Shown: in pieces, positions 1-64,000 of the stretch
How positions within the stretch are numbered: the first letter of the stretch is position 1
Layout: every line of letters starts with the position of its first letter
Assembly: GCF_030388325.1 (NCBI RefSeq)
Contig: NZ_CP103794.1
Location: 4,464,001-4,528,000, forward strand
From: Flavobacterium johnsoniae
GTDB lineage: Bacteria > Bacteroidota > Bacteroidia > Flavobacteriales > Flavobacteriaceae
Length of the DNA: 64,000 nt
Direction of reading: 5' to 3'
Notes under the pieces: generated by a model
The model's database searches: none
The model's input: the letters and a program-made list of their open reading frames with translations, nothing else
Told to the model about the DNA's origin: nothing
Translations under genes and position numbers: made by a program

Positions 1-1525
1 TTCCACCTTCCATAAAATCTTTAGAATCAAAAGTATAAGTATCTAAACCAGTTCTAAGAGTTAAACCCATCCATTTTTTTAATTGGTATGTTCCAGTAAC
101 ATTACCCATAAAACGGTTTTTCTTAGTCGCATTATGATTTTGATCTACAATCCAATAAGGATTCAATGAGTAAACATTATTGTTCCATTGATACATATCA
201 CCAGTTGCAGGATTTTGAGAATTTTTTAACCATGCCTGATCAATATTTGGTGCCAAACCACTTAAAGCATATCCAACGTTATTTGGAGAATCTCCTAACC
301 CTGGTCTATTATTAGTATTTTCGACCATGTAGTTTACATTAGCATCTAAAGTGAATTTTTCAGATTTTAATGTCGCATTTAAACTTGCATCATTTCTTTC
401 TAACCCTGTATTAGGAATTACGTCATCATTTTTTAAGTTATTGTATCCAAAACGTACAAATGCATTGTCACTTCCTGAAGATAAAGAGACACCATTTGTC
501 ATTGTAACTCCAGTTCTAAAAAAGTCTTGAATATTGTTTTTAACTCTTGCATAAGGTTTCATAGAACCATCAAATATTATTGATTGCTGTCCTACAGTTT
601 CAGAAAATTTAGGTCCCCATGCACTTGTTGTATAACTATAAATTTCTGTAGGTCTTGCTGGATCTGGCAAAAGTCCATTAGATCCTGAACCATATTCTGT
701 TTGATAATCAGAATATTTAGCATTTACACGGTCAAAACTTACACCACTATTAAGCTCAACTTTTAATGCTCCTTTACTACCTTTTTTAGTCGTAATCAAG
801 ATTACACCATTTAACGCTCTAGAACCATATAATGCAGCAGCAGCAGCTCCTTTAAGAACCGTTAAACTTTCAATGTTGTTCGGGTTGATACTAGAAATTC
901 CATCTCCACTATCTCTACCGTCAAACCATTTACTTGTTGCAGCTTGATCATTATTCAATCCAGAGTTATCAATCGGCACACCATCAACAATATAAAGAGG
1001 CTGATTGCTCTCACCAATACTAGAAATACCTCTAATAATAACACGAGTACTTCCTCCAACACCTGTAGCAGGAATAGATACGTCAACACCGGCAACTTTA
1101 CCAGAAAGTGCTGTTGCAACATTCGTTGTAATTACCTTGTTCAACTGGTCTCCCTTAACATCCTGAACTGCATAACCTAACTCTTTCTTTTGTCTCTTAA
1201 TACCAAGTGCCGTTACAACAACTTCATTAAGATTCTGTGCATCTTCCGAAAGAGTAACATTAAATTGTGTACCATCGGTTACAGTAACCGACTGAGATTT
1301 AAATCCAATGTACGAAAACAACAAAACATCATTTTTTGATGCCTGAATTGTGTACAATCCATCATAATCACTTTGACTTGCCTTGTTTGTTCCTTTAATG
1401 AGAACCGTCACGCCTGGTAAAGGCAAACCTTTCTGGTCTGTTACCAAACCTTTGACAGTTTTTACCTGAGCAAACATAATTTGCGCCGTAAAAACAATCA
1501 TAAAGATTAAGAAAATTTTTTTCAT
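1..1525 (-). CDS. SusC/RagA family TonB-dependent outer membrane receptor (N-terminal part, cut by window edge)
   Basis: Reading inward from an ATG at 1523-1525, about 508 codons are open to the window edge; the family is usually near 1000 residues, so roughly the C-terminal half lies outside. The start encodes a signal peptide ending in MFAQ, then a carboxypeptidase-D-regulatory-like domain (about residues 24-105, with GLPLPGVTVLIKGT), then the TonB plug (about 115-230) with YIVDGVPID and the SusC signature YGSRALNGVILITTKKG. These proteins import oligosaccharides or other large nutrients with a SusD lipoprotein partner, which would be expected beyond the left edge. The gene is divergent from a LytS/LytTR pair, and two direct repeats lie 64-97 bp upstream of its start. 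The family call is very secure; the substrate is unknown. Confidence 0.95.
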   Translation of the reverse strand, partial: MKKIFLIFMIVFTAQIMFAQVKTVKGLVTDQKGLPLPGVTVLIKGTNKASQSDYDGLYTIQASKNDVLLFSYIGFKSQSVTVTDGTQFNVTLSEDAQNLNEVVVTALGIKRQKKELGYAVQDVKGDQLNKVITTNVATALSGKVAGVDVSIPATGVGGSTRVIIRGISSIGESNQPLYIVDGVPIDNSGLNNDQAATSKWFDGRDSGDGISSINPNNIESLTVLKGAAAAALYGSRALNGVILITTKKGSKGALKVELNSGVSFDRVNAKYSDYQTEYGSGSNGLLPDPARPTEIYSYTTSAWGPKFSETVGQQSIIFDGSMKPYARVKNNIQDFFRTGVTMTNGVSLSSGSDNAFVRFGYNNLKNDDVIPNTGLERNDASLNATLKSEKFTLDANVNYMVENTNNRPGLGDSPNNVGYALSGLAPNIDQAWLKNSQNPATGDMYQWNNNVYSLNPYWIVDQNHNATKKNRFMGNVTGTYQLKKWMGLTLRTGLDTYTFDSKDFMEGG

Positions 1526-1588
1526 GTTTATTTTATTTTGTTAGTTATGAGGTAAAATTATTCTTAAGACATTGTTAAAAAAAATAAA

Positions 1589-1622
1589 TTAAACCAACGA
1601 CAATAAAATTTAAACCAACGAC
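1589..1622 (-). promoter_or_regulatory. Paired direct repeats upstream of the susC-like gene, candidate LytTR binding site
   Basis: TTAAACCAACGAC occurs at 1589-1601 and again at 1610-1622, exactly 21 bp apart (two helical turns). Read on the minus strand the core is GTCGTTGGT. LytTR-domain regulators typically bind two 9-bp direct repeats separated by 12 bp with a central GTT, which fits the spacing and partly fits the sequence. The neighbouring regulator gene at 2842 encodes a LytTR protein, and the core recurs at 3605. Binding is inferred. Confidence 0.55.
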
Positions 1623-1799
1623 ATAAATCATTCAATAATACGCTTTACGAAAACGTTCTATTTAAAAAAATAAGCACGAATAACCATTTATAGCGAAATT
1701 TTATTCAAAAAAATTGGCACTTTGCCTTTAATTGTTTAAAGTTGCACAATAATAATACTTGTTAAGAAAAACTAAAATCGCTAAACATCTTATAACCAA

Positions 1800-2852
1800 T
1801 TGAAAGAAATTAAGAAAGTTAAATTCGACATTAAACTTCGAAATCACATATGGTTTTGGGGAGTTTATTTTACTTTAAACTTTTTAAGATGGGGAGCTTA
1901 TTTTAATGATTATCCTTATGCTTTTAAATCTAACCTAATTGAATTTTCATTAGTTATACCTTTAGTATATCTTAATTTATTTGTTTTAGTTCCGAAGTAT
2001 GTATTGAAACAAAAATATATTACTTATACATTTTTACTGCTTCTAAGTTTATTTGCCATTTATTTAGCTAAAACCGCACTTACCTATTATATAATTAGTG
2101 AAAACATTTGGCCTGAAGCAAATCGAGAATACCATCCTTTTGAAATTAATCATATTGTTGCCGTTTGTATTGGAGAATTATACGTTTTGGCAATGGCATC
2201 TTCGGTTTATTTGACATTAACTTGGCTTCGTGAACGCGAAAGAAACAGATCTTTAAGAGAAAATCAGTTTAAGATCAAACTAAAATATCTCGAAAACCAG
2301 ATTCAGCCACATTTCTTTTTCAATACTTTAAATAATTTATACGCTTTATCACTAGAATCTTCTAAGAAAGTTCCTGATGTAATTATCAAACTTTCAAACT
2401 TAATGGAATATGTATTGTATGATGTAAAAGGAACTAAGTTTGTGCCTTTGCTGAAAGAAATCGATTATATTCAGAATTATATTGAAATCGAAAAACTGCG
2501 TTTTGCAAATGTAGATGTGACGATAAATCTAGAATCAAATATTGAAGACGTTGTTGTGCCACCGCTTATTTTTATTTCTTTGGTAGAAAACGCCTTTAAA
2601 CATGGTGGCGTGAACAACAAAAATTTGAAGATTAAAATTAACTGCAAAGTCTTAGACAATAAAATGCTTGACTTTGAAATCTTAAATAATTTTGTAATTT
2701 CACAAAATGATAATTCAAAAAGAGGAATTGGCTTAGTCAATACAAAAAAGAGATTAAAGCTCATTTATAGAAATAATTTCAGTCTTAAGCAAAAAACCAA
2801 ACTAAATTTCTACATAACAAGATTACAAATACCTACTCATAATGAAGATTAA
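1800..2852 (+). CDS. LytS-type sensor histidine kinase (His_kinase family, membrane-bound)
   Basis: A 350-residue protein with about four membrane segments in the first 145 residues, then the LytS/YehU-type kinase core. The phospho-acceptor is H171 in QIQPHFFFNTLNN. The N box is ENAFKHGG (263-270) and the G box KRGIGLVNTKKRL (308-320). It should phosphorylate the response regulator whose gene overlaps its end by 11 bp. The start is a TTG at 1800; no in-frame ATG gives the first membrane segment. No large extracellular sensor domain is present, so any signal is likely sensed within or near the membrane. The position between a susC-like gene and a sugar permease gene suggests control of nutrient uptake. 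Confidence 0.9.
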   Translation: MKEIKKVKFDIKLRNHIWFWGVYFTLNFLRWGAYFNDYPYAFKSNLIEFSLVIPLVYLNLFVLVPKYVLKQKYITYTFLLLLSLFAIYLAKTALTYYIISENIWPEANREYHPFEINHIVAVCIGELYVLAMASSVYLTLTWLRERERNRSLRENQFKIKLKYLENQIQPHFFFNTLNNLYALSLESSKKVPDVIIKLSNLMEYVLYDVKGTKFVPLLKEIDYIQNYIEIEKLRFANVDVTINLESNIEDVVVPPLIFISLVENAFKHGGVNNKNLKIKINCKVLDNKMLDFEILNNFVISQNDNSKRGIGLVNTKKRLKLIYRNNFSLKQKTKLNFYITRLQIPTHNED

Positions 2853-3543
2853 ATGCGTGTTAATTGATGATGAGCCATTAGCAATCAAGGTTCTGGAAAA
2901 TTATTTTACCAATTTTACAGACTTTGAAGTAATAGCAACATTCAACAATTCTTTAGAGGCGCTAGATTTTATCAACAGTACCTCTGTCGATGCTGTCTTT
3001 TTAGACATCAACATGCCGATGATGACCGGTTTTGAACTTATCAGTCTAATTGAAAGCAAAACTAAAGTAATTATAACAACTGCATTTAGAGAATTTGCGG
3101 CAGAAAGTTATGATCTTGATGTTTTGGATTATTTAGTAAAACCGATTCCGCTTCCTAGATTTATAAAATGCATTAATAAAATCACAACCGAATACAATCT
3201 TAAAAACAATATTAAAGTTGAAACCGCAAAAGGCGATTCACATATTTTCATTAAAGTAGATAAAAAGATGATGAAAATTAATATTGAAGAAATTCTGTTT
3301 GTTGAAGGAATGAAAGAATATATCAAAGTTGTCACTCCAGACAAAACCTATATTACCCATAAATCTCTTACATCTTTATCAGAAGAATTGCCTGCAGATA
3401 AGTTCCTGAGAATACATAAATCATATGTAATTGCACTAAATAAGGTAAAATCAATAGAAGGAAACCGTGTTCAAATACAATCTTACAACATTCCGATAGG
3501 TAGAAACTACAGTAAAGAGGTCAAAAATAAAATATTAGAATAA
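2842..3543 (+). CDS. LytTR-family response regulator
   Basis: A 233-residue protein with an N-terminal receiver domain (D9, D10, phospho-acceptor D55 in FLDINMP, K100 in YLVKP) and a C-terminal LytTR DNA-binding domain from about residue 125 (IFIKVDKKMMKI, FLRIHKSYVIALNKV, IPIGRNYSKEV). It is the partner of the preceding kinase: the ATG lies 11 bp inside the end of the kinase gene, a sign of translational coupling. Repeats that could be its target lie in front of the susC-like gene and the permease gene. Family assignment is secure; the regulon is inference. Confidence 0.93.
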   Translation: MKIKCVLIDDEPLAIKVLENYFTNFTDFEVIATFNNSLEALDFINSTSVDAVFLDINMPMMTGFELISLIESKTKVIITTAFREFAAESYDLDVLDYLVKPIPLPRFIKCINKITTEYNLKNNIKVETAKGDSHIFIKVDKKMMKINIEEILFVEGMKEYIKVVTPDKTYITHKSLTSLSEELPADKFLRIHKSYVIALNKVKSIEGNRVQIQSYNIPIGRNYSKEVKNKILE

Positions 3544-3604
3544 ATATAATTACGAATTACATTTTCTAAGTAGGTTAAAATTAACACTTTGTTGAAATAA
3601 TATG

Positions 3605-3640
3605 GTCGTTGGTATAAATTTAACATTATTTATACCTTTT
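3605..3640 (+). promoter_or_regulatory. Third copy of the GTCGTTGGT motif with a possible promoter box, upstream of the sugar permease
   Basis: GTCGTTGGT at 3605-3613 is followed by TATAAATTTAAC, which closely resembles the continuation of the repeat copy nearer the kinase gene (GTCGTTGGTTTAAATTTTA on the minus strand). A TTG inside it (3609-3611) lies 21 bp before TACCTTTT (3633-3640), near the flavobacterial TTG-N17-23-TAnnTTTG promoter pattern. No second copy exists 21 bp away. The site is 104 bp before the permease ATG. Confidence 0.4.
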
Positions 3641-3716
3641 TATTTTTTTTTGATAATCCTAACAAATATATTTACGGTCTTCAAAAAACAATAAATAAAA
3701 AATTAACCTTATTATT

Positions 3717-5186
3717 ATGAGTTCAGAAAATGTGCAAACCAAATGGGGGCAATTTATCTCGTTGATAATCGTCTTTTTCTTTTGGGGTTTTGTTGGTTCT
3801 GCCAACGACATCCTGATTCCAGTATTCAAAAAAGTATTTACTTTATCGCAAGTACAATCACAATTAGTAGCGTGGGCATTTTATGCTGCGTATTTTGTAG
3901 GATCGATAATCTTCTTTTTAGTTTCTTTAAAGCTTGACGTACTCCAAAAGTTCGGCTACAAAAGAACACTTTCAGCTGGTTTACTTCTTTCTGCTGTTGG
4001 ATCGTTTTTATTCATTCCAGCTGCAACTATGGAAAGTTTCCCTTTCTTTTTAACCGCTTTGTTTACTGTTGGTTTAGGTTTCTCTATTCAGCAAATTGTA
4101 GCAAATCCATTAGCAATTAAAATGGGAAGCCCGAACACTGGGGCGCACCGTTTAACACTTGCTGGAGGTATCAACTCTTTCGGAACAACAATTGGTGCGA
4201 TCTTATTAGGTATCGCTTTATTCGGAATGGGTGACAATAAAAAAACTGCTCTTTCATTAGAAGATATTAAATTGCCATTTATTATTCTTGGACTTGCTTT
4301 TATCATTGTTGCAGTTTTCATGAATTTCTCTAAAATTGAAGATCCAGAAAAAGAAGAAGAAGCTGTAATTAAAGACAAACACAGTAAATTCAACATTATG
4401 GATTACCCACAATTATACCTTGGTATGTTAGGGATTTTCATTTATGTAGGAACAGAAGTAACTATCATCAGTAATTTACCAGCTTTATTACACACTAGCG
4501 AGTTTGGTAATGTATTAGAAGATGCAATCGCTCCATTTATCGCCCTTTATTGGGGAAGTTTAATGATTGGACGTTGGAATGGTGGTGTAAACGTATTTAA
4601 CACTTCAAACCTAGTAAATACAGCTTTAAAATTCATTGTACCAGCTGCTGCATTCGGAGTAATTATCGGTGCTAATATTTTTGCTGCCCATGACGTTTCT
4701 TCATTCTACATTTACCCTCTTTGGATTTTATTGTTCATTGCAGTAAGTTTCGTTGGAGGTAAAAATGCTGGAAAAACGTTAATGCTTTTCGGAGCTTCAG
4801 GATTATTAATGATGGTTTTAGGTTTAGTTTGGCCAAATCCAGAAATTGCTAAATTCTTCTTTATCTCAGGAGGTTTATTCTTATCTATTATGTGGCCTTC
4901 TATCTTCGATTTAGCGATTGCAGGTTTAGGAAAAAACACAGGAAAAGCATCTTCTTTTTTAATTATGATGATTCTTGGAGGTGGAGTTATTCCATTGGTT
5001 CAAGGAAGTATCTGCGATTTTGATATTTCTCATCCAGGTGGAATCTTCGGAATTACATGGACACATTTCTCTTACATTGTTCCACTTTTAGGTTTTGCTT
5101 ATTTAGGATTTTACGGTTTCTATTGCCCAAAAATCCTTAAAAAACAAGGAATCAGCCACGTAGAAAGCGAAGGCGGCGGACACTAA
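3717..5186 (+). CDS. Sugar MFS transporter of the FucP/GluP type
   Basis: A 489-residue polytopic protein with about twelve membrane helices. It begins with the FucP-family opening KWGQFISLIIVFFFWGFVGSANDIL-like segment and carries PLAIKMG after helix 4, as in fucose and glucose/galactose:proton symporters. It would bring a monosaccharide across the inner membrane, complementing the outer-membrane SusC-like receptor encoded at 1525. The ATG at 3717 is preceded by a 173-bp leader that holds the putative LytTR motif, and a strong terminator follows at 5211. The exact sugar cannot be read from sequence. Confidence 0.88.
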   Translation: MSSENVQTKWGQFISLIIVFFFWGFVGSANDILIPVFKKVFTLSQVQSQLVAWAFYAAYFVGSIIFFLVSLKLDVLQKFGYKRTLSAGLLLSAVGSFLFIPAATMESFPFFLTALFTVGLGFSIQQIVANPLAIKMGSPNTGAHRLTLAGGINSFGTTIGAILLGIALFGMGDNKKTALSLEDIKLPFIILGLAFIIVAVFMNFSKIEDPEKEEEAVIKDKHSKFNIMDYPQLYLGMLGIFIYVGTEVTIISNLPALLHTSEFGNVLEDAIAPFIALYWGSLMIGRWNGGVNVFNTSNLVNTALKFIVPAAAFGVIIGANIFAAHDVSSFYIYPLWILLFIAVSFVGGKNAGKTLMLFGASGLLMMVLGLVWPNPEIAKFFFISGGLFLSIMWPSIFDLAIAGLGKNTGKASSFLIMMILGGGVIPLVQGSICDFDISHPGGIFGITWTHFSYIVPLLGFAYLGFYGFYCPKILKKQGISHVESEGGGH

Positions 5187-5210
5187 AAATTTCAAAAACA
5201 ACAATATAAA

Positions 5211-5250
5211 AAAATCCAAATTCCAATTTATAAAACGGAATTTGGATTTT
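5211..5250 (+). terminator. Rho-independent terminator after the sugar permease gene
   Basis: AAAATCCAAATTCC (5211-5224) pairs perfectly with GGAATTTGGATTTT (5237-5250), with a 12-nt loop and a following T-run. It lies 25 bp after the permease stop. Confidence 0.9.
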
Positions 5251-5267
5251 TTTTATTTTAAAAAAGG

Positions 5268-5310
5268 CAAAACCTTAGAATCTCAGCATCTCAGTAACTT
5301 AGCACCTTTT
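5268..5310 (-). repeat. 43-bp dispersed unit with about 10-bp internal period, copy 1
   Basis: On the minus strand this reads as a run of CTAAG/CTGAG words spaced about 10-11 nt apart, directly after the stop of the 5309 gene. It matches 36 of 43 positions with the unit at 22989-23031, which also follows a minus-strand stop codon. Confidence 0.7.
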
Positions 5311-5803
5311 ATTTAGCATTAATGATATTACTCAAATTCTTTTTAAAAATTGCTTTATTTTGTGCCGTTAAAGGATAAACAACATCTTTATCAGCATGAA
5401 CAATTACTTTGTCAATATCCGCTTTTAAAAGCGCTTCTGGGTTTGCAATTTTTAGCGTGCATGCACCGTCAAAAAAACCATCATCTTCTATCGTTTTTTT
5501 TGCCTCTATAATTGTTCCATCGCTTAAAACGGCAGAAATCTTCATTTCACTATTTAGTGTTTTCGAATAAAAACCATCCATTACCAAAAGCAATCTATAA
5601 CTGTTTTTCATTTCAGGACCTTTAAATTCATGTCTTGTTATGTTATAACGAAGACCTTTTGCGAGCGTTTGAAATTTGACCGAGCAATCCAATTCGTAAG
5701 TCGCCACATCTCCCGCATCATTTACAGAAGTTAACACTTTTGCCTGGGCATTTACAGAAAAATTCAAAGCCAGAAAAGACATTAAAACAAATAGTACTTT
5801 CAT
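5309..5803 (-). CDS. Secreted protein of unknown function
   Basis: A 164-residue protein with an N-terminal signal peptide (hydrophobic residues 3-18, cleavage after VNAQA). The rest is compact and soluble-looking, with two cysteines (in YELDCSVKF and GACTLKI) that may form a disulfide in the periplasm or outside. I do not recognise the family. It is followed on its own strand by a repeat unit and faces the permease gene convergently. No operon partner is evident; the transaldolase-like gene upstream on the same strand has its own terminator. Confidence 0.75.
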   Translation of the reverse strand: MKVLFVLMSFLALNFSVNAQAKVLTSVNDAGDVATYELDCSVKFQTLAKGLRYNITRHEFKGPEMKNSYRLLLVMDGFYSKTLNSEMKISAVLSDGTIIEAKKTIEDDGFFDGACTLKIANPEALLKADIDKVIVHADKDVVYPLTAQNKAIFKKNLSNIINAK

Positions 5804-5835
5804 AATCAGTTATTTAAGATTCATATAAAAGTAAA

Positions 5836-5873
5836 AAAAATCGTCTTTTCTCGTTAGAAAAAAGACGATTTTT
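5836..5873 (-). terminator. Rho-independent terminator after the transaldolase-like gene
   Basis: AAAAATCGTCTTTT (5836-5849) is complementary to AAAAGACGATTTTT (5860-5873). Read on the minus strand it ends in a T-run, 21 bp after the stop at 5894. Confidence 0.88.
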
Positions 5874-5893
5874 ATTTTATAAGTATCTAAGTA

Positions 5894-6550
5894 TTACTTA
5901 TTTCCTTTCTCGAAATCAGCTACGAATTGAGCTAAACCGATGTCAGTTAAAGGATGTTTCAACAATCCGTAAATTGCAGAAAGAGGTCCAGTCATAACAT
6001 CAGCACCAATTTTAGCACAGTTCACAATATGCATTGTGTGACGAACAGAAGCTGCTAAAATTTGAGTTTCGTAACCGTAGTTATCGTAAACTTCTCTAAT
6101 TTCTTGAATCAAGTTTAATCCGTCTGTAGAAACATCATCTAAACGCCCAACAAAAGGAGAAACATAAGTAGCACCAGCTTTTGCAGCCAAGATCGCTTGA
6201 CCAACAGAGAAAACAAGAGTTACGTTAGTTTTGATTCCTTTATCAGAAAAATATTTTGCTGCCATAACACCTTCCTTAGTCATCGGAAGTTTTACAACAA
6301 TCTGATCATGTAATTCAGCTAACTCCTCACCTTCTTTAACCATTCCGTCAAAATCCAATGCATTAACTTCAGCACTAACATCACCTTCAACAAGATTGCA
6401 GATGTCAACATAATGCTTCAAAATGTTGTTTTTTCCAGTGATTCCTTCTTTTGCCATCAAAGACGGATTAGTTGTTACACCATCCAAAACACCTAAAGCT
6501 TGTGCTTCTTTAATTTGAGCTAAATTAGCTGTGTCAATAAAAAATTTCAT
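5894..6550 (-). CDS. fsa: Transaldolase / fructose-6-phosphate aldolase family protein
   Basis: A 218-residue TIM-barrel class I aldolase of the small transaldolase (TalC/FSA) subfamily. It shows [10 protein letters not shown] at the start, [13 protein letters not shown] (24-36), the Schiff-base lysine K87 in VVKLPMT, and [33 protein letters not shown] sequence (shortened here) near residue 112-139. Members either move dihydroxyacetone units between sugar phosphates in the pentose phosphate pathway or cleave fructose 6-phosphate; sequence alone does not separate these. The gene is monocistronic with its own terminator. The family is secure, the exact reaction less so. Confidence 0.92.
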
Positions 6551-6584
6551 AATTTATATTATTTAAATTGTGTTGATTTACTTT

Positions 6585-6669
6585 GGGCGTGCCCCAAGGG
6601 TCGGGCTTTCGGCTAAATCTTTTGTTCCGTTTCACTTCACAAAAGGATATCGCCTCTATCCCTCACGCA
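6585..6669. repeat. REP-like interspersed element, copy A
   Basis: A G+C-rich island in an A+T-rich gap, bounded by GGGCGTG on the left and CACGC on the right. It contains ATCTTTTGT and ACAAAAGGAT as imperfect inverted arms around a central TCCGTTTCACTTC. The 14-mer CACAAAAGGATATC (6638-6651) and the general order of words recur in the element at 22108-22175. It does not encode protein. Confidence 0.65.
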
Positions 6670-6771
6670 AACGCCGGTGCAAAATTACGAAATCAATACC
6701 AATAACAATTTCAAAAACCAAATCAATTTGCGAATTATATTAAAATTCACAAAATATTTACAAACAGTAAA

Positions 6772-6963
6772 TTATTTATTTCTGTTTAGTTCTTTCAATT
6801 CATCCCTAATTTCTTCCAGAACTCTTAAAGTATCTTCTTTGTAACTTTCAGAATTATTTATCTTATCGCTTACTGATCCTAAAATTCTACGAATCACAAA
6901 CCAAATAACAAGTAATACTAAAACACCAAAAACCGTTGGCAAAAACTCATTAAACTTTTCCAT
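6772..6963 (-). CDS. Small single-pass membrane protein of unknown function
   Basis: A 63-residue protein with one hydrophobic helix (about residues 9-27) followed by a basic patch and a charged, heptad-like tail (SESYKEDTLRVLEEIRDEL) that probably forms a short coiled coil in the cytoplasm. Its ATG lies 4 bp after the stop of the SDR gene on the same strand, so the two are probably co-transcribed. No family is recognised. Confidence 0.7.
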   Translation of the reverse strand: MEKFNEFLPTVFGVLVLLVIWFVIRRILGSVSDKINNSESYKEDTLRVLEEIRDELKELNRNK

Positions 6964-6967
6964 AATT

Positions 6968-7771
6968 TTATAGTTTATAATGGTTCATTAACATTTTCTC
7001 GTAAACTTTATCTGGAAGCGCGCGTTTTAAAACAATCGAAAACTTCTGCATAAAAGCGCCAACTTTATAATGCACATTTGGTTTTTTCGTTTGAATAATT
7101 TTATAAACCGCTTCTGCCATTTCATTCGGATTACTTCCTGCGTCAACATGATCATTCATTGTTGCTAGAACTTCACCATAAACGTTTTCATAAGCCGAAT
7201 CTTTAATCACTGGTGCATGATAGCGACCAGCAGCAATATTGGTTGCAAAATCTCCTGGCGCCACATTTGTAATTTCAACACCGAAAGATTTCACTTCCAT
7301 TCTCAAAGCTTCGGTAATCAATTCTAAAGCTCCTTTTGATGCCGAATAAACACTTCTGTAAGGAAGTCCCATGTAACCAGCAATAGAAGTAATATTAATA
7401 ATTAATCCAGAATTCTGTTTACGCATTTGCGGCAAAACTGCTTTCATTACTTCAATCGGACCAAAGAAGTTTGTTTCAAAATTATTTCTGATTTCTTCTG
7501 TCGGAATTTCTTCCAAAGGTCCTGTAATTCCAACTCCAGCGTTATTTATAACGATATCTAATCTTCCAGAAGTTTCAATAATTTTAGAAACAGCACTCTG
7601 AATAGATGCCACATTTCGAACATCTAAAGCAACCAAAGGAAAAACAGAATTTACAACTTTCTCAGGATTTCGGCTTGTTCCATAAACAACGAAACCTTTA
7701 TGATGTAAAAATTCACCAATAGATTTTCCGATTCCTGATGATCCTCCGGTAATTAAAACGACTTTATTCAT
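6968..7771 (-). CDS. Short-chain dehydrogenase/reductase (SDR) family oxidoreductase
   Basis: A 267-residue classical SDR. The nucleotide-binding TGGSSGIGKSIG lies at residues 8-19, NNAG at 76-79, the catalytic Ser near 129, and the Tyr-Lys pair in YSASK (Y142, K146). GTSRNP after the second strand suggests NADPH preference. The long C-terminal segment ends KALPD-like, resembling SDRs that act on lipids or sterol-like substrates, but the substrate is unknown. It is followed after 4 bp by the small membrane protein gene. Confidence 0.9.
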   Translation of the reverse strand: MNKVVLITGGSSGIGKSIGEFLHHKGFVVYGTSRNPEKVVNSVFPLVALDVRNVASIQSAVSKIIETSGRLDIVINNAGVGITGPLEEIPTEEIRNNFETNFFGPIEVMKAVLPQMRKQNSGLIINITSIAGYMGLPYRSVYSASKGALELITEALRMEVKSFGVEITNVAPGDFATNIAAGRYHAPVIKDSAYENVYGEVLATMNDHVDAGSNPNEMAEAVYKIIQTKKPNVHYKVGAFMQKFSIVLKRALPDKVYEKMLMNHYKL

Positions 7772-7890
7772 TTGACAGATTAAATGTTAGGTTAAAGTGA
7801 TTATCTATGAGTCAAAATTAATACAACAAGAGAAAATCTTTAGTTTCTTTCATATAATTTCCAACTTTCGAGATGCCCAAAAATAAAAAA

Positions 7891-7908
7891 ATCTTCCAGA
7901 AGGAAGAT
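7891..7908 (-). terminator. Hairpin terminator downstream of the SRP RNA gene
   Basis: ATCTTCC (7891-7897) pairs with GGAAGAT (7902-7908) around AGAA. On the minus strand it is followed by seven T residues, and it lies 33 bp beyond the end of the SRP RNA. Confidence 0.7.
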
Positions 7909-7940
7909 CGCAAATTAAGTATTTCTAAAAATAAAAAAAT

Positions 7941-8033
7941 GGCAAGCGACCTACATCGCACCGCTCAACCACGTACCCTTGCTATGTTCCCATCCTGGGG
8001 GAGTCTGCAGGAGCTGGTCGTGTAGGACTTGCC
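7941..8033 (-). ncRNA. ffs: Signal recognition particle RNA, small bacterial type (4.5S-like)
   Basis: Read on the minus strand, the ends GGCAAG and CTTGCC pair, and the middle contains the conserved SRP domain IV with CCCAGG, GGGAAC, AGCAAGGGTA in order, the binding site for Ffh. The length of about 93 nt fits the small Alu-less SRP RNA of Gram-negative bacteria. A strong promoter lies directly upstream and T-runs lie downstream. Together with Ffh and FtsY the RNA targets nascent membrane proteins to the translocon. The ends are set from the terminal helix and could differ by a few bases. Confidence 0.93.
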
Positions 8034-8037
8034 GGTG

Positions 8038-8067
8038 CAAATATACAACCTTTTTATATTTTTGCAA
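8038..8067 (-). promoter_or_regulatory. Promoter of the SRP RNA gene
   Basis: On the minus strand TTG (8065-8067), a 19-nt spacer and TATATTTG (8038-8045) match the Bacteroidota TTG-N17-23-TAnnTTTG promoter. Transcription would start about 5-7 nt further on, at the first paired base of the RNA. Confidence 0.85.
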
Positions 8068-8122
8068 GACCTTTGTTGCTATAAAAATATCGTCGTATAT
8101 TGGCTTATTCAAATTTTAAACT

Positions 8123-9172
8123 ATGAAAAATTATAACTTCCTAACTCTCATTTTATTAGGAATCACATTAATTGGATGTGGAGATACAAAAAAAGGTGAA
8201 AATTCTTTATTTACTATCGATGAATCTGCTTTTCCGGCTCATTTTACGCAAAAAGAAGCGCTTACAATTGGAATTTTAAACCCAAAATCGAAAGAAATCG
8301 ACAGCGTTGCTTACTTTATAAATGACCAAAAAGTTGGAAGCACAAAAGGCGCTAAAGAATTTAGATTTGAATTGATAGATCAAAAATTAGGTTACCAATA
8401 CTTAAAAGCTACTGTTTATTTTGGTGGTGATTCTTCTGATGCCACTAAAAGAATTGAAGTTGTTTCGGATGTTGAACCAAAAGCTTTAAAATTCAAAATT
8501 GTAAATACATTTCCACACGATACTAAGTCTTTTACTGAAGGATTAGAATTTCATGATGGCTCTTTATACGAAAGTACAGGACAAAAAGGCGATTCTTATA
8601 TTAGAGAAATTGATTATAAAACTGGAAAAGTAATCAGACAAGTAGATTTGGACTCAGCCTACTTTGGAGAAGGAATTACTTTTATTAACGGAAAATTATT
8701 TCAATTGTCTTGGCAAGAAAAAACAGGTTTTATCTATGATGCTAAAACTTTGAAACTTGAAAAAACTTTCACGTACGATAAAGAAATTGAAGGTTGGGGA
8801 ATGACAAATGATGGCAAATACATCTATCAATCTGACGGAACTGAGAAAATCTGGAAAGTAGATCCAGCTAATCAAAAACATATTGATTATATCAATGTAT
8901 ATTCTGGAACATCAAAAATTAAAGCTCTTAATGAGTTAGAACTTATTAATGGAAAATTCTTCGCAAATGTTTTTCAAAAAGATGCAATTGCAATTATAAA
9001 TCCAACTTCTGGAGCTGTCGAAGGAATTTTGAATATGGCAGAATTACGCAAACAGCTAAAATTTAATAACCCAGACGTTTTAAACGGAATCGCTTACAAT
9101 CCGCAAACAAAAACAATTTTTGTAACGGGTAAATACTGGGATAAAATGTTCGAAATAACAGTTTCGGAATAA
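8123..9172 (+). CDS. Glutaminyl-peptide cyclotransferase-like lipoprotein (plant/bacterial type)
   Basis: A 349-residue protein with a lipoprotein signal (LIGCG, lipidated C19). Residues 40-105 form a small beta domain; about 110-349 form the five-bladed propeller of the glutamine cyclotransferase family, with NTFPHDTKSFTEGLEF, YESTGQKGDSYI, FGEGIT, GWGMTNDGKYIY and NELELINGKFFANVF. Family enzymes convert N-terminal glutamine of secreted proteins to pyroglutamate; Bacteroidota use this to protect exported proteins after signal-peptide removal. Lipidation would anchor it in the envelope. Family secure, activity inferred. Confidence 0.9.
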   Translation: MKNYNFLTLILLGITLIGCGDTKKGENSLFTIDESAFPAHFTQKEALTIGILNPKSKEIDSVAYFINDQKVGSTKGAKEFRFELIDQKLGYQYLKATVYFGGDSSDATKRIEVVSDVEPKALKFKIVNTFPHDTKSFTEGLEFHDGSLYESTGQKGDSYIREIDYKTGKVIRQVDLDSAYFGEGITFINGKLFQLSWQEKTGFIYDAKTLKLEKTFTYDKEIEGWGMTNDGKYIYQSDGTEKIWKVDPANQKHIDYINVYSGTSKIKALNELELINGKFFANVFQKDAIAIINPTSGAVEGILNMAELRKQLKFNNPDVLNGIAYNPQTKTIFVTGKYWDKMFEITVSE

Positions 9173-9193
9173 ACCTTAGACAAAAACAATTTT

Positions 9194-9246
9194 ACGAATT
9201 TCACAGATTTCACGAATTAGTTCGTGATAATTTGTGAAATTTGTGT
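9194..9246. repeat. Imperfect inverted repeat between the QC-like gene and hutI
   Basis: ACGAATTTCACAGATT and TCACGAA on the left pair with TTCGTGA, AATTTGTGAAATTTGTGT on the right, with one bulge, around a 4-nt loop. It starts 21 bp after the preceding stop and ends 18 bp before hutI. It could be a hairpin in mRNA; there is no T-run. Confidence 0.6.
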
Positions 9247-9263
9247 TTATAACAATATCAATA

Positions 9264-10502
9264 ATGAAAACATTAATTACAAACATAAAAGAATTACTTC
9301 AAGTTCGCGAAACTTCAATTACTAAGGTTTCGGGTTCAGAAATGGCGGTACTTCCAACAATTAAAAATGCTTTTTTAGTTTTAGAAAACAATCTTATTGC
9401 TGATTTTGGTTCTATGAACAATCTTCCAAAAATTAATGCCGATAAAGTTATTGATGCAACAGGAAAAGTAATTCTCCCATCTTGGTGCGACAGCCATACT
9501 CATATTGTTTATGCAGGAAATCGCGAACAGGAATTTGTTGACAGAATTAATGGATTGACTTATGAAGAAATTGCCAATCGCGGCGGCGGAATTTTAAATT
9601 CGGCTAAAAAACTAAACGAAACTTCAGAAGAAGAAATTTACGAACAATCTAAAACTCGTCTTGAAGAAGTAATGCGTTTAGGAACTGGAGCAGTTGAAAT
9701 AAAATCTGGTTACGGATTAACAATCGAAGGCGAATTAAAAATGCTTCGTGTAATTAAAAAACTGGCAGAAAATTATCCAATTTCAATCAAAGCAACTTTT
9801 TTGGGCGCACACGCATTTCCAACTCATTACAAAGAAAACAAAGCAGGTTATATAGACGAAATCATCTCGAAAATGATCCCAGAAATAGCTAAAAACAAAC
9901 TAGCGGATTATGTAGATGTTTTCTGCGAAAGCGGTTATTTTTCAGTAGAAGAAACCGAAAAAATTATGGAAGCAGGAATTGAATTTGGCTTAAAACCGAA
10001 AATCCACGTCAATCAATTTAATTCTATTGGCGGAATTCAGGCTGGAGTTAAATATAAAGCGCTTTCTGTCGATCATTTAGAAGTTATGAATCCAGAAGAC
10101 ATTGAAGCTTTAAAAGACTCAGAAACGATGCCTGTTGCTTTACCTTCTTGTTCTTATTTTTTAAGCATTCCGTACACGCCCGCGCGCGAAATGATTAAAG
10201 CTGGCCTACCTTTAGCATTAGCCACAGATTTTAATCCTGGTTCTACTCCATCTGGAAATATGAATTTTGTTGTTGCCACAGCTTGCATCAAAATGAAAAT
10301 GACGCCAGAAGAAGCTATAAATGCCGCAACAATAAATGGCGCTTATGCAATGGGACTTTCAGAAACGCATGGAAGTATTACAAAAGGCAAAAAAGCCAAT
10401 TTAATTGTAACAAAACCAATTTCTTCTTATTATCAAATTCCTTATGCTTTTGGAAGCAATTTAATTGAATCTGTTTTTCTTGAAGGTAAAATTCTAGAAT
10501 AA
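9264..10502 (+). CDS. hutI: Imidazolonepropionase, histidine degradation
   Basis: A 412-residue amidohydrolase. The metal ligands lie in SHTHIVYAG (H78, H80), with IKSGYGLTIEGELKMLRV, FLGAHAFP, VDVFCE, HVNQF, VDHLE and the last ligand D in ATDFNPGSTPS, all diagnostic of HutI. It hydrolyses 4-imidazolone-5-propanoate to N-formimidoyl-L-glutamate, the third step of histidine use. I chose ATG 9264 because the longer reading from 9234 starts within the upstream inverted repeat and adds residues not expected for the family. hutG lies about 1 kb downstream in the same direction, beyond a minus-strand gene; hutH and hutU are not in the window. Confidence 0.96.
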   Translation: MKTLITNIKELLQVRETSITKVSGSEMAVLPTIKNAFLVLENNLIADFGSMNNLPKINADKVIDATGKVILPSWCDSHTHIVYAGNREQEFVDRINGLTYEEIANRGGGILNSAKKLNETSEEEIYEQSKTRLEEVMRLGTGAVEIKSGYGLTIEGELKMLRVIKKLAENYPISIKATFLGAHAFPTHYKENKAGYIDEIISKMIPEIAKNKLADYVDVFCESGYFSVEETEKIMEAGIEFGLKPKIHVNQFNSIGGIQAGVKYKALSVDHLEVMNPEDIEALKDSETMPVALPSCSYFLSIPYTPAREMIKAGLPLALATDFNPGSTPSGNMNFVVATACIKMKMTPEEAINAATINGAYAMGLSETHGSITKGKKANLIVTKPISSYYQIPYAFGSNLIESVFLEGKILE

Positions 10503-10528
10503 ATTATTTTAAAATTATTGCAATAAAA

Positions 10529-10556
10529 AAAGGTCTGTGAAAATGCACAGACCTTT
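10529..10556. terminator. Bidirectional terminator between hutI and the coiled-coil protein gene
   Basis: AAAGGTCTGTG (10529-10539) and CACAGACCTTT (10546-10556) are perfectly complementary with a 6-nt loop and A/T runs on both sides. It sits between convergent genes and can serve both. Confidence 0.88.
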
Positions 10557-10591
10557 AATATCAAAGTGGTATTTTATCCCTTTAGGCTAAA

Positions 10592-11470
10592 TTATCTTAA
10601 ACTGAAGCTAGTTTTAGAAACTAACTCATCATTATCAAAAACATTGATGAAGTAAGTTCCTTTTGCGAAATCTTTTCCAGGAAGATCTTCACTTACATTT
10701 ACGCTTTTGTTTTCGTACTTAACAGTAGTTTTAAAGCTATAAGTTAAAGAGTTATCTCCAAAACTTTCTGTTTTCTTTTCACCTAAAACATTATTTTTAG
10801 CGTCAATTACTTGTACATAATAAGTTTTGTCACCAGATTTTGCAATTTGGTTTTCAGCAATTGTAAAACTAACTTTTAAGATATCAGCACGACTTGCTTT
10901 ATCTGTTTCAATTTGTTTTCCTGAGCTTCTCAATTTGTAAGCTGCAGTTTTTGTGTTTAACACAGATAATTTAGAACCTCTTTCTACCGTTTTAGAAAGT
11001 TCTTCGTTTTGACCAACTAGAACTTCATTAAACTTTTTAGATTCTCCTAAAACTACGATTGTACTATCTCTCTGAGTTGTTAAAACACCATTTTGTTTTT
11101 TCAACTCATCGTTTTCAGCAACCAAAGTTTTCATTTTACTTTGCATAGCCTGAACTTGAGATTTGTATTTAGAAACATCTCCTTTTGATTTATTTAAATC
11201 ATCCATTAAAGCAACTACTTTATCCCTCTCTTGGATCAACTCATCAGACATTGAAGTGTTTTCAGCAATTGCAGCATCATAAGTTGCTTTTAATTCCTGT
11301 AAATCTTTCATAACAGATTCTTTTTCTGTCATTGATGTTGTAAGTTCTGTTTTAACTACTTCTGAATCAGAAGATAATTTAAAAATATACACTAAGCTAC
11401 CAATCAGTAGGACTGCTAAAACTGCGATTATCGCTTTTAGACTTGAATTGTTGTTCTTTGGGTTTTCCAT
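10592..11470 (-). CDS. Membrane-anchored coiled-coil protein of unknown function
   Basis: A 292-residue protein with one membrane helix (residues 12-31), a long predicted coiled coil (about 35-165, rich in E, K, L, Q and S heptads such as ELKKQNGVL) and a C-terminal beta-rich domain (about 185-292, YYVQVIDAKNNVLGEKK). The topology suggests a periplasmic coil with a small globular head. It lies between hutI and hutG on the opposite strand, with a terminator after it and its own start region, so it is not part of the hut unit. No named family is recognised. Confidence 0.82.
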   Translation of the reverse strand: MENPKNNNSSLKAIIAVLAVLLIGSLVYIFKLSSDSEVVKTELTTSMTEKESVMKDLQELKATYDAAIAENTSMSDELIQERDKVVALMDDLNKSKGDVSKYKSQVQAMQSKMKTLVAENDELKKQNGVLTTQRDSTIVVLGESKKFNEVLVGQNEELSKTVERGSKLSVLNTKTAAYKLRSSGKQIETDKASRADILKVSFTIAENQIAKSGDKTYYVQVIDAKNNVLGEKKTESFGDNSLTYSFKTTVKYENKSVNVSEDLPGKDFAKGTYFINVFDNDELVSKTSFSLR

Positions 11471-11543
11471 ATTTAAAAAATTTTCTTTAATAACAAATTT
11501 AAGAATTAATATAAGGTAATAACGTAAGTTAGTACAATTATAT

Positions 11544-11551
11544 TATTTTTG
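11544..11551 (+). promoter_or_regulatory. -7 box upstream of hutG
   Basis: TATTTTTG fits TAnnTTTG and lies 17 bp before the ATG, predicting a very short leader. No TTG is found at the usual -33 distance. Confidence 0.4.
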
Positions 11552-11568
11552 GAAAATAAATTTTTTTC

Positions 11569-12606
11569 ATGGAGAAATTAATCCCTTTCACTATAAATGA
11601 TTTAGCAAAAGTCACAAATCATCGAAGTGGTGAAATAAAGTTCGGAGAAAAAATGATTGTCATTCCGCCTGGAGCTGACAAAGTTGATTTTCTAAAACAA
11701 AGTGAAGCTAAATATGTGCTTTTAGGAATTCCTGAAGATATTGGCGTGCGTGCCAACTACGGAAGACCTGGAGCTGCTTCAGCTTGGCAATCTGCCATAA
11801 AAAGCATTGCAAATATTCAGCATAATCGTTTTTCTAAAGGAAGTAACATTATAATTTTAGGACATATTGATGTTGCTGATGAAATGCGCGAAGTTGAAAA
11901 CTTAGATTTTAACGACATTGACGATCGTTCTAAATTAAGTCAACTTGTTGAAAAAATAGACAAAGAAGTATCTCATATTATATTTACCATTATTAAGGCA
12001 GGAAAAACACCAATTATTATTGGCGGAGGACATAACAATGCATACGGAAATATTAAAGGTGCCGCTTTAGCGAAAGGAAAACCAATAAACGCTATTAATT
12101 TTGATGCTCATTCTGATTTTAGAATTTTAGAAGGCCGTCATAGCGGAAATGGATTTTCTTATGCTTATGAAGAAGGTTTCTTAAAAAAATACTTCATTTT
12201 CGGACTTCACGAAAATTATACTTCAAAAAGCGTTTTAGATATTATCAAAAAACTGGAAGATCGAGTTCGATATAATACTTACGACAGCGTTAATATTAGA
12301 AAAGAAAAAGACTTTAATCGCGAAATGATTACGGCTTTGGATTTTATAAAAAATGACGCTTTTGGAATTGAAATAGATTTAGACGCGATTCCAAATATCG
12401 CCAGCAGCGCAATGACAATTAGCGGTTTTTCTGTAGAAGAACTGAGACAATTTGTTTCCTTTTTTGCAGAACATAAAAATGCCGCTTATATTCATATTTG
12501 CGAAGGCGCACCAGATTTAGACAATGCACCAAATAATAATTTAATTGGAAAATTAATTGGTTATTTAGTAACCGACTTTATAAAAGCAAACTTAGAACAG
12601 GATTGA
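11569..12606 (+). CDS. hutG: Formimidoylglutamase, arginase/agmatinase family
   Basis: A 345-residue ureohydrolase-fold enzyme. Manganese ligands are visible in GGGHNNAYG (H155), NFDAHSDFR (D179, H181, D183) and EIDLDAIP (D270, D272). It splits N-formimidoyl-L-glutamate to glutamate and formamide, the step after HutI, which supports this reading over arginase or agmatinase. It is longer than typical arginases at the N terminus, as in Bacteroidota HutG-like proteins. It lies 1 kb from hutI in the same direction but is separated by a minus-strand gene and a terminator, so it needs its own promoter. Confidence 0.87.
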   Translation: MEKLIPFTINDLAKVTNHRSGEIKFGEKMIVIPPGADKVDFLKQSEAKYVLLGIPEDIGVRANYGRPGAASAWQSAIKSIANIQHNRFSKGSNIIILGHIDVADEMREVENLDFNDIDDRSKLSQLVEKIDKEVSHIIFTIIKAGKTPIIIGGGHNNAYGNIKGAALAKGKPINAINFDAHSDFRILEGRHSGNGFSYAYEEGFLKKYFIFGLHENYTSKSVLDIIKKLEDRVRYNTYDSVNIRKEKDFNREMITALDFIKNDAFGIEIDLDAIPNIASSAMTISGFSVEELRQFVSFFAEHKNAAYIHICEGAPDLDNAPNNNLIGKLIGYLVTDFIKANLEQD

Positions 12607-12689
12607 TTTTAAACTCTAATTTCAATCCTAAAACTAAGCGTGTTTGCCAAATAATCGCCAATTCAAACAAACGATTGACTGAATAAACC

Positions 12690-12697
12690 TATCTTTG
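12690..12697 (+). promoter_or_regulatory. -7 box upstream of the DEAD-box helicase gene
   Basis: TATCTTTG followed by CAC is a perfect TAnnTTTG box, 46 bp before the ATG. The nearest upstream TTG (12675-12677) is too close to be a standard -33 box. Confidence 0.5.
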
Positions 12698-12742
12698 CAC
12701 AGCATTTTAGTACATCAAACTAAAATACTTAACAAATAAGAT

Positions 12743-13993
12743 ATGTTATTCGAAGATTTATCACTTTCAAAAAGTATACAAAAAGCCGTATTTGAAGAAG
12801 GCTATTTAAATCCGACTCCAATTCAGGAACAATCTATTCCGATTGTTTTATCAGGGAGGGATTTAATTGGCTGCGCGCAGACAGGAACAGGAAAAACGGC
12901 GGCATTTGCTATTCCAATTATACATCAATTACACCGAATTGTAGGTTCATCAAAAAAAGCAAAACAAATTCGTGCTCTTATCGTTACACCTACTCGCGAA
13001 CTTGCCGTGCAAATTGGAGAAAGTTTTGACACTTACGGAAAGTACACAAACTTAACACAATTAACCATTTTTGGTGGTGTCTCTCAAAATCCGCAAGTCG
13101 AAACCTTAAAAAAAGGTGTAGATATTTTAGTGGCAACTCCAGGAAGATTACTTGATTTACACAAACAAGGATTTCTGGATTTTGATCATTTACATACTTT
13201 GGTTTTAGACGAAGCCGATCAAATGTTGGATATGGGTTTTATAAACGATGTCAAAAAAATCGTAAAACTGACTCCAAAAAACAGACAAACATTACTTTTC
13301 TCGGCAACCATGCCAATTGCAATTCGCGAACTTGCTGAAATGTTTTTGCAAGATCCAGAAAAAGTAGAAGTTTCTCCAGTTTCTTCAACAGCAGAAAACG
13401 TAGAACAACGCGTTTATTTTGTTGATAAAACAGAAAAAAGAAACTTGTTGTATAAGTTGATTCAAGAAGAAAATTTATCAAACGTACTTGTTTTCTCGAG
13501 AACAAAACATGGTGCAGATAATGTTGTAAAAGCGCTTCGTAAAAAAGACATTCCTGCTGAAGCCATTCATGGAGACAAATCTCAAAATGCCAGACAACGT
13601 GTTTTAGACGCTTTCAAGAACAAAGAAGTTGGAGTTTTGGTTGCAACTGATATTGCAGCAAGAGGAATTGACATTGAACAACTTCCGTATGTAATCAATT
13701 TTGATTTACCGAATATTCCAGAAACTTACGTTCACCGTATTGGTCGTACAGGACGTGCAGGAAATGGCGGAATTGCAATTTCTTTCTGTGGAAAAGATGA
13801 AGAACCATATTGGAAAGACATTAAGAAATTAATAAAAGTAGATGTAAAAATCATTACAGATCATCCTTATCCATGGCATTCGGGAAGTCCAGAAGCTGGA
13901 GAAAAACCTAAAAATTCTTCTAATAGAAGCGGTGGAGCTCACAAATCGAGAAAATCGAATTCTTCTAAGAAAAACAAAAAACGCTGGTATTAA
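12743..13993 (+). CDS. DEAD-box ATP-dependent RNA helicase, RhlE-like
   Basis: A 416-residue helicase core with all motifs in order: Q motif PTPIQEQSIP (24-33), motif I AQTGTGKT (45-52), PTRELAVQ, TPGRLLD, DEAD, SAT, then the second domain with FSRTKHGAD, ATDIAARGID and HRIGRTGR. The last 40 residues are a basic, Ser/Lys/Asn-rich tail for RNA binding. Such proteins remodel ribosomal or messenger RNA, often at low temperature. The gene has its own -7 box. Its stop overlaps the stop of the convergent sensor kinase gene by 4 bp. Confidence 0.94.
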   Translation: MLFEDLSLSKSIQKAVFEEGYLNPTPIQEQSIPIVLSGRDLIGCAQTGTGKTAAFAIPIIHQLHRIVGSSKKAKQIRALIVTPTRELAVQIGESFDTYGKYTNLTQLTIFGGVSQNPQVETLKKGVDILVATPGRLLDLHKQGFLDFDHLHTLVLDEADQMLDMGFINDVKKIVKLTPKNRQTLLFSATMPIAIRELAEMFLQDPEKVEVSPVSSTAENVEQRVYFVDKTEKRNLLYKLIQEENLSNVLVFSRTKHGADNVVKALRKKDIPAEAIHGDKSQNARQRVLDAFKNKEVGVLVATDIAARGIDIEQLPYVINFDLPNIPETYVHRIGRTGRAGNGGIAISFCGKDEEPYWKDIKKLIKVDVKIITDHPYPWHSGSPEAGEKPKNSSNRSGGAHKSRKSNSSKKNKKRWY

Positions 13994-16191
13994 ACAGCGT
14001 TTTTTTCGTTTATAAGAAAATTAATGATCTTAAATAATTTAACCGGCTCAAAAGGTTTAATTATAATATCATTCATTCCAGACGAAATGGCTTCGTCTGT
14101 AATTTCATCTTTATCAAAAGCGGTTAAGGCAACAATTGGAGTATCAACTCCTAATAGACGAATTCGTTTTGTGGTTTCAAATCCGTTCATTAAAGGCATA
14201 TTAATATCCATCAAAATCAAATCAAAAACTTCATCTTCTAAAATCTTTAACGCCGCAAAACCATCATCAACAACTTTACACGCATAATTGTTTTTTTCGA
14301 TAATCTTTTTGGTCACCAATTGATTGATTAAATTATCCTCAACAACCAAAATTTTATAGATTTCGTTTGAAGTTAAATCGACTTCAATTTCATTAATTAT
14401 ACTTTTTGTTTTGTCTAAATCGTGTTCAAATGCAATAACAAACGAAAATGAAGTTCCTTTTCCGAGATCGCTATCCAAAGTAATTGTGCTTCCAAAAAGT
14501 CCTAATAACCTCTTAACGATACTAAGCCCAAGTCCAGTTCCTTGATAATCTTCATCTTTACGTCCTACTTGAACAAATTTTTCAAAAATCTTACTTTGAT
14601 CTACCGCCGCAATACCAATACCATTATCTTTAATCATGAAATTCAAGTAATTTAGTTTTCCTTCAACATTTACTAAATCTACTTTTACTTCTACTTCTCC
14701 GTCTTTCGTAAATTTTAATGCATTACTTACCAAGTTCATCAAAATTTGCGCTAATCGAAGTTTATCGCCAATTAAATATTCTGGAATTTCAGGATCAACA
14801 TCGATGGAAATTTTATTGTTATTTTTCTGCGAAAGAAAAGATAATGAGTTCTTAATAACGGTAATTTCGTCTAGAATATTAAATGTTAAGCTCTCGAGGA
14901 CAATTTTGTTTTCTTCAATCTTATTTATTTGAAGAATATCATTTACTAGAGAAAGTAAATATCTGGCAGAGAATTTTAGGGAACTTAAATGCTGGCTTCT
15001 TGAGATTTCTTTATGCTCTTCTAAAAGCATATTGGTTATACCAACAACACCATAAAGCGGCGTGCGTAATTCGTGACTTATAGTGGAAATAAACTGCGTT
15101 TTTAATAAGGAAGCTTCTTCTGCAATTTCTTTTGCTTTTAAAAGCTCTAAATTATGCTTTTTCTTATATCGAATATTCTTTATTAAAGTGATAATTAAAA
15201 AGAGGAGTATTAATGAAATCAGAATAAATAGAATTACAATAATTCTCGATTTTTTAAGACTTTGAGATTGTTCTACTTTTTCATTTTCGATTTTATCGAT
15301 TTCTCTTTTATATTCATCTAATTCTAAACTGATTCCAGCATTTGAAGCTTTACTCAATTTGCCCTCATTGTAAATTTCTTCAGTAATTTTATTATAATTA
15401 ACCAAAGCTTCATAAGCCTCTTTATGTCTATCTATTTTATTTAAAAACGTCGCATATTCTAAATAAGCGTTTGACAAATCTGTTTTTTCTTCGCATTTAT
15501 TTCCAGCTTCTATTGCTTTTAAAAAATAGGCGTTTGCTTCATCATTCTGTTTTTTATGGCTTAGATAAATACCATTGAGCATATTAACAACAACATCGGT
15601 AGATTTATCTCCATATTTCATGTTATTATTTACATATTTCAAGAAAAGATATCCTTCGTCATAATTTTTAATATCGAAGTATGCCCAAGCTATATTAACA
15701 TTTGTAAAAAATACATCTTTTAAATTATTTGTTTTTAAACAATAAGCAATTGCTTTCTTATAGTATCGAATTCCTTGATCAAATTCTCCTCGATCAAAGC
15801 AATGCATATTTCCTAAATTATTGTAAATATTGGCTTTTAGAGAATCGTTAGTAGTTTTGTTTGCATAACCTAAGCTTTTTTTATAGAAAAAGATCGATTT
15901 ATTAAACTCTGAAACAGCATTATAATTAGCTGCAATTATGTTGTAAGATCTAGCAATAAGACAATTATCTTTTTGCAATGTTGCCGCATTTAAGGCAGTT
16001 CTGGAAAGTATTAAAGATTTTTCGAAGTTAGACTCTCTGAAAGATGCGAGTGCCTGTTTAACCAGTTTTTCCGTTTTAGGATTTTTACCGCAGTCAGATT
16101 GAGCCATAGCCGAATCTATGCCAAAATTCAGGCAAAAAAGCAGAAAAAAATAAATCCGTATTTGGGGCATCAATCGGGCTAATTTAATCAA
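13990..16191 (-). CDS. Hybrid sensor histidine kinase with periplasmic TPR domain
   Basis: A 733-residue protein: signal peptide (to about 30), tetratricopeptide repeats across 40-290, a membrane helix at 316-338, a linker coil, a HisKA domain with H373 in ISTISHELRTPLYG, a HATPase domain with GDKLRLAQILMNLVSNALKF and GTGLGLSIVKRLL, and a C-terminal receiver (about 613-733) with the phospho-acceptor D662 in LMDINMP and the lysine in IIKPFEP. No DNA-binding output domain is present, so a phosphorelay partner or a protein target must exist elsewhere. The gene is monocistronic and ends within the stop of the helicase gene. Bacteroidota commonly use this TPR-kinase layout; the signal is unknown. 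Confidence 0.93.
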   Translation of the reverse strand: MIKLARLMPQIRIYFFLLFCLNFGIDSAMAQSDCGKNPKTEKLVKQALASFRESNFEKSLILSRTALNAATLQKDNCLIARSYNIIAANYNAVSEFNKSIFFYKKSLGYANKTTNDSLKANIYNNLGNMHCFDRGEFDQGIRYYKKAIAYCLKTNNLKDVFFTNVNIAWAYFDIKNYDEGYLFLKYVNNNMKYGDKSTDVVVNMLNGIYLSHKKQNDEANAYFLKAIEAGNKCEEKTDLSNAYLEYATFLNKIDRHKEAYEALVNYNKITEEIYNEGKLSKASNAGISLELDEYKREIDKIENEKVEQSQSLKKSRIIVILFILISLILLFLIITLIKNIRYKKKHNLELLKAKEIAEEASLLKTQFISTISHELRTPLYGVVGITNMLLEEHKEISRSQHLSSLKFSARYLLSLVNDILQINKIEENKIVLESLTFNILDEITVIKNSLSFLSQKNNNKISIDVDPEIPEYLIGDKLRLAQILMNLVSNALKFTKDGEVEVKVDLVNVEGKLNYLNFMIKDNGIGIAAVDQSKIFEKFVQVGRKDEDYQGTGLGLSIVKRLLGLFGSTITLDSDLGKGTSFSFVIAFEHDLDKTKSIINEIEVDLTSNEIYKILVVEDNLINQLVTKKIIEKNNYACKVVDDGFAALKILEDEVFDLILMDINMPLMNGFETTKRIRLLGVDTPIVALTAFDKDEITDEAISSGMNDIIIKPFEPVKLFKIINFLINEKNAV

Positions 16192-16211
16192 ATATACACT
16201 TTAAAATAAAA

Positions 16212-16244
16212 AAAAGCTGTATTTCAAATAAAAATACAGCTTTT
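16212..16244 (-). terminator. Terminator after the dicarboxylate/glutamate symporter gene
   Basis: AAAAGCTGTATTT (16212-16224) and AAATACAGCTTTT (16232-16244) are fully complementary. On the minus strand a T-run follows. The hairpin also lies just upstream of the sensor kinase start. Confidence 0.88.
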
Positions 16245-16298
16245 CAATTGTTATTTAGACAACTAAGATTAAAATTGTAATCTCAGCGCTACTTTTTC

Positions 16299-17561
16299 TT
16301 ATTCTTTTCCGTCTTCCCATTGCCCTACAACAGAGGTTGCTAAAGCGTTTCCTAAAACATTAGTTGCGCTTCTGAACATATCGCAGAAATGGTCAATTGG
16401 TAAAATTAATGCAATACCTTCAATAGGAATATCAAACATTCCGCAAGTCGCAGCTACAACTACCAAACTTGCTCTTGGCACACCTGCAATACCTTTACTT
16501 GTAAGCATTAAAACCAAAAGCATTGCCATTTGAGTACCTAAATCTAAATGCACGTTGTAGAACTGTGCAATAAAGATACTTGCAAAAGTCATATACATCA
16601 TACTTCCGTCAAGGTTAAACGAATAACCAAGAGGCAACATAAACGAAACGATTTTATCTTTTACACCAAAACCTTCTAATTCCTCTGTTAATTTCGGAAA
16701 TACAGCTTCACTACTAGTTGTTCCAAAAGCAATTGCCAAAGGTCCAGTTATGCGTCTTAACAATTCAGTCATTCTTCCTTTAAGGAAAATATATCCAACT
16801 GCAATTAAAATAACCCATAAAGTACTGATTCCTATTAAAAACGAACCGAAAAATTTAAAGTAAGTTATTACCAATTCTTCTGCATCTCGAATAGCAAACA
16901 CACCAGCAATAGCACCAAAAACTCCAATTGGCGCAAACTTCATTACATAGTTTACCATTTTTAAAACGATGTGAGACAACTTATCAAAAGCACCAATAAT
17001 TGGCTTTACTTTCTCGCCTAAAGACGCAGCTGCCAATCCGAAGAAAATTGAGAAAACTACAATTTGCAGAATTTCATTGGTTGCCATCGCTTCGACGATA
17101 CTTTTTGGCACGATATGCTCAACAAAATTATCAAAAGACAAGTTTTGAGTTTTACCAGTAACTTCTGAAGCTGCTGCCATATCTACGTGATCTAGTTTTA
17201 GACCAACACCCGGCTGTAAAACATTTACATAAAATAATCCAATTAAAAGAGAAATAAACGAAGCTGTAAAAAACCATCCAATCGCTTTTCCTCCAATTCT
17301 TCCAACAGTTTTAATATCACCTAATTTCGCAATTCCCACTACCAAAGTCGTAAAAACCAACGGAGAAATAATCATTTGCACCAAACGGATGAAGATGGTT
17401 GCCAGCATTTTTATTTTACTGCTAAATGCTTGCGCTGCTTCGGGCGAAATGCTATTGTGCAGTATAATTCCTAATATGGCTCCAAGAACCATCGCAATTA
17501 TAATCTGCCCTGTTAATCCCGAAAGAAATGATTGTTTTTTAGTTTCTGTAACTTCTTGCAT
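16299..17561 (-). CDS. Dicarboxylate/amino acid:cation symporter (DAACS family)
   Basis: A 420-residue secondary transporter with eight membrane helices and two re-entrant hairpins. Family signatures are FGTTSSEAVFPKL (hairpin 1), YSFNLDGSMMYMTFASIFIAQ (helix 7, shortened) and TSKGIAGVPRASLVVVAAT (hairpin 2), then DHFCDMFRSATNVLGNALA with the substrate-binding Asp, Arg and Asn. Relatives (GltP, GltT, DctA) import glutamate, aspartate or C4-dicarboxylates with protons or sodium. RSATNV, with Arg next to the binding site, is found in aspartate/glutamate and dicarboxylate carriers, so the substrate is left open. It has its own terminator. Confidence 0.92.
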   Translation of the reverse strand: MQEVTETKKQSFLSGLTGQIIIAMVLGAILGIILHNSISPEAAQAFSSKIKMLATIFIRLVQMIISPLVFTTLVVGIAKLGDIKTVGRIGGKAIGWFFTASFISLLIGLFYVNVLQPGVGLKLDHVDMAAASEVTGKTQNLSFDNFVEHIVPKSIVEAMATNEILQIVVFSIFFGLAAASLGEKVKPIIGAFDKLSHIVLKMVNYVMKFAPIGVFGAIAGVFAIRDAEELVITYFKFFGSFLIGISTLWVILIAVGYIFLKGRMTELLRRITGPLAIAFGTTSSEAVFPKLTEELEGFGVKDKIVSFMLPLGYSFNLDGSMMYMTFASIFIAQFYNVHLDLGTQMAMLLVLMLTSKGIAGVPRASLVVVAATCGMFDIPIEGIALILPIDHFCDMFRSATNVLGNALATSVVGQWEDGKE

Positions 17562-17613
17562 TAATTTATTTTTTAATTATTAAAATATAAGACCCTCACT
17601 GTCTTACCTTTTA

Positions 17614-18672
17614 TTAATATGTTTTGTTGATTAAATAAAAATCAGCCAAAACAATTGCTGCCATTGCTTCTACAATTGGAACAGCGCGAGGCACTACACA
17701 CGGATCATGACGTCCTTTTCCTGTCATTGGTGTAATGTTTCCTTTATTATCTAATGAATCCTGCGTCTGCATGATAGTTGCAACAGGTTTAAAAGCTACT
17801 CTAAAATAAATATCCATTCCGTTGCTGATTCCACCTTGAATTCCGCCAGAAAGATTTGTTTTTGTAGTTCCGTCATTATTATATAAATCGTTGTGTTCGC
17901 TCCCTTTCATTTCAGAACCAGAGAAACCGCTTCCGTATTCAAAACCTTTTACAGCATTAATAGAAAGCATAGCTTTTCCTAATTCTGCATGAAGTTTATC
18001 AAAAACAGGTTCTCCTAAACCAACTGGAACATTTTGGATTACACAAGTTACAACACCTCCAACAGTATCTCCTTGTTTACGAATATCACGAATATATTCT
18101 TCCATAATTGCAGCCGATTTTTCATCTGGACAACGAACAGGATTGCTTTCTATTTTAGAGAAATCCAATTCCTGATAAGGAGTTTCTAAATGAATTGGAC
18201 CAACAGAAGAAACATAAGCATTAATCTTAATTTCAGGAAGCATTTGTTTTGCAATTGCACCTGCCACTACTCTACTTGCCGTTTCTCTAGCTGAACTTCT
18301 TCCGCCTCCGCGATAATCACGAAAACCATATTTCTGATCGTATACATAATCAGCGTGACTTGGTCTGTAATTGTCTTTTATATGTGAATAATCGTCTGAC
18401 TTTTGATTGGTATTTGGAATAATAAAACCGATTGGAGTTCCAGTAGTTTTTCCTTCAAAAATTCCAGATAAAAACTGAACCGCATCTGGTTCTTTTCTTT
18501 GTGTAACAATTGCCGATTGCCCTGGCTTTCTGCGAGCCATATCTACTTCAATTGCTTCAAAATCTAGTTGAATTCCTGGAGGGCATCCATCGATAATTCC
18601 GCCTAAAGCTTCACCGTGAGATTCTCCAAATGTTGTTACTTTATATAGTTTGCCGAAGCTGTTTCCTGCCAT
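17614..18672 (-). CDS. aroC: Chorismate synthase
   Basis: A 352-residue enzyme with the three signature stretches: [16 protein letters not shown] near the start, [21 protein letters not shown] sequence in the middle, and [18 protein letters not shown] near the end. It converts 5-enolpyruvylshikimate 3-phosphate to chorismate using reduced FMN, the last common step of aromatic amino acid and menaquinone synthesis. Length is typical. It stands alone, 53 bp upstream of the symporter gene on the same strand, with a -7 box in front. Confidence 0.98.
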
Positions 18673-18688
18673 TGTAATTTGTTTTGAG

Positions 18689-18696
18689 CAAATGTA
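18689..18696 (-). promoter_or_regulatory. -7 box upstream of aroC
   Basis: On the minus strand TACATTTG followed by CTC, 16 bp before the ATG, fits TAnnTTTG. No clear TTG at -33. Confidence 0.45.
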
Positions 18697-18860
18697 AGTT
18701 TTATGAATTAAATTAAAAAATTTAAAACTGGTATTATTAACTAAACATTAACTGGAATAAAAATCACAATTTGGTAAAATTATCCGCATTTTCATAACCT
18801 TTTGATAAAATAAATCTAAACAGACTTTCTTTAATTTGTAAAACTTCAAATCAAGAAAAA

Positions 18861-19682
18861 TTGAAAAAGAGAAATGTCGAATTGGTCATTCTTTCTGATG
18901 TCCATTTAGGAACTTACGGAAGTCACGCTAAAGAACTAAACAACTATCTTTCAAGCATTAAACCCAAAACTTTAGTCTTAAACGGCGATATAATTGATGC
19001 TTGGCAATTTCGTAAATCGTACTTTCCGAAAGCACATTTGCGAGTAATCCAACGCATTATCGGAATGGCTTCTAAAGGAACAAAAGTGTATTATATTACT
19101 GGAAACCACGATGAAATACTTCGAAAATTCAGTGATATGAATATGGGGAATTTTGCTTTGGTCGATAAATTAGTTTTAGAATTAGACGATAAAAAAGCTT
19201 GGATTTTTCACGGAGACGTATTTGATGCTTCGGTTCAGCACTCAAAATGGATTGCAAAACTAGGTGGATTAGGTTACGATTATCTAATTTTAATCAATCG
19301 ATTTGTAAACTGGTGCCTGGCAAAATTAGGACGCGAACCGTATTCTTTTTCTAAAAGAATCAAAGCAAGTGTAAAAAAAGCAGTCAAATTTATTTCTGAT
19401 TTTGAAACTACAGCTACAGATTTAGCTATTGAGAAAAACTACGATTATGTGATCTGCGGTCATATTCACGAACCAAAAATAATGACCAAAGAAAACAAAC
19501 ACGGATCGACTCTATATTTAAATTCTGGAGATTGGGTAGAAAATTTAACCGCTTTAGAATATCATAAAAAACGATGGAAATTATTCTCTTACAAAGCCAG
19601 TAATTTTGTTGAAGAAGAAAACCTTTTTGAAATGGAAGATATCCTAACTTCACAATTGATTTCTTCGATAATATTAAAGTAG
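18861..19682 (+). CDS. UDP-2,3-diacylglucosamine pyrophosphatase-like metallophosphoesterase
   Basis: A 273-residue calcineurin-like phosphoesterase with the metal-binding blocks SDVHLG (12-17), NGDIIDAWQ (41-49), GNHDE (about 80), FHGD and CGHIHEP. The order and spacing match LpxH-related proteins that hydrolyse UDP-2,3-diacylglucosamine in lipid A synthesis. The inserted helical segment (about 150-190) with KRIKASVKKAVKFISDFE is like the membrane-associated lid of that group. The start is TTG at 18861; no better ATG exists upstream of the first strand. A role in lipid A is likely but not proven. Confidence 0.85.
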   Translation: MKKRNVELVILSDVHLGTYGSHAKELNNYLSSIKPKTLVLNGDIIDAWQFRKSYFPKAHLRVIQRIIGMASKGTKVYYITGNHDEILRKFSDMNMGNFALVDKLVLELDDKKAWIFHGDVFDASVQHSKWIAKLGGLGYDYLILINRFVNWCLAKLGREPYSFSKRIKASVKKAVKFISDFETTATDLAIEKNYDYVICGHIHEPKIMTKENKHGSTLYLNSGDWVENLTALEYHKKRWKLFSYKASNFVEEENLFEMEDILTSQLISSIILK

Positions 19683-19803
19683 ATTTTAACATTTAGATTG
19701 CAAAATTTCAAAAAATGTAAATTATATAACAATTTTCAAAAATTTTATACGTTCTCTTTTTGACTGTAATAATACATTTGAAAAAAAATAATTTGACCAT
19801 TTT

Positions 19804-20301
19804 ATGAAAAAGATAATTTTATCTGCCATTATGCTTTTTGGATTAGCATTCACGGCTCAATCACAAGAAATTTCAAAACACGCTTTAGGATTACGTCTTG
19901 GAGACAACAACGGATTTGGTGGTGAAGTATCATACCAATTAGGATTGAATCAAAAAAACAGACTTGAATTTGATTTAGGCTGGAGAAATAGTAGAGATGT
20001 TGATGCTATTAAAGGTGTTGCACTTTACCAATGGGTTTGGAACATCGATGGAGGTTTTAACTGGTACGCTGGTGTCGGTGGAGGTTTAGCCGCTTGGGAT
20101 TACAACTATCACTATAATGACAACAGATTTAAAGATAGCGGAACTTACGTTTTTGCAGCAGGTGATATTGGTATCGAATACAGATTTAAAGAAGTACCGT
20201 TAACATTATCATTAGACGCTAGACCAGAGATTGGTTCAGGATATTATGATGATGATAACTTTGGATTTGACGTTGGTTTAGGCGTTAAATTCAGATTCTA
20301 A
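19804..20301 (+). CDS. Small outer membrane beta-barrel protein
   Basis: A 165-residue protein with a signal peptide (cleavage after FTAQSQ), then alternating amphipathic strands rich in aromatic residues and Gly (GFGGEVSYQLGL, NWYAGVGGGLAAWDY, LDARPEIGSGYY), ending in a terminal Phe (VKFRF) as outer membrane barrels do. It probably forms an eight-stranded barrel. The gene is monocistronic with a strong terminator shared with the convergent lipoprotein gene. Function unknown. Confidence 0.85.
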   Translation: MKKIILSAIMLFGLAFTAQSQEISKHALGLRLGDNNGFGGEVSYQLGLNQKNRLEFDLGWRNSRDVDAIKGVALYQWVWNIDGGFNWYAGVGGGLAAWDYNYHYNDNRFKDSGTYVFAAGDIGIEYRFKEVPLTLSLDARPEIGSGYYDDDNFGFDVGLGVKFRF

Positions 20302-20329
20302 ATAAAAATAAAAAATAATTGTAAGAAGA

Positions 20330-20359
20330 AAATCCTGTCATTTCACAATGACAGGATTT
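20330..20359. terminator. Bidirectional terminator between the beta-barrel gene and the PrcB-like gene
   Basis: AAATCCTGTCATT (20330-20342) pairs with AATGACAGGATTT (20347-20359), 4-nt loop, with a T-run on the plus side and an A/T-rich flank on the other. Confidence 0.9.
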
Positions 20360-20383
20360 CTTTTTTTTTAGAACATCAAAATT

Positions 20384-20806
20384 TTATTTAATTATAATTT
20401 CTTTCTTAGAATGAATTTTCACAACAGTATACGGATATGAAATAACCTGCATCGTCATAGCGTCTTTAGCAGGACTGTTTTCTTTAACCGTTATAATAAT
20501 GTTCTTATCCGTTTCTTCCACTTTTTCAACATCAATAGAATAACCACTGGTATTCTTTTCTCCCATATTCAAGATTACATAATTATAATCGTGAACGTTT
20601 GGACTTTTCATTTTATCAGCCAAAAGGGGATCATTTTCGAGCATTTTAATTTCGTTTGGCTCTGTTAAAATCTCGAAAAATTTAATGTTTCCACCACCAT
20701 CAGATTGCTTTGTCAAAACTTCATACAATGCGTTTGAACTTTCAACTTTCTTAACACCGCAAGAAATCATCACAAAAACCGCTAAAACAGAAATTACTTT
20801 TTTCAT
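20384..20806 (-). CDS. Lipoprotein with a PrcB C-terminal-like domain
   Basis: A 140-residue lipoprotein (MISCGVKK, lipidated C16). Its C-terminal part (about 65-138) has the pattern YVILNMGEKNTSGYSI, then IIITVKENSP and ISYPYTVVKI, which fits the PrcB_C domain first described in the Treponema protease-complex protein PrcB. Such proteins occur widely in Bacteroidota envelopes without known function. The start lies 15 bp after the stop of bshA on the same strand, so co-transcription with bshA is likely. Confidence 0.75.
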   Translation of the reverse strand: MKKVISVLAVFVMISCGVKKVESSNALYEVLTKQSDGGGNIKFFEILTEPNEIKMLENDPLLADKMKSPNVHDYNYVILNMGEKNTSGYSIDVEKVEETDKNIIITVKENSPAKDAMTMQVISYPYTVVKIHSKKEIIIK

Positions 20807-20821
20807 TTATTGCTCTTTAAA

Positions 20822-21967
20822 TTAATGCTTTTCATATTTATAATCATCAACCGCTTTCTGATACAATGCTTCGTATTTAGGAAGAATGTTTCTGATATCA
20901 AACTTTCTAGCCACTTCTAAAGCATTTGCCTTAAACTGACTCAAAACAGCATCGTCTCTTAAAATTTTTAATGCATTTTCAGCCATTTCTTCAACATTTC
21001 CAACATTGCTTAGATAACCCGAAAAACCGTCAAAATTAACCTCAGGCAAACCACCAGAATTACTAGAAATTACAGGAACACCGCACGCCATTGCTTCTAA
21101 AGCTGCCAAACCAAAACTTTCTGTTTCAGAAGGAAGTAAAAACAAATCGGTCATGCATAAGATTTTATCAATTTCGTGGCTATTTCCAAAGAAAATCACT
21201 TTATCTAAAATTCCTAATTCCTGACATAAGATTTCTGCTTTTTCTTTTTCTGGTCCGTCTCCAACCATCATTAACTTTGCAGGAATTTCTTTCTGCACAT
21301 TATAGAAAATCTTAATAATATCTGGAATACGTTTTACCTTTCTAAAATTACTGATATGCGTTATAATACGCTCATTTTCATTTGCCATCACATATCTGTG
21401 ACATGGTGCCAAAGGATCTTTTTTAACTTTATCCAATTCAATAAAGTTCGGAATTACTTTAATTTTATTCTTGATTTTGAATAATTTCAAAGTATCATCT
21501 TTCAAACTCTGCGAAACCGAAGTAACATAATCTGATTTATTGATGCTAAAAGTTACCGCCGGTTTATAAAACGGGTGATTTCCTACAAGTGTAATATCAG
21601 TACCGTGAAGAGTTGTAATCATCGGAAGATTAATCCCTTCATTTTTAAGCATTTGTTTTGCCATATAACCCGCGTATGCGTGCGGAATAGCATAATGCAC
21701 GTGAAGAAGCTCAATTTTATATAATTTAACCATATCGACCAATTTGCTCGATAATGCTAATTCATAAGGCTGATAGTGAAACAATGGATATTCCGGAACA
21801 TTTACTTCGTGATAATGAACATTCGGATTTAAAAGCGCCAACCTTACTGGCTGACTGTATGTAATAAAATGTATTTCGTGTCCTCTTCTGGCTAATTCGA
21901 GACCTAACTCTGTGGCTACCACACCACTACCTCCAAAAGTAGGATAACAAACAATTGCTATTTTCAT
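20822..21967 (-). CDS. bshA: N-acetyl-alpha-D-glucosaminyl L-malate synthase, bacillithiol synthesis
   Basis: A 381-residue GT4 glycosyltransferase. The opening CYPTFGGSGVVATELGLELA and the HVHYAIPHAYAGYMAKQML-type stretch (residues 95-113) are characteristic of BshA, with the donor-binding SETESFGLAALEAMACGVPV motif near residue 280. It joins GlcNAc from UDP-GlcNAc to L-malate, the first step to bacillithiol, the low-molecular-weight thiol of Firmicutes and Bacteroidota. It is the first gene of a likely two-gene unit with the PrcB-like lipoprotein gene. Confidence 0.93.
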   Translation of the reverse strand: MKIAIVCYPTFGGSGVVATELGLELARRGHEIHFITYSQPVRLALLNPNVHYHEVNVPEYPLFHYQPYELALSSKLVDMVKLYKIELLHVHYAIPHAYAGYMAKQMLKNEGINLPMITTLHGTDITLVGNHPFYKPAVTFSINKSDYVTSVSQSLKDDTLKLFKIKNKIKVIPNFIELDKVKKDPLAPCHRYVMANENERIITHISNFRKVKRIPDIIKIFYNVQKEIPAKLMMVGDGPEKEKAEILCQELGILDKVIFFGNSHEIDKILCMTDLFLLPSETESFGLAALEAMACGVPVISSNSGGLPEVNFDGFSGYLSNVGNVEEMAENALKILRDDAVLSQFKANALEVARKFDIRNILPKYEALYQKAVDDYKYEKH

Positions 21968-22107
21968 GGATTAAATTTAATTCTACGAAAATACTCAAAA
22001 ATCACGTGTAAATGAGCTTTTAAATTGTTAGATTTTTGACAAAATTAGATTAATTCTAGTTAATAAATATTTTTAGAAGCAGACAATATCGAATAAAAAG
22101 AACCACT

Positions 22108-22175
22108 TGTCCCGCTGTCCGTTATATCTTTTATGCCGAACACCGGCACAAAAGGATATCACTACCATCGGGGCT
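22108..22175. repeat. REP-like interspersed element, copy B
   Basis: It contains TATCTTTTATGCCG (22125-22138) and CGGCACAAAAGGATA (22144-22158), which form a hairpin with one mismatch and one bulge around AACAC. It shares the word order and the exact 14-mer CACAAAAGGATATC with copy A at 6585-6669. It is richer in G+C than its surroundings. Confidence 0.7.
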
Positions 22176-22248
22176 AGATTAGAACATTTTGTTTTCATAA
22201 GTCATACCTTAACGAAAAACTTTGTCAAAGCCCTATCACCAAAAAAAA

Positions 22249-22350
22249 TGTCATTCCGAGGAACGAGGAATCTCCGTAAGAAACTCGACAAAGATTGGTG
22301 ATTTTAATTGCGGAGCTACTTACGGAGATTCCTCGTTCCTCGGAATGACA
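22249..22350. repeat. Long inverted-repeat element E1
   Basis: The left arm 22249-22280 and the right arm 22319-22350 are perfect reverse complements over 32 bp (TGTCATTCCGAGGAACGAGG at the outer end), with a 38-nt loop. A related element lies at 40846-40949 in the opposite orientation, judged by its loop. No open frame fits it. Confidence 0.9.
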
Positions 22351-22383
22351 AACTTTGGCGAAACCTGAAACATTAAAACAAAA

Positions 22384-22413
22384 AAAGGCATAAAATCTAA
22401 ATTTCATGCCTTT
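22384..22413 (-). terminator. Terminator after the 22436 gene
   Basis: AAAGGCAT (22384-22391) pairs with ATGCCTTT (22406-22413), with a further AAAT/ATTT inside. On the minus strand a T-run follows. It lies 23 bp after the stop. Confidence 0.8.
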
Positions 22414-22435
22414 CAAATATTTTATAAATTTCATA

Positions 22436-22918
22436 TTAGAAAAATCTGCTGTGCCAACTATCGGCAGCAGGAACTTCCCAAGATTCATTAAATTCTTCGA
22501 TATTATTAACCAAATTATTGAAAACAATTGTGTTCTCAGAAACAGATTTATCTTTAACCATTTTCTTAAAATCAATTAATGGTTTGTGTGCAATATGTTC
22601 GCCAAGTTTAAAAGTAACGTTCATTTTATCTAACAGATCAACATTGTACTTTTTTTCTAAGCTTTGAATAAATTCAACTGAACTATCAATTGAACAGCCA
22701 GTTGCTGCCTGTACATCTTGATTTACAGCCAATATTATAAATCTATTGTATTTCAATAAAAAAGAAGCTTCTAGACTTGTGCCGTGCGCAGCCCATTGTT
22801 CTACAAAAGCTTTTAAATCAGTTTCAATTTCAGAAAACTCTTCCTCAGAAAACTTTCTGTTTGATTGGTAAATCCAGACTCTAGATTCACCTGGTAAATT
22901 TTCAAAAGGTATATACAT
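22436..22918 (-). CDS. Conserved Bacteroidota protein of unknown function
   Basis: A 160-residue soluble protein without signal peptide, opening YIPFENLPGESRVWIYQSNR and containing VEQWAAHGTSLEASF and DRFIILAVNQDVQAATGCSIDSS-like sequence. Similar proteins are found across Flavobacteriia and are sometimes labelled ABC transporter ATPase, but I see no Walker A, Walker B or signature motif, so that label is not supported. It is upstream of a terminator and follows the redox gene pair at a distance of 116 bp, so it may be the last gene of that unit. Confidence 0.8.
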   Translation of the reverse strand: MYIPFENLPGESRVWIYQSNRKFSEEEFSEIETDLKAFVEQWAAHGTSLEASFLLKYNRFIILAVNQDVQAATGCSIDSSVEFIQSLEKKYNVDLLDKMNVTFKLGEHIAHKPLIDFKKMVKDKSVSENTIVFNNLVNNIEEFNESWEVPAADSWHSRFF

Positions 22919-22988
22919 TTTTTAATTTTAGATTGTTGATTTTAGATTTTAGATTTTTTGAAAAGTTTTAAGTTTCATGTTTCAAGTT

Positions 22989-23031
22989 CAAAAACTTAGA
23001 ATCTTAACATCTTAGAACCTTAGCAACTTTT
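22989..23031 (-). repeat. 43-bp dispersed unit with about 10-bp internal period, copy 2
   Basis: It matches 36 of 43 positions with the unit at 5268-5310 and, like it, sits immediately after the stop codon of a minus-strand gene (23035). Confidence 0.7.
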
Positions 23032-23034
23032 TTT

Positions 23035-23826
23035 TTACAAATCTTGCGCGTTTGCTATTAACTCAGCAACGTCCATTACTTTTACTTCACCTTCTTTATG
23101 TGCGTGTTTAATTCCATCTGTTAACATCGTATTACAGAAAGGACAACCAGCAGCAATAATATCTGGTTTAACTTCTAAAGCATCTTCTGTACGAAGAACG
23201 TTTACTTCTTTGTTTCCAGGTTCAGCATCTTTAAACATTTGCGCTCCACCTGCACCGCAACATAATCCATTTGCTTTAGAACGTTTCATTTCAACTAATT
23301 CAACGTCCAACTTCTCAATTAAATCTCTCGGAGCTTCATAAACTTTATTTGCTCTTCCTAAATAACAAGGATCATGGAAAGTAATTTTTTTTCCTTTAAA
23401 TTGTCCGCCTTCAACAGTCAATCTTCCATCATCAATTAATGATTTTAAAAATTCTGTATGATGTATAACTTCGTAATTCCCTCCTAATTCAGGATATTCA
23501 TTTTTCAAAGTATTAAAACAGTGCGGACAAGCCGTAACAATTTTCTTTGCTTCATAAGCATTCAGAACTTCAATATTCATCATCGCTTGCATCTGAAACA
23601 AAAACTCATTTCCAGCTCTTTTTGCAGGATCTCCAGTACAACTTTCTTCCGTACCTAAAACTGCAAAAGAAACATTTGTACGATTTAAAATTCGCACAAA
23701 CGCTTTAGTAATTTTTTTTGCTCTATCATCAAAACTTCCTGCGCAACCTACCCAAAACAAAACTTCTGGCTGTTTTCCTTCGGCAAGCATTTCTGCCATT
23801 GTTGGCACTACTAAACTTTCTGACAT
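23035..23826 (-). CDS. CCG-domain iron-sulfur protein, HdrB/GlpC/LutA-like
   Basis: A 263-residue soluble protein with two cysteine-rich CCG domains: GCAGSFDDRAK and CPHCFNTLKNEYPE in the first, HDPCYLGRAN, CCGAGGAQMF and AGCPFCNTML in the second. Relatives bind a non-cubane [4Fe-4S] cluster and carry electrons or reduce disulfides in heterodisulfide reductase, lactate and glycerol-3-phosphate oxidases. It is encoded 87 bp downstream of a membrane [4Fe-4S] protein, and the two together look like a split HdrD/DsrK-type electron transfer pair. The physiological donor is unknown. Length is typical for a two-CCG subunit. Confidence 0.9.
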   Translation of the reverse strand: MSESLVVPTMAEMLAEGKQPEVLFWVGCAGSFDDRAKKITKAFVRILNRTNVSFAVLGTEESCTGDPAKRAGNEFLFQMQAMMNIEVLNAYEAKKIVTACPHCFNTLKNEYPELGGNYEVIHHTEFLKSLIDDGRLTVEGGQFKGKKITFHDPCYLGRANKVYEAPRDLIEKLDVELVEMKRSKANGLCCGAGGAQMFKDAEPGNKEVNVLRTEDALEVKPDIIAAGCPFCNTMLTDGIKHAHKEGEVKVMDVAELIANAQDL

Positions 23827-23913
23827 TTCTCTCTCTTTTGTTTAAAGTTTAAAGTTCAAAGTTTCATATTTTATTCTGAAATCTGAAATCTTAATTCATT
23901 ATGAGAATTTATT

Positions 23914-25248
23914 TTAATTCTCGTTTTTCCAATTTAAACGGTCTTGCTGGCTATACTGCCAAGGCGCACCGTTATTTTCAATATTAGTCATCATCGCGTT
24001 TAATGACATTGGAGCAGCACTTTGCTCCATTACCAAATAACGACGCATATCCATAATAATAGATAACGGACTAATATTTACTGGACATTCTTCTACACAA
24101 GCATTACAAGACGTACAAGCCCATAATTCTTCTGGAGTAATATAATCGTTTAAAAGTGATTTATTATCTGGAACAAAAACACCTTTATTGGCGTCAATAT
24201 TTTTTCCAACTTCCGTCAAACGATCTCTTGTGTCCATCATAATTTTACGAGGAGACAATTTTTTACCCGTTTGATTTGCTGGACATGATGAAGTACAACG
24301 CCCACATTCTGTACACGTATAAGCATTTAATAACTGAACCCAATTTAAATCCTGAACATCGCTTGCACCAAATTTAGCTGGAGCTGAATTTTCATCTGCT
24401 GGCGGTGCCGCTGCAAACGGATCGGCGTTTGGATCCATCATCAATTTCACTTCATTTGTAACAGAAGCTAAATTATCAAACTGTCCTTCTGGTTTTAAAT
24501 TTGCAAAATAAGTATTCGGGAAAGCCAAAAGAATATGTAAATGTTTTGAGAAATATAAATAGTTCATAAAAACTAAAATTCCAGCAATATGCAACCACCA
24601 AAATACTTCAAACAAAAGAACAACTAATTCATTTGACATTCCGTTAAAAATAGGCGCAATAAACTGACTTATTGGAAAACTTCCTGCTTTATGAAAAATT
24701 CCTCCTGGAACATTTTGCAAATGATAATCAGAAGCATTCATCAATAAAAACAAAATCATCAAAACGGTTTCGAAATACAAAATGTAATTCGCATCGCTTT
24801 TTGGAAATCCAGTTAAATCAGAGTGAATAAAACGCTTCAATCTGATAAAGTTTCTTCTAATCCAAAAAACAGTTACAGCAAAAATTACCAGTATTGCTAA
24901 TATTTCAAATGAAGCAATCAGAACATCATAAACAACACCTAAATAAGGCGCAAAAATCCTATGCGTCCCGAAAAGTCCATCAATAATGATTTCAAGCAAT
25001 TCAATATTAATAATGATGAATCCCACATAAACAAAAATATGCAGTATTCCAGCAACAGGGCGTCTCACCATTCTTGATTGCCCAAGAGCAATCAAAGCCA
25101 TGTTTTTCCATCGAGCTTTAGGATTATCTTTTCGATCTACATCTACTCCCAAATTAATGTTTCGGATGATCTTTTTTACGCTCGCTGCAAAAAAACCGAA
25201 ACCAACTACAAGAAGTATGGCAAACAAAATATTATCTAAATAACTCAT
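23914..25248 (-). CDS. Membrane protein with two [4Fe-4S] ferredoxin motifs, HdrD/DsrK-like electron carrier
   Basis: A 444-residue protein with five to six membrane helices (about residues 7-25, 66-86, 96-122, 150-170, 205-232), then a cytoplasmic dicluster domain with CTECGRCTSSCP and CTSCNACVEECP. Histidines in the membrane helices (HIFVYVGF, WWLHIAGIL) could ligate haem, as in nitrate-reductase gamma-like subunits. With the CCG protein encoded next, it could pass electrons between the menaquinone pool and a cytoplasmic thiol or flavin acceptor. It follows the MCE gene by 6 bp, so the four genes from the amidase to here may be co-transcribed. Confidence 0.9.
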   Translation of the reverse strand: MSYLDNILFAILLVVGFGFFAASVKKIIRNINLGVDVDRKDNPKARWKNMALIALGQSRMVRRPVAGILHIFVYVGFIIINIELLEIIIDGLFGTHRIFAPYLGVVYDVLIASFEILAILVIFAVTVFWIRRNFIRLKRFIHSDLTGFPKSDANYILYFETVLMILFLLMNASDYHLQNVPGGIFHKAGSFPISQFIAPIFNGMSNELVVLLFEVFWWLHIAGILVFMNYLYFSKHLHILLAFPNTYFANLKPEGQFDNLASVTNEVKLMMDPNADPFAAAPPADENSAPAKFGASDVQDLNWVQLLNAYTCTECGRCTSSCPANQTGKKLSPRKIMMDTRDRLTEVGKNIDANKGVFVPDNKSLLNDYITPEELWACTSCNACVEECPVNISPLSIIMDMRRYLVMEQSAAPMSLNAMMTNIENNGAPWQYSQQDRLNWKNEN

Positions 25249-25254
25249 TTACAA

Positions 25255-26220
25255 TTATTTTTTATCAGTTGAATTTGTATCTTCAGTTGGTGCTACATAA
25301 GGTTTGTTTTTCTTTCCAAAAAGAGAAACATTTACGTAACGTGTAGGATATAAACGTACATCTTGCAATAACAATTCAAGCTCTTTTGAAGTTTTAGCTA
25401 AGTTATTATAAAGAGCGTCGTCGTTTAATAATTTACCCGCAGTACCTTTTCCAGAATTTAAATTAGCCATTAAACCATCAACTTTTGCCAAAGCTTGGTT
25501 AAGATTACGAACTGTTTTCCCTAAATCAGCTTTATTTAAAGAATCAGAGATTTTATTGAAATTGTTTGATGCTTTATTAAAGTTAGAAACCATTCCGTTA
25601 ATCTGTCCTTTATTAGTGTCTAAAATATTATTTAAACTACCAGATGCTTTGTGAAACTGCGCCATTGTCTGACTTAACTCAGCAATTGTTTTCTTTAAGT
25701 TTTCTTGTGTTTGCTTGTCTAAAGTATTGTTCAGTCCAGTAACTAAAACATCAATATTTACAAGCATTTTGTCTAGCTTTTGCTGAATTGGTTCAATTTT
25801 CCCTCCTAAAGATTCAGTCAACCCAAGTTCAACCGCAGAAGCTAAAGTCTGTCCATCTTCTGCTAATTCTTTATCTGCCATATTCGGTACAATCTTAATT
25901 TGTTTTCCGCCAATTAAACTTGGAGAATACAAAGATGCAGTACTTGTTTTCGAAATTGGAAAATCTGTTTTTAATTGAAGTTCAACTAATAATTTACCAG
26001 TAACTTCGTCTATAGTGATTTTACTTACTTTACCAATTGCTAATCCGTTTAATGTAACGGGAGCTGAAGCTGACAAATCTTCAACATTATCATATTGAAC
26101 ATATAAAGTTTTATAATTTGTAAAAAGATCTCTGCCTTTTAAAAAACTATAACCCCAAATAAATAATAAAATCGATGCGATGACTAAAATAGCCGTTTTA
26201 ATTTCTCTTGTTAGTTTCAA
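25255..26220 (-). CDS. MlaD/MCE-family lipid transport protein
   Basis: A 321-residue protein with an N-terminal membrane anchor (residues 8-25), an MCE domain (about 37-115; YVQYDNVEDLSASAPVTLNG, LIGGKQIKI) and a long alpha-helical tail rich in Asn, Lys and Leu with repeated FNKASNNFNKISDSLNKA-like heptads. MCE proteins form hexameric periplasmic rings that move phospholipids between membranes. Only one MCE protein and no MlaE or MlaF is adjacent here, so the permease and ATPase must be elsewhere. It lies between an amidase gene and the redox pair. Confidence 0.92.
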   Translation of the reverse strand: MKLTREIKTAILVIASILLFIWGYSFLKGRDLFTNYKTLYVQYDNVEDLSASAPVTLNGLAIGKVSKITIDEVTGKLLVELQLKTDFPISKTSTASLYSPSLIGGKQIKIVPNMADKELAEDGQTLASAVELGLTESLGGKIEPIQQKLDKMLVNIDVLVTGLNNTLDKQTQENLKKTIAELSQTMAQFHKASGSLNNILDTNKGQINGMVSNFNKASNNFNKISDSLNKADLGKTVRNLNQALAKVDGLMANLNSGKGTAGKLLNDDALYNNLAKTSKELELLLQDVRLYPTRYVNVSLFGKKNKPYVAPTEDTNSTDKK

Positions 26221-26270
26221 AATTCTAAGTGTTTGTACAAAATTAATATAAATATTCGAACTAAGGCTTA

Positions 26271-27395
26271 TTATTTAATTGCGTCCTGAATACTGATTTT
26301 TTCTCCATCTCTAGTTGCTACTAAAAATGCTGCGCCATACCCTTTACTTTTAGCTTCTTGCAAATATTTTTGCGCAGTTTCGTAACTTGAAGTTTCTTCG
26401 TAGAAATACTTATATATATTGTTTTCAAATAACATCGTCACATTTTTTAACCCTTTGAAGTTTTTAGGTTCCAATGGCGTTTTTTTAATACTCGCTATTA
26501 GCTGTACTTTAAAAAAGGTTCCTTTAGGCGCATTTTTAACCGCTGCAACAGGAGCAGTTGTTTTAGGTTTTACTGGTTTTGAAGTATCTCTTATGGGCCG
26601 ACTGTCGTCTGATTCACCACCTGAACCAAAATATTCTCTCTTATAACTTAAAATTGCCTCTGCGATTGCTCTTGCAATATCATCCTGACCTTCTTCAGAA
26701 TTTAGAATATTACCTTCTGTTGGGTTAGACACAAATCCAGTTTCAACCAAAACTCTAGGCATGTATGCTTTATGAAGTACCATGAAAGGTGCTTGTTTTA
26801 CACCACCTTGACGAAGTTTCTTACCTAATTTTTCAAAATTATCTTCGATTTTAGTAGCCAAAGAAATACTGTTATCTAAATATTCTTCTTGCATCAAAGT
26901 CATACCGATCATTGATTCTGGAGAATTAGGATCGTAACCTTCATATTTACGTTTATAATCTTTCTCTAAAGTAATTACAGAGTTCTCTTTCTTTGCCGCT
27001 TCAAGGTTTGACGCAACTTTACTTAAACCCATTACATAAGTTTCTGTTCCGTCGGCAGCTGTATTTTTATTAGCATTACAGTGAATAGAAACAAAAATAT
27101 TTGAATTGGCTCTATTTGCGATGTTTGCTCTTTCGACCAAATCGATAAAAACGTCTGTTTTACGGGTATAAATTACATTAACATTCGGATTTAGTTCTAA
27201 AATCTTTCCCACTTTTAGAACAATCGCTAAAGCAATATTTTTTTCAATTCTGCCGCTATAAACAGCTCCAAAGTCATGATCACCATGTCCAGCATCCAAA
27301 GTTACTTTAAACACATTGGACTGACTATGAGCATAAAAAGACAGGATTGTTAGAAATAAAGTAAATATTACCTTAAATTTGTTAATTCTATTCAT
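26271..27395 (-). CDS. N-acetylmuramoyl-L-alanine amidase (Amidase_3) with C-terminal SPOR-like domain
   Basis: A 374-residue secreted protein starting at ATG 27395, which gives a signal peptide (MNRINKFKVIFTLFLTILS, cleavage after HSQ). A longer reading to 27461 adds 22 residues ahead of it and destroys this. Zinc and catalytic residues lie in LDAGHGDHDFGA, IEKNIAL, SIHCNAN and VLVETGFVSN. A linker rich in K, P, T and A leads to a C-terminal segment (about 295-374) that resembles a SPOR peptidoglycan-binding domain. It cleaves the amide between muramic acid and stem peptide during daughter-cell separation. Divergent from lptD. Confidence 0.9.
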   Translation of the reverse strand: MNRINKFKVIFTLFLTILSFYAHSQSNVFKVTLDAGHGDHDFGAVYSGRIEKNIALAIVLKVGKILELNPNVNVIYTRKTDVFIDLVERANIANRANSNIFVSIHCNANKNTAADGTETYVMGLSKVASNLEAAKKENSVITLEKDYKRKYEGYDPNSPESMIGMTLMQEEYLDNSISLATKIEDNFEKLGKKLRQGGVKQAPFMVLHKAYMPRVLVETGFVSNPTEGNILNSEEGQDDIARAIAEAILSYKREYFGSGGESDDSRPIRDTSKPVKPKTTAPVAAVKNAPKGTFFKVQLIASIKKTPLEPKNFKGLKNVTMLFENNIYKYFYEETSSYETAQKYLQEAKSKGYGAAFLVATRDGEKISIQDAIK

Positions 27396-27472
27396 AAATC
27401 TAAAAGTTAATTTTAATAAAATGCAGCTGTTATAATTTTCAGAATTGATTATTTTTGCCAAAAAATTATATG

Positions 27473-27480
27473 TAAGTTTG
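27473..27480 (+). promoter_or_regulatory. -7 box in front of lptD
   Basis: TAAGTTTG is a perfect TAnnTTTG. Possible TTG partners sit 15 or 25 bp upstream, both outside the usual spacing. If used, transcription starts near 27486 and the lptD start must be further downstream, which supports the TTG at 27529. Confidence 0.45.
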
Positions 27481-27528
27481 ACATGTCAAAAAACAAGCCA
27501 TAATTTTACAAAAATAGCATTTAAACCT

Positions 27529-30177
27529 TTGCATACAAACTTATTTAATATCGTTTTAATATCATTTTTCCTAACTATAGGTTGTGGTAATTTATATTCG
27601 CAAGAAATAAAAAACAAAAAAAAGCCTTTACCTGCTGTAAAACAAACAGATAAAGAATCCAAACCCGTAATCGATACTATAAAGCTAGACACTGTTAGAC
27701 CTAAAAAGACTTTTTTGGATGGAAAAGTAAAATACAGAGCTAAAGATTATGCAAAAATTGATCAGAAAAACAAACTTATCACTTTATACAACGAAGCCGA
27801 ATTATACTATAAAGATGTAGAATTAAAATCGGGCATCATTATTCTTAATTATGAAAAGGACGAAGTTTATGCAGGAAGAATAAAAGATTCTGCTGGGGTT
27901 TTAGTCCAATATCCTAATTTTAAACAAGGTTCAAGCGAAGTTCAACCCGACTCAATTCGATTTAATTTCAAAACAAAAAAAGCATTAATTTATAATTCTA
28001 GAACCGAACAAGGAGAATTTAAAATTAAAGCTGCTGTTACTAAAAAAGAAAACGATTCTGTTTATTTCTTAAAAGGAGCGCGTTTTACAACTTCAACAGA
28101 TGTTGATCATCCAGAATATTATTTCCAAACCAGCAAAGTAAAATTTATTCCTGGAAAAAAAGTAATTACCGGTTTAACCAACATGGTAATTGCCGACGTA
28201 CCAACACCTTTAGCATTACCTTTTGCATATTTTCCGATGAGCCAGGAAAAAAGTGTTTCTGGTATTATTATTCCTAGTTATAATGATTCTAACACCAGAG
28301 GTTTTTCTCTTCAAAATGGTGGATATTATTTTGCTTTAAGTGATCATTATGATTTAACCGTACTTGGAGATTATTACACTAACGGAAGTTACGCCATGCG
28401 ATTTGAATCTTCATATGCAACAAGATACAAATATCGAGGAAATGTAAATATCCGTTTTGAAAATCTAATAAACAGCGAACGTGGATATCCTGATTATTCA
28501 AAACAAAATATTTACAACATTCAGTGGTCGCATTCTAAAGACACAAAATCAAACCCAAATTCAACCTTCTCTGCATCGGTAAATATGGGTAGTAGTAAAT
28601 ACTTTAAACAATCTATTAACCAAGCCAACATTGGTTCGAACTTAAACAACACTTTAAGTTCTTCTATTTCATACAATAAAACTTTTAATACCATTCCAGG
28701 ATCTCGTATTTCGTTATCGGCAACGCATCAGCAAAATACGCAAACAGAAGATATCATTATGACACTTCCTACATTGCAAGGAAGTATAGACCGTATTTAT
28801 CCTTTTGCTGGAAAAGACGGCGTAAAGAAAGGGATAATTAAAAACATCAACTTGCAATATAACGTAAGCGGAAAAAATGAATTTAAAACAAAAGATTCTT
28901 TGTTTTTCAAGCCGCAGATGTTTAAAGATGCCCAGATGGGAATGCAACATACAATTCCTCTTAGTACAAACTTTAAAGTTTTTAAATATTTTAGTGCAAG
29001 TGCTTCCACAACTTATCAGGAAACTTGGGTAAACAAAACAATCAAAAAAAGCTATGATGCTTCAACTGGACAAGCAGAACCTACACCTGTAAATGGTTTT
29101 GACTCTTTTAGAACTTATAATTTTAGCACAAACTTAGGAACAACCATTTACGGAACTTTTAATTTTGGCGAAGACAAGAAAATTCAGTCTATAAGACACG
29201 TTATGCGTCCAAGTGTAACTTATGCTTACACACCAAGTTTTGAGCGTTATTATGATACTTATGCTGTAGATGCAAGCGGAAGAATCACTTCTGAATATAC
29301 AAGATTTGAAAACGGTCTTTTTGGACAGCCTGGTAAAGACAATTCTAACGTTGTTGGTTTTTCTTTGAGTAATACTTTTGAAGCAAAAGTAAGAGACAAA
29401 GACAGTACTAAAACTGAACCAAAAAAAATAATGCTGTTAAACAACTTAAACTTCAGTACAAGTTATAACTTCAATGCAGACGGAAAAACAACTTTTGGAT
29501 GGCAGCCTGTATTAGTAAGTGGTGGAACACAGTTTTTTGACAATAAAATGAATATGAACTTTGGCGCAACATTAGATCCTTACGCGATTGATAATGGAGG
29601 TAACAAGTTAAACAAATTCAACATTGATAACGGCGGAAGTTTATTTAGAATGACCAGCGCAAACGTAACGGTAAACTATTCGTTTTCTAGTAAAGGAACC
29701 GGCGAAAAAGACAAGAACACCCAAAGTCAGCGGAATGGTGGACGAAGTGATGATTTATTTGGTACAAACACCGATTTAAATGACACTCGAAATAGCCAAT
29801 TTGCCAATGAACCTGAAAAAGAAGATGTGATTACTGAGTTTTTTAACTCAAAAATCCCTTTTGACATGACTCTTGCCTACTCTTTAACATACTCTAATAT
29901 AAATCGAGAGAATAGAATCTCTAATAACTCTCTTATGATTTCGGTTAACACAGACATTACACCAAAATGGAAAGGTGGAATTTCTACTGGTTATGATTTT
30001 GTACAAAAAGGAGTTACTTTTACCCAATTCCGTTTTGAAAGAGATTTGTTAAGCTGGAGAATGGCATTTAATTGGCAGCCTCTAGGAACAAATTCTAACT
30101 GGAACTTCTTCATCGGAATCAAATCTGGTATGCTTAGTGACATTAAATGGAACAAACGAAGCGTTTCTAATCGATAA
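27529..30177 (+). CDS. lptD: LPS assembly outer membrane protein LptD (OstA)
   Basis: From the TTG at 27529 the protein has 882 residues; the frame is open to 27445 (910). The chosen start gives a compact signal peptide (hydrophobic stretch then NLYSQE) and lies after the -7 box. An OstA beta-jellyroll domain (VKYRAKDYAKIDQ, ITLYNEAELYYKDVELKSG, then PLALPFAYFPM near residue 240) is followed by a large C-terminal barrel. LptD inserts lipopolysaccharide into the outer leaflet of the outer membrane. It is divergent from the amidase gene and 25 bp upstream of ridA. The start is the uncertain point. Confidence 0.88.
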   Translation: MHTNLFNIVLISFFLTIGCGNLYSQEIKNKKKPLPAVKQTDKESKPVIDTIKLDTVRPKKTFLDGKVKYRAKDYAKIDQKNKLITLYNEAELYYKDVELKSGIIILNYEKDEVYAGRIKDSAGVLVQYPNFKQGSSEVQPDSIRFNFKTKKALIYNSRTEQGEFKIKAAVTKKENDSVYFLKGARFTTSTDVDHPEYYFQTSKVKFIPGKKVITGLTNMVIADVPTPLALPFAYFPMSQEKSVSGIIIPSYNDSNTRGFSLQNGGYYFALSDHYDLTVLGDYYTNGSYAMRFESSYATRYKYRGNVNIRFENLINSERGYPDYSKQNIYNIQWSHSKDTKSNPNSTFSASVNMGSSKYFKQSINQANIGSNLNNTLSSSISYNKTFNTIPGSRISLSATHQQNTQTEDIIMTLPTLQGSIDRIYPFAGKDGVKKGIIKNINLQYNVSGKNEFKTKDSLFFKPQMFKDAQMGMQHTIPLSTNFKVFKYFSASASTTYQETWVNKTIKKSYDASTGQAEPTPVNGFDSFRTYNFSTNLGTTIYGTFNFGEDKKIQSIRHVMRPSVTYAYTPSFERYYDTYAVDASGRITSEYTRFENGLFGQPGKDNSNVVGFSLSNTFEAKVRDKDSTKTEPKKIMLLNNLNFSTSYNFNADGKTTFGWQPVLVSGGTQFFDNKMNMNFGATLDPYAIDNGGNKLNKFNIDNGGSLFRMTSANVTVNYSFSSKGTGEKDKNTQSQRNGGRSDDLFGTNTDLNDTRNSQFANEPEKEDVITEFFNSKIPFDMTLAYSLTYSNINRENRISNNSLMISVNTDITPKWKGGISTGYDFVQKGVTFTQFRFERDLLSWRMAFNWQPLGTNSNWNFFIGIKSGMLSDIKWNKRSVSNR

Positions 30178-30202
30178 ACTTTCGAATCAAAATACTTTCA
30201 TT

Positions 30203-30583
30203 ATGAAAAAAATAATCTTTACCGAGAAAGCTCCGGCTCCGATCGGACCTTACAACCAAGCTATTTTATCTGGAAATACGCTTTATGCTTCTGGACAAAT
30301 TGCCATTAATCCAGAATCAGGAGAATTGATTACAGATAATATTAACGACGAAACTAACCAAGTTATGCAAAACATTGCTGCAATTCTAGAAGCCGCAGGA
30401 ATGACTTTTGAGAACGTAGTGAAGTCTACAATTTTCATTATGGATATGAATAACTTTGGAGCAATAAACACAGTTTACGGTTCGTATTTTAACGAAAAAA
30501 CCGCTCCAGCACGTGAAACGGTTCAGGTGGCATGTTTGCCAAAAAATGTTAATGTAGAAATATCTATAATTGCTGTGCAATAG
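30203..30583 (+). CDS. ridA: RidA family reactive intermediate deaminase
   Basis: A 126-residue RidA/YjgF protein from ATG 30203; the frame upstream overlaps the lptD end and is not coding for this family. Signatures are APAPIGPYNQAI near the start, the catalytic-arginine segment TAPARETVQVACLPKNVNVEI (shortened) and the closing EISIIAV. It hydrolyses 2-aminoacrylate and similar enamines to keto acids. It follows lptD by 25 bp and overlaps the 3' end of mgsA by 20 bp on the opposite strand. Confidence 0.95.
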   Translation: MKKIIFTEKAPAPIGPYNQAILSGNTLYASGQIAINPESGELITDNINDETNQVMQNIAAILEAAGMTFENVVKSTIFIMDMNNFGAINTVYGSYFNEKTAPARETVQVACLPKNVNVEISIIAVQ

Positions 30584-30938
30584 CATCTAATAATAATTGT
30601 GCCGTTGCTTCGTTTGTTGCCAGCGGCACATTATGCACATCACAAACACGAATCAGCATATTAATATCTGCCTCGTGAGGATGACTTGACAAAGGGTCTT
30701 TAAAAAAGAAAACCATTTTTGTTATTCCTTCCGCCACTCTTCCTGCAATTTGCGCATCGCCTCCTAAAGGTCCCGAAAGCATTCTTTGAGTTTTAAAACC
30801 CGCTGCTTCAGCTTTTCCTCCAGTTGTACCGGTACCAATTAATCTTATTTTTTCATTGTGTAAAACAGCTTCATTTTTAATTAAAAAATCAATTAAATCA
30901 GCTTTTTTTCCATCATGGGCAATAATGGCAATTTCCAT
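30564..30938 (-). CDS. mgsA: Methylglyoxal synthase
   Basis: A 124-residue enzyme from ATG 30938. It shows IAHDGKKADLIDF (phosphate-binding, H and D), GTGTTGGKAE, the catalytic SGPLGGDAQIAGRVAEG and FFFKDPLSSHPHEADINMLIR. It converts dihydroxyacetone phosphate to methylglyoxal and phosphate, a bypass that relieves phosphate limitation. The frame extends 12 codons further upstream into the kinase gene, but the family starts at this ATG. It follows the BadF-type kinase by 10 bp, so the pair is an operon. Confidence 0.93.
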   Translation of the reverse strand: MEIAIIAHDGKKADLIDFLIKNEAVLHNEKIRLIGTGTTGGKAEAAGFKTQRMLSGPLGGDAQIAGRVAEGITKMVFFFKDPLSSHPHEADINMLIRVCDVHNVPLATNEATAQLLLDAIAQQL

Positions 30939-30948
30939 AAAATCAGAA

Positions 30949-31800
30949 CTATTGATTAGCGACATGATATGCAATTAATCCATCAATAGGTCTTCTTAAA
31001 ACGTTTCCTAATTGAAGTTCATATTTATTGAAAGTTTCTTGTAATTCGTCTTTCAAATAAAATGCAATAGAACCAACAAAATGTACTGGAACTTCTTTGC
31101 AGTTATCGAATTGTTTAATATAATTCTTAACGAAAGACTTCATTCCTTTAAAAATGATTTTTCTGCAGAATTCCGTGTCTTTATGCTTAATTAAAAATTT
31201 AGCGTAAGTTGCTAAATAAGCATTTGGATTTGGTTCTTTATATAATTTGTTTTTAATAAAATCTGGATCAACGTCGTACTCTTTTTCAAGTTCAACAGCC
31301 AATTCTTTAGGCATTTTATTAAAGTAGTATTTTCTAATTAATTCTTTTCCAAAAACGTTACCGCTACAGTCGTCCATAACAATGTATCCTAAAGACTGTA
31401 CTTTTTGATGCAATACTTTTCCATCAAAATAACTGCAGTTAGAACCAGTTCCTAAGATAGAAACAATTGCCTCTTCTCCTTTTGGTGTTGTTGCATAAAC
31501 CGCCGCGTAAGTATCTTCCTGAACATCTACAATAGCGTTAGTAAAATACTCTTGGAAAATTTGAGATAATGCTGTTTTCATTCTATCAGTACCACATCCT
31601 GCACCATAGAAGAATAAATGAGTAGCATTTTTTTTGTTTTGTAAGATATCAAAACGGTCGTTTAATCTTTCGATAATTTCCGGACCATCAAGAATTTCAG
31701 GATTTAATCCTAAAGTTTGTGTTGTGAATAATACTTTTCCATTATCATCTATCGCAATCCAATCGGCTTTAGTAGATCCACTGTCAACTATTAATTTCAT
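30949..31800 (-). CDS. BadF/BadG-family kinase, N-acetylglucosamine kinase-like
   Basis: A 283-residue ASKHA-fold protein: phosphate 1 loop VDSGSTKADW (4-13), LGLNPE, GAGCG (about 67-71), ILGTGSNC (phosphate 2, with FDGK following) and VHFVGSIAF near the C terminus. Relatives include N-acetylglucosamine kinase and 2-hydroxyglutaryl-CoA dehydratase activator; no cluster cysteines for the latter are arranged here, so a sugar kinase is likely. It is operonic with mgsA and lies near gapA and pfkA. Substrate unproven. Confidence 0.83.
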   Translation of the reverse strand: MKLIVDSGSTKADWIAIDDNGKVLFTTQTLGLNPEILDGPEIIERLNDRFDILQNKKNATHLFFYGAGCGTDRMKTALSQIFQEYFTNAIVDVQEDTYAAVYATTPKGEEAIVSILGTGSNCSYFDGKVLHQKVQSLGYIVMDDCSGNVFGKELIRKYYFNKMPKELAVELEKEYDVDPDFIKNKLYKEPNPNAYLATYAKFLIKHKDTEFCRKIIFKGMKSFVKNYIKQFDNCKEVPVHFVGSIAFYLKDELQETFNKYELQLGNVLRRPIDGLIAYHVANQ

Positions 31801-31883
31801 TTGTTTAGTTTTTGGAATTAGGCTTTTCTATTTTTAATTTAAAAGTGTGATTTTTACATTAATTATAGAGGTAACAAAATAAG

Positions 31884-31913
31884 AAAATCCCGTTATTGTA
31901 GTAACGGGATTTT
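31884..31913 (-). terminator. Terminator after gapA
   Basis: AAAATCCCGTTA (31884-31895) pairs with TAACGGGATTTT (31902-31913) with a 6-nt loop, 17 bp beyond the gapA stop. The T-tail on the minus strand is short (TTTTCTTATTTTG). Confidence 0.82.
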
Positions 31914-31929
31914 GCAAAAATATATATTA

Positions 31930-32958
<1,029 letters not shown>

Positions 32959-33028
32959 TTATTACACTATTTTCAAAGTCTAATTTCCTCACAATAAACT
33001 TCTCTTCTTTTTAAACTTTTATTTTTGA

Positions 33029-34015
33029 TTATGTCGACATAATGTCAGACACTCTTAATAATTCTCTATCAATTTCTGATTTTCCTTTAATAGCCTGCTC
33101 TAATGGAGTTAAAACAACTTTATCTTCTTTCAATCCAACCATATAGTTAGATTTTCCTTCCAATAAAGATTCTACAGCTTTCATTCCTAAACGGCTTGCT
33201 AAAACACGGTCAAAACAAGATGGAGAACCACCACGTTGCATGTGTCCTAAAACAGAAACTCTTACATCGTATTCTGGAAGATTTGCCTCAACATAATCTT
33301 TTAGTTCGAATACGTTTTTACCAATTTTATCTCCTTCAGCAATTACCACAATACTTGATGATTTTCCTGAAGCTTTACTTTTTTGAAGTGAATCTAAAAG
33401 ACGATCTAATCCTAAATCTTCTTCAGGAATAAGAATCTCTTCTGCTCCAGCTCCAATACCGGCATTAAGAGCAATATGACCAGCATCTCTACCCATAACC
33501 TCTACAAAAAACAGACGATTATGCGAACTTGCTGTATCTCTAATTTTATCGATACAATCAACAACAGTATTTAAAGCCGTGTCGTACCCTAGAGTAAAAC
33601 TTGTACCATAAATATCATTATCGATAGTTCCTGGAATTCCCATTACTGGAAAATCGTATTCTGAATTAAAAATCAAACCTCCTGTAAAACTACCGTCTCC
33701 ACCAATTACAACAAGAGCATCAATACCTGCCTTTACAAGATTTTCGTGCGCTTTTTTTCTACCTTCTGGAGTTCTAAACTCAACTGAACGAGCCGATTTT
33801 AAGATCGTTCCGCCTTTGTTTACAATATTATTTACACTACGAGGTCCCATCTCTTTGAAGTCGCCTTCAATCATTCCTTGATACCCTCTATAAATTCCGA
33901 TGCATTCTATATTATGATATGCACAAGTACGAACAACCGCTCGAATTGCAGCATTCATTCCAGGTGAATCTCCTCCTGAGGTAAGAACACCTACTTTTTT
34001 TATTGTTTTTGGCAT
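33029..34015 (-). CDS. pfkA: 6-phosphofructokinase
   Basis: A 328-residue ATP-type enzyme. GGDSPGMNAAIRAVVR (14-29), IGGDGSFTGG (104-113, Gly108 typical of ATP use), PGTIDNDI with catalytic D132 and VEVMGRDAGHIAL for fructose 6-phosphate binding are all present. It carries out the committed step of glycolysis and is probably allosteric. It is the upstream gene of the pfkA-gapA pair. Confidence 0.97.
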   Translation of the reverse strand: MPKTIKKVGVLTSGGDSPGMNAAIRAVVRTCAYHNIECIGIYRGYQGMIEGDFKEMGPRSVNNIVNKGGTILKSARSVEFRTPEGRKKAHENLVKAGIDALVVIGGDGSFTGGLIFNSEYDFPVMGIPGTIDNDIYGTSFTLGYDTALNTVVDCIDKIRDTASSHNRLFFVEVMGRDAGHIALNAGIGAGAEEILIPEEDLGLDRLLDSLQKSKASGKSSSIVVIAEGDKIGKNVFELKDYVEANLPEYDVRVSVLGHMQRGGSPSCFDRVLASRLGMKAVESLLEGKSNYMVGLKEDKVVLTPLEQAIKGKSEIDRELLRVSDIMST

Positions 34016-34323
34016 TATTTAAGTATTAAAGTGTAAAATTAGCAAACATTAAGCACTTTTCGGGTTACGATTATCATAAATTAATAAAATCTGTTAAATT
34101 CAAACGTTTTCGTTAATAAGTTTTTTCTATGAAAAAATTTCATTAAAAATAAAAAATTGCTATTTTTTTATTAAATCGTCAAAAATTAACAATACCCAAA
34201 TGAAGTGTTATAAAATTAGAATTTCTCTCTCACATGAAAAATTCTGAAAGTGGGCCTAAATTTAGCACAAAAAAAACCATTATGAGAATAATGGTTTTAT
34301 AAATATCTTTTTTTAACAAATTG
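34016..34323. other. 308-bp A+T-rich gap between pfkA and the tamB-like gene
   Basis: Apart from the terminator at 34273-34298 and the pfkA leader, I see no gene, repeat or structured RNA here. Confidence 0.6.
34273..34298 (-). terminator. Terminator after the tamB-like gene
   Basis: AAAACCATTAT (34273-34283) and ATAATGGTTTT (34288-34298) are complementary around a 4-nt loop. On the minus strand a run of T follows. It lies 25 bp after the stop. Confidence 0.85.
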
Positions 34324-37300
34324 TTAATAATCATTATCAGGAATTAAACCTTGATTATTTGCTGGTTCTTCTTTTTTCTTCTTCTCCTCTTCTTTTTTCT
34401 TTTTCTCTTGCTCTTTCTCGGCTTTCTTTTTATTTTTCTCCGATTCTTTCTTGCTTGTAAAATTCACATAATCTGGATTTAAATAAGAATCCTGAAGATC
34501 ATCTGAGGTTTTAGAAGCACGTTCGATTTTTTGTTTTTTGAACAGCTTATTTACAAGCTCGCTAAAAGTATCAAAATCCACTTCGTAAGAAACACCGACA
34601 CCTTGCGTATATCCAATTCCTTGTCCTATATAATTAATATCATTTTCTTTATTAAATAATCGAAGGTTCATTGTTCCGTCTTCATTTACACGATACAAAA
34701 TTTCAATATCTCCAACAATTGCAGATTCATTAACCCCTCCAACCGGAACTCCGACTTTCCCATTAATAGTAATTCGCTCATTTACCTGAGAAGAAATATT
34801 AGCCACAAACTGACCATCTACTTCCTGCCCTGTTCTTCTATCAGCAGCAATATAATTTAAATCAATATTTACCTTATCATTATCTGATTTAATAATTCCT
34901 CCTAATAAACTCGATGCCGTTTCTGTCAATGTTCCAGAGAAATCGCCTTGACTAAATCCGTCTGTACTCATAAACGAACCTGTTGACAATAAATATAACG
35001 CTTGTGTCTGGCGAATATCTTTATCGTCTAATTTATATTGAATTTCAGATTTCAAGACATTACTTACGGATGGAAACTGAATATCAAAATTGGGCTCTGG
35101 ACTTGCCAAATCTCCTCTTAATCCGATAACAACTTCTACAGGCACTTTTTTATTGAATGAAGAAGTATTATCCAAAAGTACGGCTGGATTTGCTTGGGTT
35201 TTATAAACTGCTTCCAGATTTAACTGAGCACGCATCGGGTTTCCTTCCCAAATAATAGAACCTCCTTTTTTAACTGCGAATTTTTTATCGATAAGTCCGC
35301 CGTATTTAAAGTTATATGTTCCTTCGTATGCCTGGAAATCTCCCCACATATTAAACTTACCTAGAGTATTGATTTTAAACAAAAGCGATCCATATCCTTT
35401 TCCTTTCATTCCATGACCAGAATTTCGATCCAAAATAACTTCTACTTCGGCATCTGGCGTGATATCAAAATCAAATTCTAGTTCAAGTCCGTTATAGTTT
35501 TTTGTTTTTTCTTCAATTCCATTCGCTAGATTATATTTTTCCTGTGGCGTAACAAAATGAATCCAACTGCTTTCTCCAACACTTTGCACATTATTAATAG
35601 GTATCTTAACCTCCGTGCCTTTTTCAGACTTAGCGTCTACTTTTATAAACAAGCCATCAACTGGACCTCTAATACTAGCCGATCCGTTTATGAATGCGGT
35701 TCCGAAATAAGCCGCGTCATCACTATCTTTTGTATCTAAGGCTAATAAGCGTTTAGAAGTTATATTCAAATCCAGTTTCCAATCGCCGAAATTCTTATGC
35801 TCAATACTTCCATTAAGCAAACCTTTTGTTCCGTATTTCGTGTCTGTTAACTGATTATTTCTAAATAAAAACTTTTCATTCGTCAAATCAATTACAGTTC
35901 GATCGCTTAATTCATAATCTGTATTGAGATACGGAATTGTCATACCTGCCTTTTCAACATACAATCGTCCATTGATTTCAGGTTTTTTCAGATTTCCGAC
36001 TACCGATGCATTTCCAGAAACCGAACCTCGAATATTAGACAGCACATCGCCGCCAATCGTTCCTAAAGTTGCTAGATTGAATCCTTCCAATTTCAGACTC
36101 ATATCCATGATTGTTTCTTTGTTTTCTATAGCAAAAGTTCCGTTAGCTCTAAAAGATTCTGTAAAACCATTTTGTACAGAAGAATTAACAGTAAACTTTC
36201 TAAAAGTTTCGTCTCCAGAAATATCAAAATTAAGCGTACCTAATTCTGTTTTATTCAACACAAGATGATCAATTTTAATAGATGCCGTTGGCTGATAAAC
36301 ATTTTTATTCTGCTTATAATTGACTCTTCCGTTTAAATTACCATCAAATACAAATTTGGAATTTAAAGGCGTAATTTTATTAATATCAACATCTTCAAAA
36401 TTGAGTTCGAGATCTTTATAATCGCTTCCTTTCATCACTCCATTCAAATCAATTTTCTGATTTTCGTGAGATAAAACAATATTATCAAATGTGAAATTCT
36501 TAAAAAACTGATCAAAAACAATTTGATTATCTGGTCCCGCTTGTTCATTTAAATACCATATATAGTCTTTAAATTTCATTTCCGATTTCTTGATTCCGAC
36601 AATATTATTTTTATTCTTATCAATCGTATGATATAAATCTAGATTGAAATAATCCTCGCCTTGATTTCCGCCTTTAAATTCAGAACGAACAAACAGCGTA
36701 TCTTTAGAAGTAACATTAATTAAATTGAAATCTCTAATCTTGTAATAAGGCGTTTTTATACTATCTAACTCAACATAAGCGTTGTAAAGCGGATTTTTAT
36801 TATCAACATTTACACGAATATTATCAAATGTATTTTTAGCTGCCGTAATTTTTTTAGATCTGAATCTAAATTTAAATTCCTGAAGATCAGAATCAATTTT
36901 CCCTCTAACAACTGTAGACGAATCAATATTAATTTCAGGATAAAGCATTTCTACAACTTTATCATAAACACGGAAATTAAATCTTAAAAATTGTCCTTTT
37001 CTAACTTTATAAGGTTTATAATTGGTATACAAACTACCAACCGAATTCATTACCAGTTTATCTAATTGGTCAAATCTAAATTTACCAACGATTTTTCCAT
37101 CCACAACATCATTCGAACTAATTGTAATTGTTCTAATTCTTTCAGCATCAAAGTTTGAATTGATATTTACTTCATCAAAAACATAAGTTGCCTTTGGATT
37201 CTGATATTCTGTGTCTTTGATATAAATATTTCCTTGAAGATTTTCAATTGAATTTCCAGTTAACTGAACTTCAACATCTCCTCTAAATTTAGAAATAGAA

Positions 37301-38847
37301 TCTCCAACAAACTTAAGTTTTCTTAAATCTGAATTTTCTACGTTAATATGAAAATCATATCGATTTTCTCTTTTGCTTAAATCTAATAAACCATCAAAAG
37401 TTAAATTCAGATTCGGATCATTTACAGCAATTTGTCCTTTATAATAAGGAAGTTTAAAATTTCCGTTTACTACAATATTATTGTACGTGTATTTATTATA
37501 ATCTAACTTAGAAATATCTCCTTTTACAATGGTATTCAAGTATTTTTCTGTAAAACCAACTCCATCAACATCAAGATTTAAGGTTGTTCGTCCTACATCT
37601 TTTCGTCCTAAAACTGCTCCGACATCAAAATTATCCAACACAATATTTCCCGAATACGAAGCTTTATCAATAAAGTCCATATTATTCAGATGCAGATCGA
37701 CTTTTCCGTTTCCTAAATCGGTCGCCATTTTAAAATCTGTTTCTAATGCAGTTGTAGAAACTTTAGCTTTTCCGACAATATTAAATTTCCCAATTCTTTT
37801 AAGTTCTTTTGGAAGTTTTTTGCCCAAAATTTCTGGAAGTAACACTACCAAATCATCATAACTAGAAAGCAGTTTATCAAACTTTCCATCCATGTAAAAT
37901 TTCTGGGTTTTACTGCCTAAAAGATTTTTAAAGTTTATCGTTCCATTAATTTTCGATCCGTTTGTATCGCTCAATCTTAATTTAGTAAGAGTTAAATCAT
38001 TAAGCGGACCATTTAATTTAGTTTTGATTTTAAAATGCTGATTCTTACCCAATCCATCATAAAAATGACGAATATCGTTGGTAGCAATTGATGCCGAATC
38101 CAAAACAACATTAAATCTTACTTTATCTGTAAAATCCAGAAAATCTGATGGTTTATAATTCAAAATAGCGATACCGTAAAGTGAAGATCGTTTTGTTTTA
38201 ACGGCCAGATTTTCGACCTTAATTTGTTTTTTGGTATAGCTAAATTTACCCGCAAAATTAGAAACATACAAACCGCGATGATCCATAAAAGAAAACCTAT
38301 GGATAGTCGTATTTACTTCCGGTCCATACAGTTTAAAATCGCTTATATAAGCATTTAATTTGGTGAAATCTAAAAACTTAGGCGTAGTTTTATTTTCATC
38401 GACAACAGAAAATCTTCCTTTTTCGATGTACGCATTTTTAGCAGTTAAGAGAAAATGTTTAGTCGATTTTTTCTTAGGCGTATTTTCAACCTCAAAAGCT
38501 TTAATAAATTTATTGATATTATTCTCATCTTCACCTTTGTAGGTTTTCAGATTAAAGATTAAACCCGTCAGACGCAAATCTCCAAAAATTAAATCGCCGT
38601 CAAGTAATCGGCTAAGACTGGCAATATCAGTTGTAATAATATCAGAATAAATAAGCGTTTGTTTATGATGATCTAAAATCATCACATTTTTTAGTTTAAC
38701 GCCTCCAAAAATATTAATCGCAGTTTTTTCTACACTGATATTAACTTTATAATCTTCGTTTAACGAATTAGTGACATAATTGGCAATCTGAGTTTGAACA
38801 ACGGGTAAAGAAAGTATGATAGCTAATGCCAGCACAAGTAAAATCAA
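34324..38847 (-). CDS. tamB: TamB-like translocation/assembly module protein
   Basis: A very long protein of 1507 residues: an N-terminal hydrophobic anchor (first 20 residues, LSLPVVQTQ following), a long repetitive beta-rich stretch of AsmA/TamB type, and a C-terminal TamB domain (about 1100-1440, with GSIIWEGNPMRAQLNLEAVYKT and ALYLLSTGSFM) followed by a lysine/glutamate-rich tail. TamB proteins bridge the two membranes and move phospholipids or help assemble outer membrane proteins. The TTG start at 38847 is doubtful: the frame runs 22 codons further upstream, very lysine-rich, with no ATG. Divergent from tsaD. Confidence 0.9.
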   Translation of the reverse strand: MILLVLALAIILSLPVVQTQIANYVTNSLNEDYKVNISVEKTAINIFGGVKLKNVMILDHHKQTLIYSDIITTDIASLSRLLDGDLIFGDLRLTGLIFNLKTYKGEDENNINKFIKAFEVENTPKKKSTKHFLLTAKNAYIEKGRFSVVDENKTTPKFLDFTKLNAYISDFKLYGPEVNTTIHRFSFMDHRGLYVSNFAGKFSYTKKQIKVENLAVKTKRSSLYGIAILNYKPSDFLDFTDKVRFNVVLDSASIATNDIRHFYDGLGKNQHFKIKTKLNGPLNDLTLTKLRLSDTNGSKINGTINFKNLLGSKTQKFYMDGKFDKLLSSYDDLVVLLPEILGKKLPKELKRIGKFNIVGKAKVSTTALETDFKMATDLGNGKVDLHLNNMDFIDKASYSGNIVLDNFDVGAVLGRKDVGRTTLNLDVDGVGFTEKYLNTIVKGDISKLDYNKYTYNNIVVNGNFKLPYYKGQIAVNDPNLNLTFDGLLDLSKRENRYDFHINVENSDLRKLKFVGDSISKFRGDVEVQLTGNSIENLQGNIYIKDTEYQNPKATYVFDEVNINSNFDAERIRTITISSNDVVDGKIVGKFRFDQLDKLVMNSVGSLYTNYKPYKVRKGQFLRFNFRVYDKVVEMLYPEINIDSSTVVRGKIDSDLQEFKFRFRSKKITAAKNTFDNIRVNVDNKNPLYNAYVELDSIKTPYYKIRDFNLINVTSKDTLFVRSEFKGGNQGEDYFNLDLYHTIDKNKNNIVGIKKSEMKFKDYIWYLNEQAGPDNQIVFDQFFKNFTFDNIVLSHENQKIDLNGVMKGSDYKDLELNFEDVDINKITPLNSKFVFDGNLNGRVNYKQNKNVYQPTASIKIDHLVLNKTELGTLNFDISGDETFRKFTVNSSVQNGFTESFRANGTFAIENKETIMDMSLKLEGFNLATLGTIGGDVLSNIRGSVSGNASVVGNLKKPEINGRLYVEKAGMTIPYLNTDYELSDRTVIDLTNEKFLFRNNQLTDTKYGTKGLLNGSIEHKNFGDWKLDLNITSKRLLALDTKDSDDAAYFGTAFINGSASIRGPVDGLFIKVDAKSEKGTEVKIPINNVQSVGESSWIHFVTPQEKYNLANGIEEKTKNYNGLELEFDFDITPDAEVEVILDRNSGHGMKGKGYGSLLFKINTLGKFNMWGDFQAYEGTYNFKYGGLIDKKFAVKKGGSIIWEGNPMRAQLNLEAVYKTQANPAVLLDNTSSFNKKVPVEVVIGLRGDLASPEPNFDIQFPSVSNVLKSEIQYKLDDKDIRQTQALYLLSTGSFMSTDGFSQGDFSGTLTETASSLLGGIIKSDNDKVNIDLNYIAADRRTGQEVDGQFVANISSQVNERITINGKVGVPVGGVNESAIVGDIEILYRVNEDGTMNLRLFNKENDINYIGQGIGYTQGVGVSYEVDFDTFSELVNKLFKKQKIERASKTSDDLQDSYLNPDYVNFTSKKESEKNKKKAEKEQEKKKKEEEKKKKEEPANNQGLIPDNDY

Positions 38848-39040
38848 CCCAAATAGGGTTCGTGATATTATTTTCTTTACTGTTTTTATAGCTGTTTTAA
38901 TTTTAGTTTTCTTTTAATTTATTTTGAGCAGACAAAGAACAACTGTTTTTGATAAAAATTCTTTAATTTTGAACACTGCTTAAATCAAAGAAATCATTTC
39001 ATTTGATTTGTCAAATATAATTCAAAATTTGTGCCTTTAT

Positions 39041-40063
39041 ATGCAAAATCCAGAGGTTTTTATTCTAGCCATCGAAAGTTCATGCGATGATACTGCTGCC
39101 GCGGTTTTACATAACGACAAAGTATTGTCAAATGTTGTAGCCAATCAATTAATTCATAATCAATACGGCGGTGTAGTTCCAGAATTAGCTTCTAGAGCAC
39201 ATCAGCAGAATATTGTACCGGTTATAGATGCTGCACTTCGCAAAGCAAATGTACAAAAAGAACAGTTAAGCGCAATCGCATTTACGCAAGGTCCTGGATT
39301 AATGGGCTCTTTATTGGTTGGAACTTCTTTCAGCAAATCTTTAGCTTTAGCTTTAAAAGTTCCGTTAATTGCTGTAAATCACATGCATGCCCATATTTTG
39401 GCTCATTTTATTGATGAAGAAGGTTACGATAAACCTGAATTTCCGTTTTTAGCTTTAACCATTAGCGGCGGACATACGCAAATTGTAAAAGTGAATAGTT
39501 TTTTTGATATGGAAATTATCGGAGAAACCACTGATGATGCCGTTGGAGAAGCATTTGACAAAAGCGCAAAAATTCTTGGACTTCCTTATCCAGGCGGACC
39601 TTTGATTGATAAATATGCGAAAGAAGGAAATCCGAAAGCGTTTAGTTTTACCAAACCAAAAGTTCCTGGATTAGACTTTAGTTTTTCTGGACTTAAAACT
39701 GCTATTTTGTATTTCATTCAAAAAAACAAACAAGCAAATCCAAATTTCATTGAAGAAAATCTAAATGACATTTGTGCTTCGATTCAGCATACGATTATTG
39801 AAATCTTAATGGATAAAATAAAATTGGCTGTAAAAGAAACCGGAATTACGCAAATCGCAATTGGCGGCGGAGTTTCGGCAAATTCTGGAATTAGAAATAC
39901 ATTGAAGGAAACGGAAAGCAAATATGGCTGGAAAACTTTTATTCCGAAATTTGAATATACAACAGACAATGCCGCAATGATTGGAATTGTTGGTTATCAA
40001 AAATACTTATCTAATCGTTTTGAAACTTCTGCAGTTGTTTCTAAAGCAAGAATTCAATTTTAA
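39041..40063 (+). CDS. tsaD: tRNA N6-adenosine threonylcarbamoyltransferase, subunit TsaD
   Basis: A 340-residue ASKHA protein from ATG 39041 (the frame opens 11 codons earlier with TTG, not expected for the family). It has AIESSCDDTAAAV near the start, TQGPGLMGSLLVG, the metal-binding NHMHAHILAH, SGGHTQIV and GGGVSANSGIR. With TsaB and TsaE it transfers threonylcarbamoyl to A37 of ANN-decoding tRNAs. It heads a plus-strand run of RNA-modification genes; rsmE follows after 3 bp. Confidence 0.97.
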   Translation: MQNPEVFILAIESSCDDTAAAVLHNDKVLSNVVANQLIHNQYGGVVPELASRAHQQNIVPVIDAALRKANVQKEQLSAIAFTQGPGLMGSLLVGTSFSKSLALALKVPLIAVNHMHAHILAHFIDEEGYDKPEFPFLALTISGGHTQIVKVNSFFDMEIIGETTDDAVGEAFDKSAKILGLPYPGGPLIDKYAKEGNPKAFSFTKPKVPGLDFSFSGLKTAILYFIQKNKQANPNFIEENLNDICASIQHTIIEILMDKIKLAVKETGITQIAIGGGVSANSGIRNTLKETESKYGWKTFIPKFEYTTDNAAMIGIVGYQKYLSNRFETSAVVSKARIQF

Positions 40064-40066
40064 ATC

Positions 40067-40771
40067 ATGCAGTTATTTTTCAATCCGAATATAGACGAAA
40101 CAACCGAAAGTTTTTCTTTTGATAAAGAAGAAAGCCGACACATTATAAAAGTTTTACGAAAAAAAGATTCTGATATTCTTCAAGTTACAAACGGTTCGGG
40201 ATTATTGTTTGAAACTCAGATTACTTTGGCTTCAGACAACAAATGTACTGTTGAAGTACTTTCGATAAAAAATGCAGAAAGACCAAAATTTCACTTGCAT
40301 CTAGCCGTTGCACCGACCAAAATGAATGATCGTTTTGAATGGTTTCTAGAAAAAGCGACCGAAATTGGGATTCAAGAAATTACACCGATTTTCTGCGATC
40401 GTTCTGAACGAAAAGTAATTAATCGTGATCGTTTTGAAAAAATCATTCTTTCGGCAATGAAACAATGTAACGAAACATTTCTTCCAAAATTAAACGAAGC
40501 TGTTTCGTTTAAAGATTTTATTAAGCAGAAAAACAATGGTTTACAATTAATCGCGCATTGCGAAGAAACCAATAAAAAATCATTGAAAGAAGTTTTAAAA
40601 CCAAATGAAGACGTTACCATCTTAATTGGTCCAGAAGGAGATTTTTCTGAAAAAGAAATTGCATTGGCATTAGAAAACAATTACAAACCTGTAACTTTAG
40701 GAAATACCCGTTTAAGAACCGAAACTGCCGCAGTTGTGGCTTGTCATAGTGTTGTTTTTTTTAATGAATAA
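40067..40771 (+). CDS. rsmE: 16S rRNA (uracil1498-N3)-methyltransferase
   Basis: A 234-residue SPOUT methyltransferase. The N-terminal PUA-like part has ESRHIIKVLRKK; the C-terminal knot shows IGPEGDFSEKE and LGNTRLRTETAAV, the family signature for AdoMet binding. It methylates U1498 of 16S rRNA at N3. It starts 3 bp after tsaD, so the two are co-transcribed. The downstream gap contains two palindromic elements. Confidence 0.95.
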   Translation: MQLFFNPNIDETTESFSFDKEESRHIIKVLRKKDSDILQVTNGSGLLFETQITLASDNKCTVEVLSIKNAERPKFHLHLAVAPTKMNDRFEWFLEKATEIGIQEITPIFCDRSERKVINRDRFEKIILSAMKQCNETFLPKLNEAVSFKDFIKQKNNGLQLIAHCEETNKKSLKEVLKPNEDVTILIGPEGDFSEKEIALALENNYKPVTLGNTRLRTETAAVVACHSVVFFNE

Positions 40772-40786
40772 ACTAAACCTATTACA

Positions 40787-40819
40787 AGCTTTGTCAAAGT
40801 TTAAAACTTTGACAAAGCT
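40787..40819. repeat. 33-bp perfect palindrome after rsmE
   Basis: AGCTTTGTCAAAGTTT (40787-40802), a single A, and AAACTTTGACAAAGCT (40804-40819) form a perfect inverted repeat. It lies 16 bp after the rsmE stop. No T-run follows, so it may be an mRNA 3' end or a repeat rather than a standard terminator. Its CTTTGTCAAAG core also occurs at 22220. Confidence 0.75.
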
Positions 40820-40845
40820 GATTTATACATAAATAAAAAGTTAAG

Positions 40846-40949
40846 TTTGTCATTTCGACGAAGGAGAAATCTCCGCGAGAAGCTCCGCAACGAAAAACCA
40901 AACTTTGTAGAGTTACTTGTGGAGATTTCTCCTTCGTCGAAATGACAAA
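40846..40949. repeat. Long inverted-repeat element E2
   Basis: The left arm 40846-40874 and the right arm 40921-40949 are perfect reverse complements over 29 bp (TTTGTCATTTCGACGAAGGA at the outer end). Five further pairs follow inward if G-U wobbles are allowed. The 46-nt loop, read on the minus strand, closely matches the loop of E1 at 22249-22350. Confidence 0.9.
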
Positions 40950-40964
40950 TAAAGATCTAAAAGA

Positions 40965-41603
40965 ATGAAAAAAATATTCTACCTATTTTTACTAATTTCA
41001 ATCTCTTCTTTCTCTCAAGAAATTGCTTTGCTAAAATACAGCGGAGGCGGCGACTGGTACGCAAATCCGACTTCTTTGCCAAATTTGATTAATTTTTGCA
41101 ATGCTAATATTAATACAAGAATTAAAAGCAAACCTTCAACTGTAGAACCAAGTAATCCTGATTTGCTTTCTTATCCGTTTGTACACATGACAGGACACGG
41201 AAATGTGGTTTTTAGCGATGCCGATGTAACTAATCTGCGAAATTATCTAACGGCTGGCGGTTTTCTGCATATTGATGATAATTATGGAATGGACCAGTTC
41301 ATTAGAAAAGAAATCAAAAAGATATTTCCGAATAATAACTTAGTCGAAATTCCGGCAAATCATCCTATTTTTCAAAAGCCATTTCCTTTTCCAAACGGAT
41401 TGCCAAAAATTCACGAACATGACGGAACTCGTCCGCAGGCTTTTGGAATTTTTATCGATAATAAACTCGTTTTACTTTATACTTACGAATGTGATTTAGG
41501 CGACGGCTGGGAAGATGCCGAAGTGCACAACGATCCTGCAAACGTACGTGACAAAGCGCTAAAAATGGGTGCAAATATCATCAATTATATTTTTACTAAT
41601 TAA
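40965..41603 (+). CDS. DUF4159 domain protein, secreted
   Basis: A 212-residue protein with a signal peptide (cleavage after SSFSQ). The body shows LLKYSGGGDWYANPT, YPFVHMTGHGNVVFSDAD, YLTAGGFLHIDDNYGMDQFIRKEI and DGTRPQAFGI, the pattern of DUF4159, whose fold resembles class I glutamine-amidotransferase-like domains. Function is unknown; in other bacteria it is encoded near MoxR/DUF58 proteins, which are not here. It lies between rsmE and a TrmH-like gene, separated from rsmE by repeats. Confidence refers to the family. Confidence 0.85.
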   Translation: MKKIFYLFLLISISSFSQEIALLKYSGGGDWYANPTSLPNLINFCNANINTRIKSKPSTVEPSNPDLLSYPFVHMTGHGNVVFSDADVTNLRNYLTAGGFLHIDDNYGMDQFIRKEIKKIFPNNNLVEIPANHPIFQKPFPFPNGLPKIHEHDGTRPQAFGIFIDNKLVLLYTYECDLGDGWEDAEVHNDPANVRDKALKMGANIINYIFTN

Positions 41604-41654
41604 TCGCCAATAATTACTAGTCACTAATTAGTAGTCACTTTTTACCAACAAAAA

Positions 41655-42152
41655 ATGCAGCTTACTCACGAAGAAAATCAATTTGAAAGAAAAACATTTC
41701 CGATAACGCTAGTTTGCGATCATATTTATTTTCAGCAGAATATTGGTTCTTTGTTCAGAATTTCTGAAGCTTTTGGCGTTGAAAATATTATTTTCTTTGG
41801 AAAGGACATTCCTCTTACGCCTCGTAAAATCAACAAAACTTCTCGAAGCACGCATCTTCATGTCGCTCATTCTGTAATTGAAGATTTTACAGAACTTCAA
41901 TCTTTTCTTTTGGACAATGATTTTGAAATTATTGCATTAGAGATTGCATCTAACAGCAAACCTTTAAAAGAAGTTACAATTCCTGAAAATAAAAAAATCG
42001 CTCTTTTAATTGGAAGCGAAATAAACGGAATTTCAGACGAACTCTTAAAACTTTCTCATCAAATTGTTCATATTAATATGTTTGGAAAAAACAGCAGTAT
42101 GAATGTGGTTCAAGCGGCAAGTATTGCGCTTTATGAGATTACTTCTTTATAA
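41655..42152 (+). CDS. TrmH/SpoU family RNA methyltransferase
   Basis: A 165-residue SPOUT protein with only the catalytic knot domain: the N-terminal NIGSLFRISEAFGVENIIFFG, motif 2 LLIGSEINGISDELL and motif 3 NMFGKNSSMNVVQAASIALYEI. Members 2'-O-methylate tRNA or rRNA riboses using AdoMet. The short length resembles TrmL rather than TrmH or RlmB, but the target cannot be fixed. It is 51 bp downstream of the DUF4159 gene and closes the tsaD-rsmE run. Confidence 0.88.
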   Translation: MQLTHEENQFERKTFPITLVCDHIYFQQNIGSLFRISEAFGVENIIFFGKDIPLTPRKINKTSRSTHLHVAHSVIEDFTELQSFLLDNDFEIIALEIASNSKPLKEVTIPENKKIALLIGSEINGISDELLKLSHQIVHINMFGKNSSMNVVQAASIALYEITSL

Positions 42153-42451
42153 GTATTTCAACTAAAAAAATTCATTTTAAAAGCATTATTCCAACTTTTC
42201 GATAATTTTTAAATATTAAAATCATCGTTAAAAGACTAATAATCACGACGAAATGCATAAATAAAAATAAAAAATAAGTAAAAACTTATTAATATTTTTA
42301 TCTGCGATTTTGTAAGAACCAGCATTTGTAAGGGGTCGTAAAAATTCTCACAAAAAAATTGTTATAAAATTTTTCTGTAATTTCATTTTGTTATAAAATT
42401 GTGTAAATATTTAACCAAACAATGTTTTTATAACAAAAAACCCAAATTATT

Positions 42452-43411
42452 ATGAAAAAAGTTATTATTACAACATTTGCAGCTCTAATGCTGTTCGCTT
42501 GTCAAAACGAGCAATCAGAATCAACCAATTCAGAATCTATGGCAGCTTCTCGACGCGGATGCGCAACGCAGGAAGTATTAGAAGCACAACTTAAAGCTGA
42601 TCCAATGTTGGCTATTAAAATGAATGAAATTGAAGCTTTTACAGCCAAACACGGCTTAAACAACTTTACTGGACGTTTAGTTAATGGCAAAATTGAAATT
42701 CCAGTTGTTGTTAATGTTTTATACAGAACAGCGGCGCAAAACATTTCAGATGCACAAATTCAATCTCAAATTGATGTTTTAAACAAAGATTTTAATGCTT
42801 TAAACTCTGACTATAATAATGTACCTGCATTATTTTCTGGAGTTAAAGCAAATGTAGGCATTACATTTAAATTAGATCAAATCATTAGAAAATCGACTAC
42901 CAAAACTTCTTGGGGAACTAATGATGCGATGAAAAAAACAGCTCAAGGCGGAATTGCTCCTACTTCTCCAACAACAAAACTAAACCTTTGGTCTTGTAAT
43001 ATTGGCGGCGGAATTTTAGGTTATGCACAATTTCCAGGTGGTTCTTCGTCTACAGATGGTGTAGTTATCGATTCTCGTTATTTCGGATTATCTGGTGCAG
43101 CAAATGCTCCATTTAATTTAGGAAGAACTGGTACTCACGAAGTTGGACATTGGATGAATTTACGTCACATTTGGGGCGACGCAACTTGCGGAAGCGACTT
43201 AGTTGCAGATACACCAACTCATAACGAAGAAAATTATGGAGTTCCTGCTTATCCACATTACAGCACATGTTCTGGAACGCCTGTAGAGATGACAATGAAC
43301 TACATGGATTATGTTGATGATCAAGCAATGTACATGTTTACAACAGGGCAAAAAAACAGAATTGCAGCGATTTTTACCACTGGAGGTGCTAGAGCCGCTT
43401 TTGCACAATAA
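42452..43411 (+). CDS. M43-family (pappalysin/cytophagalysin-like) zinc metalloprotease lipoprotein
   Basis: A 319-residue protein with a lipoprotein signal (LFACQN, C16 or so), a propeptide-like region to about residue 75, then the M43 catalytic domain. The zinc site is HEVGHWMNLRH (H229, E230, H233, H239), and the Met-turn lies in MTMNYMDYVDD. Four cysteines in the catalytic domain fit the disulfides of the family. Most flavobacterial relatives carry extra C-terminal domains for type IX secretion; this one stops just after the catalytic domain, so it is more likely a surface or periplasmic lipoprotein. A terminator follows. Confidence 0.92.
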   Translation: MKKVIITTFAALMLFACQNEQSESTNSESMAASRRGCATQEVLEAQLKADPMLAIKMNEIEAFTAKHGLNNFTGRLVNGKIEIPVVVNVLYRTAAQNISDAQIQSQIDVLNKDFNALNSDYNNVPALFSGVKANVGITFKLDQIIRKSTTKTSWGTNDAMKKTAQGGIAPTSPTTKLNLWSCNIGGGILGYAQFPGGSSSTDGVVIDSRYFGLSGAANAPFNLGRTGTHEVGHWMNLRHIWGDATCGSDLVADTPTHNEENYGVPAYPHYSTCSGTPVEMTMNYMDYVDDQAMYMFTTGQKNRIAAIFTTGGARAAFAQ

Positions 43412-43429
43412 TTGCTAACAAAATAATGC

Positions 43430-43460
43430 AAAAAGCGAGATGTAATACGTCTCGCTTTTT
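43430..43460 (+). terminator. Terminator after the metalloprotease gene
   Basis: AAAAAGCGAGA (43430-43440) pairs with TCTCGCTTTTT (43450-43460), followed by more T. It lies 18 bp after the stop. Confidence 0.9.
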
Positions 43461-43518
43461 TTATTTGAGCTATAATTTTAAAATGCTTTTTCCTATATTT
43501 ATAGTCTAAATTTTAACC

Positions 43519-44610
43519 ATGGTCACATCAAAAACTATTTCGAACGGAATTTTAAGAGCTTTAGCAACCATCTTAATAATTGGTATCGTTTTATATTTTT
43601 TATATGAAATTCAAACTGTAATCGTTTACTTGTGTATTTCTTTACTGTTATGCTTAATTGCAAATCCGTTAATCTTGTTTTTGAAAAACAAATTAAAATT
43701 TGGTAATTCGATGGCAGCAACAACCACAATTATACTTTTTATCTTTTTAATTGTTGGATTTATTTTGTTGTTTGTCCCTTTAATTATTTCTCAGGCCAAT
43801 AATTTAGCTTTGTTAGATACGGCTCATCTTCAGACAAAATTTATAGAAACCGAAAAACACCTCGAAGAATATTTTAATATTCAACACATTGATTTAAACA
43901 AAATTATAAAAGATTCTAAACTTACTTCTGTACTGGATTTTAGTTATTTTACGGGATTCATAAATTCGATTATCAATTTTATGGCCGATATGGGAATGGG
44001 ATTGGTATCGGTATTTTTTATTACTTTTTTCTTTATTAAAGATCAAGACATTTTTAAAGATCAAGCCAGAAGAATACTTCCGGACTCAAATGAAGACAAA
44101 ATTTTAAATTCAATTACGAAAATAAACCATCTTTTAACCCGATATTTTATTGGTTTATTATTACAGTTAATTGTCGTTTTTATTCTTTATTTAATTGTCT
44201 TATTGATTTTTGGAAATAAAAATGCCTTTGTTATCGCTTTCTTATGTGCAATTCTAAACATAATTCCATATTTAGGACCAATTATCGGAACTACTTTGGC
44301 TGGAATTTTGACTATGATTAGCATGATCGGACAAGATTTTCAATCTGAAATTCTGCCAACGACGATTTATGTAATTATTGGCTTTTTAATTGTTCAAGCG
44401 ATTGACAATAATGTAAGTCAGCCAATAATTTCGTCAAAAAGTGTAAATTCGCACCCGTTAGAAATATTCTTGATTATCTTAATTAGCGGTATTACATTTG
44501 GAATTGTCGGAATGATTATTGCCGTTCCAGCTTTTACAATGATAAAAGTAATTTTAAAAGAATTTTTCCCTAACAATAAAATTGTCTCTGTATTAACCGA
44601 AAGAATTTAG
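43519..44610 (+). CDS. AI-2E family transporter (PerM-like membrane protein)
   Basis: A 363-residue protein with about eight membrane helices in the arrangement of the AI-2E/UPF0118 family: paired N-terminal helices, a long soluble loop (about 90-150), then helices with LNIIPYLGPIIGTTLAGI and NNVSQPIISSKSVNSHPLEIF, both characteristic. Members export autoinducer-2 or act as ion/proton antiporters; the assignment here is only to the family. The ATG at 43519 leads; the next gene starts 2 bp after the stop, so they form an operon. Confidence 0.9.
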   Translation: MVTSKTISNGILRALATILIIGIVLYFLYEIQTVIVYLCISLLLCLIANPLILFLKNKLKFGNSMAATTTIILFIFLIVGFILLFVPLIISQANNLALLDTAHLQTKFIETEKHLEEYFNIQHIDLNKIIKDSKLTSVLDFSYFTGFINSIINFMADMGMGLVSVFFITFFFIKDQDIFKDQARRILPDSNEDKILNSITKINHLLTRYFIGLLLQLIVVFILYLIVLLIFGNKNAFVIAFLCAILNIIPYLGPIIGTTLAGILTMISMIGQDFQSEILPTTIYVIIGFLIVQAIDNNVSQPIISSKSVNSHPLEIFLIILISGITFGIVGMIIAVPAFTMIKVILKEFFPNNKIVSVLTERI

Positions 44611-44612
44611 CT

Positions 44613-45794
44613 TTGAACACTTCTATTTTGCATCCAGATATTCAGGAATTTATAATTCGAAATACTGGTGCAGACATTACAAAAATGGCGCTTCAGAAAA
44701 ATCCGTTTCCTGAAGTCGATTGGATTTTAATTTTAAATCAAATTGAAGCGCGTTCTAAAGCAAAAGACAAACTTCCGACTTGGTTCTCTACAGAGAACAT
44801 CCTTTATCCAAGTAAAATTTCTGTAGAACAAACTTCTTCAGAAAAAACAGCTGCTTACAAAGCGGATTTAATTTCTGGAGAAACTTTAATTGATCTTACT
44901 GGCGGTTTTGGTGTTGATGATTATTATTTTTCAAAGAAATTTAAATCGGTTACGCATTGCGAAATAAACGACGAATTGTCTTTGATTGTGGCGCATAATT
45001 TCAAAAAATTAGAAGTTGAAAATTGCACTTTTTTTTCAGGCGATTCCATTCATTTATTACAAGAAACAAATCAGAAATTTGATTGGATTTATATTGATCC
45101 GTCAAGAAGAAATGATGCAAAAGGCAAAGTTTTTATGCTAAAAGACTGTTTGCCTAATGTTCCTGAACTTTTAGATTTTTATTTTAAAAAAGCAGATTCA
45201 GTTCTAATTAAAACTGCGCCTTTATTAGATATTTCAGCTGGATTATCAGAATTAAAAAACGTAAAAAACATTCATATTGTTGCACTTGAAAATGAAGTGA
45301 AAGAATTGCTTTTTGAAATTCATAAAAATTATTCTGGCGAGATAACCTTAAAAACGGCTAATATTTTAAAAGAAAAAACAGAATCTTTTGAGTTTGTTTT
45401 GGGCGAAGATTTATCATTTCCAACTTATGATTTGCCTGAGAAATATCTTTACGAGGCGAATTCTGCAATTATGAAATCTGGAGGTTTTGATGAAGTGAGT
45501 TCGAATTTCAAAATCGATAAACTTCACAAACATTCTCATTTATATACTTCTAAAGAATTAATTGATTTTCCGGGAAGAAGATTTGAGGTTCAAAAAGTCA
45601 TTTCGTACAATAAAAATGAGATGAAAAACGAACTTGCCAATCAGCAAGCTAATATTACAACTCGTAATTTTCCTGAGACTGTAGAAAACATCAGAAAAAA
45701 GTGGAAAATAAAAAATGGCGGGAATTTGTATTGTTTTTTTACAACAGATGTAAAAGATAACAAAATAGTTTTAATTTGCACCAAAATAATCTAA
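44613..45794 (+). CDS. Class I SAM-dependent methyltransferase with THUMP-like domain
   Basis: A 393-residue protein with an N-terminal helical segment, a Rossmann methyltransferase core (motif I LIDLTGGFGVDDYYFSKK near 92-109, acidic loop HCEIND, and WIYIDPSRRN as the catalytic-type motif IV) and a C-terminal THUMP-like RNA-binding domain (about 310-393). DPSRR in place of (D/N)PPY argues against simple N6-adenine chemistry. RNA is the likely substrate, but none is established. The start is TTG at 44613, just after the transporter stop. Confidence 0.85.
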   Translation: MNTSILHPDIQEFIIRNTGADITKMALQKNPFPEVDWILILNQIEARSKAKDKLPTWFSTENILYPSKISVEQTSSEKTAAYKADLISGETLIDLTGGFGVDDYYFSKKFKSVTHCEINDELSLIVAHNFKKLEVENCTFFSGDSIHLLQETNQKFDWIYIDPSRRNDAKGKVFMLKDCLPNVPELLDFYFKKADSVLIKTAPLLDISAGLSELKNVKNIHIVALENEVKELLFEIHKNYSGEITLKTANILKEKTESFEFVLGEDLSFPTYDLPEKYLYEANSAIMKSGGFDEVSSNFKIDKLHKHSHLYTSKELIDFPGRRFEVQKVISYNKNEMKNELANQQANITTRNFPETVENIRKKWKIKNGGNLYCFFTTDVKDNKIVLICTKII

Positions 45795-45797
45795 ACA

Positions 45798-46370
45798 ATG
45801 AAACAACTAATTACGCTAACATTTTTTTTATTAACCTTTACCGCATTTGCCCAAAAACAAAAACCATGTGAATACAGTGTAAATGTAAATGATTCGATTG
45901 GATCTTATAAAGTGACAAACGAATACTTAATAAGTGAAAAATATTTTGGAGGAAGCTTCAATTATATTTTCTTCTCTTTAGCTCAAACTGACGGTTTGCC
46001 AACGCTTAATCTGCAATCTATTCAGAAAAGTAAAGATTTTATTAAAGCCAATTGTTTTGATAAAAATTCGAAAATCTTCCTTCAATTAGAAAACGGAAAG
46101 ATTGTTACGCTAATGCACATTAATCAAGAAAGCTGTGGTACATTGGTTCACGACGACAAAGGCTATGACAATCGTATAAACACTGGAGTTTTTATGTTTC
46201 TGAAGGATAATTTTGAAGAATTGAAAAAATCTCCAATTTCGATTATGCGAATAAAATATCTTACGAACGTAGAAGATTACATTGTAAAACGTGAACTAAC
46301 TTCGGAGTTAACGGGTAAAGTTACAAACCCGAATACTTATTTTATGGAAAATATTAGATGCGTTGAGTAA
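45798..46370 (+). CDS. Secreted protein of unknown function
   Basis: A 190-residue protein with a signal peptide (cleavage after TAFAQ). The mature part has four cysteines (in PCEYSV, ANCFDK, ESCGTL and IRCVE), suggesting two disulfides, and mixed alpha/beta sequence. It follows the methyltransferase gene by 3 bp and abuts the convergent VanX-like gene with no spacer. No family recognised. Confidence 0.75.
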   Translation: MKQLITLTFFLLTFTAFAQKQKPCEYSVNVNDSIGSYKVTNEYLISEKYFGGSFNYIFFSLAQTDGLPTLNLQSIQKSKDFIKANCFDKNSKIFLQLENGKIVTLMHINQESCGTLVHDDKGYDNRINTGVFMFLKDNFEELKKSPISIMRIKYLTNVEDYIVKRELTSELTGKVTNPNTYFMENIRCVE

Positions 46371-47021
46371 TCAATCGCATTTCCATTTTTCGTTGGCAAC
46401 TTTATCTTTTAAACCCGTTTTTAAGTTATAGTGCCACCATTCAGAATCAAATGAATTAAAACCATTTTTGATCATAGTTTTTTTCAAATATGCTCTTTTA
46501 GCAAGAATTTGTTTTGAAAGCTGTTTGAAATTATGACTTGCCTGAATTCCGAAAAAATCGAAAGAAGTTCCCATATCTACTTCTTTTCCAGTTATATCGA
46601 CTAAAGAAATATCAACGGCTCCTCCTCTATTATGGATGGAGCCTTTTTTTGGATCTGCCACATATTCTGGATTTGATACAATCTCCCACATCTTTTTCTG
46701 AATATCTAAAGGTCTGTAACAATCAAATAATTTAATTCTGTATCCTTTTTTCAAAAAATCATTATTGGCTGCTATAAGCGCTTTTACGGTCTTTAAACGC
46801 AGCATACATTCTGCACAATCGTAAACTTTCGCCTTCAGGAAATTGTCTTCGGTTGCGTATTTCATATCGTAAATAAAATCGTTGCTATAATCTCGTAAGT
46901 TTACAAATGTTGTGTCTGAAATTTGTGCAGTAGACTCTTCATCTGTATACGCTTCATTTTGCGCTTGTAATGATGTAAAACAGAAAAGAAGACCGAATAT
47001 TATTTTTGAAAAACAATTCAT
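46371..47021 (-). CDS. D-alanyl-D-alanine dipeptidase, VanX/DdpX type (peptidase M15D)
   Basis: A 216-residue secreted enzyme (signal peptide to about 20, SLQAQ). Zinc ligands and catalytic residues are in SIHNRGGAVDISLVD (H and D) and SEWWHYN (E and H), with YDCAECMLR upstream and the Arg-containing LFDCYRP. It cleaves D-Ala-D-Ala. In environmental bacteria without VanH or VanA neighbours it is used for peptidoglycan recycling or nutrition rather than glycopeptide resistance; no van genes are nearby. Its stop abuts the stop of the convergent gene. Confidence 0.88.
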   Translation of the reverse strand: MNCFSKIIFGLLFCFTSLQAQNEAYTDEESTAQISDTTFVNLRDYSNDFIYDMKYATEDNFLKAKVYDCAECMLRLKTVKALIAANNDFLKKGYRIKLFDCYRPLDIQKKMWEIVSNPEYVADPKKGSIHNRGGAVDISLVDITGKEVDMGTSFDFFGIQASHNFKQLSKQILAKRAYLKKTMIKNGFNSFDSEWWHYNLKTGLKDKVANEKWKCD

Positions 47022-47228
47022 TGCTAGATAATTTTAAAAAATTGAAATTAAGCAAAAAATCTCAAAACTGCCTCTACATTTGCTTCTTCTTTCGATTTAA
47101 AATTTATAATAATTAGTCTCTATAAACGTCTTAAATTCCTTTCAAAACAAACATAATTTTAATATCTTTATAAAAATTAGACCGTTATGACTTTATAATT
47201 TTATTATTAATTCTAAAAATCAATTATT

Positions 47229-47744
47229 ATGAATTGCAGAGCCAAATACATTTCTCTAGTTCTATTAAGCACTTTTATCTTTATTTCCTGCAAAAAAGAA
47301 ATTATAAAAAGTGTTCCTACCACAGATTCTACTTCTATAAAAACAGAAGCTTTAAAAACAGATAGTACGGTTTTAAATCCGATTGATTCTTTATACACTT
47401 TAGTAGATAAAAGCGTCATTGGTACGCAATTTTTAACCAAAAGCAGTTTGGCTCCGAGAATAAAAAAATTGTTAGGATCGGATTATGAAGAAATGGTTAA
47501 AAATTGGAATACAGAAACTCCTTTTGAAAAACAGGAAAATATACTTCACGCTTGGGGATGCAAACAGCATGACTGTAATTCGTATTCTTATGATTTATAT
47601 ATTGATGTAAAAAACAACAAAATAAATGTTTACAAATTTGCCGAATCTAAACTAACCGTTTTTAAAGAAGATAATTTTGACATCGAAATTAAAGATGGGC
47701 TTTTAAAAGATTTAAATATTAAGAAAGAGGATATTAAGAAGTAA
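47229..47744 (+). CDS. Lipoprotein with an Ivy-like CKxHDC motif, possible lysozyme inhibitor
   Basis: A 171-residue lipoprotein (FIFISCKK, lipidated C21). After a Ser/Thr/Lys-rich linker (25-55) the compact domain contains HAWGCKQHDCNS (C111, H114, C116) followed by YDLYIDVKNNKINVYKF. Ivy, the inhibitor of vertebrate (C-type) lysozyme, carries a conserved CKPHDC loop that plugs the lysozyme active site, followed by strands of this kind. The match is one short motif plus order, so this is a reasoned guess. Envelope location and a VanX-like neighbour fit a role around peptidoglycan. Confidence 0.6.
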   Translation: MNCRAKYISLVLLSTFIFISCKKEIIKSVPTTDSTSIKTEALKTDSTVLNPIDSLYTLVDKSVIGTQFLTKSSLAPRIKKLLGSDYEEMVKNWNTETPFEKQENILHAWGCKQHDCNSYSYDLYIDVKNNKINVYKFAESKLTVFKEDNFDIEIKDGLLKDLNIKKEDIKK

Positions 47745-47873
47745 TTGATAATTGATAATTGATAATTGATAATTGATAATTGTTAATTGATAATTGATAA
47801 TTGATAATTGTTAATTGATAATTGTTAATTGATAATTGTTAATTGATAATTGTTAATTGATAATTGTTAATTG
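47743..47873. repeat. 7-bp tandem repeat (TTGATAA/TTGTTAA), about 18-19 units
   Basis: The unit TTGATAA repeats in phase from the end of the Ivy-like gene to 2 bp before the stop of the convergent desaturase gene. After the first units the variant TTGTTAA alternates with TTGATAA, giving a 14-bp higher-order period in the second half. The array is almost pure A+T with one G per unit. Confidence 0.95.
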
Positions 47874-47874
47874 T

Positions 47875-48978
47875 TTAAATCTCTCCTGTCATCAAAATAT
47901 TTTCTTTTAAACCTTTGTTTTTAAGCATTCTGAAATGAGATCTTACTGCGTGATAAAACGGATATGATGTATATGGTAAATCATACTCTTTTGCGTAACG
48001 TCTAATAATTGGTGTTATATACGGATAATATGTGTGTCCGACGCCTGGGAAAAGATGATGCGCAACATGATGGGTAAATCCGCCGTATAAGAAATTTGCT
48101 AGTTTACTTTCTGTGCTAAAATCTTTCGTTACAATCATTTGATGCATTGCCCATGTTGCGGAGAGATTCCCATCTTTATCTGTATTCGGAAAATTGGCAT
48201 CTTCGTCTACGTGAGTTGAAACTAACGCCACAACACCAAGTGCGCTTCCGCACATATGCAAACTTAACCAAGCTAAAAGAACTGTATACCAAGGCTGGTT
48301 TAAAAAGATCATTGGTATAAAAAGCAAATAAATGAGATTAATAATTTTTGCGGCAAATAATCGGTAAACTTCTTGTCTTGGAATTTCCTCTACGACCTTT
48401 TTTACATAATTGTCTTTCTTGCCAAAAAAGTCTTTAAAGTCACGAATATAAATCCAATTTAAGCTATAAAGCGGATAAATAAACCACATGTAAATATGTT
48501 GGTATTTATGATAATCGAATAATGGACTATTGGGGAAAATTCTAATAATATTGCTTTGTTTAATGTCAATATCCCAATCTGGCACATTTGGATAGGCATG
48601 ATGCAGTCCGATATGTCTTCTCATCCAAAGCCAATGATTACTGCCAAAAAGTTCTAAAACATATAAAAACCATTGATTATGTTTTGATTTTTTAAATAAA
48701 GCTCCGTGTGCGGCGTCATGAAAGGCATTTATAAATAAGACAATCATGGTAATACCAGACAGAATATAAAAAAGAAACAATAAAGGAGTTTTATTCCCAA
48801 AAATCAAAATACAGGCATAAAACAAAAAGAAAGCGGCAAGAAGTCCTAAAGACTTCACTACATTCAACAGGTACAAAGAAGATTTTTTTAAGACCGTTTC
48901 ATTAACTTCTAAACGCATCTTTTTAAAAAAATCATCCGTTCCGGCTTTAAGATAAACCGGTCGTTTTAACTTTTCCAT
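47875..48978 (-). CDS. Membrane fatty acid desaturase
   Basis: A 367-residue membrane protein with three histidine boxes of the di-iron desaturase family: HDAAHGALF (about 108-116), HIGLHHAYP (about 142-150) and HHVAHHLFPGV (about 309-319). Four membrane helices lie in two pairs around them. It introduces a double bond into acyl chains with O2 and an electron donor. It is similar in size to acyl-lipid delta-type desaturases of Bacteroidota; regiospecificity cannot be read. Monocistronic; the 3' side runs into the 7-bp repeat array. Confidence 0.88.
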   Translation of the reverse strand: MEKLKRPVYLKAGTDDFFKKMRLEVNETVLKKSSLYLLNVVKSLGLLAAFFLFYACILIFGNKTPLLFLFYILSGITMIVLFINAFHDAAHGALFKKSKHNQWFLYVLELFGSNHWLWMRRHIGLHHAYPNVPDWDIDIKQSNIIRIFPNSPLFDYHKYQHIYMWFIYPLYSLNWIYIRDFKDFFGKKDNYVKKVVEEIPRQEVYRLFAAKIINLIYLLFIPMIFLNQPWYTVLLAWLSLHMCGSALGVVALVSTHVDEDANFPNTDKDGNLSATWAMHQMIVTKDFSTESKLANFLYGGFTHHVAHHLFPGVGHTYYPYITPIIRRYAKEYDLPYTSYPFYHAVRSHFRMLKNKGLKENILMTGEI

Positions 48979-49071
48979 ATAGTTATAGCTAGAAATTGTT
49001 TAACCCAAATTTAATAAAAAAAAGCTTAAAATATTAAAATTCACATATTTAACAATATCATTTTAAAACAG

Positions 49072-49097
49072 AAAGCCACTCATTTTAGAGTGGCTTT
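49072..49097 (-). terminator. Terminator after the HTH regulator gene
   Basis: AAAGCCACTC (49072-49081) pairs with GAGTGGCTTT (49088-49097). It lies 50 bp after the stop at 49147; the T-tail is weak (CTGTTTT). Confidence 0.7.
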
Positions 49098-49146
49098 TGT
49101 GATTCATTAATTGGTAAGTTTGTTTGATATTTTTGGAAAATTATAA

Positions 49147-49479
49147 TTATTCCTCAAATTTCTTTTCTGCTAAGCGCAATCGAATATTATGAATACGACC
49201 TTCGATTTCTTCCAAATCATTCAGAATATTTCTTTTTTCATAAACTGCGCCAGCTTCGTTAACCATATTTTGCTCTTTTTCTGGAGCAAATAGATCATTT
49301 AAATCTACATCTGGAAAATTTTTACTTAAACTAATAATAAATTCAGAACCAATATTAGCTGTACCATGTAAATATCTTCCAATCATTGCTGGGCTAAATC
49401 CTAAAATTGCCCCTACCTCTTTTTGCTTTAATCCTTTAGCTTTAAAGAATTTGCTTAGTTTTTCGTTGTACATCATCAT
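49147..49479 (-). CDS. XRE-family helix-turn-helix regulator
   Basis: A 110-residue protein with an N-terminal HTH_3 domain (about 6-60: LKQKEVGAILGFSPAMIGRYLHG is the helix-turn-helix, shortened) and a C-terminal coiled coil (about 75-108). It probably binds DNA as a dimer. Three Met codons open the frame (49479, 49476, 49473) and the exact start is uncertain. It is divergent from two small genes with a 121-bp shared intergenic region that holds AAATGTA and TACATTT as possible inverted half-sites. Target unknown. Confidence 0.85.
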   Translation of the reverse strand: MMMYNEKLSKFFKAKGLKQKEVGAILGFSPAMIGRYLHGTANIGSEFIISLSKNFPDVDLNDLFAPEKEQNMVNEAGAVYEKRNILNDLEEIEGRIHNIRLRLAEKKFEE

Positions 49480-49600
49480 TTAAATTCAACACAAAATGTA
49501 GTCATAATATATTTTTTAACATAAAAAATACTAATAAAATATAATATTATTCTTACATTTACATTAAATATGGAAATATTAAGTTATAAACTGCAAATAT

Positions 49601-49870
49601 ATGTCAAAATTAATCAATAATACAGATTTTAAAGAAGATAATTCTCACAATCAAAAAGCTTATGAATTTATTAACAAGCATTTACCTTCTACGTATGTTG
49701 ACTTAACTATTAATCGTTTAGTTGAAAAAGGACACACTGCTCCTAGCAAAGCTTTAATTAGAAACGTAAAAAATAGAACTATACTTAGAAATGATATTTT
49801 ACTTGCTTTAGTAGAAGTTGCAAATGAAAATAAACAGGCTATCGAGAGAATTAATTTTTTGATTTCTTAA
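49601..49870 (+). CDS. Small protein of unknown function, possible DNA-binding
   Basis: An 89-residue soluble protein. Residues 30-80 (TYVDLTINRLVEKGHT, then SKALIRNVKNRTILRNDILLALVEVANEN) resemble small Bacteroidota proteins in which a helix-turn-helix is followed by a NxxILxAL helix, so it may be a second DNA-binding protein. It is divergent from the XRE regulator and 36 bp upstream of another small gene. No named family is certain. Confidence 0.7.
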   Translation: MSKLINNTDFKEDNSHNQKAYEFINKHLPSTYVDLTINRLVEKGHTAPSKALIRNVKNRTILRNDILLALVEVANENKQAIERINFLIS

Positions 49871-49906
49871 TTCAAATTCAATCTATAATAAAAACTTCAG
49901 CATATT

Positions 49907-50098
49907 ATGCATAATCAAACCACTACAGAATTTAACGATAAATTTCCAGAGAAGGAAAAAGACTCAAATTTTGAACAAAATATGATAGTACCTACTACAG
50001 ATTCTTTTTATCTGTACGGAATGACTTTTGAACAATATCAAGAAGGAAAAGAAATTCATTCTAAATACTTTGATCAGTTGAAGAATTTAGTCAATTAA
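49907..50098 (+). CDS. Very small protein of unknown function
   Basis: A 63-residue acidic and polar protein, no signal or membrane segment, with a helical C-terminal half (LYGMTFEQYQEGKEIHSKYF). It follows the 89-residue gene by 36 bp in the same direction and is likely co-transcribed. The ATG is preceded by CATATTATG. No family recognised. Confidence 0.55.
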   Translation: MHNQTTTEFNDKFPEKEKDSNFEQNMIVPTTDSFYLYGMTFEQYQEGKEIHSKYFDQLKNLVN

Positions 50099-50129
50099 AG
50101 TTTCCAGAATTATTCAATTTATAAAGACC

Positions 50130-50951
50130 TTAAAATATACCCATACCTTCAGGTTTAATTGTAAATCCGAGGCGAATCATACTTTTGTGTTCCTGATAAT
50201 CAATTAAACTTTCTGTATATCCGACGAACCATTGTAACGTTACATAGTAGTTTTCTTCTTTGTAAGGTCTCCAATTTAATTGTGTCTGCAGCGAACCATA
50301 ATTAATTAGCCCGCTTCCTTTTCTAAAAAGAACATCGGCGCTCCAACGACCTGGTTTTATTTGGTAAGTTGCACTTGCTTCGCCATATCCAACATATTTT
50401 GTTAGTTCTGGATTATCTTCTTTATCAACTAAAGGAATCCATCCTCTAATACCGACAGTCCATCTTGGTGAAACTTGCGATTTTAATGAAAATGCCAACA
50501 TATTCCATGTTCTCGAATAAATGGAGTCTCTTCCATTAGATTCGTGTTCAAACGAAATTGTGCCATAAGTAAGTCTTCCGCCTTTGAGATAGAAAGGACG
50601 CACCATTGCAACTCCAGGATTAAAGTTTATTTCAGAAAATGGTTTTGAACTTGCGTAAATATCCCAAAAAGCTTTCTGTGTATACATTAAGTACGGAAAG
50701 AAACCTCCCAAAATTGGTTTTGAGTTTAATCTAAGCTTAAAACTAACTTGATATTTGACGTCGGCAGAATTTCGTGTAATAGGTTCATCTAGCGGCACTC
50801 CAGTTAGGAAATAATTGTCTCGATGTACTGAAAAACTGTTTTCTTTTAATAAAGAATCTGCTGCTCTAAAGTTTTTTTTCTCTTCTACAATTTGAGAATT
50901 AGATTGTATTGAATATAAAATAAGGAAAATTAATATCGATTTTAAACGCAT
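50130..50951 (-). CDS. pldA: Outer membrane phospholipase A
   Basis: A 273-residue protein with a signal peptide (cleavage after SNSQ) and a 12-strand beta-barrel pattern ending LGFTIKPEGMGIF. The active-site motif is FEHESNGRDSIYSRTWN, which matches the His-x-Ser-Asn-Gly and following Ser/Asn of OMPLA (catalytic H, S, N). The YPYLMYTQKAFWDIY-like strand before it is also typical. OMPLA hydrolyses phospholipids that reach the outer leaflet and acts as a calcium-dependent dimer. Monocistronic. Confidence 0.87.
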   Translation of the reverse strand: MRLKSILIFLILYSIQSNSQIVEEKKNFRAADSLLKENSFSVHRDNYFLTGVPLDEPITRNSADVKYQVSFKLRLNSKPILGGFFPYLMYTQKAFWDIYASSKPFSEINFNPGVAMVRPFYLKGGRLTYGTISFEHESNGRDSIYSRTWNMLAFSLKSQVSPRWTVGIRGWIPLVDKEDNPELTKYVGYGEASATYQIKPGRWSADVLFRKGSGLINYGSLQTQLNWRPYKEENYYVTLQWFVGYTESLIDYQEHKSMIRLGFTIKPEGMGIF

Positions 50952-51085
50952 TATTACTTGTGATTTAGGGTTTTATTTAAAGCCTTTTACACTAAGTTAC
51001 GTTTTTTTAGTATTCAATAAAAAATATTTTAAATTTCGATTCCAAATTTTATAATTGGAAATCTATTTTCAATAAAAACAAAAAA

Positions 51086-51102
51086 CCACTCAAAATGAGT
51101 GG
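51086..51102 (-). terminator. Terminator after the 51141 gene
   Basis: CCACTC (51086-51091) pairs with GAGTGG (51097-51102), flanked by A and T runs. On the minus strand a T-run follows. Confidence 0.75.
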
Positions 51103-51140
51103 CTTTATTTAAATTTATATAAGAAATGCTTATAAATGAT

Positions 51141-51590
51141 TTACATCATAAAAAACAAAGCTCTTTGAAGAACTTCAAGCTGTTTTTGCTGCATTTGTGA
51201 CTTTCCGAAGGTTTTGTTGGATATTTTTGGAATTAAACTAGAAGATTTAAAATAGCTTCTTAAATCCTGAAAAATCTCAGTTTTACTTTTTGATGCATCA
51301 ATCAAAATTAGATCTTTAATTTCTTCTATCATAGATAAACTATTGTAGAGATGTTTACTAAATAAACAAACCATAAAATTTGTATTTATTCCTTCTAACT
51401 CAAAGAAGTCCAATAGTTCAGAGTATTCGTAAACTACAAATACAGAATGATCGTAAGCATTTGACTTTTTTTCGTTTTCTAATAAAAATGAATCCTCAGA
51501 AAATTCAAATTCATCTTTAAATTTTCTTTTGAACATTTTTAAAAAAATCCCCTTATTATCACGAACCAGAACTCTTTCTTTATTGACCAT
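51141..51590 (-). CDS. Protein of unknown function, possible degenerate receiver-like domain
   Basis: A 149-residue soluble protein. Its order of strands and helices (RVLVRDNKGIFLKMFKRKF, then HSVFVVYEYSELLDFFEL, then FMVCLFSKHLYNSL, then DLILIDASKSKTEIF) resembles a response-regulator receiver, but the conserved acidic pocket, phospho-acceptor Asp and Lys are missing. The C terminus is basic and Gln-rich. It lies between pldA and the polysaccharide locus on the same strand as the latter, across a 614-bp gap. Any regulatory role is a guess. Confidence 0.7.
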   Translation of the reverse strand: MVNKERVLVRDNKGIFLKMFKRKFKDEFEFSEDSFLLENEKKSNAYDHSVFVVYEYSELLDFFELEGINTNFMVCLFSKHLYNSLSMIEEIKDLILIDASKSKTEIFQDLRSYFKSSSLIPKISNKTFGKSQMQQKQLEVLQRALFFMM

Positions 51591-51682
51591 CTCTTAAAAC
51601 AAATTATATTTTAATGATAAACACCCCGTTATATATTCCGCGTATATTAATTATACCGGAATTTGATTATGAAAAAAACAAA

Positions 51683-51711
51683 GCTTTAGCTATTTTGAAA
51701 AATAGCAAAGC
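51683..51711 (-). terminator. Likely terminator of the polysaccharide operon
   Basis: GCTTT-A-GCTATTTT and AAAATAGC-AAAGC form a hairpin with a one-base bulge. On the minus strand it is followed by GTTTTTTTC. It is about 500 bp after the last gene of the locus, so a long 3' untranslated region or a separate small RNA would precede it. Confidence 0.6.
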
Positions 51712-51982
51712 CTATAGTAATCTTAGTCTGAATTTTTACTAGAATAATGTAAAAAACCAAACGAATAGATTCTATAAAAAAATACCAAAAACAGAAGGGG
51801 CTATTATTTATCGCTAAAAGGGACTTTTATTGATACAAATCGAATAAAAGTGATTAGGCAACGTATAACAAGGAAAGAGTCTGCAGGATTAAAGATTTGC
51901 TAAAAAATCTAAAAAAAGAGACTAAAAATGGAAGATTTTGGAGAGCTTCGAATTAATGGGCGACAACTTTTGCACTACGACC

Positions 51983-52034
51983 AAATCTAAAAGGGATAAG
52001 CCCGATATTTTTCGAGCTAATTCCTTTTAGATTT
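51983..52034. other. 52-nt near-symmetrical hairpin, possible structured RNA
   Basis: Positions 51983-52005 and 52012-52034 pair over 23 positions: 20 Watson-Crick, one G-U if transcribed from the plus strand, and two internal mismatches (A-A, C-A), with a 6-nt loop TATTTT. No T-run follows on either strand, so it is not an ordinary terminator. The outer arm AAATCTAAAAGG/CCTTTTAGATTT is perfect. Confidence 0.65.
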
Positions 52035-52204
52035 AATCATAAAATCGTCTAAACTTTTGGATGTATTCTATTTTTACTCAATCAAAAAATGAGAGTAAAA
52101 ATTCAAAAAGTAAATATTTTTTATTTCACTTCACTAAAAAGCACACTTATTAGATTTAACTTAATTAATAAGCGTACAAAGGAAAAATCTAAATATATAC
52201 AGTC

Positions 52205-52408
52205 TTAAACACCAACATTGTAATTTTGAGTTTCTGACGGACTCAAAGTTTTCAATTTTTTGATTTTGTCATTCAATTTTAAAATTCGATCCAATTGTTT
52301 TTGTTGGATTGTGTATTTAGTATAATATTTATACCATTCTTTTCCGATAAAAAAGGTTGTAACAGAAACTCCTGTAAGTAAACCGATTAAGTAATTAGTT
52401 ATGTCCAT
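52205..52408 (-). CDS. Small membrane protein at the end of the polysaccharide locus
   Basis: A 67-residue protein with one membrane helix (about residues 5-22, LIGLLTGVSVTTFFIG) and a basic, heptad-patterned cytoplasmic tail (QQKQLDRILKLNDKIKKLK). It lies 67 bp after the glycosylphosphotransferase gene on the same strand. No family recognised; it may associate with the enzymes of the locus, but that is only position. Confidence 0.65.
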   Translation of the reverse strand: MDITNYLIGLLTGVSVTTFFIGKEWYKYYTKYTIQQKQLDRILKLNDKIKKLKTLSPSETQNYNVGV

Positions 52409-52475
52409 GATTCTATTAGTTTTATTAGTTTATTTTTTAAAGTTATTTTGAGTTTATTTTTAAGTTCATTATTTA

Positions 52476-53876
52476 TTAAAAGGCGTTTTTATCTCCTTTT
52501 AAGGTTACAATTACAGTTAAGAAGCAAATTTTAATATCTTTTATTAAGCTCCATCGCTGAACATATTCAATATCTGTTGTTACGCGTCGTTTCATATCAG
52601 ATACTTTTTTTGTTTCTCCGCGCAGACCCGAAACTTGAGCTAAACCTGTAATTCCAGGTTTAACAAAATGACGAACCATAAAATTATTGATGTGGTCGTT
52701 ATAGTCTGACGTATGTTTAATCATGTGAGGACGAGGTCCTACTACACTCATATTTCCAATCAAAACATTAAAGAACTGCGGCATTTCATCTAAGCTTGTG
52801 CGACGGATAAACTTCCCTATCGGTGTTACCCTACTGTCGCCTTTTTGAGCTTGTTGCGCTTCATTTGCATTATTAACGTACATGCTTCTAAATTTATAAC
52901 ACCAAAAGCTCTGATTCTTTTTTCCGGTTCTCATTTGTTTGAATAAAACTGGTCCTGGACTTTGTTTTTTAATGATAATCGCCAACAAAGGATATAACCA
53001 AGACAAGACGAAAACAATAACCAAAATGCTGAAAACTAGATCAAATATTCTCTTTGCTAATCTGTTATATGCATTCTGCAAAGGTTCAAAACGAGGTTTT
53101 ATAACATGAAAATTATTTAAATGGCTTGAGTTGAAATGCTTTTTTGAAATAGACGAAAAATCCGGCACAAATTTCAAACGCATACAATGTTTATCTCCTA
53201 GCTCAAAAAAATCATTCAGATCTGAAATAAAATCAGGTTTAGAAACAATGTATAATTCATTAATATTATCTCTCGATGCTTTATCAATTCCTGCACAAAG
53301 TGCTAAAGAAAAATCTTCATTGTTGGTGTATTCTTCAGATGAATTTTCATTTAGAATACCAACAAAATTGATAAAGAACGAATTGCTTTCTAGATGAGAG
53401 GCTAATTCAATACTTGTCTTATTAAAGCCCCAAATTGCAACTGTATATTGTCTAAAAACCCATCCTTTGATCTTTCCTATAACTAATGTGAAAAGAATTC
53501 TGGATAACAAAAAGTAAGACAATAAGAAGCTTAATTGGATCAAATTGGCTTTGGTTCCGAAGAAATACAAAACATCATCTTGAAAGATGAAAATGTATCC
53601 GTGCCATAAAACTCTTTGTGTAAAGAATGCACGCCAGCTGTTTCTAAAAAATTCATCTAAACTGAAAAGAACGTCTACTCTATATAATTGAAAATAAGTA
53701 ACTGAGAACAACCAGCTTAGAATTGTAATAGGAATCATTTTATTTACAAATAAAGTATTCCAACCTACTTTCTCTTCAATCGCAAAATTCAAAAATATTA
53801 TTGTGCCAAACACCATCGCAATCATATCGGCAATAGCACAACACATTATGAAGGTAAATTTATGTCTGTTTCGCAT
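52476..53876 (-). CDS. Exopolysaccharide polyprenyl glycosylphosphotransferase, WcaJ-like
   Basis: A 466-residue membrane protein: four N-terminal helices, a CoA-binding-like Rossmann segment (about 145-255), a fifth helix and the catalytic sugar transferase domain (from about 275) with SPGPVLFKQMRTGKKNQSF, YKFRSM, TSLDEMPQFFNVLIGNMSVVGPRP and KPGITGLAQVSGLRG. It loads the first sugar phosphate onto undecaprenyl phosphate to start repeat-unit synthesis. Its start overlaps the VanZ-like gene by 17 bp, so they are translationally linked. Confidence 0.93.
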   Translation of the reverse strand: MRNRHKFTFIMCCAIADMIAMVFGTIIFLNFAIEEKVGWNTLFVNKMIPITILSWLFSVTYFQLYRVDVLFSLDEFFRNSWRAFFTQRVLWHGYIFIFQDDVLYFFGTKANLIQLSFLLSYFLLSRILFTLVIGKIKGWVFRQYTVAIWGFNKTSIELASHLESNSFFINFVGILNENSSEEYTNNEDFSLALCAGIDKASRDNINELYIVSKPDFISDLNDFFELGDKHCMRLKFVPDFSSISKKHFNSSHLNNFHVIKPRFEPLQNAYNRLAKRIFDLVFSILVIVFVLSWLYPLLAIIIKKQSPGPVLFKQMRTGKKNQSFWCYKFRSMYVNNANEAQQAQKGDSRVTPIGKFIRRTSLDEMPQFFNVLIGNMSVVGPRPHMIKHTSDYNDHINNFMVRHFVKPGITGLAQVSGLRGETKKVSDMKRRVTTDIEYVQRWSLIKDIKICFLTVIVTLKGDKNAF

Positions 53877-54276
53877 TTCTTATTTTTTTCAGTAAATTAT
53901 AACTTAACGCTCCTGTAAAACTTCCTATAACTCCGTAAAAAACATCCATTAAATCTGGACTTCTTCTCTGAATTACAAACTGCCCTCCTTCGGCTACACA
54001 CACTATTATGGCTGCAATAATTATATTTTGTATAAAACTTAAATTCTTGTTATAATTTATATCTGTTTGCCCTTTTTGATCTGCATATATTTCTAATAAA
54101 AAGCCAACAGCCACAAACGGAACAGCAGTACGCAAATTGTAATAATGATTACTCCAGTTCAAAAGCCATCTTGGCAAATAGGTTTCACTAGACAAACTTG
54201 GATCAGAGAGCCAAGAGAAGTAAAACACAACCCCGATAACTGTCAGCAATAGTATAAGAACTATTTTGTTAAACAT
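53860..54276 (-). CDS. VanZ-like family membrane protein
   Basis: A 138-residue protein with four membrane helices and the VanZ-type pattern: a first helix, then NLRTAVPFVAVGFLLEIY, then IIAAIIVCVAEGGQFVIQRRSPDLMDVFYGVIGSFTGAL (cited in part), where EGGQ..RSPDLMDV is the family core. VanZ confers teicoplanin tolerance in some bacteria; homologues are common in polysaccharide loci with unknown role. The gene overlaps the next by 17 bp and follows the tyrosine kinase by 56 bp. Confidence 0.85.
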   Translation of the reverse strand: MFNKIVLILLLTVIGVVFYFSWLSDPSLSSETYLPRWLLNWSNHYYNLRTAVPFVAVGFLLEIYADQKGQTDINYNKNLSFIQNIIIAAIIVCVAEGGQFVIQRRSPDLMDVFYGVIGSFTGALSYNLLKKIRNAKQT

Positions 54277-54332
54277 TTTTTAGTTTTAAATTTTAGTAAA
54301 TAAGCCGAAATTGGTCAAATAAAAGACTGATT

Positions 54333-56672
54333 TTAAGCTTCTTTTACTCTAAGCCCTTTTTTATACCAAGGCCTCTTTGCTTGTGCTTCTTGATACTTAT
54401 ATCCGTAACTTGCGCCATATCCGTATCCGTAAGCCGTTTTCATATTTACTCCGTTTATAAGAATACCTACATTTTTGAGCTGTTCTTTTTTAATTAAATT
54501 ACTTGCCTGAACTAGATTACTCTTATCTGTATAATCATATTTTACAACGAATACCGTCACATCTGCCAAATGGCTAAAGTTTAATGTATCTGAAACAATT
54601 TGCACTGGCGCAGTATCCAGAATTATATAATCATAAATCTCTCTTGCTTCTTCAATCAATGTTTCGAAATTAGAATTGGTAATCAATTGCGAAGGATTTG
54701 GAGGCGTTTCACCAGCAAATAAAACATCTAGGCTTTCTGAAAAATTATTGTCTTTTTGCAAAAACTCTTTCCAATCATCTGTTTTATTAGCTAAGAAATC
54801 TGAAAGTCCAGAAGCTCTTCTATCGATACTAAAATAATCATGCAATTGAGGATTTCTTAAATCTACACCAATTAGCAATACTTTTTTATTCAGATTACTA
54901 ATGGTGATTGCATTATGAAAAGCGCAGAAAGATTTTCCTTCTCCTTGAATTGCTGATGTATATAAAATGACGTTTCCTTTACTTTCTTTTTTTCTTGGTA
55001 ATAAATAAGACACATTTGAAACTAAGGCTCGAGATGCTTCTGCAATCATAGAACGTGATGTAGCTGTATTGTCTAATTTGTCATTTGATTTAATTTGAGG
55101 AATATGTCCTAAAATCGGAATATTAGAAAGTACTTTCTCAATATCATCTTCATTGTGTATTTTAGTATCAAAATATAAACGCAAATATGTAATTCCGAAT
55201 GGAAGCAATAAAGCAAACATAAATGAACCAAGCATAAATACTTTAGGTTGAGGAAAAATGGCAGAATAATTTGTTTCTGGCGCATTTAAAGTTTTTAAAT
55301 TCGACTCTAAAATGGCACCATTTAAAACAGCTTCTTCTTTCTTTTGCAATAATGCTACATAAGTTTCTTCTTTCAAACTTAGGTTGCTATTAATGTTTCC
55401 TAAAACTTTATCTTGGGTTGGAATGCTTTTAACTTTTGCTTCAGCAATACTTTGCTCTGCTCTGTTAGCTCTGCTGTTTTGATTTAGAAAGTTCAAATAA
55501 CCTTCAAGCGTATTTATCAATTCTTGTTTCTGAACTCGTAATTGTGTCATCAAACTAATATAAGCTGGATTGTTTTTTTGAGCTCTTTCTAAAATCATCT
55601 GACTGTCCATAATCTTTGCATTATAACTTATAAGCATCTGATTTACTGACTGAGAGTCCAAATTATAACCTGTTCCTAAAGTTTGAGTAGGAGCAGCTCG
55701 TTTAATATCATTTAAAGCAAAATTGGCAAGCGAAATTTGTTTTTCATTTTGCGAAGAACTTTCTTTTTTCTGAGTTCTATCTGCAGTTTGTTCAACAACA
55801 TAATTGTCCATTACCGCAATGTCGTTGTTTTGTAAATATTTTTCTTTTACACTTTCGATCGAATCTTTCTCTTTTGTAAAGTTTTTGATTCTCTGATTTA
55901 AGTAAGAAACTGTATTTCTAAATACTTTTTGCTTGTTTAGAACAATACTTTTATCTAAAAGAACAATAATTTCGCTTAAAATTTTTCTTGAACGATCTGG
56001 ACTTACGCTAACATGGCTAAGCTCTATAACTCCTTTTGCTTTTTCATCTGCTGCAACAAAAAGAGATTCTTTTAAATCTTTTAAAGCAATCGCTGTTGGT
56101 TGAATCACTACTTTATATTCATTTTCGAAATAAAGAGTTGGATTCTTTTTTGCTTTAGCCGATAATTGAATTTTAAATGGCAATCCTTCAACTTTTTCAT
56201 TTGAAGCATATCCTTTTACATTGTACGTTTGTTCAGTCTGAGGATTTGTTACAGTAAAACCATCTCTAATTACTTTAATTTCGTAAGTAACTTCAGGAAG
56301 AGAATCTTTCGAAACAGTTGGTATTAAAGCAAAAGGCACTTCATTTACATTATTATTTTGAACCGTATATACTTTTTCGAAATAAGAGAAATTCAAATTT
56401 AATTTCTTTACAACATCCAATAAAAATTCATTCGAAGTAATTAATCTGATTTCGTCTTCCAAATTATCTTCACTACTTTTTTCAGCTGTACTAATTGTAA
56501 TTATTTTAGTTTTATCTTCTTGCTTTTTGTCAAACAAAATAGTAGCCGAAGTTTCATATGTAGATGGCGTTATTTTAATAAAAATAAAAGCTGCACCCAC
56601 AAATACTATCAAACTCAGTACGAACCAAGGCCAATATCTCAAATACTTTAAAAGTTCTTTTTTGAAATCCAT
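54333..56672 (-). CDS. Polysaccharide co-polymerase and tyrosine autokinase, Wzc-like
   Basis: A 779-residue protein: a Wzz domain with membrane helices at about 17-35 and 475-495 and a long periplasmic coiled coil between, then a cytoplasmic BY-kinase. Walker A is SAIQGEGKS, Walker A' VLLIGVDLRNP, Walker B YIILDTAPV. A tyrosine cluster (Y748, Y750, Y752, Y756, Y758, Y760) near the C terminus is the autophosphorylation site. It controls polymerisation and chain length together with the Wza-like channel encoded upstream (57526-56762). Confidence 0.95.
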   Translation of the reverse strand: MDFKKELLKYLRYWPWFVLSLIVFVGAAFIFIKITPSTYETSATILFDKKQEDKTKIITISTAEKSSEDNLEDEIRLITSNEFLLDVVKKLNLNFSYFEKVYTVQNNNVNEVPFALIPTVSKDSLPEVTYEIKVIRDGFTVTNPQTEQTYNVKGYASNEKVEGLPFKIQLSAKAKKNPTLYFENEYKVVIQPTAIALKDLKESLFVAADEKAKGVIELSHVSVSPDRSRKILSEIIVLLDKSIVLNKQKVFRNTVSYLNQRIKNFTKEKDSIESVKEKYLQNNDIAVMDNYVVEQTADRTQKKESSSQNEKQISLANFALNDIKRAAPTQTLGTGYNLDSQSVNQMLISYNAKIMDSQMILERAQKNNPAYISLMTQLRVQKQELINTLEGYLNFLNQNSRANRAEQSIAEAKVKSIPTQDKVLGNINSNLSLKEETYVALLQKKEEAVLNGAILESNLKTLNAPETNYSAIFPQPKVFMLGSFMFALLLPFGITYLRLYFDTKIHNEDDIEKVLSNIPILGHIPQIKSNDKLDNTATSRSMIAEASRALVSNVSYLLPRKKESKGNVILYTSAIQGEGKSFCAFHNAITISNLNKKVLLIGVDLRNPQLHDYFSIDRRASGLSDFLANKTDDWKEFLQKDNNFSESLDVLFAGETPPNPSQLITNSNFETLIEEAREIYDYIILDTAPVQIVSDTLNFSHLADVTVFVVKYDYTDKSNLVQASNLIKKEQLKNVGILINGVNMKTAYGYGYGASYGYKYQEAQAKRPWYKKGLRVKEA

Positions 56673-56761
56673 AATTATTTAATTAAATACAGTTGCATTA
56701 ATCACAACAGGTAGATTCTAATTCTGAAATACTTATATAATCTTTTTAAACACTTGCCTTT

Positions 56762-57526
56762 TTATTGGGCAATAACAATAATCAAAGCCGAAAGTGACGC
56801 TACAATTCCCAGCAATTGAATTGGATCTTTGATAAGTCCTCCACTATTAGCTTTTAGTTTATTTGGAGTTACCACAATTACATCATTTTGTCTGATTCTA
56901 AAATTTGGATTAGACATCCAAGAAGCTGTCGTAAGATCAATATGATATACTAAACGTTTTCCATCTACTTCTCGAATCAGTTTAATATCTTTTCGAATAG
57001 CTGAATAAGTTAAATCTCTTGCCATTCCTATTGCATCTAGCAAACTGATCGATTCTTCGCTAAAAGGAATTACGCCTGGTGCATTAACCTCTCCTAAAAT
57101 GGTAAATTTGTTATTAAGCACTCGAACCTGTACAGTAGGATTTACCAAGTAATTCTCGTTTATTAAACGCTCTTTTATTTTAATTTCTGCGTTAGCTGGC
57201 GTTAATCCACCAACTTTAACTTCATTAAGAATAGGCATCATAATAGTTCCCTGCGGATTAACCAAATAACCTGACAATTTCATCATTTCAACTGAGTTTT
57301 GTGCGGTTGTAACTCCTGCACTCATGTTAAAAGGTGCCGCCACAACAGGGTTAAGATCACCAATGTCAATTTTTAAGATATCGTTAGGCTGAATTTTAGG
57401 CGATGTATAAGTTAGCGTTGAATTTGCATAACTATCCAAATCTTGCAAATACAGCATTTGTTTTCTGGTAGTACAAGACCCCAACATTAATAGCGATAAA
57501 ATAAAAGGAAAGAAAAATTTCTTCAT
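56762..57526 (-). CDS. Polysaccharide export outer membrane lipoprotein, Wza-like
   Basis: A 254-residue lipoprotein from ATG 57526 (signal with LGSCTTRK, lipidated C18 region). The frame upstream adds 11 residues before a normal lipoprotein signal and is not used. It has the Poly_export domain (IQPNDILKIDIGDLNP, QGTIMMPILNEVKVGGLTPANAE) and a SLBB-type domain (FTILGEVNAPGVIPF), and ends in a hydrophobic helix (LLGIVASLSALIIVIAQ) that could form the outer membrane pore as in Wza. Shorter than E. coli Wza, as usual in Bacteroidota. Confidence 0.93.
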   Translation of the reverse strand: MKKFFFPFILSLLMLGSCTTRKQMLYLQDLDSYANSTLTYTSPKIQPNDILKIDIGDLNPVVAAPFNMSAGVTTAQNSVEMMKLSGYLVNPQGTIMMPILNEVKVGGLTPANAEIKIKERLINENYLVNPTVQVRVLNNKFTILGEVNAPGVIPFSEESISLLDAIGMARDLTYSAIRKDIKLIREVDGKRLVYHIDLTTASWMSNPNFRIRQNDVIVVTPNKLKANSGGLIKDPIQLLGIVASLSALIIVIAQ

Positions 57527-57566
57527 GTTAACGGTGTATATATTAATATTTTTTATCACTCTAGAA

Positions 57567-58313
57567 TTATTGAACGATGTACTGTTTTAAAGCAAGACCT
57601 TTTTTAAGAAATACTGCTTGTGCTGCTGTTAATCCGTGATATTTATAGATTCTGTAGTCTTCATTTAAAACTTTTAATGCCGTTTTAAAACTCGTACTCA
57701 TACCTCCCATTCTCATTTTAACGATATACTTATCGATGTAGCTCATTTTGATTTTATACTTGTATAAATAGCGAAGTAAAAATTCTGTATCTGAAGCTAT
57801 TTTAAAATCAAGATTATACAACCCATGTTTATCAATTACACTCTTCTTCAAGTAAACAGTTGGATGCAAAGGCAACCAGCCTCCTTTTACTTTTTTAAGA
57901 CTAAAAACGCCTCCAATTCTATCGCGAACTAAACGTTCATCAGAATCATTGGTTACGTAAACTCCATCACCATAAATGCCCTCAATACTTGAATCTGTAT
58001 TAAAACGAGCAGCAATTCTCGAAATGGCTTTTGTATCGTAGAATTCATCATCAGAATGCATTAAACCAATTACGTCTCCAGTTGCCAATTTCAAACCTTT
58101 GTTTATGGCATCATACATACCTTTATCTGGTTCAGAAATATACTGGCTTATTCTGTCTTTGTAAGATTCTATAACCTTCTGTGTTCCGTCTTTAGAATTG
58201 CCATCAATGATGATGTATTCGATGTCGTGATAATTTTGAGACAACACACTTTTGATCGCTTTTTCTATAGTCGCTTTCCTGTTGTAACATACTGTGATAA
58301 TAGTGATTCTCAT
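57567..58313 (-). CDS. Family 2 glycosyltransferase (WcaA-like)
   Basis: A 248-residue GT-A enzyme with ITIITVCYNRKATIEKAI, IIIDGNSKDGTQKVIESY, SEPDKGMYDAINKGL and the metal-binding HSDDEFYD (DxD equivalent). SEPDKGMYDAINKG is typical of colanic-acid-type transferases WcaA/WcaE. It adds one sugar of the repeat unit. It lies 41 bp upstream of the Wza-like gene. Donor and acceptor unknown. Confidence 0.9.
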   Translation of the reverse strand: MRITIITVCYNRKATIEKAIKSVLSQNYHDIEYIIIDGNSKDGTQKVIESYKDRISQYISEPDKGMYDAINKGLKLATGDVIGLMHSDDEFYDTKAISRIAARFNTDSSIEGIYGDGVYVTNDSDERLVRDRIGGVFSLKKVKGGWLPLHPTVYLKKSVIDKHGLYNLDFKIASDTEFLLRYLYKYKIKMSYIDKYIVKMRMGGMSTSFKTALKVLNEDYRIYKYHGLTAAQAVFLKKGLALKQYIVQ

Positions 58314-58511
58314 AATAATTACATTTTAAAGTAAATGTTTTTCATAATTTCAAGGTAAAACTAAAACAAAAGAACGCCACTAGAAAAACTTCTCGACGAA
58401 GCGCCACAATCCTCGTTAAAACCCAAATTTTATACTATTGATGTCCTTAATAAGGAAATTGCAAAAAAGAAAAGAGTATAAAGTGATACTTCCGAATTTG
58501 TCGAAAGAAGT

Positions 58512-59456
58512 TTATTGATTTAACAATAACTTGTCGAAATAGTTAATTGTAGTAACTAAACCTTCTTTCAATTGAATCTTAGGTTCCCAACCACTTAATT
58601 TGCTTTTAGCCAAAGTAATATCTGGCTGTCTTTGCTTAGGATCGTCTTTTGGAAGTTCTAAATGAATGATTTTCGATTTAGAATTTGTTAATTCAATAAC
58701 TGCTTGAGCAAGTTCAAGCATTGTAAACTCATTTGGATTACCCAAATTTACCGGACCAAGAAAAGCGGGATCAGAATTCATCATTCTAACCATTCCTTCC
58801 ACTAAATCATCAACGTATTGAAAAGAGCGAGTTTGCAGTCCATCTCCAAAAATGGTAATATCTTTTCCTTGCAAAGCCTGCACGATAAAATTAGAAACTA
58901 CTCGTCCGTCTGCAGGATTCATATTAGGACCGTAAGTGTTAAATATCCTGATGATTTTGATAGCCACTTTATTTTGATTGTGATAATCCATAAATAATGT
59001 TTCGGCACAACGTTTACCTTCATCATAACAAGAACGAATACCAATCGGGTTTACATGTCCCCAATAATGTTCTGGCTGAGGATGTACAAGTGGATCTCCA
59101 TAAACTTCACTTGTACTAGCTTGCAAAACTTTCGCGTTTACACGTTTTGCCAATCCTAAAACATTAATTGCTCCCATTACAGAAGTTTTTATTGTTTTGA
59201 TTGGATTATATTGGTAATGAACTGGAGATGCCGGACAAGCAAGATTGTAAATCTCATCAACCTCAGCATAATATGGCTCTGTTATATCGTGTCGAACCAT
59301 TTCAAAATAAGGGTTATCCAACAGTTCTATGATATTAGATTTGGCTCCTGTGAAATAGTTATCTAAGCAAATTACTTCATTTCCTTCGTTTAGTAATCTT
59401 TTGCACAAATGTGAACCTACAAATCCAGCTCCACCAGTTATTAATATTCTTTTCAT
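58512..59456 (-). CDS. UDP-glucuronic acid decarboxylase (UDP-xylose synthase)
   Basis: A 314-residue extended [14 protein letters not shown] near the start binds [33 protein letters not shown] and the catalytic [11 protein letters not shown] (YxxxK) are characteristic of UDP-xylose synthases, and [19 protein letters not shown] continues that match. It turns UDP-glucuronate to UDP-xylose, so xylose or a derived sugar is a likely component of the polymer. A UDP-glucose dehydrogenase to feed it is not in the window. It sits between two GT2 genes; 198 bp separate it from the downstream one. Confidence 0.93.
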
Positions 59457-59457
59457 A

Positions 59458-60282
59458 TTAATTTATATTGTTTTTTATTGAATTTACTTTGGTTTGAATT
59501 TGAAAAAAATAATGTGACTTAAAACGTGCCAAGTAAAATCCTTCTTTACCATCTAGAAATCCTAATTTTAAAAAATAGGCTCCAATAAAATAAACCGCAG
59601 GAAGCAAACCTGTATTTAAAAGACCGTATTTAATCTTTTGGTTAAATGAAAGAAGTTCGTTTTTAGATTTCTTTAATTGAAGATAACGTTGTGCTTCCCA
59701 AGAAGAATAGGCATTGTGTTTGGCTATATAATGTTCTAAGTTTTTAAAGTCTTTATGAACAACTTTAGATTTAATGACACCAACTTTTCCTTCTATAATA
59801 GGATGTTCATGAACCTCCATATCCAAATGGCTCCACAAATCTTCTTCGATTTTTTCGTAAGCTCCTTTAGATTTCTTAAAAAGAGCCGACTTTTGAAATC
59901 CGTAACCATATTTAAGTTTTCTTCCCATAAAATAGTTTTCAAACTGTATGGTAAATCCGTTATAATTTGGATCTAAGGTTTTTATTGCCACTTCATCAAC
60001 AAATGCTTCTGTAACAAATTCGTCTGCATCCAAAAACAAAATCCATTCATGGCGAAGATTTCCGTTTTGAAGCGTCCAATTACGCTTTTTAGGAAATTTT
60101 CCATTCCATTCAAATTGTAATACTTCGGCTCCCTTTGCTTTTGCAATAGCTATAGTATCATCAGTGCTGCCAGAATCTACCACGATAATTTGATCAAATC
60201 GTTTTAATTTATCCAAACAAGAAGGTAAATTAAGTGCTTCGTTTTTAACAGAAACGACTACGGTAATTGGAATTTTATTCAA
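59458..60282 (-). CDS. Family 2 glycosyltransferase (WaaE/KdtX-like)
   Basis: A 274-residue GT-A enzyme: [51 protein letters not shown] and the metal site LFLDADEFV. The [12 protein letters not shown] segment is shared with WaaE/KdtX-type transferases that modify lipopolysaccharide cores and with some capsule enzymes. The C-terminal hydrophobic stretch ([20 protein letters not shown]) can associate with the membrane. Its start overlaps the acetyltransferase gene by 8 bp and it is 1 bp from the decarboxylase start. Confidence 0.9.
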
Positions 60283-60835
60283 AGCTTCTAGATTTTATAA
60301 GTTTAGCGGGATTTCCGCCTACAATAGTATTTTTTTCTACGTTTTTTGTAACCAAACTTCCTGCACCAACAATAGCATTTTCTCCTATTGTTAATCCTGG
60401 CATTATAATGGCTCTTACCCCAATAAAAACACCTTTTTCTATCGTTATTTTTTTTGTAATCAAATTGAAAGCAGGATTATCAAAAGCATGTGTTCCCGTG
60501 CATAGATAAACTTCCTGACCTACTGTGGCATGCTCGAATATTTCTATAACTCCTAGTGAATAAGCATTGGCTCTATCTCCTAGACAAGCATGATCATGTA
60601 AAATCAAATTCCAAGGAATCTGAATTCTCGCTCTTTGATGCACAAATGGTTTTCCATAAATTTTGCATCCAAATAATTTCAGCCAGAACAATCTCCAGGC
60701 ATTAGCAGGTTTGGGTGTCCAAACACAAAATAGTAACCAAACATATTCCCAAAGCAGCATTTTTACTCGCTTTGAAATTGTCCACGGCGAATCATAAGGC
60801 GAATTCTGACTGTATTCTATTGTAGTGCTATCCAT
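60275..60835 (-). CDS. WcaF-like acetyltransferase (left-handed beta-helix)
   Basis: A 186-residue protein with hexapeptide repeats from about residue 75 (ARIQIPWNLILHDHACLGDRANAYSLGVIEI, IEKGVFIGVRAIIMPGLTIGENAIVGAGSLVTK; both cited in part) and the family ending IVGGNPAKLI. The N-terminal helical part with WEYVWLLFCVWTPKPANAWRLFWLK matches WcaF of colanic acid synthesis. The likely catalytic His is in GTHAFD. It O-acetylates a sugar of the repeat unit using acetyl-CoA. It overlaps its neighbours by 8 bp on each side. Confidence 0.92.
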   Translation of the reverse strand: MDSTTIEYSQNSPYDSPWTISKRVKMLLWEYVWLLFCVWTPKPANAWRLFWLKLFGCKIYGKPFVHQRARIQIPWNLILHDHACLGDRANAYSLGVIEIFEHATVGQEVYLCTGTHAFDNPAFNLITKKITIEKGVFIGVRAIIMPGLTIGENAIVGAGSLVTKNVEKNTIVGGNPAKLIKSRSFE

Positions 60836-61931
60836 TTAATATTGATTGAAAATCCTCGATAAACATTTTGGCAATTTTAACTGTAGAAAAATCATCAAAG
60901 ACTTTTCTCCCATTCAAAGAAATTTTTTCACGAAGTTCTGTATCGGTCATCAATCTCGTAAGTTGTTGAGAAAGTTCCTGTACTTGATTACTGTTGCTTT
61001 GATTAAATCTCAAACAATTTACATCATCAAGTGCATATTCATTAAAACAATCGTGATTAGAGAGAACTGTTGCGCATCCGTAAGACATTGCTTCTCTTGG
61101 AGCTACAGGGCCTGCATCTCCAGTTCCATCTTGTATAGGGTAACAAAAAATTTTAGATTCAAAGTAGAATTTTGATAAGGCGTCTTGATCGTAAACAGAT
61201 CCAATAAAATTAACATTCCCTTTTTTACTTTTCAAACTTTCATAATATGCTTCTCCGCCGCCGCCTTCTGCTGGATCCCAAGGACCAACAATATTTAAAG
61301 TCCAATTTTGAGCAATATGTTCTGGAATGCTGTTGAAAGCGTCAATTAAAACATGAACACCTTTTTCTTTATCCAAACGGCCAACGAATAAAATGCTGTT
61401 GTTTTTTTCAGTTTTAAAATCTTTTAATTGAAAAGGAACAGGGTTCGGAATGTAAGAGATTTTATCATGATCTTTAGGTTTAAGTTTTTCTTTTACTAAA
61501 TCAAAAATCATTGGAGAACAAGCTCTAAACCTACTAGCATTTGAGTACAATTTCATTTGCCATTTAGGTCTTCTTTCTACGCTTACATAAACTTTACCTT
61601 TTCTTTTATTTCTAAAAAAAATAGGCAACCAAAAAGTATTCGATACGACAATATCACTATCTATGTGTTTTAGTGTTCGTAAAGTGTATATTAAATCGTA
61701 AAATTTTAAAACGATTAAACTTTTTGGCGTAGCAAAACCTTTAACACGAATATGTGAAACTCCATTTATAGTTTCTTCATTTTCAAATGATGGATAAGAC
61801 CTGCTAATATGCGTAACTTCATGACCTAAACTAACAAACTCTTGTCCTAGTTTGTAGTATATTTTTTCGACTGCACCTCCTAATATTGGAGGAACTGGAA
61901 TAAAAGCTCCTTGAACTATCGTAATTTTCAT
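60828..61931 (-). CDS. Family 4 glycosyltransferase
   Basis: A 367-residue GT-B enzyme. The N-terminal AFIPVPPILGGAVEKIYYKLG binds the acceptor side; LFVGRLDKEKGVHVLIDAF and the donor site near GTGDAGPVAPREAMSYGCA lie in the C-terminal domain, where the usual E-x7-E pattern is replaced by PVAPREAM with only the second acidic residue. It overlaps the acetyltransferase gene by 8 bp and follows the next transferase gene by 2 bp. Sugar unknown. Confidence 0.9.
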   Translation of the reverse strand: MKITIVQGAFIPVPPILGGAVEKIYYKLGQEFVSLGHEVTHISRSYPSFENEETINGVSHIRVKGFATPKSLIVLKFYDLIYTLRTLKHIDSDIVVSNTFWLPIFFRNKRKGKVYVSVERRPKWQMKLYSNASRFRACSPMIFDLVKEKLKPKDHDKISYIPNPVPFQLKDFKTEKNNSILFVGRLDKEKGVHVLIDAFNSIPEHIAQNWTLNIVGPWDPAEGGGGEAYYESLKSKKGNVNFIGSVYDQDALSKFYFESKIFCYPIQDGTGDAGPVAPREAMSYGCATVLSNHDCFNEYALDDVNCLRFNQSNSNQVQELSQQLTRLMTDTELREKISLNGRKVFDDFSTVKIAKMFIEDFQSILNG

Positions 61932-61933
61932 TT

Positions 61934-63007
61934 TTAAACCGTTTTATACAATTCAAGCATTTTTTTACCTACGTTTTTCATATCATATTTACTAATGACC
62001 AAATCTCTTCCATGTTTCCCCATCATTTCTAACAGCATTGTAGGTGAATTGAAAACTTTAAATAATGCTTTTTCTAAATTTGCAACCGACAAATCGATCC
62101 ACCAGCCACATTTATGTATTTCTAAATCTTCCCAAGGTGTTCCGTGAGTTGTAATTACCGGAACTGCAACTGCAAGAGCTTCTGCTACAACAATTCCAAA
62201 ATTTTCACTATGTGTAGGTAAAACCATTACATCTGCAGATCGAAGAAAATCCCATTTTTCTTCGCCATATTTTGCTCCAACAAAATGTACGTTTTTTAAA
62301 TCCTGAGTACTTTGCAGAAGACTTTCTATATATTCTTGTTCACCACTTCCAGCAATTTCAAGCGTCCAGTCTTCAGTATTGCTTGTACGCCAAGCATCTA
62401 AAAGCAATTCGATTCCTTTTTTAGGATGGATTCGAGACATGAATATCATTTTTTTAGTTCCGTAATTTTCCTTGATTTTTTTCACATCTTTTAAGTGAAT
62501 TCCATTTGGAATAATGTGAATTGGATTTTTAAAACCCAGCGCCTGAATATTTTCCGCCTCCATTTTTGCTGTTGCATGAAGACATATTGAGCGCTTAAGA
62601 GCCGTTTTTTGATATAACAATAATGCTATTTTTTTCTTTATCGGATTATGAGCCATAATCCAAGGCTCTAGCATACCATGTGGAGATACGATTACTTTTA
62701 TTCCTAATTTTTGAGCTTCATTTTGAAAAACCCAATTTTGAGGAGTCCAAATACCATTAATGTGAACAATATCTGGAGCTTCATTTTTCAAAAAAATGCG
62801 ATACTCATTAATTAAAGAAAACCAGCGAGATATTTTATTATTAAAAAATTTCACAGGAACTCCTTCTATCGAAATTGGATCTTTAGAAACGCCTGTTGCA
62901 ATACTAAAAGTGGTATCCTCTTTTAGCTCTTTACTTAACAAACGAATATATTCTGTTGTTCCTCCGCCGCTCTTATCAATACTGGCTATGTAATGAATTA
63001 CTTTCAT
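61934..63007 (-). CDS. Family 4 glycosyltransferase
   Basis: A 357-residue GT-B enzyme with SGGGTTEYIRLLSKEL near the start, VSPHGMLEPWIMAHNPIKK in the middle (typical of capsule GT4 proteins), the hinge IFMSRIHPKKGIELLLDAW and the donor-binding THSENFGIVVAEALAVAVPVI with the E-x7-E pair. It overlaps the upstream partial transferase gene by 4 bp. Retaining mechanism expected; the linkage made is not known. Confidence 0.92.
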   Translation of the reverse strand: MKVIHYIASIDKSGGGTTEYIRLLSKELKEDTTFSIATGVSKDPISIEGVPVKFFNNKISRWFSLINEYRIFLKNEAPDIVHINGIWTPQNWVFQNEAQKLGIKVIVSPHGMLEPWIMAHNPIKKKIALLLYQKTALKRSICLHATAKMEAENIQALGFKNPIHIIPNGIHLKDVKKIKENYGTKKMIFMSRIHPKKGIELLLDAWRTSNTEDWTLEIAGSGEQEYIESLLQSTQDLKNVHFVGAKYGEEKWDFLRSADVMVLPTHSENFGIVVAEALAVAVPVITTHGTPWEDLEIHKCGWWIDLSVANLEKALFKVFNSPTMLLEMMGKHGRDLVISKYDMKNVGKKMLELYKTV

Positions 63008-64000
63008 ATATCTTGTAAAATTTCTTTATAAATGGTTTCGATCGAATTGACGAAACCTTGAGCAGAAAACTCTTTTGAGCGCAAAATTGATTTTGATACA
63101 GCATCTTTACGTTCTTCTGGACTAAACTGAATTATTCTTTCTAATTCTTTAGCAGCAATCAATTTCCACTCTAATAATTTTTCTGAATCACTAGGTTTTT
63201 TTGGAATATAAAAACCTGCATCTGATGCAACTTCTTTCATCGGATCTTCATTTGTTGTAATAACCAAAGTGCCAGAAGCCATTGCTTCTACGATTGGCCA
63301 TCCAAAACCTTCATATAAAGAAGGAAAAAGCATTACAGAAGCACCTTGATAAAACTGTTGCAATTGTACATCGTCAATATTATTTATAAAATAAATTGAT
63401 TCTGAAGCGATCGAATTTTCCTTAAAAGCAATCATCTCTTCAGTCGGATTTTCTCCAGCCAAAATCAAGGGCAATTCTATTTTAAAATCGTTAGCCCATT
63501 GATCGTAAATTTGTAAAACTCCTAATTTGTTTTTATAAAAAGCATTACCGCCAACATGCAAAACATATCCTTTAGATAAATCGATGTTATGTTTTTGGGA
63601 CAATTTTTCTCTAATAAATGAACAATCTTTTGCGGGTTCAAAATTCTGATTCATACCGTTGTAGACTACTTTAGAAACTACGGGTTTTCTGTTTAATAAA
63701 GAATGCAGATCAATTTGAGTTTTTTTAGAAATCGATATAAAATTTTTCGCTTTACTATAACCTAAAAAAATAAACTTTTGGTAATACTTTCCGCTTAATC
63801 CTGTTTTATTTTCTTGCAATAAACCAAAAGCCGATTGTTGGGCTAAAAAGTCATGGCAATGCACTACATGAAATCTTTTTTTTACTAATGGAACCCAAGG
63901 ACCTAGCGCATTATCAGAAAAAACAAAAAGTGTTTCTTTATTATAATTAAGTAATCTGAATTTTACTTGGATTGGAAAAACAATATACTGATCCAGATAA
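63004..64000 (-). CDS. Family 4 glycosyltransferase (5' end beyond the window)
   Basis: The frame is open from the right window edge to the stop at 63004, about 332 codons, and includes VFSDNALGPWVPLVKKRFHV and VVHCHDF before the first internal start codon at 63864, so the true start lies outside. The C-terminal half has LHVGGNAFYKNKLGVLQIYDQ, and FPSLYEGFGWPIVEAMASGT with the E-x7-E donor motif. It is the most upstream gene seen of the polysaccharide locus, and it overlaps the next by 4 bp. Confidence 0.9.
   Translation of the reverse strand, partial: YLDQYIVFPIQVKFRLLNYNKETLFVFSDNALGPWVPLVKKRFHVVHCHDFLAQQSAFGLLQENKTGLSGKYYQKFIFLGYSKAKNFISISKKTQIDLHSLLNRKPVVSKVVYNGMNQNFEPAKDCSFIREKLSQKHNIDLSKGYVLHVGGNAFYKNKLGVLQIYDQWANDFKIELPLILAGENPTEEMIAFKENSIASESIYFINNIDDVQLQQFYQGASVMLFPSLYEGFGWPIVEAMASGTLVITTNEDPMKEVASDAGFYIPKKPSDSEKLLEWKLIAAKELERIIQFSPEERKDAVSKSILRSKEFSAQGFVNSIETIYKEILQDI

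Follow-up and report, generated by a model that had tools for sequence, protein, structure and literature searches.

The inverted repeats E1 and E2 of Flavobacterium johnsoniae are head-to-head dimers of TGTC/CGTC-type repetitive extragenic palindromic elements (REPs), and form part of an extensive family of short palindromes in the DNA of this organism. A solo GIY-YIG nuclease, encoded elsewhere in the genome beside such REPs, is a strong candidate for their cognate enzyme. With a probability of roughly two in three (0.68), E1 and E2 are non-autonomous and the REP-flanked nuclease unit is the autonomous form, which would recognise, spread and convert REPs of its own type. That genes and REPs lie together, that their hairpin types match, that the catalytic residues are intact and that some slots are empty was read from the sequence, and from this we infer that the nuclease may recognise, cleave and mobilise the hairpins. 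The parts of both elements in the window (the whole 64,000-nucleotide stretch of DNA that was analysed) are as follows.

22249..22350, plus strand: E1, TGTC-tagged REP pair forming a head-to-head dimer of type ATTCC / G-GAA-C with a conserved spacer, REPIN-like
22249..22275, plus strand: E1 left REP, with TGTC tag, predicted hairpin ATTCCGAGGAACGAGGAAT and CTCC tail
22276..22323, plus strand: E1 spacer, 48 nt between the REPs, one of the 30 alignable copies that make up alignment A1
22324..22350, minus strand: E1 right REP, hairpin type as in the left REP, inverted, tag outward
40846..40949, minus strand: E2, TGTC-tagged head-to-head REP pair of type ATTTC / C-GAA-G, spacer reversed relative to E1
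40848..40874, plus strand: E2 left REP, with TGTC tag, predicted hairpin ATTTCGACGAAGGAGAAAT and CTCC tail
40875..40920, minus strand: E2 spacer, 46 nt
40921..40947, minus strand: E2 right REP, hairpin type as in the left REP, inverted, tag outward

The preliminary description of this DNA had taken E1 and E2 for two inverted repeats of one family, and the arm lengths, the compensated differences and the reverse-aligned spacers were all confirmed. The perfect arms are 32 bp in E1 and 29 bp in E2. Over 27 shared positions the arms of the two elements differ at four (8, 12, 16, and 20), each time in both arms. The stems are ATTCC/GGAAT in E1 and ATTTC/GAAAT in E2, and the tag is TGTC in both. No target-site duplication was present in the 14 nt flanking each side of E1 and E2, and an Rfam search returned no family at the gathering threshold over either element. 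The arm motif occurs four times in the window at up to three mismatches, whereas 100 shuffles averaged 0.01. Genome-wide there are 66 exact arms and 159 arms at up to two mismatches, with none for a reversed-pattern control. The preliminary description had named a lack of further copies as evidence against its view, and these counts bear out its proposal of a dispersed, folding and amplified element. Many of the listed arms at up to two mismatches pair up as inverted dimers with tags outward; E1, E2 and 35 listed dimers are such pairs of about 100 bp, and 30 of the 35 make up alignment A1. Most listed arms have a CTCC or CTTC tail; in other congeners the tail is CNCA.

The conserved unit is the predicted hairpin of a single arm, that is, the REP. 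Each arm would carry an unpaired GTC tag followed by a 5-bp stem starting with AT, tandem G.A pairs, one G-C pair and a GNA triloop. Within each arm, position 8 pairs with 20 and position 12 with 16, so the four differences between E1 and E2 amount to two base pairs per arm and are compensatory within the arm's own hairpin; the arm-to-arm pairing follows from both arms being copies of one unit. The compensatory changes described earlier are thus real in both arms, although they stem from the hairpin within each arm and not from pairing between arms. For the three free pairs, Watson-Crick pairing held in 74, 77, and 76 of the 79 arms listed from 26 other genomes of the family. In a set of 367 distinct arms, for which loci were partly chosen for REPs and the pattern demanded AT ends and three of the four tandem-GA letters, the four stem pairs showed Watson-Crick-type pairing in 361, 359, 360, and 357; the GNA triloop was present in 352 of these arms, and a variant with a 4-nt loop was also found. 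Standard DNA and RNA folding models did not give the proposed hairpin as the optimum for four of five arm variants. In nearest-neighbour models neither tandem G.A pairs nor GNA triloops carry extra weight, and the arm hairpin therefore rests on covariation.

Dimers whose arms differ in the stem (n = 30) separate the two kinds of pairing. Of their 53 differing stem pairs, 39 were internally paired in both arms and the remaining 14 in one arm only, while between the arms 43 were mismatched at both positions and 10 at one. Uncompensated differences between arms, which the preliminary description had held to speak against it, occur in three mismatched dimers of a cluster at positions 5237934-5238329 of this genome and in four congener loci (L230, L231, L233, and L237). 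Selection on the long fold, as proposed there, was accordingly rejected, as these heterodimers keep their arm hairpins while losing arm-to-arm pairing.

Outside the window, and hence out of sight of the preliminary description, two solo GIY-YIG genes lie at genome positions 502113-502421 and 5238360-5238659, both adjoining ATTCC-type REPs. Homologues were examined in two sets chosen by protein similarity, namely S1 (the best 80 of 206 relatives in genome contigs) and S2 (the 30 top matches in 299 family genomes), and a gene was scored as REP-flanked when a REP lay within 400 bp. The REP scan required AT stem ends and a C after the stem, and allowed longer cores. It picks up chance palindromes too: for random 300-bp intervals it gave a match within 400 bp in 12% of cases in the window and in 0.5% and 5% in two control stretches. 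REPs flanked 78 of the best 80 loci (S1) and 28 of 30 (S2), leaving two without a REP in each set. Query genes account for two loci of S1 and five of S2, and two loci are common to both sets; with the query genes removed, the fractions were 76/78 for S1, still drawn from the best 80 of 206, and 23/25 for S2. Of 27 congener loci, ten repeat S1 and one (L295) was not located; 16 of 17 further congener loci outside both sets were REP-flanked. Profile A2 derives from six genes with REP flanks, which tilts the choice of close homologues towards flanked loci; among lower-scoring homologues 16 of 20 were flanked and four were not. Loci of other taxa in a plasmid collection, including rhizobia, Azospirillum, Neisseria, Aeromonas, and Planktothrix, were flanked in 11 of 14 cases, with three lacking a REP. 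None of the six other GIY-YIG genes of the same genome is REP-flanked. Downstream of the nuclease gene, REPs numbered 0.75 per locus in the first 100-bp bin, 0.59 in the second and 0.00-0.04 beyond 700 bp. GTC was the commonest 3-nt tag of gene-adjoining palindromes in all three sets, and stems of 8-10 bp flank the homologues in rhizobia, Neisseria, Aeromonas, and Azospirillum.

The PF01541 domain was recognised in six of the proteins with E-values of 1.4e-16 to 2.5e-15. Tyr12, Tyr23, Arg33, His37, and Glu73, which we take to be the catalytic residues of the GIY-YIG domain, are invariant in 88 of 88 nuclease proteins. The best PDB matches of an AlphaFold model of the nuclease were UPF0213, the branched-DNA nuclease Slx1 and UvrC GIY-YIG domains. 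Six S1 loci with an internal stop (L124, L130, L151, L168, L172, and L183) were left out of the trees.

Nuclease clades match the hairpin types of their REPs. The nearest flanking REPs had tags outward at 49 of 69 loci and the same 5-nt stem at 56 of 69, where 5000 shuffles gave a mean of 22 and a maximum of 35. On the nuclease tree the REP type changes 11 times, where none of 100 shuffles needed fewer than 22 changes; in several species, nuclease paralogues of both REP types coexist, as in Flavobacterium saccharophilum with ATTCC flanks at L126 and ATTTC flanks at L167. Among family genomes, 11 of the 16 with the nuclease carried the REP pattern (6 of 11 once the query-source genomes were removed), compared with 16 of the 283 others. 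Counting only the ATTCC type and the 4-nt-loop ATTTC variant, and so not the triloop type of E2, at least three REPs were present in 25 of 37 nuclease-positive and 8 of 44 nuclease-negative congeners. REP number also rose with nuclease presence when genome size was allowed for (partial rank r 0.39). The exceptions were five nuclease-negative congeners with at least five REPs and 12 nuclease-positive ones with fewer than three of the counted types. No ATTTC-flanked nuclease for E2-type REPs is resident in the genome, both genes having ATTCC flanks, and the nearest rows to the resident nucleases on the tree were mostly ATTCC. Slots empty in relatives were found for Azospirillum sufB/sufC and Sinorhizobium gltA/lpxB as well as for E1 and E2, whose slots are empty in congeners; the preliminary description had pointed to such empty sites as a check.

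These observations are consistent with the following mechanism. E1 and E2 would be non-autonomous, REPIN-like elements of two head-to-head TGTC/CGTC REPs around a conserved spacer, in which the functional unit is each REP arm as a short DNA hairpin. In the autonomous form the spacer would be replaced by a solo GIY-YIG gene of about 100 residues, giving the order REP (tag out), gene, REP (inverted, tag out). The nuclease would recognise the REP hairpin of its own type, as single-strand DNA or a cruciform, and cut at or beside it. Repair or replication would then place copies of REP dimers, and now and then of the nuclease unit, at new sites, with resident REPs converted to the type that the nuclease serves. 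A GIY-YIG nuclease is able to cut but is not known to join strands, so insertion would need host functions. No clean insertion junction or target duplication was found. We lean towards a wider reading in which the solo GIY-YIG protein encoded between cognate REPs is the dedicated enzyme of CGTC/TGTC REPs. Gene and REPs would then make up a transposon-like unit that relies on a cut-only nuclease in place of a transposase; the enzyme would read the DNA hairpin of each REP type, and by converting resident REPs it would let REP types sweep a genome. On that same reading the unit ranges over Bacteroidota, alpha-, beta- and gammaproteobacteria and cyanobacteria, and E1 and E2 are its offspring.

Other explanations of the association were weighed. 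An unlikely one treats the GIY-YIG gene as a homing-type REP parasite, whose nuclease only cuts REP dimers and inserts copies of its gene there while another enzyme spreads the REPs. The gene stands where the dimer spacer would be, GIY-YIG enzymes include homing endonucleases, and the nuclease scores weakly, below the cut-off, against the NCBIfam model for group I intron endonucleases. In addition, congeners have arms of different type around similar spacers in one slot, the pattern expected of conversion. However, no other enzyme was tied to these REPs among the families examined (Y1 and GIY-YIG), and both the rise of REP number with nuclease presence and the agreement of clade and REP type argue against a parasite. 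It is improbable that the REPs here are moved by a REP-associated tyrosine transposase of the Y1 (HUH) kind, as GTAG REPs are. Six Y1_Tnp matches, five of which pass the Pfam cut-off, occur in the genome, the enzymes known to serve REPs are RAYTs (PMC3733652; PMC3116915, both as far as their accessible text goes), and a Bacteroidetes Y1 subclass with atypical flanking structures and copies elsewhere in the genome is described in the accessible part of PMC6006769. This candidate was rejected, as family REPs lay within 1.5 kb of none of the six matches, with only two unrelated, chance-like palindromes there, and the accessible text of Di Nocera et al. (PMC3733652) reports no gene for a tyrosine transposase with CGTC REPs at its flanks. 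It is very improbable that the hairpins serve the nuclease gene only, being bound or cut by the enzyme as DNA or mRNA for self-control or cruciform resolution, with dispersed copies as by-products; the UPF0213, Slx1, and UvrC likenesses of the model fit such a role, which alone leaves the 159 dispersed arms and their conserved dimer spacers unexplained. A long RNA fold kept for function as a terminator, small RNA or mRNA stabiliser is hardly credible: the arms of E1 and E2 are perfect and long, the elements are intergenic and the arms are identical in 42 of 76 distinct dimers, yet the heterodimers break such a fold while keeping their arm hairpins, and slots are empty in relatives.

The closest described relatives are the CGTC-tagged REPs. 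In the accessible part of their survey, Di Nocera et al. (2013, PMC3733652) have reported this superfamily, which includes Neisseria dRS3 and the Rickettsia RPE elements, from five phyla, apparently without a dedicated transposase, and have left the mobilising agent open. As far as that text goes, the superfamily, in which a CCTC tag also counts, shares with the present elements an unpaired terminal CGTC or TGTC tag, a stem starting with AT (A-T at the first and second position), a short loop, a predominance of head-to-head dimers with conserved spacers, and an occurrence in Bacteroidetes. It differs in having a stem of 8-9 bp with a loop of 4-5 nt, where the arms here have 5 bp followed by two G.A mismatches, a single extra pair and usually a 3-nt loop, and possibly in its CCA-like tail, where the tail here is CTYC or CNCA; the REP-flanked GIY-YIG gene likewise contrasts with its report of no dedicated transposase. 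The REPIN/RAYT system, as presented in the accessible parts of PMC3116915 and PMC2817692, also combines intergenic, high-copy, non-autonomous inverted REP pairs with a REP-flanked enzyme gene, but has a GTAG tag and a Y1 HUH transposase in place of the TGTC/CGTC tag and the unrelated GIY-YIG nuclease. The MITEs of DDE transposons are likewise short non-autonomous elements with terminal inverted repeats, whereas here no target duplication was seen in the 14-nt flanks of E1 and E2 and each arm would be a hairpin. Free-standing GIY-YIG homing endonucleases exist, which cut an allele without their gene and home through gene conversion, where sequence comparison here gave filled and empty slots; these and UPF0213/Slx1-like nucleases have the same catalytic domain (PF01541) and fold; the present nuclease differs in its solo domain of about 100 residues, cognate palindromic flanks and further repeat copies elsewhere in the genome. 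A literature search of open-access journal papers found none that brings together GIY-YIG and repetitive extragenic palindromes, and PMC9465073, in its accessible part, treats GIY-YIG and RayT as distinct genes, each clade-specific.

Overall, a REP-flanked, type-matched and co-occurring nuclease makes the open question of CGTC-REP mobilisation testable. If the nuclease mobilises REPs, these would be bacterial mobile elements driven without strand-transfer activity, unlike those of HUH or DDE transposition.

E1 and E2 belong to a TGTC/CGTC REP family and are REPIN-like; a REP is a single arm (a short palindrome with the tag) and a REPIN-like element is a head-to-head dimer of REPs with a spacer. 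REP types are named here by their 5-nt stem. The elements and other features of the window are as follows.

7936-8041, - strand: Bacteroidales small SRP RNA (RF04183, 92.6 bits)
22104-22179, - strand: Flavo-1 RNA (Rfam, 76 bits), adjoining E1
22249-22350: E1, type ATTCC, perfect arms of 32 bp
40789-40819: palindromic repeat GCTTTGTCAAAGTTTAAAACTTTGACAAAGC, immediately left of E2, with similar copies in the E1/E2 slots of some congeners
40846-40949: E2, type ATTTC, perfect arms of 29 bp

In congeners, the distance from the Flavo-1 RNA to the next gene is 190 to 807 bp where the RNA was found. As the preliminary description had reported, the arms of E1 and E2 differ at four of 27 shared positions and their spacers align in opposite orientation. 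With up to three mismatches allowed, the window contains four copies of the arm motif, and shuffled versions contain 0.01 on average. Further copies, which that description had proposed to look for, are numerous, with 159 arms at up to two mismatches in the 5.32-Mb genome (a single contig, the window being 4464001-4528000 thereof) and none for the reversed pattern. Thirty of the 35 dimers listed were aligned over 107 columns with a mean column identity of 86%. No target duplication was seen.

The differences between the E1 and E2 arms fall at positions 8, 12, 16, and 20 of the 27-mer beginning TGTC, which are the partners 4/16 and 8/12 of one hairpin in the 19-nt core behind the tag (ATTYC, GA, S, GNA, S, GA, GRAAT). 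Because these positions pair within one hairpin, E1 and E2 differ by two base pairs within each arm: C-G in E1 is T-A in E2, and G-C is C-G. A pattern with seven free positions (six in the stem, one in the loop) was searched in 299 family genomes; among the matches listed (79 arms, 26 genomes, the window's own excluded), the three free pairs were Watson-Crick in 74, 77, and 76 arms. In the loci collection, four pairs were Watson-Crick in 361, 359, 360, and 357 of 367 distinct arms, where independent columns would give 291, 195, 284, and 182. The GNA loop was present in 352 of these arms; the pattern behind this sample required the AT ends and three of the four tandem-GA letters. In several congeners a variant loop of 4 nt also occurs (for example C-GTAA-G and C-GAAA-G), mostly with its closing C-G pair intact.

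The compensatory changes described earlier fall within each arm's own hairpin, and pairing from arm to arm breaks down where the two arms of a dimer differ. Identical arms were found in 42 of 76 distinct dimers, and 30 differ at stem positions, which are the uncompensated arm differences that had been set against the reading of a conserved fold. The 53 differing stem pairs keep internal pairing in both arms in 39 cases and in one arm in 14, whereas arm-to-arm both positions are mismatched in 43 and one position in 10. The long arm-to-arm fold was therefore rejected as the conserved unit. At the E2 slot of congeners, single dimers combine arm types ATCTC and ATTTC (L230 and L231), ATCCT and ATTTC (L233), or ATCCT and ATCCC (L237). 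Together, the pairing counts and these mixed dimers indicate that the unit conserved is the hairpin of the single arm and that E1 and E2 are head-to-head REP dimers.

The tag, the AT-starting stem, and the dimer form are common to E1/E2 and the CGTC-tagged REP superfamily as described by Di Nocera et al. (2013; PMC3733652). However, the stem of 8–9 bp and loop of 4–5 nt stated there do not include the stem and loop lengths of E1/E2. REPs whose stem is a full 8 bp (ATGCTGAACTTGATTCAGCAT type), which are nearer to the published form than the E1/E2 type, flank five distant GIY-YIG homologues (L326, L334, L341, L342, and L344).

Empty sites, which the preliminary description had suggested seeking in sister strains, were found in congeners. 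Orthologues of the E2 slot (between the genes at 40067-40771 and 40965-41603) include filled slots of other arm types and REP-less short gaps, e.g., 15–26 bp in congener loci L242-L244, and congeners differ at the E1 slot, some having it filled, some decayed, and some empty.

Inverted REP pairs 386–389 bp apart were found in two family genomes, and the DNA between them encodes a solo GIY-YIG gene. The window's genome has two solo GIY-YIG genes adjoining REPs. Homologues were collected with A2, a profile of six REP-flanked genes, blind to REP presence, and REPs near them were recognized by a GTC tag and a stem of at least 5 bp beginning AT. Of the genome_contigs loci (the best 80 of 206 relatives), 78 had REPs within 400 bp of the gene, as did 28 of the top 30 whole-genome loci; with query-gene loci removed, the counts were 76/78 and 23/25. 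Of 27 congener loci picked, 26 were located, and 24 of these had REPs no more than 450 bp away; ten of all 27 duplicate the first set, and 16 of the 17 new ones had REPs. Twenty lower-scoring homologues, hand-picked down the score listing with one per genome, had REPs in 16 cases (shuffling expectation 0.3). From 32 plasmid-collection records with a protein match, 14 loci were fetched and 11 had REPs within 400 bp (Spirosoma, Planktothrix, Neorhizobium, Rhizobium CIAT894, Sinorhizobium, Aeromonas, Neisseria, Azospirillum, Photobacterium, and two Shinella); no REP within that distance was found in Novosphingobium pNL2, Sphingobium, and R. tumorigenes. Per locus and 100-bp bin, REP density was 0.75 and then 0.59 in the two bins nearest the gene on its 3' side, 0.33 and then 0.55 in those nearest its 5' side, and 0.00 to 0.04 beyond 700 bp. 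None of the six other PF01541 (GIY-YIG domain) genes of the window's genome had REPs. Background was counted in the window and in S. meliloti and A. lipoferum records, Neisseria, where REPs are dense, being outside the count. Each 50-kb stretch of the two records gave two chance-like hits and the window five beyond the four E1/E2 arms; among random 300-bp intervals, 12% of those drawn in the window had a hit of any kind at 400 bp or less, against 0.5% and 5% of those drawn in the two record stretches. Derivation of A2 from REP-flanked genes biases the sampling, and the distant sets, with other REP sequences, speak against this bias as the whole cause of the association. Arrays were also observed: three tandem REP dimers with arms of different hairpin types adjoin a GIY-YIG gene at genome positions 5237934-5238329 (L078, L099), and dimer arrays lie beside the gene in Flavobacterium loci such as L124, L130, L149, and L152.

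In A. lipoferum the nuclease unit occupies the slot between sufB and sufC, a slot that lacks the unit in A. ramasamyi, A. oryzae, A. sp. B510, and A. thermophilum. In Sinorhizobium meliloti Ak57 the unit is found between gltA and lpxB; the same slot of Sinorhizobium sp. K101 has REP remnants and no nuclease unit, and K101 has matches elsewhere. A REP-flanked GIY-YIG gene inside a sufB-sufC-matching stretch was seen in both Azospirillum lipoferum (L193) and Shinella sp. PSBB067 (L321), possibly two insertions at one place.

PF01541 matches the nuclease proteins at E 1.4e-16 to 2.5e-15. Tyr12, Tyr23, Arg33, His37, and Glu73, which we take to be catalytic as in the GIY-YIG family, occur without exception in all 88 aligned proteins. 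An AlphaFold2 model (mean pLDDT 87.6) has its best PDB matches in UPF0213 BH0048 and Slx1 and, lower, in the UvrC GIY-YIG domain. E-values are weak, the best being 0.0035, but Foldseek gives the first two matches a probability close to 1. Slx1-Slx4 processes branched DNA, according to PMC8287910.

At 49 of 69 loci the tags of the nearest upstream and downstream REPs point outward, and at 56 of 69 the two REPs share the 5-nt stem (mean 22, maximum 35 in 5000 shuffles). With loci whose two flanks disagree in type set aside, REP type changes 11 times on the nuclease tree (100 columns, few strongly supported branches), compared with a minimum of 22 over 100 shuffles. On this tree ATTTC- and ATTCC-type nucleases separate (2 changes each versus about 17 shuffled). 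Species ancestry alone does not explain this match because both types coexist as paralogues in single species, e.g., F. saccharophilum (L126/L167) and F. tyrosinilyticum (L142/L176). The REP pattern used in the search of the 299 genomes occurred in 11 of 16 nuclease-positive family genomes (match at E < 1e-38) versus 16 of 283 others (Fisher 1.2e-9), and in 6 of 11 positive genomes with the five query-gene genomes removed (Fisher 3e-5). At least three REPs of the counted types were present in 25 of 37 nuclease-positive versus 8 of 44 negative genomes of the genus sample (n = 81; Fisher 1e-5), and with genome size removed the partial rank correlation of REP number with the nuclease was 0.39 (p 3e-4); genomes in these statistics are not independent, and the genus count misses E2's own loop type. 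Exceptions are five nuclease-negative genus genomes with at least five REPs and 12 positive ones with fewer than three. Six of these 12 were fetched; five had REPs beside the gene, mostly of uncounted types, and one (L290) had none there.

Overall, these data establish the association of the nuclease with REPs and the match of their types, and the GIY-YIG nuclease carried between such REPs is probably the cognate enzyme of the E1/E2 REPs, an assessment that taking out query loci and overlaps between the sets leaves as it was. No resident nuclease matching the E2-type REPs was found in the window's genome, which would imply either loss of the enzyme or service by the ATTCC-type enzymes. The nuclease would recognize REPs and cleave at them, and conversion and copying of REPs may follow.
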